Assembly (NCBI GenBank): GCA_950295325.1
Contig: OX485806.1
Location: 10,416,001-10,480,000 of the forward strand
Reading direction: 5' to 3'
Length of the DNA: 64,000 nt
From: Polytrichum commune
Taxonomy: Eukaryota > Streptophyta > Polytrichopsida > Polytrichales > Polytrichaceae
Below are positions 1 through 64,000 of the stretch, in pieces. The notes below the pieces were generated by a model, which saw nothing but the letters and a program-made list of their open reading frames with translations, did not search any database and was not told the DNA's origin. Every line of letters begins with the position of its first letter. Positions within the stretch are counted from its first letter, which is position 1. The position numbers were made by a program, and so were the translations under genes.

Positions 1-1099
1 TGGGGGGTGGGGGGGGGGGGTGGGCAATCTACCTGCCTGCCTAACTTAGCTGCAACTTCATCATCCCCTCCCCTCCGAATTCGCGTGAGTAAAAAAATCA
101 GTCCCCAGGGGAGAGATTAAACGGCGGTAAAGCCGAGCGGAAACCCATCATTTGGTGTACGAATCGAACGGTGGTAAAGCTAAACATCCTCCAGCGATGG
201 TTGTAAGTGCAAGAATCTTGGGAGTGAAGAAAAACCTGCGGGGGAGCTACTTCGTAGGGTAGCGGAGGGGATTTTGCTGTCGGTCTGCAGCACAGAGCGA
301 CCTTGCAGATCGTCGACGTTGCAGCCGCTGGGCAGGCACTCGAAAGTTCGTTGGGCTGCGGCTGTTGCTGCTGCTGATGCTGTTGCTGGCCGTCGTAGGC
401 TTCTTGGCCTTGGGAAGCGTGTGGGCCGACAGGGCTACTAGTAGAGCAGTGCAGGCGAAGCATGCATAGCCCCACAGCTTCCGTCCTCCGGATTCCTTTA
501 TAAGCCCACCCCACAGCCCTCCGCCTACCTCCCCGCTTCAACACAAATGCAACAAATGCGGTTGTAGTGTTCAATCACTCACTCAACTCCTCACTTCCAC
601 ATCTCAAAATCTCATCTCCAATCTCATCGCCCGCCAGCTTCGCCTTCTTCGCAGTACTCCACCCATCAGGCTGTGGGTTCACTAGCTGTGAGCATTACAA
701 AGGTGTGCGTTTTACAAGCTTGGTAGTGGTGGTGGTGGTGGTGTAGGAGGCGGCGGAGGTTATCAAGTAACTCGAGGAGGATACCCAGCTTGTATAGCCT
801 TATAAGAAATTGGTAAGGATGATCGGTCGAGGTTGAGGTTTTTGTTCAGGTGTGGTGGATGAATTTTAAGGCATTTTGAGGGGGGGTTGGGGGGGGGGGG
901 GGGGGACTACTGGCAGGAATGGAATTACTCGCGGATGGTGTTGTTGGGAAGGGTTGGGGTGGTTCGGTGTTGCCAAAGATGAGATAGCGGATGGGGTTGG
1001 GTTGGTTTAGTGTTGCCAAGAATTTCGTGCATGTGTGTTGTGTCGAGTCATAGATACGGTGGTGGACACCACCCGGCCCCGTCGGAGCTCGACATCGCT

Positions 1100-1870
1100 C
1101 ATTGGTAAGACAAAAATATGTTGATCGGAGGAGGTTGAGGTTGAGGTTGAGGCTGAGTTTCATGTTATACATGTGTGGGCTAAGTGGTGGAGCCGGCCAG
1201 TGGAGTGGTAACCGGTGCATTTGAGAGTCGTGTGTCAGTAATGGTCCATCGCCTGATGGGAGTTGCGATGATGTGAAACGGTGAGGATCGGTGTTGATGG
1301 GAATCGGGGTTTGTTATGGCGTTTGGATGGGCTTGTGGGTGCCACAGTTTTCATGCATGTGTGTTTGTGTGGAGTTTTAGAGTCTGAGCGATCACCATCC
1401 CCATATAACTTTATTATTGGTAAGAAAAAACATCGGAGGTTGAGGTTCTATGCAGGGTTTCATGTGGATGTGTGGGTTAAGTGGTTGAAACTTTAGCCTA
1501 GTGAAGTGTAAAATCGGTGCATTTGAGGGTGGTTGCGATGGACCTGATCGATGCAGACGGCGAGGGTCGATCGACGTTAAGGAATGTTGATGAAGTTTGG
1601 GTTGGTGCCACAGTTTCATCGTGGTTCTTGTAGTTTATTTCGAGTTGCACCTGCAGAGATTGAGTTCTTATGGAGGGTTTCATCATGCGTGGGTTAAGCG
1701 GTTGAGCCTAGACGAGTGCAAACCGGTGCATTTTGATGCATTTGTGTGAAATTTTGAGGCTCGATGGTGAGAATTCTGGCCGGTTTGGAATGGTGCCACA
1801 GTTCGTCGTGCAGAAGCTGTGTTGATGTGTGAGTTGATTCGATCCTTCACATGTACGTGGGCTGTACATT
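1100..1870. repeat. Diverged tandem repeat upstream of NAC
   Basis: At least three related units of about 200-320 bp follow each other. Each carries, in order, ATTGGTAAGA, a GGAGGTTGAGGTT-like stretch, TTTCATG, GTGGGTTAAG and a CGGTGCATTTGAG motif. The clearest copies start near 1100 and 1417; weaker ones lie near 1650 and 1845. Units differ by many substitutions and indels, so the duplication is old. No coding frame is conserved between units. Confidence 0.6.
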
Positions 1871-3869
1871 CCAAAATGGTGCAGAAAGGATTAAATTGTG
1901 GTAGGAGGTTTTGCAGTGGATCGATCGATCGCCCTGATCATCATTAGCATCCCAAAATCTTCGCCCTGCGTACATTTTCTGTGTCACTCGTCTGCTCATG
2001 TGCTTCTGTGGAGTGTGTCTCCAGGAAGTCGATTGCGTGCACATCTCATGCTTCTGTGTTGAGTTCCTCTAAGCTGTGCACGTTGATGATGCGTTCTGTA
2101 GAAGCTAAGAGCTATTAAGGGAGCCGTTGTGGAGTGGACTCATCCTTCCTTATCCAACTTTCTTGCTCCTGCACTGATCATCTAATGACCTTGTAGCTTC
2201 AACTCCACTCAACCTGTCTAAGCACTTCTTCTGCTTTGCCTTCTCTACTCCTCGAACATCTTGCTTCTCTGGATGGCTTCTTACATGGTGGAGGGTTAAC
2301 CTCCAGTTCCTCAAGCTCGTCGATTTATAACTAAACTAAGTCTGTCGTAAATTGGCTTTTCCCACATAGAGGAGCACTAGTTGTAACAGAAACATCCTCT
2401 CTCATCATGTTTTTTTTCTCTCGTGCCTACAGACTCATCTTTAGTGCTCTTATGTTACATACTGACAGGTGATGATCGTGGAGCTTTCCACTAGTAACCA
2501 TATATGCATCCTTAGTTAGTACCGTGTTCATCAGCATTGGAATAATTTGGCAACCTACCATGTCAATCCATTAGATGCTAAATTAGGTTGATTCTGTGTA
2601 CATTATTCCCCGCAAAATGCCTGGAGTGAGTACTGCTCAGAATCTGAAGATCATGAGAAGAAGTACTACTTTATACTGTACCACTGTATGATGAACCTTC
2701 GATGTGACGCCTCTCTCTCTCCGTACCGACGATTTCATGCTACATATAGGTTTCTACAGCTAGGTTCCGTTTTTAGAAGATGATGAATATCGTTTACCTC
2801 CTATAAAATTTCAGGAACTAAGCAGTGCATATAAGTGCATCAGTCGGTTTTGGTCGGTTCGCGAACGACGTCTATGGTAAGATTTTCATGTCTATGTGGT
2901 CGCTGATGAACTTAGGATCTCTGTGGAAGGATCGGTACCATGAAACATGTAACTTTTCGGCTGGATGTCTGTAGCTAGAGTAGAAATCATCATCATCATG
3001 GTATGTCTGTACAAACTCACTAACTAGTGAAATGTACCGCCTACTCCGCCGGAAGAGGTTGCGTACCAGGCAAGAAACCCTAACCTGCAAGACTAAACCC
3101 AGAGATCTCTCTTACATATGTGCAACCTGAGATATCGACTCAAGGTTTGCATTTCTACACTGGTACTTATAGTTCTGTCATCAATTTGCAGTGTTGATGC
3201 ATGATCTGTTCCTCATAAGGATCAACAGACTTTGCTTTCCTGGAGATTTCATTTTGGTTCAGAACTGGTAAGAGTTCTCTGGTTTATAAACTTGTTGGTG
3301 CAAACATCAACATTAACAGGCCTGATGCTGAAGTCCGTGAATACTAAGAAGTTGCAGAGAAATCCATAAACTAGGTTTATTACATGTTTCTCGAAGTTCA
3401 TCAGGGGTTATTCGATGAACATAGGCTTGCTGTGCAGAGGGTAAAGCTAGGATGATGTCAATGAACATGTTTAAATCCATGTCCAAGTTTAATACATGCC
3501 AGTGCTGAATGATGTTTGGCCAGTGATGGATGGCTAATAAGCTGAGATCATCACAAGAGCTTGTTAGTTCTTGTTGATGATCTTCGATGTAGTTGGAGAT
3601 CATATACCTAACCCCCCAACGTTGGGGATGCGGATCAATGGTGAGAAGATTAGAGGTGGAACGTGATCTCATAGTTTTCGGAGCCCTGCTGGAGTCTAGC
3701 TGTACAGCAGAACACATTGATGCAGTATAAAATTTAGACCAGTCCTGTGGAGCGTTACACAAATCCCTTCACCGGGATTCCTGTAACGATGTCTACGCAC
3801 CTTGCGGGCACTTGCTGAGTCATGCAATTGGCTGGGTCCACCGATGTGTTAATTCACAGGGTTAATTCT

Positions 3870-3935
3870 CAATAAATGTATATATATGCATATATATACA
3901 AATATGCATATATATATATATATATATGTATATTT
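3870..3935. repeat. (TA)n microsatellite
   Basis: Alternating TA/TATG tract of roughly 60 bp with scattered GC interruptions. Confidence 0.85.
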
Positions 3936-5860
3936 ATTTACACATACTCTGCTTTGGCCGGCAGCGGTAGACATGGTTACCACATCAGTGTCGACTCTTG
4001 CTGACTCATCGTCATGACCTCTCTAATGATCGCGCTGACTTCACACCATCTTTAATTCAATCTAGCATGCAAAATCATCTCTTTCTTGAAGTGATATGAA
4101 GGAAGTTGGGATGATTTATAGTTTTCTGCAACACGAGTTTTGATTGTGTGCATGATTTGTAGCCATTGCATGAGCGTTATTGTAGTTCTAGGTGAAGAAG
4201 AAGAAGATCAGTCCTCCCAGCTGCATGGCCGGGCCGACTGACTGATGAATCTCCTCCTCAGCTACATATATAGTAGGGGTAAAAAAACCACCTAGTATGA
4301 GAGTCTATAAGTTGTAACTTAGTCTTTCAGGTTAGGAAATCTCTTTTGGAGATATATAAGATCTCTGTTGGACTTTATTCATCAGGCCGACCGACAGTGC
4401 ATAGAGGAGTGATGAGTAGTGCAGATGAATCTAAATATATCGTTGTCCTAAATCATGTATGTACTCATGATCTACCAACCTGGTGTGGAGACTGGAGCAC
4501 CACATGATGATGAGCAGGAAGGTTCAATGCAGAGTAGATCTATCTGGACTCCTCACATGATGGTGTGTTTGAAAGGGTTGAGTTATAGCCTAGTGCTGCT
4601 TGCTTGCTTGCTTGCTGCATGCAGCGGTGAACCTTCGCGAGACGCGGCAAGCCTTGTAGCCTCCACGTAATTCCCTTCACTTCGCAAACCCAGAAAAAAC
4701 CATCAGCAGACCTCGATAAAGCTCTGCGCAGGCTGGCCCTGGGAGGACTTGGAGTTGAACCTCAGTTATCAGAAATCACGGCAAAAGCGTACAGGGCCAA
4801 AGTTGGTCCCACAATAAAGAAAAGTGGTAAAAGGTGTCCTTTTGGGACGGTTGGTTCATTATTCGTCATGCAATACCATCCTTACTCTCGGTAACTCAAG
4901 ATCAGTAAAAACTGAATCACATACCAATGTGAACACTGTGGATTCAACCTCCGAGAGTGTTGAGCAAAGAAATTACCTAGGTCCTCACCTTTTAATAATG
5001 GAAATCTCTCTGACACTGCTGGAGGTTAGCCCTCTCTTTGACTTTGCTTGACTTTCTGTTCCTGCTACCAGCCCATCTTTAGCTGGGTTACACCGGAGCA
5101 TTATATAAGACCCTTCCAACCTTCTTGCTGAAGCTTTTGTTGTAGCTGAGCTGCTTGATGAGTCTCCTCCTTCACCTGTTTTGCTTTAGTGATCACCATA
5201 GCAGCACTGGTGAAGATCATTAGCTGTGCCTGCAGTGTCCCTTGTGGTCTTTTAGTCTGTCACGGGTCTTCCCCCTTGTTGGGCAGTAGCAGACAGACAG
5301 ACAGACAGACAGGCTGAAGGTGATGATTCAGGATTTCCGGGTATGTTGATGCATGATTGATGGTATTGAATGATGATGAGGACTCTCGGGCAGCAAACAG
5401 CGCAGTTTTCCCAAGCTCTAATTTGTCTGGCTGATTCATGTGGTGATGTTTCTGTGAATGTTATCATGTATATTGTGAGCTGGAAGTTATCCACGGGGAA
5501 GTTATTCATTCTTGTCAGATTGACAGCATAACCGAATCATCATGTGTAGCATTACTTCATAGCCAACAACATCTGTTTATGTTAATGATCATACATAACC
5601 CAGACATTTAGTTGCTGATGATGATCTGTGTGCACAACTACAATAAGAGTCGCTCGTCCAATATTTTGGGAAGAAGATTCGGATGATCACTGATCTTTCA
5701 ACGAGATGTATATATATGATGAAAAGACTATGCAAGACAACTCCATAGCTGGTGCAATAAGAAATTGAAGTGTGCTGAGGAAGTAAATTTATAGTAAGAG
5801 TTGTAATTCAATGATATGTATTTCTGACCCGCATGAGCTCATGTTGTGGTGATGATGTTT

Positions 5861-5870
5861 CTGCTTGCAG
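5861..5870 (+). promoter_or_regulatory. Likely 3' splice site of a 5'UTR intron
   Basis: A pyrimidine-rich GTTTCTGCTTGCAG run ends at 5870, 27 bases before the NAC start codon. It matches a plant intron acceptor and suggests that the NAC leader is spliced. The matching donor was not identified. Confidence 0.45.
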
Positions 5871-5897
5871 CTTCCGGACAACAACATTAGCAACAAG

Positions 5898-7638
5898 ATG
5901 AGTCAACTATCATCCGCACGAGTGCCGGTAGGGTTCAGATTCCATCCCACCGATGAAGAATTGGTGGGATACTACCTCCCCAAGAAAGTGGGCGCCCTCA
6001 AGATCGACCTGGACCTCATCCGCGACTTGGATCTCTACAAGCTGGAGCCATGGGACCTGCAAGGTTAGATTCATTACTTCGATTAATTTCCAGACACACT
6101 GCCATTTCTCTCCATTGCTTGACATCACGAAGAATCTGTAAAGCCCATGGATACCTCTGTCAATTCCTCCTACAATGTTGTGTAACATCATTGGCATGTC
6201 GAGATATGAATATCTGTATTGTGTGTTCGTGTGTATGTCTATATGTGTGCATTGAAGGTGTTACTGATTATGTTGAGGTCATGTTGCCATGTGTGTTGAT
6301 GTTGGGTTATAACAGACCTTTGCAAGATTCAGTCAGACACAAATGAGAAGCAAACGGACTACTACTTCTTCAGCCGGAAGGACAAGAAATACCCTACAGG
6401 CAACCGGGCTAACCGTGCCACCACCAAAGGATTCTGGAAGGCAACTGGCCGGGACAAACCTATCCACACCAAGCTGCAAACCCTGATTGGCATGCGCAAA
6501 ACCCTTGTGTTCTATCAAGGCCGGGCTCCGCATGGGATGAAGACAGACTGGATCATGCACGAGTTTCGCCTCGACGATGGTCCTGGACGACCAGCTCATG
6601 TAAGTCGTCGTCCTCACACCATTGATACAACTCCCTAATTCTTATTCTTCTTGTGTAGAAAGAAAGCAACTTCGAGCTACCTTACCTTCGGTGACTGTTT
6701 CTCTTGCAAGCAATTCTTTGTCTTCACACCTATTTTCCTATTCTTTGGTAGCTAGCAACCTTTACCTTCGGTGACTGTCTTGCAAGTAATTCTTTGCTGC
6801 ACATTTATTTTGCCATTCTTATGTAGCAAGCAACCTCTACCTTTGGTGACTCTCTGTCTTGGAAGTAATTCTTGTCTCCACACCTATTTGCCATTCTTCT
6901 ACAGCTATGTAGCAACCTTTTACTTGAGTGACTGAAAGACTGTCTTGCAAGTTATTTGTTTGTCCCAACACCTATCTTTTTCCTATTCTTATACAGCTAG
7001 CAACCTCTACCTTCAGCGACTGGCTTTCTTGCCAGTAATTCTATGTCATTTCCTATTCTTCTTATACAGATATCAAAACTCTCTACCTTCAGTGACTGAC
7101 AGTCTTGCAAGTAATTCTTTGCTCCACACGTACTTACCTACTTCTGGAGCAAGCAACCTCTCTACCTTCGTTGACTGTCTGTCTGTCTATCTTTGATGCG
7201 GTTTCTTTGTCTCCAAACCAATCAAATTCCTACTCTTCTGCAGCTAGCAGCAACCTCTACCTTCGGCAACTGCTTGTCTGGGCTTCAAAGCAGTTCTTCA
7301 TCTCTAAAATAGGTAGGCATGGCTATCTTGGCCACTTCCTTTCCATCAAGAAGCAACTTATGCACATGATCTAACGAACTTTGCACGCGCTAAAATCGCA
7401 GGAAGATGGCGGCTGGGTGGTGTGTCGTGTCTTCAAGAAGAACAAGAACCTGAAGATGAAGACGCAAGAGAGGGCATGTTCATTCGAGGAACAGATAGGG
7501 TTACTTCCAGAGATGAGCTCACCGGACATTCTTTCAGGAGGTGGAAGTGGCACATGTAGCTATGGCTTCCCCAGCTTTAACCATCACCATAACTCATCTG
7601 GATATGGAAACAACAATCGCAACAACTTCAAGAACATC

Positions 7639-7669
<31 letters not shown>

Positions 7670-8139
7670 TCAAACAAGAGGTGATCAACCTGGATGAGTA
7701 CACCACCACTTCCGACCATCAGCACAACCAATACTTCCAAACCCCAATGCTCAAGATGGAGAACACCATTGCTCATTCTATGCCGTCCACCTCAGAGTAC
7801 CGGTGCTACTTGCACCGAACCCTGAGCTTGAAGAAAGATGACTATCTGATCGACCCTTATGTGGCCACCACCACCGAAACCTCATCTTTGAGTGACTTCA
7901 ACCAACAACAAGTGGACGATGAGGAGGCCATCTCGGGGCTGGAAAGTTTGGATTGGAATGCCTTGTGCGAAGCACCGGGGAGATCAGACCTACTTCGCCT
8001 CCCTGCAAATGCTTCCTCACCTGCTTTACCGAAGAATGTCGACCCTGCCCCGGTCCTCCTCCATCTCAAGCGCCAAAATTCAGATATCTTCTCGAGTCTG
8101 GAGCTCTGGAATTACAGCCAAATTGCACAAGAACTGTGA
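5898..8139 (+). CDS. NAC-domain transcription factor, VND/NST/SMB (VNS)-like, 3 exons
   Basis: Exons 5898-6063, 6316-6599 and 7402-8139 join in phase to give 395 aa. The start ATG is the Met directly before the NAC domain. Residues about 9-165 hold the five NAC subdomains: [11 protein letters not shown] (A), [20 protein letters not shown] (B), [14 protein letters not shown] then FWKATGRDK (C), [11 protein letters not shown] then WIMHEFRL (D) and [10 protein letters not shown] (E). Introns fall at the two conserved NAC positions. The IDLD...EPWDLQ block and the WVVCRVFKK end resemble the VND/NST/SMB/BRN class, which switches on secondary wall, water-conducting or root-cap cell fates in plants; the exact subgroup is inferred. 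The C-terminal half is an activation-type region with a ten-residue Asn run (AAC repeat near 7640-7670), an acidic [11 protein letters not shown] block and a terminal [11 protein letters not shown], similar to the Trp-containing tails of VND proteins. It acts in the nucleus as a dimeric DNA-binding factor. A tandem array fills intron 2. Confidence 0.93.
6655..7325 (+). repeat. Eight-unit tandem array in NAC intron 2
   Basis: Units of about 75-95 bp begin near 6660, 6751, 6825, 6908, 6996, 7068, 7149 and 7243. Each has AGCAACCTCTACCTTCGG, then TGACTGTCTTGCAAGTAATTC, then CACACCTATTT and a CCTATTCTT tract. Copies are 70-90% alike by eye. Several units carry a pyrimidine tract followed by ACAG or GCAG, so the array is a series of acceptor-like sites ahead of the real one at 7401. 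Confidence 0.85.
7636..7672 (+). repeat. AAC trinucleotide repeat coding poly-Asn
   Basis: Nearly perfect AAC repeat within NAC exon 3, translated as an Asn run between the DNA-binding domain and the C-terminal activation region. A likely length-variable site. Confidence 0.9.
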
Positions 8140-8937
8140 GCGCAAGGGGAATTTGTTTGGGGACGAGCTTGAACAAATGGATGGCATTATCATTTTCATC
8201 ATCGTCGTCATCCACCGGAACAACATAACCCCGGAGCTCTGCATACATCACCGCATCAATTGCAAGCGAAGCATCGACCGACTTGCGCCATCTTTTGCAT
8301 CAAGTAAAACAGGTAAACCACCATTGTACATGAAGCTGGAACACATCATCGAATGCAGGGAGTGAAGCATGCAGAGGCTTGTACAGAGGGAGAAGAAGAA
8401 GAAGAAGAAGAAGAAGACTTCGAGATCAAACTCGGCAAGACGAAATTCCATTGACAACATAATCTGCTATCTTTCGGGCTACCTCAAAATTCGGCTGCCA
8501 CTGATCATCCACTCGGAGTTACTTCAAGATAGCAACACAAATGCGTCTGCACCCTTGCTTTATCCTAGCTAGGATGCAATCAGTCAATCATGGTAAAGGA
8601 GTTACAGCTGAACTTTATACAGATTTGTGATTCAGAAGTTTGCATCGTCATTATCGTCATCATCATGTGTTGGGTGGTCTTCTTCATCAATGCATCGTTA
8701 GGGTTAGTCCACAGATTATAAACTAGAACAGGTCTGGTGAGGAGGTTGGATTAATGACCTTGGTCATAGTTTAGCATTAGGTCGGTCCTCCAGGTAGAAA
8801 TTGATCACAAACAGAAAGATTGTTAAATTACTGTACACAATTTATGCAGTTCCTCTGCTCTGCTCAATACTTTGCGGGGAGCGAGGACTGTTCATTTACA
8901 CTAACATCATCATCATCATCATCACCATCATCATAGC
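8140..8937. other. NAC 3' flank
   Basis: Probable 3'UTR and downstream DNA. An AAG-type repeat lies near 8390-8417 and a CAT repeat near 8907-8935. Reading frames here are low-complexity and were not taken as genes. No certain poly(A) signal was chosen. Confidence 0.4.
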
Positions 8938-9720
8938 TGCCACACATTGTGGATATTAGAAGATTGCTTGCAGCTTGTATCTTACTGATTTTGCAATTCA
9001 TCAGCGTGATCCATACAAGATTTATTTGTTTCACCCTCAAGCCTTCGAGGTTGTGATGCGTCTTTTTGATTGCAAGCTTTCTCTACAGTATGCCATGAAT
9101 CATGAAATGGTCAGATTGGCTCACAATCAAAACTGAGTTCATGATCCTAGCACCAAACATTGTGGGGATAGATTACATCTTGTATCACTCTGATTTTTCA
9201 ATTCACACTGGAACCATGATCATCAAACCTCTGAGGTTGTGACGCATCATTTCATTGCAAACTTTCTCTACATTTTGCCATGAAGCTTGACGCATAAAGT
9301 CTGGTACATAGTCAAAATTGAGTTCATGATCATAGCACCACACATTGTGAGGATAGATCCTTACATCTTGTATCCTACTTTAATTTTGATCAGACAATTG
9401 CTGCTTGTATGACCATAAATTGTTTTTGCAATTCATCAGCTTGGTGGATAGAGAAAATTGTTTCACCCTCTGTCACCAACCCTAAACCCAAATCTCCAAG
9501 GTTGTGATGCATCCTTGGAGTGCTTGTATCAGAATTCACAGTTGCATTTTGCATTCATTGGATTCATTTTGGCATCATCATTTCTTCCCCACATTGTGGA
9601 CATCATAAGATTGTTGCTTATATCATAACCATTTTATACCTCATCAGCTTCATCCATGGAATACTTGTTTGAAAGCTGTGATGCATCATTTAATTGCAAA
9701 CTCTCTCTAGCCGACATGAA
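8938..9720. repeat. Degenerate ~200-bp tandem array
   Basis: ACATTGTGG-type anchors occur at 8944, 9158, 9342 and 9591. They are followed in each unit by CTTGTATC, a TTTGCAATTCA-like string, a GAGGTTGTGATGC motif, a CAAACTTTCTCTAC motif and GAGTTCATGATC. Four diverged units with spacing of about 184-249 bp. No conserved reading frame. Confidence 0.75.
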
Positions 9721-10498
9721 GGATGGTGGGAGACTTGCAATTGAATTGGACAACTTAGACTGGGATTCAGGAAAACATGGAGGAAAGATATGTCCAAGAC
9801 CAGTAATCCAGATGAGAGTATTGTCCGATTAATTGGGGGAAGAAAACGAGTTGATGGAAACCCTAGTTATACATACTTTGAGAAGTAATGTGGTCGAAAC
9901 ATGGTAACATCACTCTAGGATGCGTATTTTTTATCAATAACATCGAATACATGCAATAAAAATGTGTAACTAGGGTGCAAGTAAATCTAGACAGAAGACT
10001 TATCCAAAAGCAACAATGCACATATGAGTATCGTTTGCACCGACAGTTGATACATACAGATCACAACCCTAATCATACATACTTTGAGAAGCAATGTGGT
10101 CAAATCATCACTACTCTAATTGTGTATGTTTCACAAGTAGCATAGTGTGCAATTGTAACGAGAACATGTTTGTAACATGAATTGTAAGTTGTCCACATTT
10201 AAAGGCTATTGCCATTCCTATTGTAGGACTGGTAAATTAAACTATGTATATATTATGCCCTTCATTCATGCATAAGTCCATATTACTCGATATCTAACAT
10301 GCTAAAAAAAGCCTAAGTCCAAAATTATTATATGTTGAATTCTATCATAGGATCTTCTGATAAAATTATATGGTAGGATCCTTTGATAGAATATGTGAAG
10401 TTAATTGGCCAATAATACTATGATGGTTTTTTTTCAATACATATCCTTTCATATCATAGATTTAACCTCAAAAATGGATATTTGGTTTTTCATATTTT
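9721..10498. other. AT-rich intergenic DNA
   Basis: No gene seen. Contains a short repeated phrase (AACCCTAGTTATACATACTTTGAGAAG near 9860 and a close match near 10070), suggesting another old local duplication. Confidence 0.4.
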
Positions 10499-10953
10499 AT
10501 TGGCTTTGTTTGTAGGACAGAGACTATGCATCGACTTCTATGTTTCAAGAGCAAATTTCCTAACCACTTTGCGTTCACACTTGGACGTTACTTGTTCCTA
10601 GTATTTTTGGTCCAATTTATTAAACGTGGATGATGAAAGCTTGCATACCTTGGACAACTAACCAACTAACTCAACTATTAGTTAACTAGTTGCTTTTCAT
10701 AACTATCGTTGTTCGCAATTTGACCTGCCAAAAAATGTAGTTAACTATACTTGTTCTAAAATTTAGTTAACTATAGTTGTATATGTCTAGTTAACTATAG
10801 TTGTTCCCTAGAATGTATTGAAAAAAACCTAATTGACTATAGGTGGTTATAGGTATAATAAATAACCATGGACTGGCATGAGCAAAGTGTACAACTACAA
10901 TTGTAGTCTTTCATAAGAAAGGACAGAGCCTCACGCTTCTACCGTTTTCTTGT
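10499..10953 (+). repeat. Dispersed repeat, copy 1 (family R450)
   Basis: About 455 bp, starting with TTGGCTTTGTTTGTAGGACA and ending with CCGTTTTCTTGTT. It has several internal TAGTTAACTATAGTTG palindromic motifs. The same sequence is present inverted at 14198-14653 and directly at 31133-31551. Ends are defined by where the three copies stop matching. Both ends contain a GGCTCTGT-like string in opposite orientation, which may be a short terminal inverted repeat. No target-site duplication could be assigned. Confidence 0.75.
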
Positions 10954-11280
10954 TATCATAACATTCGAGCTTTCACTAAGAATTTACATCTCTCTTTTGA
11001 AATTTAGATATATTGGAAGTGTATTGATAGATCCGGCCATAGAATTGAAGCAACCCAGAACTCTGATTTTCGAAAACATCTCTAGATTCACTTAAATAAG
11101 AATTCTTGGTTGTTTGCCACCTTATACTACTCGGATTCACGAGGTTCAATAATTTCATACGTCTACAAAATGTATCTAGAGAAGCCAAGATCAATCTCAA
11201 AAAGTTTTGGACCTAATCATGAATTGTTATGGATTAATCAAAGTCCAATCATAGTCTGCCACAAGAAGGTCACATAAGTC

Positions 11281-11296
11281 CCCCCCCCCCCCCCCC
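11281..11296. repeat. Poly-C tract
   Basis: A pure run of about 16 C. Similar runs on one or the other strand occur at 889-905, 13326-13344, 15654-15667, 39930-39937 and 40094-40104. Confidence 0.9.
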
Positions 11297-11479
11297 AATT
11301 ATATCAACCATGAAACCCAAAATAGCTAACAAATCTCTTTCAAGCACATGCCTTTTTGGTGTCCATTACCATATCAGCATCTATTAAACCACCACTTCAT
11401 TGTAGGTGTCCAATTAAGATAAGTAACTAAAATAGGCTCGCTTACCTTAGTGCTAATGAATCAAGCTTCAACAAGGGAC

Positions 11480-12044
11480 CAGAGCCCTACATTGGGTGCC
11501 CATGCCCACCCATGCCCATGGGTTTTGGGTGGGCATGGCTGCGATATTATTGTTCATGGGCGGGCATGGGTTCAATATTATTGTTCATGGGTGAGCATGG
11601 GCTAAAGCAAAGCATATTGGAAGGGGTCATTGAATGAGCTCTCATTCAATGCTTTCGAGGGTAAGAGCATTGAATCACCTTCACCTAGTAAAGTGCATCC
11701 CTGCATCCAACTCCAAATCGGAGTCAAACTTCTCGGATGCAGGGAATACTCTAACCAAGAAGCGCTCCGGGTTGAAGCCAGCGATAGTGAACGACATTTT
11801 ATTTGTCCGATCCAACCAAGACTTGGTGTAGGCGGGTAATACACATTACACAAATTTTGAATACATGGGCGCAATTTGAATAGCATGGGTGGGCATGGGT
11901 GAGCACATGTCATGATATGTGTGGGTATGGGTGGGCATGGGTGCGCACATGTCATGCTATGGGTGGGCATGGGTGGGCATAGGTCGCTGCTAATGGGCAT
12001 GGTCTGGGTATGGGTGCAATTTAAAAGGAAAATGTTGGGCTCTG
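11480..12044. mobile_element. Non-autonomous hAT-like transposon with minisatellite ends
   Basis: 565-bp element with inverted ends CAGAGCCCTACATT (left) and CAGAGCCCAACATT (reverse complement of right). It is flanked by perfect 8-bp direct repeats CAAGGGAC at 11472-11479 and 12045-12052. An 8-bp target duplication with CAG(A/G)G termini is the hallmark of the hAT superfamily. Just inside both ends lie inverted minisatellite blocks of the ATGGGTGGGC motif (about 11495-11605 and 11865-12020). The centre holds nested inverted repeats: CATTGAATGAG/CTCATTCAATG near 11631-11653, and CCCTGCATCC (11699-11708) with GGATGCAGGG (11735-11744), itself enclosing ACTCC/GGAGT. No transposase is present, so it would depend on an autonomous hAT elsewhere. 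The intact target duplication suggests it is fairly young. Confidence 0.85.
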
Positions 12045-12052
12045 CAAGGGAC

Positions 12053-14197
12053 CCAACAAACAACTTGTATTATGGTTGTTCTATTGCTCTCGTCCAAGGA
12101 TTTCTCATGTAGCCCGCTTTTCCGTAACTTGAACCTATTGCAAGCTCAAGTCGTTGTTTGAATACGACTTAGATTCTATTTATTATGTCATTGCTATCAA
12201 TCGACATGGACAAGTTAAAATAAGTGCGATAGTGAATCCCACAAGTGCTTTTTTGCTTATTGTGATCGGTCACTTGACACATACCAAGATGGGACCACTT
12301 CCATGTAAAAGGAAATCACTTTTGGGAGTCCAACATTGAACTTAGGTGCACCCTTAAGGTAGAAATACCATAAACCATGAAAATAAGGTGATTCACATTG
12401 AAGATATGGTCTTAAAATTATGAGATAAGTTTCCAAGATAGAAGAGGAGGATTCATGAAGAATGCAAGTTGTTTCATATTTATATTCGTTGTAAAAAAAA
12501 ATCTACAATTTTTCAAAGTGGGAAGTTTGTCAAACCCCCTACTTGTTCACTAGATTCTTTTTAAATAGAACATAGTAATGCTCATTTCCACACAGAACAT
12601 CACCTAAACCAGTTAACTTATGACTATATTAAACTGTGATTGATGGTAGTCGAAGATGACTAAATTTGGCCAAACTGAATGTACACGCATTTCAAGTTGC
12701 CAACCTCGCAATTATTGGTTTCAAAATTGACACTTCACTATTTTGATGGAAGTCTACTGCATGGGTAGAGGGTAGTTCACGGTTTATGGTACTTCTACCT
12801 TTTTCGAATGTTTTTTTAGAATAAAAGTTTGCATTTAATCATCCATCAACCACTTTTGCGCCTCATAGGCATTTAAGAGTAGTTGAATTAGGTTCATTGA
12901 CCATATCATATGGTAACTTGTTCCATCCTTCTCAAGTTAGCTTCAATTCATGTACTAGATCAAAATTGGGGTATTGAATTACCTTGAGCTTCTAATCAAC
13001 AAGGGACTTGGCTTTTCCATGAACAACTTTGTCTTAAAATGAATTTTTAAAAGTAAGTAATCTTAGCTAGTTACTAGTTTTTCCATATTAAATTGAAATT
13101 TTCACTGAGCTTTCATTAAGCTTTCATTGAGTTTCACCGAACCTTATGACATGCATTACCCGGGCCCTATTACCACTCAGAGGTAATCTCCACCATGCAT
13201 GTATCTCATGATATGGGATAGAGTCAAGAAGGTGCTATGCAGGGAAAGTTCTACCCTGTGGATGACTTGAACATCGGATGCCAGTTGTTGTGTTGTAGTA
13301 TATTGACCTCTCCTCGTCTATAGCGCCCCCCGCCCCCCCCCCCCTACCTTATTCTAAGAGCGGAAGTTTACTTAGGTTCTAGATAGCTCTATCTAACTTT
13401 TTACATGAATCTCTAGTTGTATATAATTAACTTAGTTTTATCCATATTAGTTATCTAGTTTCCACATTCATCCACATACATCATTCATTCATCCAAGGAC
13501 AAACTATGAGCGATATATTTGTCATCCAATAATATATTTTCTCATCCACCAACTACGTTCATCCTTAAGCACCAACATCCAGGGCCAAAAGTGATCACAT
13601 AGACTCTACCCCTAATGCGATATAGAGCCAACAAAACTTATTAACCAACATACATTTTTCACCTCCAAGGCCTATTTAACACGACATTTTGATACTTTGA
13701 GGGCTTCTCACTTGCACAACATATATTGAATAATAAGCTACAGTTGCGAACTTAATAAGTAAATCTTGCATCAAGCAAAACTTTGGCTTGATGTGTGCCT
13801 TATATTGCATAACTAGTATACCATGTTGACCCCATAAGCTTCAACCAACCCTAACCCTAACGTGATTGAGGTGACGTGGCCGCCCCAAAGGGTGGCATTT
13901 CGGGAATAGGCTATAAGCCTCCTCCTCGACAAGTAAACAAATTTGATGCTTATCTATCTCATTAAATTGGGTTTTAAGTGTTGTTGGTGCACTAACATTA
14001 TAGAGCTACTGATTATAAAGATTGATACCATGAGAAATAGCATCAACAACAACTATAGAACGCTTGTATAAGAATCCTACTAGTGTGCCCTTGGGTCTCA
14101 TATTAGGTCCAATTTGCAAAAGCTTTTACCTATGAATTTCAAATATGATAGCACCTCAACCTACTAAAATATCAGAAAATATAGATGAAATTCAATT
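12053..14197. other. AT-rich intergenic DNA
   Basis: No gene supported; open frames are short. Contains a C-rich run near 13326-13344 and a short telomere-like CCCTAACCCTAA string near 13848. The rest is unclassified decayed sequence. Confidence 0.4.
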
Positions 14198-14653
14198 AAC
14201 AAGAAAACGGCAAAACCGTGAGGCTTTGTCATTTCTTATGAAAGACTATAATTATAGTTGTACACTTTGCTCATGCCAGTTCATGGTTATTTATTATATC
14301 TATAACCATTTTTTTTTCAATTAGATTTTTTTCCAATACATTTTAGGGAACAACTATAGTTAACTAGACATATATAACTATAGTGAACTAGATTCTAGAA
14401 CAACTATAATTGACTATGTTTTTTGGTTGGTCAAATCGCGAACAACTATAGTTACAAAAGGCAACTAGTTAATTAATAATTGAGTTGGTTGGTTAGTTGT
14501 CCAAGGTATGCAAGCTTTCACTATTCACGTTAAATAAATTGAACCAAAAATAGCAAGAACAAGTAATGTGCAAGTGTGAACGCAAAATGGTTAGGAAATT
14601 TGCTCTTGAAACATAGAAGTCGATGCATAATCTTTGTCCTACAAACAAAGCCG
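14198..14653 (-). repeat. Dispersed repeat, copy 2 (family R450), inverted
   Basis: Reverse-oriented partner of 10499-10953, matching along nearly its whole length: AACAAGAAAACGG at its left, the TAGTTAACTA palindromes in the middle, and TCCTACAAACAAAGCC at its right. Together the two copies bracket 3.2 kb including the hAT-like element, so the pair could also be the long inverted ends of one composite element. The third copy at 31133-31551 stands alone, which favours independent insertions. Confidence 0.75.
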
Positions 14654-15925
14654 ACAAAGCCCACAAGGAATACATGCATTTTGCCACACTTGGGCTTCTT
14701 ACGCATTTAGGGGTTAAAGAAGCCTTATTTAAAGACTACATTGAGCAATTGGCTTTTAAGCATTATGAGGCCTTTATAGGGGATGTATCCGTATGGGGAT
14801 ACTATTCATTAAACCTTTCCCCCTCCCCTCCATGTACGGCAATGTATGCCAACAAATTCATCCATATTTACGGTACCTAATAGAAACAAGTGTAGAGGAG
14901 GGCGAAGAACCAAGTTGTGACATGTAACTTAAGGTTCCATGTGAATGTCACTAAGTTAACTATAGTTCATTAGAACTCAATGGAAGAAACTACATACAAC
15001 TACATGGAACCGTAGTTAACTCCCACTCTACAAGATAAGGCATTGGAGGTGGTGGGGAGCTATACATGAGAAATTACACCTAGTCCATTTAAATGGCATT
15101 GGAGTTAACTTAAGTAAACTACAATAAAGATGATATTTATTGTCCCTTCCTATTCGGAATTATGCAATGTTAGATACATTTTATTGTATATCTCTTGTTC
15201 CACCAACAAATGTGAATTTGGTAGTTTGGGCATTTTAGAGCATCAATAACTTTACTTGGCAAAAATCTACATCAGTAGTATAGATCCAAGTAGTAAGTTT
15301 TACTAAATATCATATTTAGTGTAGACTTTCATGTAAGGAAGTACATAGATACTATGTACTTTGTAAGCTAAGTCTCACGCCCTAATTACACCGAAGTTTC
15401 TGTCCGGTTGTAATCGTGAAATTGCTGAAGATTAAATTAAGAAATAGATGTTGGCCCGCCACTTTTCACACTATTACAGTCGGAGATGCCGATGGACGGT
15501 ACCATAACTTGCCGATGTGATCAGTCCCTCACTCTTAAAAATAAGGTGCGTTATTGGAGGGAAGGATTAAAAACTTTCATCCATATGTATCTTTAACCAA
15601 AAGGACTTTTTGCTATTTGTAGAGAGTTACACTTGACGACATTGGATGTGGTGGTGGGGGGGGGGGGTCGATCATGTGGGGTATGTTGCAAGTGAAGCAT
15701 CCGGTAAGGTAAGTTAAGCCTTATCCGGTAAGTCACTCCAATACAAGACAAATTTAACGCAAAGTGGCCGAGGTGTGACGCATTTTTAACGCGAAGCAAA
15801 CCAAGAGTGATAAATTTCTTTAAAGCTCCCAAAGCGTGACTTCCGCATGTGGGGAGATTCTCGGGAATACTTATCCTAAGTTAGTCTTGGAGCTTATTCC
15901 ATCTTTATTTACTACTGACGGAATG
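14654..15925. other. Intergenic DNA upstream of heme oxygenase promoter
   Basis: No gene supported. Contains a G-run at 15654-15667. Low-similarity motifs (for example GTAGTAAGTTTTACTAAATA near 15285) recur elsewhere in the window. Confidence 0.4.
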
Positions 15926-16045
15926 TCGTTACCACGTGGGATTCACGTGGGTGGAAGCCACTAAATGGATGACACGTGGAAGAATCGAGGGGGAACTGTT
16001 GGTGGTAATAAAATAGGGTTATATACAGAGACTATAAAACATCAC
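15926..16045 (+). promoter_or_regulatory. Heme oxygenase promoter: three G-boxes plus TATA
   Basis: Three perfect CACGTG palindromes at 15933-15938, 15944-15949 and 15973-15978 lie 40-85 bp upstream of TATA-like boxes (TTATATAC at 16019-16026; TATAAAA at 16033-16039). G-boxes are bound by plant bZIP (HY5-type) and bHLH (PIF-type) factors, and light control of phytochromobilin synthesis genes is established, so light regulation of HO1 is a reasonable inference. It implies a 5' leader of up to about 730 nt (possibly spliced) before the start at 16791. Confidence 0.6.
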
Positions 16046-16663
16046 AAAGAAGAATAATAATATCTCCCTCCCCCATCCCTTCACTCGTGGCACACCAGTT
16101 GACTGCTCAACGGCGGCCTGGCGCTCCGAATCTACGAATTTGTCTCCGAAATCTCCCAATGGGTACTGGAAATCATCGTATTGGGTACATTCAGGGTGGC
16201 CGCCTCTAACGTGCACGCCTCCCGGCCTAGAGTTTAGTGTGTGTCGCCGGCTCAAGTGCGCTTGCGTCTTATCCCGCCGTGGGCTCCGACACACATCCCC
16301 CGGAACCAAAACCTCAGCATTGGACGCCAAGTCCCAATTCTCACGATTCAATCACCACTGAATTAATTTTTCTAAGTTTCTCACAGGATTTTTTTCGGGA
16401 ATTTTTGTGAATCTTCGGTGCACAATTTGGGTTAGTTTTTTTTCTGTGCACAATTTGGTTTAGTTTTCCTCTGTTTGGCGTGGGGACGGCCTCGAACCAA
16501 TTGACGTACCTGACCAGATTGGTTTGCAGCCTCCTTGTGTGGTAACTTCGCAAAGGGGAAAGTGCATTACTTAGAAGCGAGCCTGTTTGTTGCTTGTTTT
16601 CGGATTTTTCGAAGTTCCGGGAGTGTTTGGAGTGGTTTATTGATTTGAAATTGTGTTGGTAGA

Positions 16664-16712
16664 GCGCGCGCGAGAGAGAGAGAGAGACAGCGAGACAGCG
16701 AGACAGCGAGAT
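16664..16712. repeat. GA/ACAGCGAG microsatellite in HO1 leader
   Basis: A (GA)n run followed by three 8-bp ACAGCGAG-type units about 80 bp upstream of the HO1 start codon, probably within the 5'UTR. Confidence 0.85.
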
Positions 16713-16790
16713 TTGAAATTGTGTTTGAGAGAGACCGGGAGAGAGTTGAAATTGTAGTTGCTGTTGTTGTGAGGTTTTTGTATATCTTAG

Positions 16791-19553
16791 ATGATGGCGT
16801 TGGCGGTAGGGGAGCTCGGCGTATGCCTCGGTGGAGGAGGAGGAGCGGGGGGATCATCTTTCGCACCCGCTTCTTCCGTTCGAGAGAAGATCGTTTGCCA
16901 AAATGGCTGTAACAGCAAATCTGTGCACATGCGGTCCAGCAAACCCTTGCAGAAGAATAGGGTGGAGCTTCGTACTCCAAATTGGTTTGGGAGAGTGTTA
17001 GGGTTTGGAGTAGTGGAAACACCGTCAGCTTCCATATCAACGAGGTGCGGGGCTCGAGCGTCGTCGTCGGCCGAAGCACCGGAGAAGCCGAAGCAGCAGA
17101 GGTACCCTGGGGAGAACAAGGGGTTTGTGGAGGAGATGCGGTTTGTAGCCATGCGCCTGCACACCAAAGATCAAGCTAAGGAAGGGGAGAAGGAGAAGCC
17201 GGCTGATGTGCAGCCTGTGGGGAAGTGGGAGCCTACGGTGGAGGGATACCTCAAGTTTCTTGTGGACAGCAAGAAGGTTTATGATACCATGGAGACAATT
17301 GTCGCCAAAGCCACGCATCCCTCATGTAAGTTTCACCTTTCTCCTCCATGTCGTATTGCCATCTTGCAGTTTTGATAATGGATAAGGAAAGAGTGGAATT
17401 CTTTAACCCTATCTACAATCTCATAGTTGAAGTGAAAGTTTGGTCAGTGTTCTACTTAAAAGAATTGATAGGCTTCTGACAACAGAGCTCCCTAAATGTA
17501 AAGGTGGCAGACTATCAAATTCAAATGTGTCCGATGACCTATGTAATCTGCAGCCTTTACCCTCAGATGGTTTATGAAGAGAAAAATTCTTTCTATTTTG
17601 CATCTGCATTCATTTTGGGATCTTGCAGTTATGATAGAATTCGGGAGTCCTATCTGCAATCGCTTGATTGAAGTGAACGAGTGGTTATATTCTACTTAGA
17701 GATTTGGTAGGCTCCTGAAAACAGACCCTCAATTGGTATCAAAACTCTTATCAAATGAAATTTGTCCGATGACCTAAATCATCTGCAGCTCTACCCTCAC
17801 CCAATTTTATGGGGAGAAAATTTTTGGTTTTATGTTGGCATTTCCGTTATTAGTGTTGGTTACGATTGCCGTCCTTCTAAGTCCGTGTAGTTGGCGACTC
17901 GTCATAGCCTCCACATCGTATGAACATCTTGGCAGTTTGTGATGGAGGAGGGTCGGTCGAACGGAAGAGTGGGAATCTGTGGTTGAAGTGAAAGAGAGGT
18001 CACTGTTCTACTTAGAGATTTGATAGACTTCTAGACCCAGAGCTTCCCCAATTCAAAGGTGACAAAAGTTTTATCAATTCAAATTTGTCTAATGACTTAC
18101 ATAGTATGCAGCCCTTACCCTCAGATGATCTATGGAGAGCAACCAAGGTTTTGTTGCTTCATCATCTTGTTCAATTTGGCATCCCCAGCCTTAGTGTTGG
18201 TTATGTTTACCTCCCTTCATGTCAGTGCAAGTGGCCACCTCAACACCTGCTAGTGCTTTTGATTTGCTTCCTGTACTAACAAAGATTGCTCATGATTGCA
18301 GATGAGCTTTTCAGGAACACTGGGTTGGAGCGCGCAGAAAAGCTAGCAAAGGATTTGGAGTGGTTTTCGAGCCAAGGTCACACCATTCCTGAGCCCGGGC
18401 CAGCTGGAACATCGTATTCTGAATTGTTAACGGAACTCTCTGAAACAAATGTGCCTGCTTTCATTTGCCACTTTTACAACGTCTACTTTGCGCATTCAGC
18501 TGGTGGAAAGTTCATTGGAAAGAAGGTGTGTGCAATGCTATATCCAAGTTGAAAGCCAGGATCCAGTGTGTTTGTATTGAGAGTTCTCCTATGTTGTGTT
18601 TTGAAGAAAGATGGAGGTCTCAAGTCTTAGGGAATAACAATTGGGTGCTCTTGGATCAGTTTCAAGCTGACCTGTTGGGGGGTTTTGGTTGAGTTTTATG
18701 AGACTAGGAACCTCTTGTAGACCCTTTTGGTCATCACAAATGCAGTACACTCAACGGTGAACTCAATTGGAAAATATTTAAAAGGCAAGAAAGTCATGGT
18801 GTGCTGCAGAGGCAAGGGTAATAGGAGGTATCACAGACACCCCATTATTAACTTTCTATTTGAGTTACAAACTCTTTCTCCATCGATTTTGAGGTGGGTG
18901 CGATGTGGACATGTTGTTGGTACAGGTTGCAGAGATGATACTGGATGGAAGAGAGCTAGAATTCTACAAGTGGGATGGGGAGCTTTCTGAACTTTTGGCT
19001 GCAGTGAAGGCCAATTTGAATAAAGTTGCGGAGGTGAGAACAATGAACTGTGTCCTTTTATCTTTTCATCAGGATGCTGGGATTTGGAAGAGTATATGTG
19101 TAACAAATGATAGCAGACTAGTGATATACGAGGACTGTAAGGTTTTTCTTGGTATGACACTTTATATTTGCCAAGTACAATATATATACAGAGCTCTTGT
19201 GGAAACAAGTGAGAGCATGTATCTCTCATTTTCGAGTTGGTGTGTTAACAGGAGGTTTTGGAATGTCTTTTAAAGTTTCATAGGAATGTAGCATCTCTGC
19301 ATTTTGAAGGCTTCCTTTTACGTTGGATCTCATAGTTGCTTATTTTCCATCCACTTTAGAATGTTGAATATTTGTGTCAATTTTCCAACCACATCACAAC
19401 ATGTGAACATTATCAGGTCACTCTGAACCTGAGCAATTTGTAATGTATGATTTCCAGGAATGGACAAGGGAAGAGAAGAACAAGTGTTTGGAGGAAACAG
19501 AAAACTCCTTCAAGTATTCTGGAAAGATCTTGCGTGAAATCATCTCTCAATAG
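16791..19553 (+). CDS. HO1: Plastid heme oxygenase 1 (HY1-type), 4 exons
   Basis: Exons 16791-17325, 18302-18525, 18926-19033 and 19458-19553 join in phase to give 320 aa. It opens heme to biliverdin IXalpha with ferredoxin-derived electrons in the plastid, the first step toward the phytochrome chromophore. Residues 1 to about 95 are Ser/Gly/Arg-rich and low in acidic residues, a typical transit peptide. The haem-ligating proximal His is H124 in [15 protein letters not shown]. The distal-helix signature [14 protein letters not shown] ends at G247, and the family-wide [11 protein letters not shown] block follows in exon 3. The C-terminus (EEWTREEKN...FKYSG) matches plant HO1 to the last residues. 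Length is slightly above the roughly 280 aa usual in flowering plants because of the long transit peptide. All catalytic landmarks are intact. Two adjacent ATGs open the frame; the first is used here. It is the HO1 rather than HO2 type, since the His ligand is retained. Confidence 0.96.
17341..18260 (+). repeat. Three-unit tandem array in HO1 intron 1
   Basis: Units begin near 17363, 17622 and 17928 with (A)TCTTG(G)CAGTT. Each contains GTTGAAGTGAA, TCTACTTAGAGATTTG(A/G)TAG, AATTTGTC(C/T)GATGAC, a CTGCAGC...TACCCTCA string and TATGGGAG-type sequence. Spacing is about 260 and 306 bp. The third unit runs into the sequence preceding the true acceptor at 18301. Almost the whole 976-bp intron is built from this unit. 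Confidence 0.85.
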
Positions 19554-20500
19554 AAGACTAGGAGTTTCAGTTCTACAGTCGTGGGTAGTAATTTGAAAAA
19601 TGTCTGTATTGGGGTCTGAATGAAGCCTGCAAACACATTCCTATTTATTTTTGGCGTGAGTAGTCAAACCAATGGAGGTAAAACTACTGCGCACCTGCAA
19701 TACTTTTAGCTTTAAACTCAAAGATGTGTACATGCTGTTACAATTCTAAAAAGTCTTTAGTGCCACGAGCCCTGTTCGTGTAAAGTGGTGCATACCACCC
19801 TTGTATGATGACGTGGTTGCAGATTGGGCAGTGAGTGCAACATATGTGGTTTATGCGGAGGTGATTTGTGCTCTGAAAACCCCTTGTAAGTAGACATTTA
19901 CTTGGGTGGGGCCCATTTATGAAGTGTAATTTGAAACAGGTGTTTCATTTCCACATATGTCTGCCCATGTCTCTTGTATCAGTTCTTTGAAACCAAAGCT
20001 GAAAGGTGAAGGTCTTATTTAGTGTGGAGGTTAGTCTTGAATCTCAAGTGTTTATTTGGTTATGCAATACTCCACTTCTGATTGGACTGGGTATGTGAAG
20101 GCTTAAGATTTGTGTTGAACTTTTTGAGCTTATTGTGTACAAATAGGAGCTTGTTTAAGGTATGCTTACAGAATCTACAGTATGTATTGGACTCTTGGTT
20201 AGAAATCAGTGAGAAATAAGCATCACAAGAATCTCAACCTTAAAGGTTCAATGTATTCATAGTACAAGAAATTTAATGAAATTTGATAGGTGATGACATT
20301 TCAATCTAGCGGCTTTGTCGGATTGTCTAAGTTATGCTGAGCCACCTCCCAAAGCCTACAAGATGGAAATTCTAAGGGACCTGATTCTTTTGATGGGAAA
20401 TGTCTAGGTTAAGGTATGTACACTGTTGATGGTATTTTAGTGTCATCTGCTTTCTGGAGTAAGGTTGTGCAATAACTTAGAATGTAAGTTTTTACCAAGT
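19554..20500. other. HO1 3' flank
   Basis: Probable 3'UTR followed by unremarkable intergenic sequence. No gene seen. Confidence 0.4.
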
Positions 20501-20900
20501 AAGGTTGAGGGATCTATAAGCGATAAAAGAAGAGAGTTTGCATCTGTTTAGGAGTAATAATGGGGAATTGTTTTCTTGTGAAGAGAAACTTATTCCAAGG
20601 AGAATGCAACTGTTTTTAGATTTTTTTTCATGAATATAGAAATTGCTACATATTTTGAAGCAGTAAAGTTTAGGGTAACACACATAGTTGATCTACAGGT
20701 TAACCCATAACCGCTCATCTAAATGCTAATTCTTGGCTATGATAGTTGTCAAAACTCTTATGAGTTTAATCATTCACAAGTTGCCAACACATAAACCTTA
20801 ACTATGTTTGCCTAAAAATTATAGGTCTCACTCATGTGGGCATTACATGACCCTAGTGAGCTGTTAAATGGACTTGGTTGACTATGGATGCCTCGACCTT
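20501..20900 (+). repeat. Direct repeat, copy 1
   Basis: About 400 bp repeated at 22132-22690. Shared landmarks in order: GGTTGAG..ATCTATAA, GATAAAA.AAGAGAGTTTGC, GGGAATTGTTTT, TTTCATGAATA, AGGGTAACACA, GGTTAACCCATAA, GTTGTCAAAACTCTTATGAG, CATTACATGACCCT and GCCTCGACCTT. No protein-like frame. Confidence 0.75.
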
Positions 20901-21414
20901 AAGTTGTTTGTGTTTCATATTATCCAAACAACCTATTTGATCTTTATGGATATAATATGTGACCTATAGCAAGAATAAGGAGCATTGCGTAATCTCAAAT
21001 AGTAAGTGACACTAAATACCATAAATAGTGTAAGACTTATGTGGCCACTCTTTTAATTGGACAGTTTCATGAAAAGAGATAAATTAAGGAATGCGAAGAG
21101 CGGCACTGCATCAAAATTATCAACCATTATTGCTCATTTCATGAAATAATTTAGTCTTTGAAACCCAATTCCAATAGCTTGAGATGCTCTCAGATAAGTT
21201 CGATTACAATGTGTTTAATGTTTAGGGTCAAATCACATGTACATGTCTTAACTGTCGGGGAGTTAAAATGGGTGATGTCATCAATCTAGAATGGTGACAT
21301 TGAACTCTCGTTAATATACCCCTTTGCCAATCTCCATCATCTCTGTCGGCGAAACATGTGTATCTTATTCAAGCACCCTACTTTTGGGTGTAAAATGGTG
21401 TGTTATTCTCCTAT

Positions 21415-21485
21415 AACCAAACATTTCAAATATTATTCGATGATCTCCTTTAACCAAACATTTCAAATGTTATTCGAAGGATCAT
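21415..21485 (+). repeat. Short tandem duplication, ~37-bp unit
   Basis: The phrase AACCAAACATTTCAAAT, followed by TTATTCGA and GATC, occurs twice in succession. Confidence 0.7.
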
Positions 21486-22131
21486 CGTGACGGGATATTG
21501 GTTGGGATAGCCAAGCCCAAAGTAAACATTAAACGCCCACTCAACATCAACCACTACAAACACACTTATATGACCGCTTAAAGAAGACTGTATAGTTGCT
21601 CTTTGAAAATTCATCACAAATCTACATTTGGTCACCTTGATCTCATTCTAATGGTAGTTACTCCTTTGGTAAGATACATTCATTAAAGTGCAAACTCAAT
21701 TTCATGAATTTGCAAACCAATTTAGCAATAGTTTCCATCAATTTCATTGGAATCATGAACCAAGTTCACTATGTAGACAATCAATTTAACTTGAACTTTC
21801 AACCAATTTCACGACATGTTGTGAACTATTTCGTGATTTGGTACCCATATTCACAATTTCACAAAACCAAACTCATGAATTGTATAATTTTATTTCACAA
21901 ATAATGGTACAATACAACATGTATAAGATTCTCCTAATCCCCCCATGACTAGTTCTTCCAAAATTTTGATTGACCTCTCTTATCCAACCTTGGATCATGT
22001 TTGCAATGATTGCTTTTACATCGTTGTTAATGTGACCTACTGTAATAGAGTAATTTGTACATAATTTGCTCATCAACTAGAAAAAAATTCAAACGTTATT
22101 GCAATTGCAAAAAAGTCAAACTTCTTGGAAG

Positions 22132-22690
22132 TAGGGTTGAGACATCTATAACCGATAAAATAAGAGAGTTTGCCTATATTTAGGAGGTGTAGTAGTAGGG
22201 AATTGTTTTTCTTTGCAAAGAGAAACAACATAACATTATTCAATTGCCATCAACCGTTACATTCTAATAATATCATCATATTGCTTCACTTGAGTATTTC
22301 AATAATGCTATGTTGTGAAAATAAATATAGTATAATTCCAAATAAAATCTATCTTATTCCCGGCCCCACTCAACGTATGAACTCGGCATAATAATGTCAT
22401 GGAATCTAAAGAGAGTGCACAAAAAAAGTTAAATTTCTTTCATGAATACAGATTTTGCTACAAATTTCCAAGTGGTCAAGTTAGGGTAACACATAGTCAA
22501 TCTATAGGTTAACCCATAATCGCTTGTCTGAACGCTAATGCTTGGCTACGACAGTTGTCAAAACTCTTATGAGGGTAATCAATCACAACCAACCACCACG
22601 TAAACTTTAACTCCATTCACCTAGAAATATATAGATCTCACCCATGTCGACATTACATGACCCTGGTGAGCAGTTACATGGCTCGACCTT
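22132..22690 (+). repeat. Direct repeat, copy 2 (interrupted)
   Basis: Second copy of 20501-20900. It is longer because roughly 150-200 bp between the GGGAATTG block (near 22199) and the TTTCATGAATACAG block (near 22437) have no counterpart in copy 1, so either an insertion here or a deletion there. Confidence 0.7.
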
Positions 22691-22724
22691 GATCAACATG
22701 GCACATCATATTTAGTGCCACACA

Positions 22725-22943
22725 AAGGTAGCTCAACCTGACACCAACACCAACACCAAACCACTCAAATGAAAGAGGCAGCTTCATTTTAGATTGAAAG
22801 TCGGGTTTTCCTTTACAAAAGTAGTAAAGAATGAGAGATCCTTTGAATGTCCCACATTTGCATTCTAAATCGGAGTGCACCCACCCATTCACTTGGATGG
22901 TCAGTGGTTCAGCGTTGGTGTTGGCATTGGGTTGAGCTGCCTT
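22725..22943. mobile_element. 219-bp TIR element (MITE-like)
   Basis: Ends are inverted: AAGGTAGCTCAACC at 22725-22738 pairs with GGTTGAGCTGCCTT at 22930-22943. The match continues inward through imperfect ACACCAACACC/GGTGTTGG blocks for about 45 bp per arm. No convincing target-site duplication was found, so the superfamily is unassigned. It could also simply be a foldback repeat. Confidence 0.55.
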
Positions 22944-23692
22944 ACACCAGATATTTACAAAGTGTAGCCAGCCAACAAATGGAGTGGAAAGATGATTCTA
23001 TTTCCCCATTTCAAATACAATGGAAGACTCTGAAAAAGGTGTTTCGTCAAGACATCTACTGTGTAACCCATGCACCCTAATGGTGCAGGCCGTTTAAGTC
23101 ATCCTTCCATGCAACAATTATTGACAATATCATGATTGCAATTTTCTGGTCAACTTACTCTGGCTCCTTAATCATGTACATTCACACCCACTATTCTAAC
23201 AAATGACCGGAATCTGAATCTCCAACACTGCTGGATTCAAAGTTTCTCTAACAGCAATCACCTTAGAATGGCAAAACTGAAATGCAAAAGCCTTGAGTAA
23301 TAGTACAGGTGAATTGCACTCACTTTTGTAAATCCAGTTCATGTGTACATACACAACAGGACTGTCGTATTATCTGAACCAAGTGTGACTTGATGACTTC
23401 AAATTTCAATAGAGTGGAGATAATGATTTGAACTGATCTTACTTCTGAAACATCAGTTCCCAAGTGCTCTTCTGCACAGTTAACCCATCTTACAAAAGCC
23501 AAAACCCTCAGGTCTCTCTTCTCTCTCTACCAAATAAAAAGGCTTGTTGCTGGCTACTGAAGAGATCTACAATTACTTCCTCGTCCTCTTCTATAAAGAG
23601 GGGTTCCTATAGCGAGGATCCGTTGCAATTGTCTTTATGTGCAACACACAAATTACTCATCATGTTGCCCATTAAAAACTGGAAGCACCTAC
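22944..23692. other. Intergenic / 3'UTR of the GTE gene
   Basis: No gene seen. The part nearest 23692 is probably the 3'UTR of the minus-strand GTE gene. Confidence 0.4.
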
Positions 23693-26600
23693 CTAGTCAA
23701 CATCAATCTCTCCATCTTCTACGTCAACTTTCTCAGGAGAAGAGGGTTGTGTGGTGGTTGGTGCGTCAGCGGCCACAACAACCTCCTCCACCGACTCCAT
23801 TTCCATTTCCTCCCCTTTCTCTCGGTCAATTTCCATTTCCTCCCCATTGTGGGAAGGATGAACTTCACCCTCATCTTCATGAGGCTCATCATCATCCTCA
23901 TCATCCCTAATGAACAGACCCAATCGTTCAAGCGCGTTGCCGCCTCCTTGAAGGGCAATAGTTGATGATCCATCAGGAGAACCATCACTATGGTGGCCAG
24001 CATCATGAGCAGCGCCCAGCATTGCATCCAAAGGACCAGACCTGAGTCTTTCCAAGTCTTTGAGGATTGCACTATTTTCATCAATTTCCACTGTCTTCTC
24101 CATCTACCAATGCCACCATTTCCAGAGTTAGTCAACATGAATTCAACATCATTAAATTCCAAGTAGACACAGGACATTGCACTAAAAATCGATAGAAACC
24201 CCCCAATGGATTGGCAATGATGTCCAGGATTTCTAACGAGTTCCAGTTTCTACTCAAAATGTTGCACTAAAATTCTATAGAAACACAGAGAACGTGTAAC
24301 CAACATAGCCCAAACCAACCCAAGTAGAAAGGCAGTTAAAAAGGTATATTTTCTACCCTAAAATCACATTCTCATGTTTGAAATAGCTGCTTCCAAAAAA
24401 ACTAAGCACAAGCATTTTACAAGATTGAGAAGGCAGTAGAATTATCCTCTAACTCAACATGACTTTTGGTCGGGAGTTGGTTGTTTTGCATACTACACCT
24501 TCCATATTTGGTCCCTGCTTAGAGGTAGTGTGGAGGTTTGAACAAAGAACCATCTACATTAGTTCATATAGGGCCAAACTCATTTGGGCGTACCAAGAGA
24601 TGCTATAATGAGTTTAGCCCTGTGTGAACTAGAATAGGTTGCTCTTCACCACCTCCAAGCATGCACCACAAGTAGAAAGGAACAATCGATTTTGCATGCA
24701 AATCAACCACTGAAATATCTTAAGAGGACTAATTCCCAACAAAAGGTCCTATTGAATTGAATGATAACTCTAGTAAGTGATGAAAGATTAGGTGGGAATA
24801 ATTGCTGATGAGGTGTTCCAGTATGCCATGGGAATTGCATGCAAACCTTACCTATTAAGGCAACCTACTCGATCACTGTAACAAGACACTGCCCATGATT
24901 CCTGTCCAATGGCCGGTTTACCTGTCTTTGGGACTGATTGAGATTAAAGTTGGGTAACACCAAACAAACTTGACAGACTGACAGTTGTTTCAGTTGATTT
25001 GCTTAGAGATTTGACATGATCAGTCTTTGATCAAAGTCTCAAAGACTGATATTTCAAATCAGTAATCAAAATATGATCAGTTGTAGCACTTGATTGACTA
25101 GAGACCTAAGTTGCATGGTGAAGGTGTTTACTTGCTGAAGAGCACGACGAGCCTCTTCTCGCTCAACTTCTCGTTTCTGCCTCTCCAGTACAGCTGCCTG
25201 TTCTTCAGCCTTCCTTTTCATGATTTCAGCAGCTTTGGCTTCAGCATGTAACCGGGCTTTCTCTGCAAAAAAACGCAGTGAGAGTCAAGAGTCTGCCTGC
25301 AATTTCAACGCACAAAAAAGTACATAGTAGGAAGACAAAAAAAATCACCCTATTGGATCTTATCCAAACCACAAAGAATGACTCACCTTCCCTTTGCCTC
25401 TTCTCCAACTCTTCTCTGTCTCTCTTCAGCTTCTCTGGATCCACTTTGTCATTCTATCCAACCACAGCAAGCCCATCAGCTCCCACAAAAAAATACCCAA
25501 GGTATATTATTGGAGCAACATAACTCAATAGAGACAGAAACTGCAAGAATAGTAGACAAAATATGTACAGAAATTTTGGCAACAGCTTAATACGCCTATT
25601 AAGCTTTAAAAAAAGCTCAGACCACTCTCATTTCATAATGCCACAACAATTCTAGAAGTCAAAGCCTAGTGTGGACATTAGATAATAGTGTGGGACACAC
25701 CTACCTTCAGTTTCCACTGTTTCAAATAAACAGTGAAATGGTTACCTCCTCATCCCAAGATGCAGGAGACAAATATAGGCATTGACAAAACAAACTGATT
25801 GTTACTACATCCTTGCTGCCATTTCATGGTTGACACAATCATTGGAAACAAACCTTGTTCACTGTCAATGGCTTCTCTTGAGATTTGACGATCAGATCTG
25901 CAAACCTCCCCCTCAATAGAGCAGCACGCAGAGCTTTGTCTTTGTCTTGTGGGCTCTTCTCTGGTGACACTGGCTTCTCAGTAGGTGTCTCTCCAGAGAC
26001 CACAGATTCATCTTCTGAAATAAGAAACTTGTGTTAATAGACCTTCTTAAGATACCAAAACAAGTTAAACACATGATATATGAACTGCATCCACAAACAA
26101 GTTAATACCACATCGAAACAGGTTTAAGAAGCAAATTCCAGACAGAATCGATTTAAGAATAAGTGCAGCACCAGATGCCCTTGACAAAAGTGGGAGGTCA
26201 CCCATAATGAAGAGCTTTTTGATCCACCACAACAATATGGTAACATTGATGTCAGGAATAGAAAGCAAAACATAGCTCTTACTAATCTTCCCAATTTGTA
26301 CTCCATGAGAGTCCATAGACATAAAATATGTGAGCTTTGAGCTGATCAGAAATACTGGGCAAGTTGAAACAAGCACAGAAGCAGACCACCACATACAACA
26401 ATAGAATGCAAACCAAGCTGGATGGATATAACAAGGAGAGAGGAGGAACCTACTTTTTTCAGCTTCTGGGGCAATGACAGTGCTGCTTTTCAATACGCAC
26501 GCGGGACCTGAGCCAACGGAGTCCTGCAGCGGTTGCGGGGGACAATCCGCAATGGACTGGCATGTTTCAGCCTCCTCTCCACAGTAAGTTCAAAGTAGAA

Positions 26601-29349
26601 CACATTGGCAAGCCCTCCTGACTTGAACTAAAGCCAAAGCTAGAGTAACCAAAATCTTCAGAGCAGACAGGCTGCCATGCAAGGAACCACAACTAAACCA
26701 AGGAAAGAACATGAGCTGAGTGAGAAAACTAACAAAGCTCATGAGCTTTCCGAGGCTGTATGTGATTGTACTTTCTTTCAAAACCTCGTTCACACCTTTT
26801 CATGTGATGCCCTGGGTCCAGCACCCGCAGTTTGACCATCGTCTGCTTCAGATTCACTCCCTGACGAACTTCCAGAGTCGGAATCTGCAACCCACCCAAT
26901 AAAAACAACAACACAATTGTTCACCTGTCAATAATGGAAGACAGTTCTGACTCCCAAAATACTCAGAAAATTTATACACACAGCATTCAAGATATGATGA
27001 AGAGGAGCCCAAGATCACATCAAATTAAACTCCAAACTATCAAAGGAGAGGAAAAGAGTGGACAGGAAACAGGTTGCGTGCACATACCACTGTCGGAGGA
27101 TCCAGAATCACTGCTATCACTACCAGAGCTACTGGACTCTCTGCCTTTGTCAATAACCACAGGGGCGAATCTCGGAGGTGCCATATCATCATCAATGTCA
27201 ACATCCTTTTCGCCAGCTTCTCCCCCTGGATGTACACAAGTCATATTTATGAGAACAATCCCAGACACAAAAGTTTCGCAGGAATGCATCTTAGTGTTTG
27301 GTAGCATGTGTCAGATAACTTTCTCAGAGAGGCTACAATCAAGTATATTAATGCACGTCAAGACAGGTAAAATAGGAACGGTAAGCTCACCTGATCGAAA
27401 TCTCCTGCCTGTAACCCCTGCTGATTCAGGAACCTGCAGTGGAAATGACAAACAGCAGAAACACGTTGTTAATTACAAACGCCTAGAAATTCCATGGTAT
27501 CAACACCATGAAAATTTGTACCCACAACTGGCCTGAACCCTGGAAGCTGTGCACACATAGGACCCATGTCGAATTTCATAGAAATTGTAAGCTTTTCACC
27601 CATTCTCTTCGCAGGAGACTGCTCGTCATTAGAAACATGGACGGATAGCACCGTCCAAAAATACATAAAGCATATATTGACCCATATTTCAATTGACCAC
27701 TTCGTCAGTACTAATAATGTGTCTGAAGATGTGCGACAATCTGACTGTAAGACTTCGCTGGCGATGGCATCACAAACCTGAGCTGCTTCGGCCCGTTGAG
27801 CATGTGCCTTTGATTTGGCCTTCTTTCCCCTACTCTTCATGTAATTTGTTACAAATCGATCTAATTCCCAAAGGGTGTCATTATCAAACGAGTCGATATC
27901 AACTTCAATTTCATCTTCATTCTGTCCCAGGTCTGGATTCCGTTTTTTTATGATCTGTACAATACGTTCCAGCTTTTCACCTGGAAGTCTTTCTAGGTTC
28001 ACACTCAACTTCCTCTTCTCTTCGAAGCTCATTGGCCTCTTCCCAGTCTCATCAGGACGGGGTTTAGGCAACGTGGCGGCTCTGGTGCCTGACTTTCCTC
28101 TTGTTAATGAATGCAGATCTCTCTCCCCTCTCCGAACATCTGTAACATCCTCTAATGAATCGTCATCATTAGCCAGCATTTCTTCCTCCTTCTCGACTCG
28201 TCTCTTCTCCTCTTCCAACTTCTTGGACATGTTCTTCCACCAATCCTCAAATATACCTTTTAATACCTCCGCCATAATGTATACGTCATGGCCCACAGGG
28301 TTGTAAGTCATGGCATTTGTAAAAGTCAGTCGCACATCATCCCCAAACTCTGCAGGTGTGGGATACAATTTCGCATGCAATCTTTTCTTGATGGTACCCA
28401 GATCCATGGGTTTCTGGATGAGTGTATGGTAATCATGAAGACCCAACTTCTCAGCATCCACAGGCTCATTAAACACCCATCCATGCTTATGTGACATCAG
28501 CTTCCTGAGCAGTGTGGTACACTGCTTCAGTAAATCACTTTCCCTCTTTGCCCTCGCTGCCTCTACTCTTTGTCTTTTAGGATCCCGAGCATCTCCTTTC
28601 CCAGGCGTCTTCTTAGGCTTGGGTTTCTCAGCCGGAGGCATCTTGTCCTTCCCAGAAACAAAGTCCGAGTTCGCATATAACTGGTTCGCTTTAGGAGTCC
28701 GTTTCATCTTCTCACCTAAAGGAGTCCCAGCTGAGGCTTCTGGAAGTGTAACGCTTGGCTGTCTGGCTAACCTGGCCTCTCTTTGGGACATCTCTTTGGG
28801 CATGTCGCGAGGAGTCTCACCTGATGATGAAGCAGGGTCGGAAACAACGGATGCCACATCCTTCCTTCCCTGAAGCCCATTGTCATCCATTCTCATCACA
28901 TGATTTGATTCGCTGTTAGTGTGTGAGTGGTGAAATTTAATCTCCGGCTCTGCTGCCACAGTCGGAGTCGTCCGCAAGGGTTTAAACTTTTGGCGATATT
29001 CCACCCACCCATCAATCCTTACTCCCACAGTTCTCACCTCCTCGAGGCTCCTTTTCAACTTCTTTCTTAACTCGCTCTTTTGGTGTTTTGTGAGGGTGCC
29101 CAGATCCACTGTGGCCACCAAAGTATGATGATGATGATGATGTTGATGAAGGCCATGGCTCATGTTACCACCACCATCATGGTTTAGGCTCATGGACTTG
29201 CGCTTGAGAGCCGCCCGGCTATCGCTGACTACTTCCATACTCAGCTTCGATACCATTTTTGATGGCGCCTTCTTCATTTCATCTGACGAAGTTAAGGCAT
29301 ACGGGTTGTTACTATGGTGGTCATGTGTGAGGAGAAGCGCAGACGCCAT
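23693..29349 (-). CDS. GTE: GTE-type bromodomain/NET chromatin reader, 9 exons
   Basis: Minus-strand exons 29349-27778, 27433-27391, 27225-27088, 26884-26796, 26574-26454, 26014-25854, 25453-25387, 25262-25132 and 24103-23693 keep phase throughout and give 910 aa. The chosen ATG opens MASALLL; the frame runs five codons further upstream without a better Met. Domains: His-rich run 70-75; basic TKHQKSELRKKLKR helix 87-100; bromodomain about 273-372 with the ZA-loop PMDLGTI and the acetyl-lysine Asn N350 in AMTYN; NET domain about 438-505 (MSFEEKRKLSVNLERLP ... IDSFDNDTLWELDRFV). Then come Ser/Asp-rich acidic stretches, a LRAALLRGRFADLI motif, a coiled coil rich in Glu/Arg/Ala and an acidic EDGEIDVD tail, all typical of the larger GTE proteins of plants. 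It should bind acetylated histones in the nucleus. The group (GTE8/9/10/11-like) is inferred from the C-terminal coiled coil. All key residues are intact. Confidence 0.95.
24519..24657. repeat. Foldback hairpin in GTE intron 8
   Basis: A 24-nt block at 24561-24584 pairs with 24607-24630 around a 22-nt loop, with two G:U-type differences and one mismatch. Weaker pairing extends outward (GGAGGT near 24531 with ACCTCC near 24650) for arms of about 50-60 nt. Shape and size resemble a plant miRNA precursor or a short foldback MITE. The strand of any transcript is unknown. Confidence 0.6.
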
Positions 29350-29819
29350 GCATCCAAATCCCAATAGGAAGGGAAACTCGTGTTAAAATAGTATATTCCC
29401 AAAGTCCGGGAACTAGCCAGATCCCAAATCCCAGACCACCCCTACACAGTACACCAAACCACTTCACAAGCCAAAAGTCGACCACCTGAAGAAGCAAAGA
29501 ATCTAGCTGCCAAAAAAGACGTCCGCCACAAGCAACCTCGATCTCAAATGGCGAAACCGTCCACGCACCGGACCACTACTCCGGTGCTAATAAGTTACTT
29601 ATCGATGTTGTACAAGAACCTCCTTTATCATCATCTACTTACCGTGCACCCTCATACCACAACTCCTCTCCGCTTCTTGTGTGCTACCGGAGGAAAGCCC
29701 AAATAGACCCCAAAAAAAAAAAAAATTAAGCAAAAACAAATAAAACACTACGGCAGCTGACCCTACCAGGTCCCTGTCTGCTAAGGCTCTTGGATCTGTC
29801 TCTGACCAAAACGCCGTAA

Positions 29820-30145
29820 GCAGCAAACCTTCGGAGGGTTTCCTGAGGGTTTGCGAGAGGGTTTGCTATGAGGGTTTCGCCGAGCGGCGAGCTCACGCAA
29901 CGGCCGATCACAAGTGCGATGTCTACGAGACCAGTTTTATATTTCTAATTCGTACCAGCGAGGGTGTGGGATCTAAGCAGCCGCTGCCATGGCGGGCGAT
30001 GAGATCTAATCTGCAGCTGCAGGTTCGGCGAGGAGGGGCGGGGCTAGGGTTTGGAACTCATCGGCGGCCTACAATGAAGGATGAGGTTTACCCGCCCTGC
30101 CCGGCCCTCTATATACAAAGGCCGGCCCATCGGGCCCCTATGGCC
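29820..30145 (-). promoter_or_regulatory. GTE promoter: site II, TATA and telo-boxes
   Basis: Read on the minus strand: GGGCCC and ATGGGCC (site II-like) at about 30124-30137, then a TATA-like TATATAG at about 30110-30117, then AAACCCT telo-boxes near 30045 and four more within about 29832-29876 spaced 10-16 bp apart. Site II plus telo-box arrangement is known from plant genes expressed in dividing cells. The implied leader is about 730 nt, perhaps spliced. Confidence 0.55.
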
Positions 30146-30300
30146 GCGCAGCGCCTGCGTGGAACCTTCCTGTCCACATGGCGGGCCCCCGTTGGCTCTA
30201 GAACCTTCCACCGAGGCTGAGTCACCGCGTCACCCCTTCGCTACCGCAGTCGCGCGGCCATGGGCGCCGCTTTTACCAGGTCACCATTCCCTTGTCTGCC

Positions 30301-30900
30301 CCCCCTCCTTGTTTGGAGATCCCTATGTTATTGCGCAACTCCCGCTCTCGCTTAGGTTCGAACTTGAGTTCCGAATAATATCGCAATTTTATACACGGGA
30401 ATGAGTGAGGTCTCTTATATTCTTCGAACCCAATAAGGTATGTGGGGCCCTATTGTGGGCCACTTCCAACTCCCCATAGGTACAATTTTGATTGTTGGAT
30501 CGGATTGGGAATTGTCGGTTTAGCAATTGCGAATCGTACAAATTTGCATTTCAAGTTCCAAAACTCATGGTTGAGAGGCAAAGGTTGCACAAGAGGTCAA
30601 AGCGATGATCCCTATGTGTGTTTCGCATTCTGCAACTCCCGCTTCACTCAGGTTTCAAACTTGTGTTTCACATAACTTACACATTCTTATACCCGTCAAC
30701 TGGAGTGGAACAAGTGAGGTCTATTATATTCTTATCACCTAATAAGGTATGTGGGGCCCTTATTTTGGGCACTTCCAACTCCACGTATGATTTTTTGTTG
30801 TTGAATCAGATCGCGAAACGTTTACTTTTGCGATTGCAAATCATGTGAATTGGCATTTCCATATTCAAAATCATGATTGAGAGGCAAATTACACGAGGTT
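30301..30900 (+). repeat. Two-unit tandem repeat, period ~287 bp
   Basis: GATCCCTATG occurs at 30319 and 30606. Each unit then has GCAACTCCCGCT, AGGTTcnAACTTG, GAGTGAGGTCTnTTATATTCTT, AATAAGGTATGTGGGGCCCT, CACTTCCAACTCC, GAGAGGCAAA and a CAAGAGGTC/CACGAGGTT string. Related fragments are found at 31801-31990, 33953-34040, 34147-34265 and 37100-37230, so this unit belongs to a dispersed family. Confidence 0.8.
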
Positions 30901-31132
30901 AAAGTGAATGTTTTCTTTATTGATCTTCAAGTGAACACACATGCTGCTTTTGATTGTGTTAAGAATTGAACTCATAATTAGTAATATGGTTTAAAGACAT
31001 ATCATCCAACTTTAGATATAACATGTGTCTTTTTGGTGTCCATTCTTGACCACAAATCTTGCCACATATATAGTTCATTGTAAGTGTCCACGCAAGGTCT
31101 ACAAATCTTAAGACAATTACATATGTTATCTT

Positions 31133-31551
31133 TATTGGCTCTGTTTGTAGGACAGAGACTATGCATCAACTTCTTCGTTTCAAGAGCAAATTTTCTAACC
31201 ACTTTGTGTTCACACTTGGACGTTACTTGTTCTTGTTATTTTTGGTCCATTGTATTTAATGTGGATGTTATCTATAGTTATATATATATATACAAGTGCT
31301 CCTTAAAATGCATTGAAAGAAATATAGTTAACTATAGTTATTTCGGTAGTTCTTGATTATTTATTTTTAAAATTTTGGGTGATAAATGAGTAGCTTCAAT
31401 CCTTGACCTGTATTTGAGAAGAAGGTGCACAAAATCCAAGAAAGGTTTGGTATAGTGAATAGCCATGGATTGGCATGAGCAAAGTAATTAGCTACAATTG
31501 TAGTCTTTCATAGCAAAGGACAAAGCCTCGCGGTTCTCCCGTTTTCTTGTT
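31133..31551 (+). repeat. Dispersed repeat, copy 3 (family R450)
   Basis: Direct-orientation copy of 10499-10953, with TTGGCTCTGTTTGTAGGACA at its left and CCCGTTTTCTTGTT at its right. The middle is partly replaced by unrelated sequence near 31365-31440. The left tip can fold (CTCTGT with ACAGAG). Confidence 0.75.
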
Positions 31552-33325
31552 TTAATTGTGTTCTAGATGGACCCCATGTGTATTGGCCCCTTTTGGCTAA
31601 CCCAACTTCAAGGGTAAATCCCAACATTTTGGTGCCAACTTTACCGCCATGAAGGATACTAGACTTTGAATCGTGACCTAGTGTGAACCTAGAAAAATAG
31701 AACTTTGCTCTACACCAATCACATTGCTTAACACAAAGTGGGACTGTGGAATCTAAACACAGTGTAAAGTCGCCCTTATTGGGTGCCCACTATTCTCCTC
31801 CCCTCTTGTTTGGAGATCATGTGTGCTCTTCCCATTGCACACAACTCCCGCTCGGCTTGGCTTTCAAAAGGCTTGTGTTTTGAATAATATCATCATTGTT
31901 TCTCTAACTCACTTGTTGAGTGGAATGAGTGACGTTAATTATATCATTCTATTTGTTCTGTTGATGGGCCCCTAGGTGTAAGGTATGTGGGTCTTATGTG
32001 GTGATGTTTCTAAACTGGACACCTATATTTGAGGGCGAGATGGAAGCATTGCACACAAACATGTCTCTCGTTCATCAACATCAAAGTCCTTAAATAGCAT
32101 GCAATGTTGATGTTATGTTTTTATTTGACTTGACACTAGATTTTTAGCTTCAAAGACCTCATACATGCCTACATGTTGGTTGCGCACGTGTTGTGCAAGC
32201 TTAAATAGCATGTCCCTTGTAGAACATGGAGCATATTCAATAGCATGAGCAATGGTATGCCAATCATATGCTAGTTAATAGATTAATTTGTCAAAAGTCG
32301 GTCTTGCACTTTTAAAGTTAGTTTTTTTGTAATTCAAACATTTATGTGAATTTATATCAAATTTGTCAAGCAATACATGGTACATGTTCATGATTACTTT
32401 GAATTGCTTGTAAGATGGAAGAAAAGCTCTTATATAACTAAAGTAGGTGTAGTGCTTACAATCTATGTGGCATATGTAAACTTGAGAGATGAAGTCTCAA
32501 CAGTCCTCTTGTATGTATTTGTTCACAACTTTTGTATAACAACTTCAAATCACAAAAAAATTGTTGGAGGTGGCAATATGTTTGATTGCAAACTATAAAT
32601 ATACAAATCAAAATAATGATAAATAACGTTTTTCTAATAATAATAGTAGTAATAATAATAAAGAACACATACACACACAACAACAACAACAACTTCTTTG
32701 CACAATCAGGCTCCAAATTATGTTCATAACACATTTTCTTTTCAAACCTCCTTATTTGAAAAGCTTATTGAAACTTCTTGTTTCGTATATTTTGCATAAC
32801 AACCTCAAATCGCAAAAGTCTTGTTGGAGGTGATACTAAATGTGATTGTGCAAGTTTTACTAATTGAACACAACTTCAAAGAGAATGAATTATTTTCACA
32901 ATTTCGTTATAACACATTTTATCTTCAAACCTCATAAGCAGTTGAAAGCGGTTGCTCAAAATTTGTTCATATATTCTGCATGAAAAATCTTTAAAAAAAT
33001 AAAAAAATAAAAAATTGAGGTGGTACTTTATTTTATCTACCCACTTTTCCTAATTGGACCCAATTCCAAATAATACATCTTCTATGTGGAATTGAGATGT
33101 AAAAAGCAAAAAATTGAGGATGTAGACCAAGTTTTTAGTACATCATCTTGCAATTTCATGTTTATCCACATTTCTAAGGATGGCCTAGAACATAATGCGA
33201 ACCCCTTTATACTTAGTATCATGCATGAACTATCACCACTACATAAGGTTGTGGAGAGTGATAATACACCATGTTCTAAAAATGTGTTAAGGTAAACAAG
33301 GTATTATAGCAAAATGTGTGTCTAA
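31552..33325. other. Repeat-rich intergenic DNA
   Basis: No gene seen. A fragment of the 287-bp family lies at 31801-31990, and AAT/CA/CAA microsatellites at 32620-32695. Another local duplication is evident: ACTTC/AAATCnCAAAA..TTGTTGGAGGTG near 32540 and 32800. Confidence 0.45.
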
Positions 33326-33828
33326 GGGCCACTTCACACACGAAACTGAGAGCCGTGACCATTACACTTCAAGCACTCTCATTGGTGGAAAAGGTGGAGC
33401 CAGTCCAAGTTCTCTTCACACTTACGCTTGAGGGACCAACGGAGTATGTGAATGCAAGAGGGATGTCAAGTCTACATTAATTCCTACATGGCATTAAATG
33501 GATCGTGTTTCATGGTCACTTGGACTATTTTCAAAAACCACCTCTTGGAGGGAGGTAGGTCTGACACAAAACCGGGAGACCACAACAGTCCGAACGCTCA
33601 CAACCGTTGATTTATTCTATTTTATCATGTGTGAGGACCCGCATGAATAGAAATACACTGCAATAGCATTTGGTCCATGGTCCGGCCACATATGACTTCA
33701 CACTACACTTGAGGGTCTGTGACCACACCACATGGGTTTGGAGGTGTGTTGGGACGGCCTTTGGACACGTTCTTTTGGGCTCTCACAATTTCATGGTCAC
33801 GGCTCTCGGCTCGTGTGTAAAGTGGCTC
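33326..33828. mobile_element. Harbinger-like MITE, copy A (full length)
   Basis: 503 bp bounded by TAA on both sides (33323-33325 and 33829-33831), as expected for PIF/Harbinger target duplications (TWA). Terminal inverted repeats of about 35-40 bp start GGGCCACTT(C/T)ACAC and run into GAGAGCCGTGACCAT. The interior shares CTCATTGGTGGAAAA, a GTCTnACACAAAAC block and CTCACAACC with the copies at 41022, 44740, 54360, 56463 and 57972. No coding capacity. Confidence 0.8.
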
Positions 33829-36800
33829 TAATATTTCCAAAATAATCCGGTATCTAACTTTAAATCTTAGCTTGTGCCGGACCAACTATCCGGCTACAAT
33901 ATGTGGGGCTCCAAAATCCCAACATGATTCAGCACCTTGAATTATATATGGAGTTGGAAGTGTCGCAATTTTATAAGTTACTTGCCAAAACCGAGAATGA
34001 GTGAGGTTTATTAGATTCTTCTATTTGTTCCATAGGCATACGGGGCCCCATGTGTAGTAGGGGTTCTAGTAAAGCAAGCTTTGCATATCCATTTGATCTT
34101 GGGCTTCTTCTTCTTCTTCTTTGCCCCTTTCACCATGTCACCATTTCCCCCGCCTTGTTTGGAGAGCTTCGTACGAACTAGGGTTTCCAATATCACGATT
34201 CTCAAAGTTATTCATTGAGTGGAATGAGTGAGGTCTATTATATTATTCTTATTGGTTCCGCATAAGGGCCTATGCTCCACTTGGTAAAAAGTCGTTCTTC
34301 AACACTTATACCAACAATATTGTTTCGCCAATTATTGATGTCACATTTCCATAGCTATAAGATACAAAAAAAGTTACCATCCTAGTTTTTTAAAGTTTTT
34401 TTTCCCCTCACCGTTCATGTGTTATTGTTTGCCACTCATTGTTCACATGATAGTATTTCTCATGTGTGTAGGTACAATGAGGGTGGGTTTTACATTAGGG
34501 TATGGGCACAAGAACCTCGGGGTTCGAAACACCCTCTAATGGACCTTGCTTTCGGACTCAAGATTGGATTTAATCTTGAACGTCGGTTTTTCAAACTAGC
34601 ATGAGTATCACATGAGTGTGAACTGCCGAGATTGGACATGGTAAAAAATGCCTTGTTAACGCCATTTCATTCTTCACACCTTGGACCCCAAAGCCTAATG
34701 AGAACTCCTTTGGGTCCAAAAAAAATCTCTCAACCAAGAGGATCGCTCAGTTTTGGGAGTTTCTTTGGTATGGACCTTGATGTTATCCCACCCCGAACAT
34801 CTTGTTTAAGTTGGCCTTCATTATTCATCATTGAGCTAGATTAATTATCATGCCACCAGTGGATGACAACTAGAGAGGTTGACATATGACACTTGATGTG
34901 GTATGACAAGTCTCAAAAACCACTCTACTTAACATGGCACACCAAATTTAATGCCACACCAAATAGGATGTTTGGTGTAGTGGTTCTACTAAAACGAACT
35001 TTTGCCATAGCTTTCACACTTGAGATTTATTTGTGCCAAACACACACACACTTGAGATTTATTTATTTCTTTCTTTCTTATGGTGGCTCGATACCTTGAC
35101 CCAACACAACTTCAATACTAGCAACATGACCTCCAAGTCATGCCTTGAGGAATAGGACACCGCAAGAACGTTCACTCGTCCACGTGCAAGTTTGAACTCG
35201 GGACCTCGTGACACCAAACCTTGGGTTGTATCCCCATGCCTATCATTACCCTTGGAGTCAACAAACTCGGGTTTCAAAAATGTCATTTTTATATTCAATA
35301 CAAATAAATGAGTGATATTTCCAAATAATTGTTTTATTTATAATATTCCATCTCCAAATAATTATACCCTAAACCCTACACCGTTCCATTTGTTTGATGT
35401 TCTAAAACTTATGTACTTATTGGTGTCAAACTAGCACATTGTGCACTACAGTGTTGTATTGTTGTTATTCTTATTGTTCTCCTCCATGTGCAAGTAAAAC
35501 CTTTAATTTTTTTTTTAAAATTAAAAAATCCTCTAATGGTGGATGTCTCATCATTCATCCTAATTGGGTCGTGCTATAGTTTGGAGTCTTTAGTGCTATT
35601 ACGATGAGAGGGAAGTATTGTATACAACCGTATTTCTCATCCATCCAACATAAGTATAAATAAATAAATAAAAGAACTTGAGCCCTTATAGGTTTGTTGC
35701 CCATTCATATTCAAGGTTCTTAAACTATTTAAAGTGTCAACTGAACTTAAAGTAGCACCTCATGTTACATACTATTTCCAGGACTACGTTGGATGTATGA
35801 GAGGTATCCTTGTATACGATATAGTCCTACCTCTTTCATATGACACGTTTGGAAGAAGGAAATACCGTCGTATTATCGAGGTGTCATGTATTCAATAATA
35901 TGACAAATTGGACCTCTTTGTCATAATGATGAGGTGTTGTATGCAAAAACACATGTTAGATATTTTGTCATGTATACAAAATAAATATGCTCTCATATGT
36001 CGTTACAAATATGCAAATTTCTGTCATGAAATATGTGTGGACTTGAAAAAGAATCAAAAGTCCGTTGATGTTGCCACTTCAAATTAACAACAAAAATATC
36101 GTTGAGCTTCTCCAATATGGCATGCAGTTTCACTACGTTTACATGAGTAAACTTCAACATATGTCCATAAAAGAATTGAACACGATGTTGAGCATTTGCC
36201 ATTTTCACAGAGGTGGAGGTCTCTCATCAACATTCAAAGAGTCCAAGGGCTTTACATTAAGTTCGAAACTAGGTGGCTATATTCTCTACCCCAAGGCCAT
36301 ATCAACCAACTCTACCATGCAATATTCACCTTCTATTATTGGATAATCTACACGTGGCACCTTATATTGTCCGAGCTATAGTTTTGACACCTTGAGTACC
36401 ATATATGCGGACTCCTTGGTCAGTATTGATTTCAAAATATTTCCAACAATATGCTCCAGATCAAAGCAATATGATAAATATTGAGTTCGAAATGCTTGAA
36501 AACATGTTGTGAAAGCATCTTGGTTTAGGGTTTAGGTGAAATTTTACAAAAGAGACACGAGCTAATGAGTCTCTTGATTAGGTTTGGAGATTAAAAGAAA
36601 ACTTAGTTCCCTTCATTCACATGCTTTAATATCATTTAACACTAGAATTTAATTTGTCCACATTTCATATGTGAAAGTTACATAAAGTCATCATTTACTA
36701 TGTTCACATACATGTGTGAGACCCGTCATATGTGCATTTCTTACCTTTTATAATACAACATTTTGGGGTTCATGAATGTCATATTAACAATGTTATGGTC

Positions 36801-39800
36801 ATATCATAGAGATAGATTGTAACTAGAAAATTTGGTTTACAAAATTTGTGTCGTTACATTGAGGTTGTCGGATTCTCTGCCGCATGTTATTCCAAACTAA
36901 AGTGAGCTAAATACATAGTTCATCAAAATAGCTTGTCACATTTTCACTTTTTGCATAAGTCCGAGGGAAGCTTTGGCTAAAGTGGAATGGCTCTAGTGGA
37001 GTGAACATTGTCTCCTTATGCGGCAATACCTATTATAATACATATATTGTATGTGGCTTATATATATATATATGTGTGTATGTGTGTGTGAGAGAGAATT
37101 GATTTATTGGTTTGCGAATAGCCTCATTTTATTAGCAATTGCGTATCACAAAGATTGTCATTTTAAGTGTCGAATTGGAGTCACGATGTGAAAGTTACAA
37201 GAGGTCAAATTAAATAACAATTTTTTGATTGAAGTTATCACATAAATTCTCATAATTATGTTCATTGTCAAAGTTATGTGTAAAGCCTTGGGATCAAACT
37301 CCTAGCGAGTTAGCTAAAATGTGAGTTTGAGAGCGTATCCATAAACTCATCAACTTCCCTTAGTAAGGCTTTAAAAAACATGTTCAAATAATGGTGTTGG
37401 GCTACTAAAACATCGCTTCTTAGCTTGTCACACTAAGACATGTGGGCTAAACTAGCCTTCCATAAGGCCAATATGGGACTAACATAGGTGACATGTCCCA
37501 TGGACGGAACCCTATTTAAAATCCTAAATGTTCCTCAATGTTTCTGGGATGACAAGAGGACCTCCAAGTAGTTCTTCCCAACTTCTCAAATATCTCCAAC
37601 ACGCGACAAATTAAGTGGAGCTTCAAACAGAAAATTCTCTCAAAGATGGATCAAACCCACATTTCCATTCATCCGTCTTTGAGAGACTTCACACACAACT
37701 CTATTTTATCATAGGGTTGATGATTGTATTCTAAACACATAGTCCAACCCCATCGCAACATGTGTCTATTTAGTGGACGTTGTTAAATTACAAACCTTGC
37801 CATGTACCTCTCAAATATATAGGTGTCCAAATTAGAACAACAACGACCACATAAACTCCAAGAGACATGAATTATAATCGACGTCAAGTAGGTGTCTAGC
37901 TCCTTTTTCCTTTGTTCCATATATCCTCGTGCACATGTATTCGTTCTAAGTTAGGGCTCATCGATTGTGCAACTCCCACACGTGTCTTTGTACTTGTGTG
38001 TTTGAAAAGTGCAAGTGGATTATTCTATAGAGAGTTGTGGAGTATAAACAACGTATGTTGTTTTCTTTCGCATATTCTTATGAGTTGCATCACTATTTTT
38101 GACGTGTAGTTAGGTTATCCTACGTGCTTTGGGTCAAGTGAAGTGAACATTGCACACCTCCCACTTGTCTTTTGAGCTTGGTTTATGAAGACGACACCCA
38201 ATCTTAGGTTACATCAAGGGAACAAGGTGTCACTACTCACGCAAAGGCGTTGCCAAATGGAATGATCGATAATTGCTTGGGATTTTTTTTTGGGTTCTTA
38301 CATGTTGGATGATATAATCGTGTTCTATTTAGGCAATGAATATTGGGTTATGATATGTCTAATAATCTTATGTTAGTTTTCTTAACAACATTGATTTCAG
38401 TTCAAAGTTTCGTTGCTAAAGAACAAGTAATATTACATATATTACATATCGAGAAAAATACATTGATGCAATTTTTATAAATGTTTTTGAACGTAATATG
38501 GTTTGACCAATAATCACAAAAAGGAAATTTAATCCCCACGTGGATAGTTGTGAGTTGACATGATATAAATCACATTATTAACGGTGGAGACATAAAACAT
38601 GGTATTATGATTGTTGCCCTTGGATAAGTATTGTCCATTCTTATTTTCAGTTTTAGTTTATTGTCGATTGTTCATTTTTGCGCGGCCTTCGTAGAGTTGA
38701 GTTCCACATGGACTTAAAAAAATGAGACTTGGAAATGACATCATTGTAATTATAATGTCACTCGAGCATGACAAGTTAGTCCACGTGTCGGACTCTCGTC
38801 CACTCAGATGATATTGTTCATTCGAGGACAAAAATTATGGGGATGAGATGCCAGTAAAACCAAAAGGTATACTCCAAGGGAAAGCCAACAATAAAGCGAG
38901 CTTATATGTATACAGTGTATGCTGAGAGTGTTCATTGATCCGTTTGTATATTGGATTGGTTCAAGAGTTGCACTAGAACCGATTTGGTGCCATGCCTAAA
39001 GTTTTAGAAAACCTAAAGAAAGAGATAGAGAGATGAACAAAAAGTTGGCTTGACGGAAAGACACTTCATCTTCGGACATAGGCTAAACTCATTTGTAAGT
39101 GTGATGTGGATGCATGGGAGCTTGGCTATGGCCCATGGTAATTGCTCCTTTTTGGAGATGATCACTTGTGGGAAAAGAGGAAGGCCTAGGGATCCTCAAG
39201 GAACAAGCTACATTGGGGGGTGGGGAATGTTAAGTGCTTGGTAGGCAAAGGTTGGGGACTTGTTTGTTTTCTAGGCACATTTTAGTGGACATTATAACCA
39301 CGAGTCCACTTGTTGCGTAAGTAATTAGACAAACTAAAGGAGAAACCCTAATTTTTGTGCCACACTTCAATGGGGATTGTTTGAATGCCCCCTCTTACTT
39401 CATTTATGATGAATTTTGGGGTGTCAAATTAAACCTATTTCCATATGATCCATAGTTGACACTCCATATCAATAAACAAGTCTTTTAGATCGTGGCTCAT
39501 AATAGTAAAATACTAATTGTAAGTGATTGACATTAGAATTGTTATCCACAACAAGAAAGCAAGATTCCTTGATAGCACGTAAGAAATCAATGTACACACA
39601 TCAACGATTGTGATAGGGTTTCTCTCCATGCTCATTTATTATCATCTACTATAGTTTTCCGTGATTAAAAATTCCCATTATAGACTTTCATAAAAGAAAA
39701 TAACCGGTGTACTTGAGAAAGTTTTAGGCAACCACATGTGGTGAAAAGATAATTTGGTACCCTACAAAGTAACACAATGTGATTGGAATATGATTGGAAT

Positions 39801-41021
39801 ATTCCGCACTTTGGTGGTGGCTTGAGAGATTATAAGTGATGGTTTTAAAGAGAGATACAACGCCAACCAAAGGATGGTGTGCATAAGAGACACTTCACTC
39901 TAAGTTGGCATAATCTTAGGCTCATTGGGGGGGGGGTAGGGGGTTTATGGAGCTATAAACTTATATATAATTCATTAACACCTTATATTATTTTCAAGCC
40001 TACTAGAAATTTAGTGCAAAAAAGATTGTCTTTTCGGGGAGGTCACTCCTTCTTATATTAATGCATACACGTGCACTCATGACTTATTTATCGGGGGGGG
40101 GGGGTTATTTACCTTACGGAAAAGATGATAAGGTATGGTATTTTTCAAAATAAAGGTAAATGCTTGTATTTTAATACACCCTATCAATAATTATAATTTT
40201 TTTGGGGAATCATTTAAAAATACCCTATTTTATCTAAATTGTCAAAGAAAATTGGAAAGAAGATTGCAATTCAAACAATGCGCTAAATTTTTTCCTCCTG
40301 ACACTTAGGTAGAGAACATTAAATCCACATTGGATACGTTGTTCAATAACGTTCAAGCCAACCAGCTTGCGAAGTCATTCATCCAAGTTTTTTCAACAAA
40401 AAAATATCTCTTTTCATCCACTAGCACGAACCCTACTCTAGACCCGCTACCCCTAGTAGTTGTTTCCACGCTATTCTACATATACTGACTACATAAAAGA
40501 GACCATTATATGTGATAGTATTTTATATGTAAACATGTTTCATTATTTAAAACCTCCCCCCTATATTATACGTACATTTTTTGCAAAATTTATCTACAAT
40601 GAATATGTTAGACCCTAATTTTTATCGCACATTGTTTCTATGATTTTTGCCAGTGACCTTGCTGTGATTGTTCTCCATCTTGCCACATTTGTTCACGTTT
40701 CATTTTGTAGCACATGGAAGTGACTTCCCCAAATTTGTGTGTGTGAGAGATAGAGACAACACCAACTTTTGGAATTGGTACGAACAGGGGATGCTTCACC
40801 TTGATCACAACTGCGAGCTCGTATGTGAGACTAGAACAATTTGACTAAGTAGGGCCTCCGCAAGTTAGTATATCAAATAGTTGCCAAAGTTCTCATTTAG
40901 AAATACAATTTATCACACAATGTACAAGTCGTATATGGTTTTTTTATATTGTTATACAACTTCCCACCTATTTTTACGATTTTCAAGCTTAAAGTTGGGG
41001 GTGTTATGCATGAACACATTG
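33829..41021. other. Gene-poor AT-rich region
   Basis: About 7 kb without a supportable gene. Contains fragments of the 287-bp family (33953-34040, 34147-34265, 37100-37230), a TA/GT microsatellite near 37060-37095, a telomere-like CCCTAAACCCTA near 35366, and G-runs at 39930-39937 and 40094-40104. Short open frames show no domain I recognise. Confidence 0.45.
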
Positions 41022-41165
41022 TACTAGGGCTTGAGGGTCTATGACCATTGAAATCGAGGATCTCTCATTGGTGGAAAATATCAACATTGGTCCTACTTCA
41101 CTTTACAAAAGCTTGGCTGGTTAAATACCTACATGGAGTCTTACGTGTCATGCAAGGAATTCCAT
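41022..41165. mobile_element. Harbinger-like MITE, fragment B
   Basis: Left-end fragment: GCTTGAGGGTCTATGACCAT, then CTCATTGGTGGAAAA, then TACTTCACTTTACA and ACCTACATGGAGTC, matching the first quarter of copy D. The remainder is missing or unrecognisable. Confidence 0.6.
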
Positions 41166-44100
41166 CATATGAACAGCGAGCGATGAGCAGTAACATATGA
41201 TCGGTGATGAACAAAAATCAACTGGTTTTAGGGTCACATGTTTCCGATCACCATGGATTATTTGCCATGAAAAGATGGACCATGTACATGGGTGTCAATA
41301 ATTTAGGGTGGTTACTCCATTCATCATTCAAATTCATATTCACTTTAGATTGTATTGTCATGGTCAATAGAGTGTTGTACAGTGAGATTAAATAACACTT
41401 GCCAACACATGTACATATGATTAAATGATGGTAGGGGAAGATGACATGTGTACACAAAACCAAGTCTATTGATTGTGGTTCATTGAAAGCAAGGCACAAG
41501 ATGAAAATTGACCCACACAAATTCACTCATAATGTCTAAGACTAACTATGATGTTGTTCATTCTCATTGTCCTCTTCAATTCCCTCTTATGCATCATCAT
41601 CTACATATGGCAATCGAATTATAACCATTGGGGTCTTTGACGACTAACCAATATCGAGGTAGCCGCCACAACATATGCCCATGGGGAGGTCACTCCATTG
41701 TCAAGTTGAACACCACATGCAAACAAAGTTTGCTACCCCTATATTACATGCCATAGATAATTTTAAAATTTATGATATTTTTTCTACATATACATAACAT
41801 TGATAGTATCTTTTGTATATATATTTTTTGAAATTTTTAGTCATCTTCATTTTTTTTAGTAATTTTTTTAGTTCAATTCTGCGTCATTTTTGTTAGAAAC
41901 GGTATGTTCTATAAAAAAAAATCATCAAACTTAGTTACCTTTTTTTACTATGTAATAGGTACTGTGTATATCTACTCATGAAATTTATTTGATAAAAGTT
42001 TGACCCATTTTGGTGATGCTTTATGTAGAAAGTAGGATTTTTTACATGTAAAGTGTTCGCACGTGGTTGTTCAACTCTACAATGGAGTGACCTCCCCGTG
42101 CATGTGCCATGTTCTCTATTTGTGGAAGGAACAACATCAAGTTGGAAGGTGATTATGTTCACATGAAATATAAATATAAGATACTTGAAATTGTGCCCAT
42201 ATGCAATACAACATAATTCACGTATCAAATAACAACCATACTTACTTACAAATGCAAAAATGCTATGCAACCTTCTAAACAAGTTCGTATTCATTTGTTC
42301 GATGTAGTGTGTGATACACTTTCACATATTAGGAGAGAAGAATCTACTTTATTAGAATCACATGCACATAATATGAAAACCGATCATTAAACAAAAAACA
42401 TAGATAGTGAGCAATCAAATTCAAATGATTGGCATAGAGGTCTATAATCACAAGTGGATGCACATGCATCAAGTATCACATCTATGATTTTAGTTAATGC
42501 CTTCATGAAACTTGCAACGATTTCAAGCTTTCTCCTGACCACCTCTCCAAGGGACCTTCTTATTTATGAGTTGGGTCTGAGAATTGGTTACATTAAAGAA
42601 AATGTTGGTGGCTCCCACATCCATGTCCAACACACCCTCACACTTACAAAACACAAACCGAGTCGATAATCTTGCCTCGTGAATGAAACCAAACTACAAA
42701 ATCTTCAAGTCTACAAAACAAAACAAAACAAAAGAACTTGTTAAAATGTATAAACATAAGTTTGGATTAAACACACAATACATATTCAATAAGACACAAT
42801 GTTTTTTTAAAATTATTTTTTGTTTTTTAAAATTTTAATCATTTACCGTAAGAATTTTGTCAACTCCCAAACATAACGGCAACTCGTTAATGCTCCACTG
42901 ATCCTTTGCACAAGTCATTACATTATGTTGGATTTTTTTTTACTTCATGAAGTAATACAAGCATGCAAAATCCTCATGAAGGTCAACATTAGAGAATTCA
43001 AACATGGCATCAATTTGGGAAGCTAAGTGTGCATCCCACTACAAAATGATGTTGGAAGGTGAGGAGACATTGAGAGCGGGTAGCCCTTTTGGCAAGTTTG
43101 AAACATAAAATGAAATTTACAACCATTTGGAGACATCTACAAATAACAATCCCACACAATATAAAATTACATCATTAAATGGATCATCCTAAATAATTAG
43201 AATGAATTTCATCAAAGGTAAATAAGTTACATTTTGAAATAACTCTAACATATCGACCATGATAGGGTGCTCATCGGCACCATTATCATAAATTGTTGTG
43301 ATTTATATATATATATATATGTATGTATATGTATACACACACACACAACAAAACATGTTTTGCATCTAATGAATATGAAGAAAAAAACCCTAGTACCTCC
43401 ATTAATATTTAGTATTGATCGTTGTGAATGTTGCTGAGAGACAAGATGAGTAGTCGAATTGGGAACATCTACTTTGGAAGGGTCAAGGGATGACCTCTCC
43501 AAAGTTTCTTTTGTGTTTCGGTGACAACCATTTTAGAAATGTGTTATGCTTCCTACCTTTCTCCAATGACACATGTGTTTGAACCTATGTAACACCAACC
43601 ATGTCCTCATTGTTATCCTCACCTAAGACAATTAGAGTTGTTGATATCTCTTTCTTCTCTTCTAAGGAAGAAAGTATTAATGGACACTAAAGAAACCGTG
43701 GGCAATTATGCAAAGTGACAGTCTCTCATATGCACGAGTGAAAATACACAATTTCCCTTCCACAATCCAAACTAGGAAACACATAGAGAGATTGTTCATT
43801 GTTATCGACTTATTAGCGAGGAGCTCCCTCTTGATATACCTTGAGAAATCAATACAAGTAGATTATATGGCATTCAAGTTTGTGATGTTAACAATACTCA
43901 CTAAATCGAAATGATAGTATATTGATTACAAGGATAAATAAATAAAGTTATATAACGCTTGATGACAATCTTTCCACCAACTTACTCCTTAAGTTTGAAC
44001 AACTTACTAAATGGGATCTTATCCCTAAACATGGTTTGGAAGCCTTTGCTTCATAGAGGAATTCACCACTTTTCAATATAATTCAATGCCAAAATCCAAC

Positions 44101-44739
44101 AACACTGATGGATGATCACAAAAAAATGAGAGAACGCTAGACTCTTGAACGAATACTACGTTGTTGGAGTTACTTCCATTCCATATCCTAGATTTGGAGT
44201 GATAATCAATGTTGTGTCCAAGGCATACATTGCATACCATGTTACAATTGGCAACATCCCATAGTGCACATGCTTGGACTTCACCAAAATGTCTTCTTAG
44301 GCTTTGAGAAAGAAAGGGGAATGGGTGTACTACAAACACCTTACTACATATTCATGTGTCAATGCAAGGTGAATTATGACAACGACAAATTCATTCATGC
44401 TCCAATGTATACCTACAACGAGGTCATGTGACTTCTTGAGTTGGCATGTGTTGTTGAGCACGTGTAGTGATGCTAGTGTAGTGTTTACCATGTTGTATTG
44501 GCCAAACATGACATTATATGTACGGAACTGATCTGATTGCATAAATAAATGTCTAGGAATAGTTTAATAAAAATTAACATTTGATTGAAAGGTTTTCCAC
44601 ATGTACATGGCAATAGGCCCCCATCTGTTGTGTGTAAGAAAAAATTTCTCACTTACATGTTATCTAATTTTAAATAGGTTACCAAATTTAAAATGAATAC
44701 CCTATTCTTGTGCAATATGTCTAAAGTTGAACTCATCTC
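41166..44739. other. Gene-poor AT-rich region
   Basis: No gene supported. Open frames of up to 119 codons (41935-42294, minus) show no recognisable domain. A TA/CA microsatellite lies near 43300-43345. This may be decayed transposon DNA. Confidence 0.4.
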
Positions 44740-45120
44740 TCACCACTCACATGTTATTTCTCAAGTGTGCTTGCTCACTGTTGTCATGCAATGGGTGATG
44801 ATTCATGGTCTACCAAATTTTGCATCCAACCCACCTCTTTGAGGTGGGTCTAAGACAAAACTGGAAGACTAATGATTTATCTAGTCACTTCAAAATCTCA
44901 CAACCCTTAATTTATTAAAAGAGACCATACGAACATGATGGTAATGAAGTAGATTTTGGTCTCAAGCCCGGTTGGTATTTCCTTACACTTCATATGAAGG
45001 CCCATTACCTTACACGATTCGATTCCAATTCTCCAGGATACAACTTTTGGATGAGTTTCAAGGGCCCTCACAATTTCATGGTCAAAACCTTGACCAAAGT
45101 TGAAATTGACCCTGCATACA
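44740..45120. mobile_element. Harbinger-like MITE, copy C (partial)
   Basis: Shares GGTGATGATTCATGGTCTACC, CACCTCTTTGAGGTGGGTCTAAGACAAAAC, CTTCAAAATCTCACAACCC and GAGTTTCAAGGGCCCTCACAATTTCATGGTC (partial strings) with copy D. The left end is missing and the right tip is diverged. Confidence 0.65.
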
Positions 45121-46025
45121 TTGTGCTTCACAATAAAAAAATTGAACTTGACATATCATACCCACTTGATTAATTCATTGTTTCTTGCATGCCTCACCTT
45201 TCTTCTTGGGACACCCAAGTCATAACCTTGCAACTTACTACAACATTTATGGAATTCGATGTCGCTTCCTCTTTGGAACTACGCAATGGTGCAAATTCAT
45301 GCTATAGATGGCTTTCATTCTTTTACCAACAAAGGTCAAATAGGTTGTTTGGATATTATAAAACATGAACAACTTTACTTTGGCAAAACTTACATTTTAA
45401 GCAAAAAGTTATAGCACGGCATAACCGCATATAGTGCGTGACACTAAATACTACAAATGCTGCAGAGCTCACATGAACACAATGTATGTTAGGGCAAGGG
45501 AAGGCCCAAGGAAAGAGAAGGGGCGAAAGCTACAAGAAAGGAGGAGAGGAAGGGAGGGAGGGAGGATTTTACTAAGTTTTTCTTAGTCTATACGTACTCA
45601 TCCTTCCAATGAATGCTGTAGCCATCTATCGGAGAAGAGTAACAAAAACAGAGGCAAAATTGATATAAGGTCCACTCTGCTATGAAGACATACTTACAGG
45701 GTTTTATGTACATTTCACGAACTTATGTATCTATTGCAACTCCACAAACTTGCTGGTTGAAGACAAGTGTGTGAGTGTTGCAGGTAAGTAACATGCTGCA
45801 AAAGTTTTGCAATTTGCATGTGCACCTGATCTTTGAGGGTGATGCTGGAGATGTGCACACAGTTCCATCTACACCCTGTCTGGACCTCAGTATATACAAT
45901 GCTTAAAGGGTCGGGGATTTAGGATTTAGGGTTTAGGGTTTAAGGTTTGCAGATTTGAAAATCTGCGCTGATGGAACAGTTGCTTGGGCGGCTGCGACAT
46001 GAATTCTCACAGGTTTGGATGGAAT
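45121..46025. other. 3' flank of the exonuclease gene
   Basis: No gene seen. Holds a GGGAGGGAGGGAGG purine run near 45551-45566 and telomere-like TTTAGGG repeats at about 45916-45945. Confidence 0.4.
45912..45948 (+). repeat. Interstitial telomere-like repeat
   Basis: Four or five consecutive or near-consecutive TTTAGGG-type units, some mutated (TTTAGGA, TTTAAGG). TTTAGGG is the plant telomere unit. The tract is too short and internal to be a chromosome end. Confidence 0.75.
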
Positions 46026-48838
46026 TTACGAAGGCGATGGTGGATTCTCCTTCAATGCGTACAAAGCCATCAAAAGATGGTATGAAAGCCATGCATCGGC
46101 GGCTGCGTATTGGATCTGCTGGAATGTGAGGTCACGAATCTCCCAGTTGCTCATCGTCGCCCTTCGGTTCTTCTTGTGGGTAGCTCCAAGCACTTTCTCT
46201 GTGAGCGTAACAAGGCTTGCAGTTTGAAGAACTTTGTCTTGAAAGGCTTGTGCAGCCAGCTCACCGAGTTCGATTACCCCTTCACAAACCAGGCCGTGGT
46301 CGAATTTGAGCTTCTTCGCATCAGCCTGCACACACAGAGAGAAAAGAACCGTGATGTCACTTCATATGATTAGGAAGAAAAATCTTGCGAGTATTGAAGT
46401 GTTTGGAGATTGCAAGTATAACTTGCTGCCACTGAGATGTTAACTTGCTATACAAGCAAACTTGCACACATTGGAAACTTTTGTCCTGCCATTGCATAAG
46501 AAATAAGTTGAGAGGATAAGAATCTGAACAGCGACATCTTCGAACAAACAGCAGATTGCACAAACTTATCTGGACTCGAGCATTGCATGTTCTTGGCAGT
46601 AGGACAGTATCAGAAACTGCACCACAGATTATAATTTGGAACGTCTACAACCTCGCCAGATGTTATTGCAGGTATTCTTAGAAAAAGACATGACGCTTTG
46701 ATGCTTTGTAAATTGGAAGGCAAACAAAAGTGAACCATGCACAAGGACGATTCTACTCGAGGAGGGGTCAGGTATTGTTTATGACATATAAAGCTGGGAT
46801 TTTGAATGCAAAACCTGTCCAGAATGTACAGAAATCCACGAGCCCAACATTTAGGGTTCAAAAAGTCGGAGTGAATTCTGGTTCCTACTGTGCTTTGCTA
46901 CGGTCTAGACCGTGACACAAGCAGTACAGTAACATACTGCACACCGTGATGACCAAACCATTGTTGCATAGAGATAGAAACAACAAGAGGGATTCGACTT
47001 TTAAGTCTACTCTGCAATTTGCATTGAAAAATGGCCAGATCTTGTTGCAGGTATTCTGAGAACAAGACACAACTCTAGGATGCTTTGCAAATTGGAAGGC
47101 AATGAAAAGGAAGCACGTTCAAGGACGACTGCACTCGATGAGTGGTCACTCTGGGATATAAAGCTAGGATGTTGAATGCAAAATCTGTCCAAAATGTACA
47201 GAGATCCACAAGCCCAAGGTCTAGGGTTTATGGGAGCGTAATCTGGTTCCTACTGCACTTTGCTATGATCTAGACCATCACACAAGTAGCACAAATGCAT
47301 ATTGCATGTCGTGCATACATACAAAAAGAGAGAAACAATAAGAGAAATTCGACACATTCGTGTCTTCGCTGCAATTTGCATAAAACAATGGGGTCTCAGA
47401 TGTTGACGAAACTGTTTTGTACAACGTTTTGAATATTTTGAAGTATATGGAAATCAGGATGAATCGGAAGGTCTACCTTGATGCCAACTCCACCAAGCAC
47501 CACTGTGGGGTCTGCAAGTAGGTTCTTCAGACATTTCGGAAAATGGTCTACAAACAGCAACTGCACCAAAAGGCAATGCTTCTCAGTGGAAAGCTGCAGA
47601 GTTGCAGCATCACTGTAATCTCCTTTTTGTTTAGTGGGTTTCCACTCGATGTCGAAACCGAATCTCCTCTCCCCTTGATGCTCTTGCAGCCATTTCTCAA
47701 TGGTAGCTGCTGTGGCTGCCACAGTGACCAACACCTTGGCCCCTATAATTGTCACCTCCGTGTCACAACAATCAAAGTCACTCATATTCAAACCACAACC
47801 CTTTGCTTTCCACTTCGGCGAGCTTTTCATCTGCGTCGTGGTTTCCACAAAGTCGTCCCATCCAGAAGGACCATCTGCAAGAGCCTCCTTGTCTCCCCAG
47901 CTATGGTCACCCCAGCAACCCCCTTCCACATTCTTCATCTTCATATCTGTTGTTCCTCTTATGTTTAAGTTGGTAAAACTTGGAGAGAGAACTCCATCCT
48001 CCAAATTAACCTGCACATCACGCCTAACCCGCTCTGCTTTCTGTAGCACAGCAACTTTGTCATGATCACCATCATCATTCAATGCCCCAGACAATAGCTT
48101 CCCAGGTTCTTGCGCATGTTGTTTGGATGCTATCCCTGGATTTCCAGGTTTAGACCTCCAAGTCTTTGAAACTCCAGCATGTGTTTGTTGAGGTGGAGTC
48201 GATGTGAAGGAAGACACACCTGGGATCGCACTCTCCATGCTGATGCTGCCATGGGGATTTGACCTATTTTCCACCATCCTCCCAGACCTCCCCCACCATC
48301 CTCTCTGGCGACCTCTGTTATTGGAGTTTGCTGCGAAAACGATTTTCGTCATGCTCGCTAAGGATGGAACATTGGCATGGGCTTCTTCTTCTACCCCATG
48401 TGACTCTTTGGTTGCACTGGGCTCCTCACCCCACCTGCGCACAAATGTCTCCACAACCGGAGATGTATCTGCGACCACACCCCTGTGCCCATTTGGCCGC
48501 ACTGATCCGTTGATGGGCGATATACTTTCTCCGATTGCATTCTCTTCTGTCATATTCCTATTCTGCGGTGCTTTCCCTCGCCACCTACCACCTCTTCGGA
48601 AGTTTGGGGCCCTTCCACCTCTCCCCCCGGGTCTACTTCCATATCCTCCATGTTCTTGACCATGTGGACTGCGAATTCGCACATCCTGTTGATGTGGGGA
48701 CTTTGGAGGGGATGATGAACTCCGGATGGGTAATGAATGTGTGGAAGGAGGGAATTGGCGAGAATGTGGAGATCTTCGGAAAGCAGGGTTTCTACGTTCG
48801 GTGGCACTCTCAGCATCGTGTGCTGCTGCTGATGCCAT
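46026..48838 (-). CDS. Werner-type DEDDy 3'-5' exonuclease with RGG N-terminus, 2 exons
   Basis: Minus-strand exons 48838-47477 and 46325-46026 join in phase to 553 aa. The C-terminal third is a WRN-like 3'-5' exonuclease domain (about 370-545). The four acidic ligands are visible: D396 and E398 in FGFDIEWKP, D456 in GVGIKADAKKL split by the intron, and D531 with the catalytic Tyr Y527 in QYAAADAWLSYHL (Y-x3-D, DEDDy type). Family members trim 3' DNA ends using two metal ions, in repair or silencing. The 370-residue N-terminus is low complexity, Ser/Pro/Arg-rich, with an RGG-type block at about 67-89 (GSRPGGRGGRAP then RRGGRWRGK), suggesting RNA or nucleic acid binding. Plant WRN-exo proteins I know are near 290 aa, so this extension is notable. 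No helicase domain is present. The intron contains a tandem duplication. The start ATG sits only about 20 bp from a TATA-like string, see separate entries. Confidence 0.92.
46656..47395. repeat. Two-unit tandem duplication in exonuclease intron
   Basis: CCAGATnTTnTTGCAGGTATTCT starts at 46656 and 47035 (period about 379). Shared: GATGCTTTGnAAATTGGAAGGCAA, AAGGACGA.T.CACTCGA-like text, AAAGCT.GGAT.TTGAATGCAAAA, TGTACAGA.ATCCAC.AGCCCA, CTGGTTCCTACTG, CTTTGCTA and TCTGCAATTTGCAT. Together the two units fill most of the 1151-bp intron. Confidence 0.85.
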
Positions 48839-48856
48839 GGCTTCACCACTTCACTC

Positions 48857-48866
48857 TATATATAAC
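48857..48866 (-). promoter_or_regulatory. TATA-like box of the exonuclease gene
   Basis: On the minus strand TTATATATAG lies about 19 bp before the ATG at 48838. With normal TATA-to-start spacing, transcription would begin after this ATG, so either an upstream copy of the promoter (TATA-like string near 49187) is used, or the leader is extremely short, or this TATA is inactive. Confidence 0.4.
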
Positions 48867-49720
48867 TTACAGCTGTTGATTCACGCATAATAATCAACGA
48901 ATGATGTCTTTGCCACGGTTGCAAACCGCCAAAGTTTCTCAATCCGAATGGTACTTGAGTTCCTCGATGTCCCTAAATCATCAACCCTGAACACTAAGTC
49001 CCAATACATCACAGTTCGGCTTTAACCTCTGAGACAACGCATCCGCGAAACTGGATAAATGCAACACCGCAAAGAGGCTCTATTGACCTTTCATTCTACT
49101 GCCAAAACGAAAGGTTATGTGCTCAGATGGGGAGGGCAATCATCCAGGTACCACTCATTCTCTCCAAACTCATGGCTTCACCACTTCACTATATATGACC
49201 GCCAAAATTCACAAATTCGAATTGTAGTTGAGTTCCTCGAAGTGCCTTCTGCATCATCCCTAAACCCTAATAAGTCCGATACATTACAGTTCGGCTTAAG
49301 CCTCGAGAACTCGGCCCGAGAGAAACGACCTCCAGTGCAGATCTTGGTGGTAGTAGCAAATATTCAAATGAGAACTTTGAAGACTGAAGTGGAGAAGGGT
49401 TCCATGTGAACAGTAATTGGAGATGGGTTAGTCGATTCTATCCACAAAATTGAATGCATGCAACACCGCAAAGAGGCTCCATTAACCTTTCTTACGAGTG
49501 CCTACAAGAAAGGTTATGTAGTTCCTCGATGTACCTTCATCATCAAGTCTAAACCCTAAGTCATCCCAATACATCACTACAGTTTGGATTAAGCCTAGAG
49601 AACGCATCCATGAAAGCTGGATATATGCAACACTGCAAAAATGCTCTCAACATTTCTCTACACTGCCAAATTACAAAGGATATGTACTCAAGTGGTGAAG
49701 GCAATCATCCAGGTACCACT

Positions 49721-49723
<3 letters not shown>

Positions 49724-49757
<34 letters not shown>
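49724..49757. repeat. (CT)n microsatellite
   Basis: About 17 CT dinucleotides in an unbroken tract at the distal end of the promoter array. Confidence 0.9.
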
Positions 49758-49759
<2 letters not shown>

Positions 49760-49795
49760 AACTCAGAGACATGCGCCCAGGTGATGCAGGAAGCT

Positions 49796-50622
49796 TGATG
49801 AAAACTGCGTGAGCTTAATCAGCCTCATTGAAGAAAAAGATTCATGATGAGATCCAACTTTCAAGGGAAGAAGTGCTTAAGTATTAGAGGATGAAACAAG
49901 GAGCGTAAACTTGGAAAATACATTCGACAACGACATTACACATACTGCTCCATATGACTCTCGGCCGGTTGTCGGTATCTGTCAGCCCTACCTATGACTC
50001 CTACAGGGACTCTGGACATCTTTGATGGTTCCATATTTTGTAAGTATGTAAATAACATGTTCTCTGTGTGTAACTTACGACTTTAGGCTGGCAGTGTGGC
50101 ATTGTGCACTACTGTACTCTTCTCTGAATACTTTTAAAAGGCTCCAATTTTTGGTCTAATTTTCCTCACTTCGAAGTTTGTGTATTCGCAATGTGGCTGA
50201 CATCCGATAACTTATAGGCAAAGAGCTCGGAATTAGGGAACGTCATTGGTCAAGTGTCTTTTCTAAATTCTGCCATTCTTGACTCACAAGCATCATCCGA
50301 TAGGAGAGGTGATTAGTGCCGACAATTGACCGATTCAGTCGGCAAAGCAAGTCCTGGCCCCTTCGACCAATTCAAGAATGAAGAATAATAAGCATAGTTT
50401 CTGTGTGCGAGTTTACCTATTGTGAAGGCTTGGAGGTTGTGCCATTTATGATTTTTTAGTACATTGGGCCACATCGAGGCTTGAGCTGGCTTGCATCATC
50501 GTGTAAGTTACAAGTTGCATGGTGCACGGCACTGCTAGCTTACAGTGCTGGTACTCACACGATATAAAAATATTTTTTATTCTTTTGTAAGAGAAAGGAC
50601 AATACTAAATATATTGGACATA
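49796..50622. other. Intergenic DNA between exonuclease and ENGase
   Basis: No gene seen; unremarkable single-copy-looking sequence. The two genes are divergently transcribed from this region. Confidence 0.4.
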
Positions 50623-51210
50623 GGTGTTAAGTTACTCCTAGATCCTTCTAAAATGCAAGCTTTGCCGAGGATTTTGACTCATCAGGGGCTTACTTACTTT
50701 CTTAATATCAGATGACTCCAAGATCCCAGTGACGAAAAGGATTAAGTGATATATCCAATGTCGCAAGTGCTCAGCAACAACACTTATTCGAGACAAAATC
50801 GTTGCCATGATGCATGATGGGTAAGTTAGAGTCCCGTGTGACATGGAGCCACATGATTCTATCTCCTGGCAAGGGTTAAGTCATTGGCGCTGAAATAAGA
50901 CATTTATATTTCGACATAGGTTTGCTACCAGATCCTTTCAAGCTTTACCTTGGATTTCTCACTCAGGGGCTTGCTTACTTGAATTCAGATGACACCCGGA
51001 TTCCACGAAAAGGTTAAGTGATCATATCCAATTTCGCAAGTTCTCATCAACTTACTTATTCGAGACAGAATCGTTCCGTGATGCACGATGGGTAAATTAG
51101 AGTCCGCTGTGGCATGGAATCACATGATTCAATTTTCTGGCAGCCTGTGATGGTGAGAAGCTGTTTTGATGTGATAAGGGTCAAGTTAAGTCATTGGGGC
51201 CGAAAGAAAG
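50623..51210 (+). repeat. Two-unit tandem duplication in ENGase promoter
   Basis: Units begin near 50631 and 50921 (period about 290). Shared: AGATCCTT..AAnGCTTT, CTCA(T/C)CAGGGGCTTnCTTACTT, TCAGATGAC, AAAAGG.TTAAGTGAT, ATATCCAAT.TCGCAAGT, ACTTATTCGAGAC, GATGGGTAA.TTAGAGTCC and AAGTTAAGTCATTGG. The second unit ends about 30 bp before the first candidate ATG of ENGase. Confidence 0.85.
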
Positions 51211-51243
51211 GGAATAGTTGTCTACACGAAGTTCTGCAATAAA

Positions 51244-54200
51244 ATGTATAATTCCCTCCGAGCGAGCATACTGCGGAGACGAAAGCTCAAGTGGGTGTTA
51301 CAGCAAGCCAGGAGGTGGGTTTTTGCTTTCACTGAGAGGTTGTTCAGATTTTGGCGGATCGTTCGTTGGTGTGCTCCAAACATGGCAAACTCGGATTCAG
51401 ATTTGGCTCCGTTTCCACATCCACATTCAGATGGGGGCCTCCCCATTGCCTTTCCACTCACCACTTTGGAAGAGCTGAAGGAGAGAAGATATCTTTCCTG
51501 CCCCAATTTGGAGTTCCTCAAAAGCTCAGTTCCATTGAGGGATGGCTACAGTGGGCATGTGAAGCGGCCGCAGTTGCTTGTGTGCCATGACTACAAAGGA
51601 GGCTACCAAGAGGACAAATGGGTACAAGGGAAGCTGGGAATGGAAGGATACCATCTTTGGCACTGGCACTTGATCGATGTGTTTGTGTATTTCTCACATT
51701 CACTTGTCACAGTGCCGCCCCCGGGATGGATCAACGCTGCCCACAAGCATGGAGTTCCGGTAACTCGAGTCTGGGGGTTTGATTTCAGCTTTTCTTTTCG
51801 TGGATGTATGTCTCTCTTGTAATATGTTGAAATGATGATGTTTTTGTCATCGTTTATATGTGTTTCACATGTGATAGGTTCTAGGAACATTCATCACGGA
51901 ATGGGACCATGGTGCGTCCGTGTGCCGCGCTCTCCTCAGCGATGGAGAAACATCTTGTTTGTTCGCCTCTCGCCTTGCAGAGTTGGCTGATGTCTTGGGC
52001 TTCGATGGATGGTTGGTAAGCCTGCATCCATCCTCTCGTAAAGTTGTGCTTCCAATTCAATTAGAGTAGGTTTGAAATTTTTTTGAGTTTGTGTGTGCCC
52101 ATCTTGATGGGCAGATCAAGATGTCTTGGGCTTCAATGGGCGGTAGGTAAGCCATCTTATCCTCTCTCAACCTTGTGCTTTTGAATCATTCTTGTACATT
52201 TTGTTTTGAGGGGGATGTAAAGGTGTGTATCGTGAAGTCAGACTATGAGGAGGATCTCAGCCTTGGAAGTTACACACAGAGTTGTCAAGCTTCAACCTTA
52301 AGATTCAGGAGAGAAAAAGATGATACTGTTGTTCACATCCTTATCCTTCTGAAATGTCGGAAAGAAGCTTAGAGTAATAACCAGGAAGAGAAGGTTTGAA
52401 GAATTTTGAGTTTGTGTATGCCCATCTTGGTGGGCATGCCAAGCTGTCTTGGTCTTCAATGACTTGTAGGTAATCCAGCTGACAGTAGAGTATATCGTGA
52501 CATATTAAATGACTTGGGCTTTAATCCTCTCTCCACCTTCTGCTTTGATTCATTCTTGTGAATTTTGTTGTTGTATGGGCGCTCAAAACAAGATGTACAA
52601 GAATGAATGAAGAGCACAATGTTGAGAGAGGATGTCTGGTATCCTGAAGTCAGAATGCCAGGAGGATCTCAGCCTTGGAAGTTACATACTTAATAATCAA
52701 GCTCAGAGTTCAAGATTGACGAGAGGAGAAAAAAGATGATGCTACTGTAGACTCTTTGTCCACTAGATGAGGTGGGCTTGGTCACATCCTTCTGGAATGT
52801 TGGAAAGAAACTTGGTGTAACAGCTAGGAAGATTGGGTTTAAAGAAGTTTGATGAGTTTGTGTATTCACATCTTGATGGGCAGATCAACATCGAGAATCG
52901 GGTGGACGAGAAGGATATGCCGCGTCTACATCTTTTTGTGCAGCATCTTAGACATTGCATGCATGCTCTGATACCCAACTCTATCGTCATATGGTAAACA
53001 CCTCACCAGTTTTGGTCCTCTTGCCATGGTTTTGGTTGTATTGAACTGTTTTCTATACATCCAACCACAGCAGAATCTTTGCTCTGCAAATTTCATCTGT
53101 CCTTTGGACTTTTTGTGATAATTCTTCTGAGGGACCCCTGTTGTGTAGGTACGATGCAGTGACAGAAGAAGGTAAGCTGGACTGGCAAAATTGCTTGAAC
53201 GAGAAGAACCGGTTCTTCTTTGTTGACAGTGATGGTCTCTTTACCAACTACACTTGGAAGGTATGTTTTTACCATTTCTTCTGGCAAATTTTCAACATGA
53301 AAGCAAAATGTGAATCAGCAGAGTGGTCTCACTCTTAAAGATTGAAGAAGTAATTCTCATAGACGGACTATGATGTGGAAGAAGAACAAAGTTTCCTTGG
53401 TTGAAACTTTTCCATCAATCTACTCATAGCCGAACCAACCTTGCATCAAATTTCTGCAAGATGTATCAGTTGACCTCAAATGGTACAACACTTGCACACT
53501 AACGTGAGTTATGAATGTCAAGAGCAGGAAGAAATGGCCAAGTCAAGTGCAATTGCAGCTGGTGTAAGGGCAGCTGATGTGTATATGGGGGTGGATGTCT
53601 TTGGCCGCAACACCTTTGGTGGGGGTGGGTTCCAGGTATGCATATCATATACCAATTCTGGGTTTAAACCATACATGATTTGGTAAAATACATGCAGGGT
53701 CATAATCATAATTCACATGTAGATCTTCTTGCCTAGTTATCCTGTTATTCTTTGGGTACCTCTGTCTGTCTAGGCTTTCACATATAGTCCTGTTATATAA
53801 CATTCTTAAGTCGCCTGTTTTTTGTTTCAATGCAAATGGATTAATTCTCTGGTAATCCGGATCACCTAAGAATGATTCCATTGGGAACGCACCTCTTCAA
53901 TTGAACCCTAAACCCTAAACCTTAAACCCTAAAACTCTAACCCTAAACCTTGATTGTTGAGACTTTATCCTTGAAGCTAGAATAGTATGAGCACATCCTT
54001 ACACATGCTTAAGAATTCTATGTATCAGGATGAATTCTGGCATGACAACATTGATATAATATTTTGGCTGCATCTTTCAAAGGGTTTCTATTGTTGGGAG
54101 GGGGGCCATGCAGTGTGATGTAGCATTGAAGGCATCACGCAAAGCTGATGTGTCAGCAGCTCTATTTGCGCCGGCATGGGTTCTTGAAAGCAATCAACCC

Positions 54201-57200
54201 CCCTCTTTTGAGATTGCCCAGACCAGGTAAGTGAAAAGCATCCATCCCTCCAGCTAAGTGTTGGTGGTTATCATCTTTGTGAGAGGTGTTCGAGTAGAGT
54301 TCATAATCTGTTCTTTGTATATTTCTTTGCATTTGGTTTGAACGATCATTTGTTTCTTACATCAGAGCTTGAGGGCCCATGACCATCAAAATGTAAAACA
54401 TCTCATTGGTGGAAAATTCTGAGACTGTCCCATTTCACTTGACATCAGAGCTTGAGGGTCTAAGGGACCAAGGTAGTTTAAGTGGATGAAAAACCTACAA
54501 CGAGTCCTACATGGCATGCAATGGTTAATGATTCATGGTCTACTGGATTGTGCATCAAGCCCACCTTAAAGAGCTGGGTCTAACACAAAACTAGGAGACC
54601 ATGACACTTCAAAATCTCACAACCATGATTTATTATAAATTATTCTGTAAAAGGGTCCATATAAATAGGACGGTACCTAACAAAATAGTATATGGTGTAG
54701 AGCCTGGTTGCGTAGGTCTTTTCACTACACTTGAATGCCTGTGACCACATGAAATTCAAATTCAATTGTCCATGCTACACCCCTTCGGATGAGTCTCAAG
54801 GGCCCTCACAATTTTATGATCATGGCCCTTGGCCATAGTGTAAAGTGGCCCTTAGTAGAATCACACTTGTTCATTCCCTTTGAGGAAGTTGAATTATCTT
54901 TGGTGGCAATGTCTTCTTGTTCGCAAATTGATGTGCTGATTGTGATAATAATCTTACAGATGGTGGGGCACCATTGAGCGATGTTGGCCAGTGACGCGCT
55001 TCAATCCGACAACTCTTCCATTCTTTTCTGACTTCAATCGAGTTGAGTCCTGGTCTCTTGGGACATAGCGCTGTAATTTCCACAATGTCCATCTCAATCC
55101 AGAAATAAATAATGTAAAATGAGTTTGCGGCTTTCTGAGTATGATTGTCATAAATTATATGTCCAGATCCCGCTCTCAGAGGTTTAGCTCTCTAATGGGC
55201 TTACTCCTACGCGGTTGGAGGGAACAGGGCTGTGGAAATCTTGTATCTGTGGAAGGAGAGGAAGTCTCAAATCAACCATGGTTCAATCTTTCGTGCCAGA
55301 GCTTGCAGGTAACACTTGTGTGGGTCACCAAAGATTGTGCATTCCTTGTCTGCATTTTAACTGCTATGACTCAATGACATTTGAGTCACACCTCCACTTT
55401 CTCTCATCCATTGTTTGTGCATTTACAGCCATTGCTACATGTGATGTCTAATTCACAAATGGAGCAGAGTCTGGTGCAAAGCAGCATAAGGTGCTCTTTC
55501 CTTTCCACCTGATGATATCCATACTTATAGACCTTATTGAGGGAACTTCTATTACACTTAAGCATATTGACCATTTTGCAAAACTTGTCAAGTCTGGATA
55601 CTCTGTGTTAAAAAGCACATGACAGCCTTTCCAACCCAGATGGTTTACCTTTATAAAAATGGACACTTTAAACTCTGCATTTTCTCCCTGTAGGTCACTT
55701 AAACACGCAATTTGTACAAGACGATTAGCAAATCCAAATTGACGCTGTAGTTATTTTCCTTATTATTTTTTAGTTCATAAGGCTTATCATATTGAGAGAA
55801 CTCTATGATAAGACTTCTTATATTGATCATAGAGTCCTCCCAATTATGTGCACCATTGAACTTAAACTTGCTAACAGATGTTGAGCACTTAGTCCAATCT
55901 CTTTTAGACACATGTCCTTTTTGATGTCCGTTCTTGATTCCACGCTTAACCACTCACCACTCATGTATAGGTCTCTGATTAAGACAAGTAACTGATTTAG
56001 GCCTGCTTACCTTACAGGCACCATAGGTTCCAATTTACCAAAGCTTTTGTGCAGGGCGCTGCCAAGGCATATTAAGTGAAAACTGTCTTGTGGACAAGAT
56101 ACACCACTTAGTGCTCAGTACTTATTTTAACCCAATCGATGATGTGGCAGTCATGAGGCAGCGTATAGTGGAGGATCATGCCTTAAAATATATGGATCTG
56201 ATGGTATAGGCGTTGTACAACTCTATGAAGCCCACGTTCCTGTTGCTGGAAGCCCCATCCACATTTCGCACTCAGTAAGTACATGGCAAACTATCACAGC
56301 TTTTATTTTCAGGTTGATTCAATACTAAAGTCTATGTCAATTTAGCTTCAGAAGTGCTGGATAAATTCATCTACACAGAACGGCTCAAAGGGTTGCTAAT
56401 ACGCCGAGTACACACATGCTATGGCTATTTGGAAGATGGCTTTGAGTATTGACTTGTGCTAAGGGCCACTTTACACTACAGCCAAGGGCCTTGATCAACC
56501 ATGGAATTGTGAGGGCCCGCGAAACTCATCTGAAGGCTGTACCATGGACAACTGAAATTGAATTTTGTGTGGTCATGGGTCTTCAAGTGTAGTGTTTACA
56601 TACGCAACGGGGATCTCACCCAAATGCTCTTTCATTACCATCCTATTCTATTAATGTAGGCCCTTCCAAACAATAAGTTTTACTAAATCTAGGGTTGTGA
56701 GATTTTGAAGTGTCATTCTCTCCGGGTTATGTGTTACACCCACCTCTTTGAGGTGGACTTCGTAGACCATGAAACATCATTATCTATTGCATGCCATGGA
56801 GGACTCCATGTATGCTTGTTCATCCATTCAAACTTCCTTGGTCCCTTAGGCCCTCAAGCTCTAGTGTAAAGTGAAGTGGGCCAGTCTTGGCATTTTTGAT
56901 GAATGAGAGATATTAGATTTCAATGGTCACGGACCCTCAAGCTATTGTGTAAAGTGCCCATAACACTAACTTTAAATCAATTCCATCCGCAGTAGAGATT
57001 AAGAATCATCACGAAGCTTGTGGGTGGACTCATTTTCAAAGCAGCGAAGTTTGTAAAGGTACAAACTATGGTTGCCTGTCTGTGCAGGTACTACTTGAGA
57101 CCAGACTCCAAGTCTGCTTGGCGTTGAGAATATCCAGGGACAACTCATGGTTTCTGGTGTTATTAGTGGGAGATAACGAGGATATCCATATACCTCTATC

Positions 57201-57960
57201 CTCGCAGCGATTTGTCGTAAAATATTCTACACCTAATGACATTGTCCTTCAAGCAAGCAAAAACAAGAAGTGGTCTATACGCAACCACGTGCTCGAATTC
57301 GGAACCTGCATTTTGAACCAGATTTATGCAGTCACATACTCTCAAAACCTCGACGGAGATCGCCTTTTGTCCATTATTGAGGGAAATGTTCACGTAAACA
57401 ACAGCAAAGTAACTGGTGATGATTTGGATGGCATGGCTGCAGCAGGAGATGATGCTGCCTCATGCTGTGCATTACTAGGACATGTCCGCATTGCCACATC
57501 AGCACAGCACGATAGCACCTTACCTGGCATTCTGTTTGAAGGGTGCCACCTGGACATGGATGAAGTGACAGGTGGACAAAGATCTGTGAGCTTAACCCTT
57601 AGATGGGGTCTGGACATCCGAGGTGGAATTCAGCAGGGGTTGTGCAGGTGGGTGCAGTATCATGTATATTTAACAAAACAGGACCAGGTGGAATTGAGAG
57701 GGGACAACTCAGAAAGTGGACTAAGAAGCACTTTAGAGTTTCTGGGAATTGCAGTGGTGCAGGCATTTTCTGTCAATAAGCTTCTGGTAGATACTTCATG
57801 TCAGAAGTTAGTTTTTAGTGTTCGACCTCAGTGCGTGTGTGGAGTTTGGGGGCAGCCTACAGAGTCTCCCATTAACATCCCCGCTGTTTTAAGTAAGCAT
57901 TGGGCGCCCACCTCAGACCCTTCGCAACCGTTATTATCGATGATGGAGAATAATGTCTGA
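51244..57960 (+). CDS. ENGASE: Cytosolic endo-beta-N-acetylglucosaminidase (GH85), 11 exons
   Basis: Exons 51244-51759, 51878-52015, 52884-52993, 53149-53260, 53528-53635, 54114-54226, 54960-55041, 55228-55308, 55429-55490, 56151-56274 and 57088-57960 join in phase: 772 aa, or 726 aa from the Met at 51382 (MANSDSD), which is where plant homologues usually begin. It cleaves the chitobiose core of high-mannose N-glycans, releasing free glycans with one GlcNAc, in cytosol during glycoprotein turnover. Landmarks from Met 51382: HWHLIDVFVYFSH near 95-110; GTFITEWD in exon 2; the catalytic pair N174 and E176 in GFDGWLINIEN across the exon 2/3 junction; MGVDVFGRNTFGGGG; APAWVLE; WWGTIE; PWFNLSCQSLQ; then a beta-rich C-terminal domain in exons 10-11 (AAYSGGSCLKI, ALLGHVRIATS). 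The extra 46 N-terminal residues are Arg/Trp-rich and amphipathic. Exons 8-10 were placed by matching family order; exon 8's acceptor has a weak pyrimidine tract. Introns carry MITEs and a duplication. Confidence 0.93.
52016..52883 (+). repeat. Tandem duplication in ENGase intron 2 with copied exon edges
   Basis: The block TTGAGTTTGTGT.TGCCCATCTTG.TGGGCA occurs near 52083 and 52408, and as the true exon 3 acceptor near 52851. Between copies, GAAGTCAGA, AGGAGGATCTCAGCCTTGGAAGTTACA and a CATCCTTnTnCTTCTGGAATG-like stretch repeat. In the first copy the acceptor (CAG ending 52114) is joined after 32 nt (52115-52146) to a copy of exon 2's donor region (GATGTCTTGGGCTTC then GTAAGCC). In the second copy the acceptor AG is mutated, but GGTAATC remains. 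Confidence 0.8.
53907..53952. repeat. Interstitial telomere-like repeat in ENGase intron 5
   Basis: Six or so CCCTAAA-type units, some imperfect (CCTTAAA, CTCTAA), in a 45-bp tract. Confidence 0.8.
54360..54851. mobile_element. Harbinger-like MITE, copy D in ENGase intron 6
   Basis: About 492 bp with TTA on both sides (54357-54359, 54852-54854). The right terminus is GTGTAAAGTGGCCC; the left terminus lacks the outermost 10-15 bases but retains GCTTGAGGGCCCATGACCAT. The interior matches copies A, C and E. Inserted in the 733-bp intron without touching splice sites. Confidence 0.75.
56463..56960. mobile_element. Harbinger-like MITE, copy E in ENGase intron 10
   Basis: About 498 bp, inverted relative to copies A and D, flanked by TAA (56460-56462 and 56961-56963). 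The left terminus is GGGCCACTTTACACTA and the right terminus GTGTAAAGTGCCCA. Same interior motifs in reverse (GGTTGTGAGATTTTGAAGTG, CACCTCTTTGAGGTGG). Confidence 0.8.
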
Positions 57961-57971
57961 AGCAAGCCTAA

Positions 57972-58290
57972 GGGCCAACTTACACTATGGCTAAGGGGTG
58001 TGACCATAAAAATTGTGAGTGCCCTTGAAAAAGCATGCAAAGGCTCTACCATGAAAAGTTGAAACTGGATTTTGTGTGGAAACAGGCCTTTCAGTGTAGT
58101 GTAAGGAGATATGCGACCGGGTTATCAACTGAATGCTATTTCATTACTATCTTATTCTATTCATGTGGGCCCTTGTACACAATGAGTTGTAATAAATCAA
58201 GGGTTGTGAGGTTTTGAAGTGTCATGGTCTCCTGGTTTTGTTATAGACCTACCACTTTGAGGTGGGCTGGATGCAAAATCCAGTAAAGGG
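57972..58290. mobile_element. Harbinger-like MITE, copy F (truncated)
   Basis: Starts at TAA/GGGCCAACTTACACTATGG eleven bases after the ENGase stop codon, oriented like copy E. It matches for about 320 bp up to CACTTTGAGGTGGGC and then stops. It must form part of the ENGase 3'UTR or terminator region. Confidence 0.7.
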
Positions 58291-60030
58291 GAAACTTCAT
58301 TCATTCCTTAAAAGGGTTCCACTTCCTAGTGGATCTCTGAGCAATTTGGGCCAATTTCCCAGAGTTCTTAGAGCCTCAATCACCTGCTGGTCTGCCCCAA
58401 GGCGAGTGACAATTTTGTTGAAATTTCTCAGCAGCTAGCTGTGGCTAGTTTGCTGTACAAGAGCCCAAATTAGGGCTCACTCGATTCTACGTCGTTACCA
58501 AATTTCAATTGTTTTGAACACATATTATTTGACCAAAAAGTCTTTTCTTAAAAAGATCTGGATGTATGGGTGAAATCTGTTGTTGCAGCAAGTGGACATC
58601 GTTGAACGGTAAAAAATATCATAGAATGTACCACATGTTGATTTCCCATGGGCAGCGACTGTCCTACCTTCAGATGCCTGTCAGTTGTATGTGTAGGTTG
58701 GAATTCCAGCTTATGAAGATAAGTATGAGCCAATGATAGGACCATTGTGCGTTTTGCAATGGTATTGTTTTAACAAGAGTTAGTGTCATATGTGCCAACT
58801 TGAGACTCACATGTAGAAACTCTTTCATGAGTATGCCATATTGTGTGGATTACCACCCTTCATAAGTGCAAAATGGTCCTTATTGCAAAGGTATGGTTTG
58901 AGAATGGTCTTGAGCAATTTGACAAGCTATTGGGTGCATGCAAAGTTATGTGTGAGAATTTGGGACAAAATCACGTGGTCTCTGTGGCCCCCAATCAACA
59001 AAGGTGTTTGACTTAAGATGCTTTTGGCTTGGTATGCTCCGGGCTTTTCTGCTCCTTGCAACTGTGTTGTATGGGAGCTACACAGGGAGTAGTTCCCCTG
59101 CAATTTAAGGGGTCATGTGTGATAATTGGGTATTTTTAGGGGCTATGAAGTAATGTGCGCATTTATGTATATTCTACATATTTGATGAATAATCTTGAAA
59201 TATGACCGTCATATTCTCAAAGTGAATTTTTGATGCCCTAAAAGTTCGTTATGTTTTATAATTTATACTTTGAAACTTTAATTGAGACCCTATCTTCTAT
59301 TGCATCACTTTTATTTGGTGGAATGCTGGATAACCCCTTGGGGAGCTGTTGGCTCCTGCCACTGCAATTGGTTGCCTTTGTGTCCTGGCTATAGTCCTAT
59401 TTCATGTGTCTATCAATCTGTACATAGTGTCCGGTTGATTTGTGTCTCCTTTCTCATGGCTCCTCTCCTAAGCCCAGCTTAGAGTCCTTGAGTTGCTTTG
59501 TGAGATGTGCTATGTGTTTTATAAATCAATGGAAACAGCATTTGATTTAAAAAATTAATAAAATGATCCCAATGTATGTCCAAATCCAGCATATTGGGAT
59601 TTTCTACAATTTTATAAACAAGATTCAGGTCTTGAATTACATGAAAAAAGCATCAGAGGCATGATAATGCGAGCACCCAATGTGTGTGACAACAACGACG
59701 ACAATGAAGGAGTGTCAATTGGAATAGTCACACATGGTCACATTACTCTGAATGATTGTTGCTAAAGCTTATAGATCATTACCATATAATCTTTTCAATT
59801 ACCTGAAGCAAATCTTCTTTTAGACAAAACACCTGAACATATTTGTACTACATCTACAAAGGTGATTTTTTAGCAGAATAGTTCATGGAGACTGGATCAA
59901 AACCGAGGACAGGCAGTTCCTCTTGCTAAGGTGAAGAGGTGGTTGAAATGGGCTCTCATTCTCATGGGCCAAGGTTTGAACCATGAAGTAACCACTTCTC
60001 TGCATAGACATGATGGTACAAACTTGTGAT
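58291..60030. other. Intergenic DNA between ENGase and COX6A 3' ends
   Basis: Convergent genes end on each side. No other gene supported. The sequence near 59880-60030 is probably the COX6A 3'UTR. Confidence 0.4.
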
Positions 60031-62070
60031 TCAATCATCGGATTCGAACAAGCCATTTGGTCCTGCAAAACCAAAATCGTCTCAATAAACTGTGGTAGGT
60101 GTTTTTGCCAGATTTATGAAATTGTTCATGAATTTGGGCCTTAGGGTGACTTTGACATACCTCTATCACTTAACCCCAAGCTGATTCACTTTGTTGCAAA
60201 TTATTATATGTTTCCCAAACTGTAGGAATTTGGTGCTTCAGCTTTGGAGATAGTTGCAAATTGAATAGGACAGAGAATTGGATGATGGAGACTCTTACCC
60301 CATGGAAACTCCTTGTTGCGGATGTGTAAATATGAGTAGTCCTGCAACACAGAAACATGTCAATTGCATGCAACTTCACATTCAGATGAATTCAGAATAT
60401 CTACCCTTGTTCCAGACCATATAATGTCATTGTTGGAACTTAAAGTTTGAAAACTTTGGTATTGATTAAGGATTCTAGCCAAACATGAATTATTCCCAGG
60501 TGTCTCTGAACTAAGTTTCATCAGGGCTAGGTATGTGAATAGCTGTGCTATATAATTATTATCGTTGTCAGTTGCCGGTAGAAAATTTGGGAGTGGTATC
60601 TGATCAAAGATTCTAACCAAACAAAAAATATTCCCAAGTGTCTTTGATTTAAGTTTCATCTAGTCTAGGTAGGTGACAAAGTTGTCATTTACAGGTGGCA
60701 AAATCTGGGAATGGTCTTGATCAGAGATATTAACCAAACAGAACACATCCCAGGTGTCTTTAACTTTAATTTTCTCTGTGTTTAGGTATGTGACATAGCT
60801 GTCCAAAACATTGTCATTGTTGTCGCTTACAGGTAGAAAAGTTTGGGAGCGTTTATGATCACAGATTCTAACCAAACAGAAAGTATTCCCAAGTGTCTCT
60901 GTATTAAGTTTCATCTGGTCTAGGTGTGTGACAAAGTTGCAATGCATTTATAAGAGCTGGAAAGAGATGGGAAAAGAAGAAGCCAGATGAGTTTGATTAC
61001 CGGTCTTTCTTCGGCCACATGGTGTTCTTCACCTGAGAAAGTTTGGAATATCATTCCCACACATCCGCACGCTGCTGCAATAGTGATGTTCCTCCATTTG
61101 TAGGTCTCCTCTACATACACAGCAAATGTCACCAGTGATTAATTAAGTGATCAAACCGGAAGCCAGTCGAAAAATGAACCCAACTTAGTAATAGAATGGA
61201 GGAGGGTGTATGGCATAATGTTTTCCTACTGAAAGCGATTTCATTTCAGAAAGCTGTGTCCTGTGCTGGTTGAGCATTTGACAAGTTTCTCCTATTGGTG
61301 CAATCCGTGGAGTGGAGACAAACAGTTTATGAATTCTAGTGAAAAGGTTGCCTAAAAGTAAATTGCCTCTTACAAATCCTCTTCCATGCTTTGCTCTCGA
61401 GATTATCGCCGGTTCCACGTAGAAACTACAATCAAAATAACACCAAAGAAAGTAAACTACAACCAACTACTCGCAACTACTCCCAATTACACTTCGTGTC
61501 GTAGTTGGGCAAAATAGAGTAGTTGTGGGTGTGGTTGTGGTTGTCATCAATGCTTCTTATCCCTCCTTATCCCTCACAAACAAAAGCAAAGAAAGTTAAC
61601 TACAATCATCATCGCAACTACTCCCAACAACACCTTATATCGTAGTTGGGCAAGGTAAGAGTACTTGTGGTTTCAGTTGTCAACAATGCACCTTATCTCT
61701 TCTTATCCTTCAAAAACAAAATCAAAGAGAGTAAACCACAACCATCGTCACAACTACTCCTAACTACACCTTGTATTGTAGTTGGGCAAGGAAAGATCAA
61801 TTGTGGTTGTGGTTGTCATCAATGCACCTCATTCCTCCTTATCCCTCAAAAACATAGAACCAGAGAAAGTAAACTACAACATCAACCACCAAAACAAGGC
61901 ATTGAAGAATTGACAAGATATGGATTTATTGTAAGGAATTAAAGAAAGGTGTCACCAGCATCATCATGGCCGTGGCCTCCCATGAAGCGCTTGGCTATGG
62001 TGGAGGAAGGGTGAGTATGTTTGAGAGGCAACAACAATGCACCAAATCGCTGTCTCAACGCAGTCGCCAT
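60031..62070 (-). CDS. COX6A: Cytochrome c oxidase subunit 6a, 4 exons
   Basis: Minus-strand exons 62070-61956, 61110-61001, 60341-60299 and 60062-60031 join in phase to 99 aa, the usual length in plants. The small coding pieces are easily missed because the introns are 845, 659 and 236 bp. Residues 1 to about 30 (MATALRQRFGALLLP...) form an Arg/Ser-rich mitochondrial presequence. A His/Gly/Asp-rich GGHGHDDAEETYKWRNIT block follows, matching the HHDDAYETAKW region of plant COX6a. One transmembrane helix spans about 48-62 (IAAACGCVGMIFQTF). The intermembrane-space tail has the signature YLHIRNKEFPWGPNGLFE and ends SDD. It is a nuclear-encoded peripheral subunit of respiratory complex IV in the inner mitochondrial membrane, thought to stabilise the complex and tune activity. 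All conserved positions are present. Both large introns hold tandem arrays. Confidence 0.93.
60400..60935. repeat. Four-unit tandem array in COX6A intron 2
   Basis: TCCCA(A/G)GTGTCT followed by TAAGTTTCATC and TAGGT(A/G)(T/G)GTGAC occurs near 60492, 60631, 60745 and 60886. Between them are GATCAnAGAT.nTAACCAAACA and GGTAGAAAA.TTTGGGA motifs. Units of about 115-140 bp. Some units stay open on the minus strand and give a repeating peptide-like reading, but they lie wholly within an intron. Confidence 0.8.
61425..61905. repeat. About 3.5-unit tandem array in COX6A intron 1
   Basis: GTAGTTGGGCAA occurs at 61501, 61642 and 61779 (period about 137-141). Each is preceded by AAAGTAAACTACAA..CAACTACTCC.AA.ACACCTT and followed by TGTGGTTGT..TTGTCATCAATGC.CCT and TATCCCTC..AAAACA. 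Each unit holds an internal AACTAC/GTAGTT inverted pair. Confidence 0.85.
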
Positions 62071-62734
62071 TTCATCCGCGAATAACCCCAGAAATTTGAC
62101 CCCCTCCCCCACCTGTAACCTTAAGACTACACCAGTGCAACCCTTTTCTGCAGCATTTTGTTCTTTGCAGTAATTCACCAAGAACAAAACATAGCTCAAT
62201 TTCTCAGAATCTTTCTTCAACGAATTTTGCCCATACTTTCACATGAATCTCATCATGGTTGCCTGTTTCTTGTACAAGGTTCAACTGATTTTCAAAATCC
62301 CTGATGCATAGGGCTACTCATCATGATGTCGTGTGCACATAACCTCCTCCACATCTGAACATGGATAAACTTTCCTCTCTTGTGCATACTATTGTTTGCT
62401 CCTACCTATTTTTACACTTCAATTTCTTCAAAGTGACAGAAACCGCAACAGAATCGATATGTATTATGTGAATGACTTCTGAGAATGAGAAAATTCAGGT
62501 TCCCAAAAGAGACTCATCATTTCATAGAATGCTCAAGAATAGGTCATGGCGGTTACGTTTGAGAAAGGGTTGGATGAGTCAGATGGCACTAATTAGCTGG
62601 CCTCAACGTCTGACCTAGGTGGATGGCCTACATGGCACCGACTAAGTTGAAACTAAAACTTAGTGGCCCATCTTCCATAGATTCATCGAATAAGTGGCGG
62701 CTATTCCAATTCCAAACACATTTTGACGCAGGGG
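62071..62734. other. Upstream region of COX6A
   Basis: No gene seen. Serves as COX6A promoter on the minus strand; no confident TATA chosen. Confidence 0.4.
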
Positions 62735-63600
62735 CTGCAAATTGGTGACTGTCTTGCCAAGGAGTCGAGCAGTGTACAAAATGATGAGACACTGATTATG
62801 AAAACACCGGTTTCTTATGCAGAGAAGCTTAGTCTAATTTTCCAATATCCTCATTTCCAAAGGTATGGATTGGCAGAAACGTATGATTCGGTGAGCAGGC
62901 AGGAATTCCAATTTTAATTCCAAATACAGTCTGATGTACAGTAGCTGTAAATTGACGAATCTCTTGCGGCAGATTATTGCAACCTGACATGGGTGGTGCA
63001 CGATGAACAAGCCCGTGAACTGTTCAATTTGATGAAATAATGATCACGAAAGTGCTCATGCCCTGCCCATGTGAGGGATTGACGATGGTTTACGAGACGC
63101 TACTCTACATTCCGAATGTCTGGATTGGCAGCAACGTAGTCGGCAATCATGCAGGCAAGCATGTTGATGTGCAATACCTGCAAGTTGGCGAATGTCTTGA
63201 CATGGAGTCAGAACAACCTCAATGCATGACCAAGCTTTAGTGTCTGATACTACGACTCCACGTGGCACATAGCAACCTGCCATTGGTGGTGCAAGATGAA
63301 GAAACCCTTAGAATTGTAGAAATTGATGAAACACTGATTACAGCACTGCCAAACCCTGCCAAAACCCTGCTAAATGAAACAACGGTCACCTATGCGAGAG
63401 ACAAATTGATGTGTGTCGGAGAAGCTTAGTCAACTCTGCCGATATCCTCAACCCAAATGTCTGGATTAGCAGCACATAGTCGGCATGCAGGCAAGCATGT
63501 TGATATGCAATACCTGCAAATTGGCGAATGTCGTGACATGGAGTCGGAACAATCTCAATGCATGACCAAGCTTAACGTCTGATACAACGAGAGATGTTTG
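62735..63600 (-). pseudogene. Tandem decayed copies of the cytosine deaminase 3' end
   Basis: Three diverged stretches resemble 63610-63720, the stop-proximal coding end and flank of the deaminase. The anchors are GAAGCTTAGTCTA..TTCC.ATATCCTCATT near 62824 and 63429, and ATGTCTGGATT(G/A)GCAGC with (G)TAGTCGGC near 63116 and 63460. Copies also share GCATGTTGAT.TGCAATACCTGCAA.TTGGCGAATGTC..GACATGGAGTC and CTCAATGCATGACCAAGCTT at 63164-63237 and 63499-63575. Frames are broken. They are best read as remnants of repeated local duplication of the gene's tail. Confidence 0.7.
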
Positions 63601-63623
63601 ATGTTTGATATTTTCGGAGTAGC

Positions 63624-64000
63624 TTAGTCTACTCTTCCGATATCCTCATTCCAGATGTCTGGATTGGCGGCCACATAGTCGGCCAGCATACCAACGCATT
63701 CTACAGACTGCAGGTCGATCACCTTAACCCCAGCGCTTTCTCGGAGCCATTCGACGCCGCCGCCCTGGAAATTGACGGACTCGCCAACAACGAGAGTTCC
63801 GATACCGAATTGTCGCACAAGGCCACTACAGTACCAGCATGGTGCGAGCGTGGTAACCATGATCGTGTCGCGGTAGCTGCGATGTCGTCGGCCTGCCTTG
63901 CGGAACGCATCGGTCTCCGCGTGCATGGACGGGTCGTTCTCTTGAACACGTCGGTTGTGGCCTCGGCTTAAGAGATTTAAACCTGCGTTGTCAAACATCG
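63624..64000 (-). CDS. Cytosine deaminase (FCY1-like), 5' end beyond window
   Basis: Minus strand, stop at 63624-63626, open to the right edge; at least 124 codons are visible with no intron. The Met at 63998 is probably internal, because family members have about 30 more residues before the FD.xG..LLxRGHN motif. The zinc site is intact: His-Ala-Glu in SMHAETDAF (His ligand, Glu proton shuttle) and PCWYC (two Cys ligands). Downstream, GESVNFQGG and NPDIWNEDIG match the yeast-type cytosine deaminase signature, distinguishing it from guanine deaminase, tRNA adenosine deaminase and cytidine deaminase. Predicted reaction: cytosine plus water to uracil plus ammonia, pyrimidine salvage. Coding DNA here is GC-richer than its surroundings. 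Such enzymes are widespread in fungi and bacteria and not usual in flowering plants, so lateral origin is possible. Tandem remnants of its tail lie downstream. Confidence 0.88.
   Translation of the reverse strand, partial: MFDNAGLNLLSRGHNRRVQENDPSMHAETDAFRKAGRRHRSYRDTIMVTTLAPCWYCSGLVRQFGIGTLVVGESVNFQGGGVEWLRESAGVKVIDLQSVECVGMLADYVAANPDIWNEDIGRVD

Follow-up and report, generated by a model that had tools for sequence, protein, structure and literature searches.

Many long introns and gene flanks in this moss genome look like old adjacent copies of a short stretch of DNA, usually private to the site where they lie, which suggests that much of this non-coding DNA was made by local duplication, and not by jumping genes alone. 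Plant introns and promoters are usually said to grow by transposon insertion. The arrays described here probably do not derive from one mobile element but from ordinary DNA, of which stretches of about 50-400 bp were repeatedly duplicated in place as direct tandem copies. Local self-duplication accounts for 24% of the intron bases in the window (the whole 64000-base stretch that was analysed) and, in the NAC family, for array spans that amount to 33% of measured intron bases, and is mostly missed by standard tandem-repeat software.

Direct repeats and gene structure in the window

Self-comparison of the window, limited to copies no more than 1 kb from each other, gave 14 direct-repeat clusters covering 6778 of the 64000 bases (10.6%). 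Direct pairs of at least 45 bits within 1 kb outnumbered inverted ones by 38 to 2 (3 inverted pairs if one self-palindrome is included). No pair of at least 40 bits appeared in 20 dinucleotide-preserving block shuffles of the window, which rules out a chance origin, and the tandem arrays reported in the first-pass annotation are thus real. Thirteen NAC loci gave 20 direct and 0 inverted pairs, and the direct orientation in the window and at these loci excludes inverted-repeat transposons as the source. An assembly artefact is unlikely because the copies are mostly 70-80% identical. In the spaced sample of the genome, 10 of 22 inverted pairs fall in a single stretch (L013).

All the places named in the first-pass annotation carry a cluster. 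Intron 2 of the NAC gene (6600-7401) holds, at 6675..7276 (+), an array of about 7-8 units, each about 77-80 bp long, whose sole genome match is itself, and the array in HO1 intron 1 (17408..18142, +; intron at about 17326-18301) has pairs that are 73-77% identical. The exonuclease gene (-) has a two-copy repeat with offset 379 in intron 1 (46655..47391; intron 46326-47476) and a promoter array (48925..49729), where a 26-bp repeat (48836-48861 with 49171-49196) extends to the start codon; matches elsewhere exist only for an rRNA-like insert embedded in the promoter array, which is itself suggestive only of junction filler. Both ENGase repeats (+) are locus-specific, namely a two-copy repeat in the promoter (50656..51142; offset 283, 81%) and the array at 51989..52891 in intron 2 (52016-52883). 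In COX6A (-), the array of intron 2 (60425..60939; intron 60342-61000) is locus-specific with offsets 137/255/387, and that of intron 1 (61434..61884; intron 61111-61955) has a period of about 140 and overlaps a dispersed element at 61289-61611. The repeats in the 3' flank of the cytosine deaminase gene (62822..63689, -) have one 82-bp match elsewhere. Diverged direct repeats also lie 3' of the NAC gene (8926..9709; offsets 186, 439 and 647; elsewhere only three 30-bp matches) and, as two copies with offset 297, upstream of a bromodomain/BET gene (30335..30907), the unit of the latter holding a roughly 180-bp dispersed element (30431-30612). Further clusters were found by self-comparison at 1137-1733, 9859-10108 and 32530-32848. 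As a correction to the claim that nearly every gene has an array, self-comparison found no cluster in the bromodomain gene over the approximately 3.6 kb that separate its first long exon from its last exon.

The clusters take up 24.4% of intron bases in the window and 13.9% of those in near-gene flanks, against 1.8% far from genes and 1.2% in coding sequence. The enrichment in introns is significant (circular-shift p 0.001), and the coding coverage sits at exon edges, in agreement with the earlier observation that exons are spared apart from copied edges. Densities in genes and in random DNA are not equal, either within the window or when the thirteen other NAC loci (mean coverage 10.9%) are compared with twenty spaced 10-kb stretches of the genome (6.0%). 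The gene bias is less firm by other measures. By cluster count it is borderline in the window (12 of 14 near genes, p=0.052), and random stretches with a host-gene domain (8.6%) did not differ significantly from those without (4.3%; p=0.18), their genic labels being Pfam hits to 30/40 codon-biased segments, by which genes will be missed, with that of L011 resting on a hit below the family cut-off.

One copy in ENGase intron 2 includes the tail of exon 2 with the donor and the acceptor with the head of exon 3, as in a tandem copy of the whole intron, and the deaminase units take in the end of the coding sequence with the stop codon (63624), so that unit ends can ignore gene structure. Copied exon edges are not a general rule. 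Eight introns were given 32 edge tests, of which three reached the floor p of 0.0033, all of them in ENGase intron 2, and two further low values were 0.027 (COX6A intron 1 donor, borderline) and 0.037; a copied edge is present in one of six array introns and absent from the other five. The array junctions are too diverged for microhomology to be read.

Locus specificity and the NAC family

Ten arrays, those at the NAC, bromodomain, exonuclease, ENGase, COX6A and deaminase genes, were searched against the 408-Mb genome (about 7 chromosomes, 14 NAC genes), and seven had no substantial match elsewhere in a search that skips very common words. The other three (COX6A intron 1, bromodomain upstream and exonuclease intron 1) hold dispersed sequence. 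Among the window arrays themselves, the 78 pairs formed by 13 arrays were compared on both strands, and 2 of these 156 comparisons slightly exceeded the best of 20 shuffles. The proposal that the units are unrelated therefore stands between genes, and holds against the whole genome for most of the arrays searched.

Five NAC genes, that of the window included, have an array in intron 2, and none of the 10 pairs of these arrays is related, from which it follows that they arose separately in the same intron. This holds also for the window gene and the paralogue closest to it, with which it shares a third-position identity of 0.56 in exon 2. Together with the locus-specific arrays, it bears out the view that no single transposon family is involved. 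Copy gain would account for the about 8 units in intron 2 of the window gene and the about 12, counted by eye, in its paralogue. In NAC intron 1, 28 pairs were compared, of which 2 stood well above shuffles and 4 exceeded them narrowly, and shared units were rejected there, as the two strongest pairs are trinucleotide runs. Splice-like motifs inside NAC units were noticed by eye. A heme oxygenase model found no match at all in the genome search and missed even HO1 itself, so that no HO1 paralogue was obtained. Through five NAC genes in which one intron was filled independently, the age, mechanism and rate of such duplication could be measured in mosses, whose model species allows easy homology-based gene targeting (PMC4990234).

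Age and origin of the copies

In the window and NAC clusters, the best pair of copies is 70-80% identical in 22 of 25 cases, at least 80% in 3 of 25 and at least 90% in none. Simulated duplications were detected in 40 of 40 cases up to 15% divergence; the gene-linked arrays are thus old though younger ones are easily detectable, and their identities speak for past, not current, activity. Little recent activity near genes is the best reading of these data. Between aligned copies, 17-18% of sites differ and gaps open about 3 times per 100 sites. The transition/transversion ratio is 0.94-1.12 in all four groups, which leaves methylation-driven decay unsupported as an explanation for the absence of young arrays. 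The earlier suggestion of a local process acting again and again on the non-coding portions of genes agrees with the locus-specific arrays and the five NAC introns, once it is placed in the past. Replication slippage, offered as one form of that process, is a poor fit to most units (median copy offsets 248-290 bp) and to the whole-intron copies of ENGase.

Break repair followed by unequal exchange is probably the route. Repair of a break, or of two nicks lying close together, would have copied the intervening stretch twice, and in some places the new repeat may have permitted unequal exchange that added copies. Selection would then have purged copies in coding DNA, as the distribution suggests, so that the remaining copies lie in introns and flanks and take in no more of the exons than their edges. 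The copies diverged through point changes and small indels. Since near-gene events are mostly old, activity of the process there would have been higher in the past than in recent times. It is conceivable, though we hold it rather doubtful, that this bryophyte lineage underwent a pulse of local tandem duplication, biased towards genes, which built many long introns and has since faded near genes, introns of at least 600 bp often being long by internal duplication that took place separately in each paralogue.

How special this genome is constitutes a separate question, compatible with local duplication. Plant genomes in general may hold as many old intron duplications, missed by standard tools at 70-80% identity, and we regard this neutral background as a serious possibility, though not the likelier one. 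In line with it, only 3 of the 14 window clusters have TRF rows with a period of at least 60 (2.1-3.3 copies) and 11 have none, and TRF density in the window (26,875 bp/Mb) shows no excess over the spaced sample (30,395 bp/Mb). Across 31 plants and algae, a survey made with other software and settings gives a mean of 13,209 bp/Mb excluding two outliers (42,059 and 55,454), and finds that in dicots and monocots tandem repeats are commoner close to the ends of genes (PMC3887541). A steady background would not be expected to contain so few young gene-linked arrays, however.

It is unlikely that the arrays derive from dispersed repeats which carried internal tandem repeats or inserted side by side. 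Such elements do overlap the arrays of COX6A intron 1 (40 scored of 496 candidate matches) and upstream of the bromodomain gene (40 scored of 442), and the exonuclease intron 1 array has relatives at 3 other genome sites (80-84%). The first-pass annotation had itself raised this origin, which thus applies to three of the ten arrays searched; the locus-specific seven lack a substantial match elsewhere, and the ENGase and deaminase units hold edges of their host exons. Selection might also maintain the arrays, for instance if they acted as enhancers of splicing or transcription in which the number of copies mattered. This would be in line with the concentration in window introns and promoters and with the independent arrays that several NAC genes have in a shared intron, yet we consider it very improbable: units are unrelated between genes, 6 of 14 NAC-family introns of at least 600 bp have no array, and the site differences, gap openings and transition/transversion ratio near 1 are as drift predicts. 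Local tandem duplication of ordinary DNA remains our preferred reading.

Comparison with known duplication systems

No description of such a pattern in a moss was found in a search of the open-access literature. In rice, local direct tandem duplications have reportedly been attributed to break repair, in work of Vaughn & Bennetzen from 2014, and paired single-strand breaks are said by Schiml et al. (2016) to give tandem duplications. The arrays here resemble such plant break-repair duplications, as far as these are described, in being local and direct. Those events are said to be young or induced, with readable junctions, whereas the present arrays are mostly 70-80% identical, reach 8-12 units in some cases and are concentrated in window introns.

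Minisatellites and VNTRs are likewise head-to-tail, in some cases many-copy, and commoner near gene ends in dicots and monocots (PMC3887541), but most clusters here consist of few, long and strongly diverged units that TRF misses. Fill-in of complementary overhangs by Pol alpha-primase/CST yields small direct tandem copies (PMC8355091); that case was shown in cultured cells (RPE1-hTERT) at Cas9-induced breaks. The arrays can also be compared to the VvmybA1 promoter of Teinturier grape, where a 408-bp unit was duplicated and then reached three and five copies, again a long unit amplified in a gene promoter. The grape copies are perfect, recent, limited to one locus and tied to berry colour (PMC7464560), in contrast to the genome-wide pattern of old copies seen here.

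Local direct repeats in and around genes

In a sensitive self-alignment of the window, direct repeats whose copies lie within 1 kb of each other form 14 clusters, together 6778 of the 64,000 bases. Among pairs of at least 45 bits within 1 kb, 38 were direct and 2 inverted, and 20 block-wise dinucleotide shuffles of the window gave no pair of at least 40 bits. By splice-site placement, clusters lie in NAC intron 2, HO1 intron 1, exonuclease intron 1, ENGase intron 2 and COX6A introns 1 and 2. The first-pass annotation had claimed a private local tandem array in the non-coding parts of nearly every gene, which agrees with the 14 clusters but not with the interior of the bromodomain/BET gene, where the self-alignment found none over the approximately 3.6 kb from first long exon to last exon. 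The latter gene, the exonuclease, ENGase and the deaminase were named by Pfam, NAC by a genome-wide NAM search, and HO1 and again the deaminase by solved structures, while the gene we take to be COX6A was recognised on reading its translation. The best solved-structure matches of the deaminase gene (63624-63998) are cytosine deaminases (best E 4e-21), which are unusual for land plants, and horizontal transfer is possible.

With hand-made gene models and flanks of up to 2 kb, clusters cover 24.4% of intron bases (3477/14238), 13.9% of flanks (2811/20151), 1.8% of the remaining window (389/21350) and 1.2% of coding bases (101/8261). When the arrays are slid circularly round the window, introns are enriched at p=0.001, introns and flanks together at p=0.002, and coding bases depleted at p=0.019; by count, 12 of the 14 clusters lie near genes (p=0.052).

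The genome to which the window belongs comprises 407.8 Mb in 64 contigs, six of them listed at 42-78 Mb and a seventh, C3, of at least 57.9 Mb, and its search yielded 14 NAC genes (28 exon matches to the NAM model). In 20 stretches of 10 kb, spaced at 5-Mb steps on two chromosomes, local direct repeats average 600 bp (6.0%; median 457) and occur in 14, and clusters number 1.30 per 10 kb (26 clusters); the corresponding figures are 2.19 for the window and 2.61 for the 13 other NAC loci. Eight of the 14 NAC loci carry a cluster, with a coverage of 11.4% (5190/45354), or 10.9% without the window's own. The repeat pattern stands and reaches beyond the window. The expected higher density in genes than in random DNA is seen in the window, but in the spaced sample the eight stretches with a host-gene Pfam domain (30 of 40 candidate segments searched; the match in one stretch, L011, is under the family cut-off) average 8.6% coverage, compared with 4.3% for the remaining 12, a difference that is not significant (p=0.18). 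Tandem Repeats Finder at periods of at least 60 gave no matching excess: the window has 14,297 bp/Mb, the spaced sample 20,565 and the set of 13 NAC loci 29,468.

Locus-specific arrays and dispersed sequence

The genome-wide search took in ten arrays at full length (all but those at 1137-1733, 9859-10108, HO1 intron 1 and 32530-32848), and seven proved locus-specific, a lack of match being no proof of rarity since the search skips very common words. NAC intron 2 has no other match, the NAC downstream cluster only three of 30 bp and the deaminase flank a single one of 82 bp; the ENGase promoter and intron 2 arrays are locus-specific, as are COX6A intron 2 (one candidate) and, save for an embedded insert, the exonuclease promoter. 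In that promoter a 127-bp segment (49314-49440) recurs full-length at nine other places with 93-95% identity, related sequence forms a tandem array on contig C7, and 49349-49500 is a large-subunit rRNA fragment (Rfam RF02543). The claimed privateness fails for three arrays: COX6A intron 1 overlaps a dispersed element (best 40 of 496 candidates scored), the bromodomain upstream unit contains one (best 40 of 442), and exonuclease intron 1 has three relatives elsewhere.

Beyond 53 kb the ENGase region holds, in place of clusters, members of a dispersed family with a length of about 500 bp, three of them in or just behind the gene; the copies at 54357-54855, 56459-56952, 57968-58285, 44782-45113 and 33327-33829 are 64-76% identical. 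A second family of about 460 bp (10496-10955, 14197-14658, 31131-31551) is 81-91% identical and occurs in both orientations. Some 80-90 bp at 10309-10395 also recur genome-wide (about 36 of the 42 matches listed, from the best 40 of 399 candidates; 81-88% identity) and are probably a short dispersed element.

Origin and age of the arrays

NAC intron 2 could be bounded in nine genes, and five, the window's among them, carry arrays; no pair exceeds its shuffled maximum, whether among these five introns (10 pairs) or among all nine (36 pairs). In NAC intron 1, two of 28 pairs are clearly over shuffles, both through trinucleotide runs. The nearest paralogue of the window's NAC gene, L041, has a nearly identical exon 2 protein (codon-position identities 0.95, 1.00 and 0.56), yet its 761-bp intron consists mostly of units that by eye measure about 52 bp (offsets 104 and 213), against about 77 bp in the window's 802-bp intron, and the best local score between the introns is 21 (shuffled mean 26.5; all 200 shuffles equal or exceed it). 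Since the introns are unalignable while copies within each array are approximately 71-79% alike, the arrays are either younger than the gene duplication or homogenised since; on the differing periods we favour separate origins. Among 23 NAC-family introns measured, eight of the 14 that reach 600 bp hold an array and none of the nine shorter ones does, as is partly expected from the smaller room in short introns.

Best-pair identity in the 25 clusters of the window and the 13 other NAC loci is 70-80% in 22, at least 80% in three and at least 90% in none, against 8, 15 and 3 of the 26 spaced clusters. With the gene group widened by the host-gene stretches, except for L014, which was counted with the rest on account of an overlap between its array and a retroelement domain, identity is at least 80% in 7 of 38 clusters against 11 of 13 elsewhere (Fisher p=4e-5, Mann-Whitney p=1.4e-4). 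Simulated duplicates 100-300 bp long were all recovered (40/40) up to 15% divergence, detection starting to drop at about 25% when units are 100 bp and at 30-35% when they are longer. Under steady births about half should be at least 80% identical by a hand estimate, and three of 25 would then have a probability of about 8e-5. From this shortfall the arrays linked to genes appear to form an older cohort, on coarse labels and a contrast noticed after seeing the data.

Unit ends and a possible mechanism

A copy in ENGase intron 2 (52016-52883) holds the exon 2 tail plus donor and the acceptor plus exon 3 head, so the intron was copied together with both exon edges. Donor-like sites stand at the copied exon 2 edges, and splicing could in principle include a cryptic exon of some 32 bp in which the exon 3 head is joined to the exon 2 tail. 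The deaminase units take in the last codons and stop, and in the exonuclease promoter a repeat of 26 bp extends to the start codon. Edge tests of the other five array introns gave no convincing copied exon edge; that exons are spared apart from copied edges fits the low coding coverage, with ENGase the one array intron where such an edge is convincing.

Transition/transversion is about 1 in all groups, and gap openings per 100 sites are 2.6-3.1 in gene-linked arrays (window and other NAC loci) against 0.7 in the other stretches, a roughly fourfold difference that we cannot fully attribute to age. Units that are direct, local and able to disregard gene structure suggest break repair, which would duplicate the stretch between two ends; as some arrays have 8-12 units, a further step, for example unequal exchange, would be needed to enlarge them. 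The rRNA-like fragment would fit filler DNA at a break, although a single case proves nothing. The original interpretation, a recurring local process acting on non-coding parts of genes, holds in outline, qualified by the three dispersed-element exceptions, by a genic contrast that is weak away from the window and the NAC loci, and by the few signs that the process has been active near genes recently. Tandem duplication through break repair has been proposed in rice, and in plants it has been reported after paired nicks (as cited in PMC8355091 and PMC7464560).
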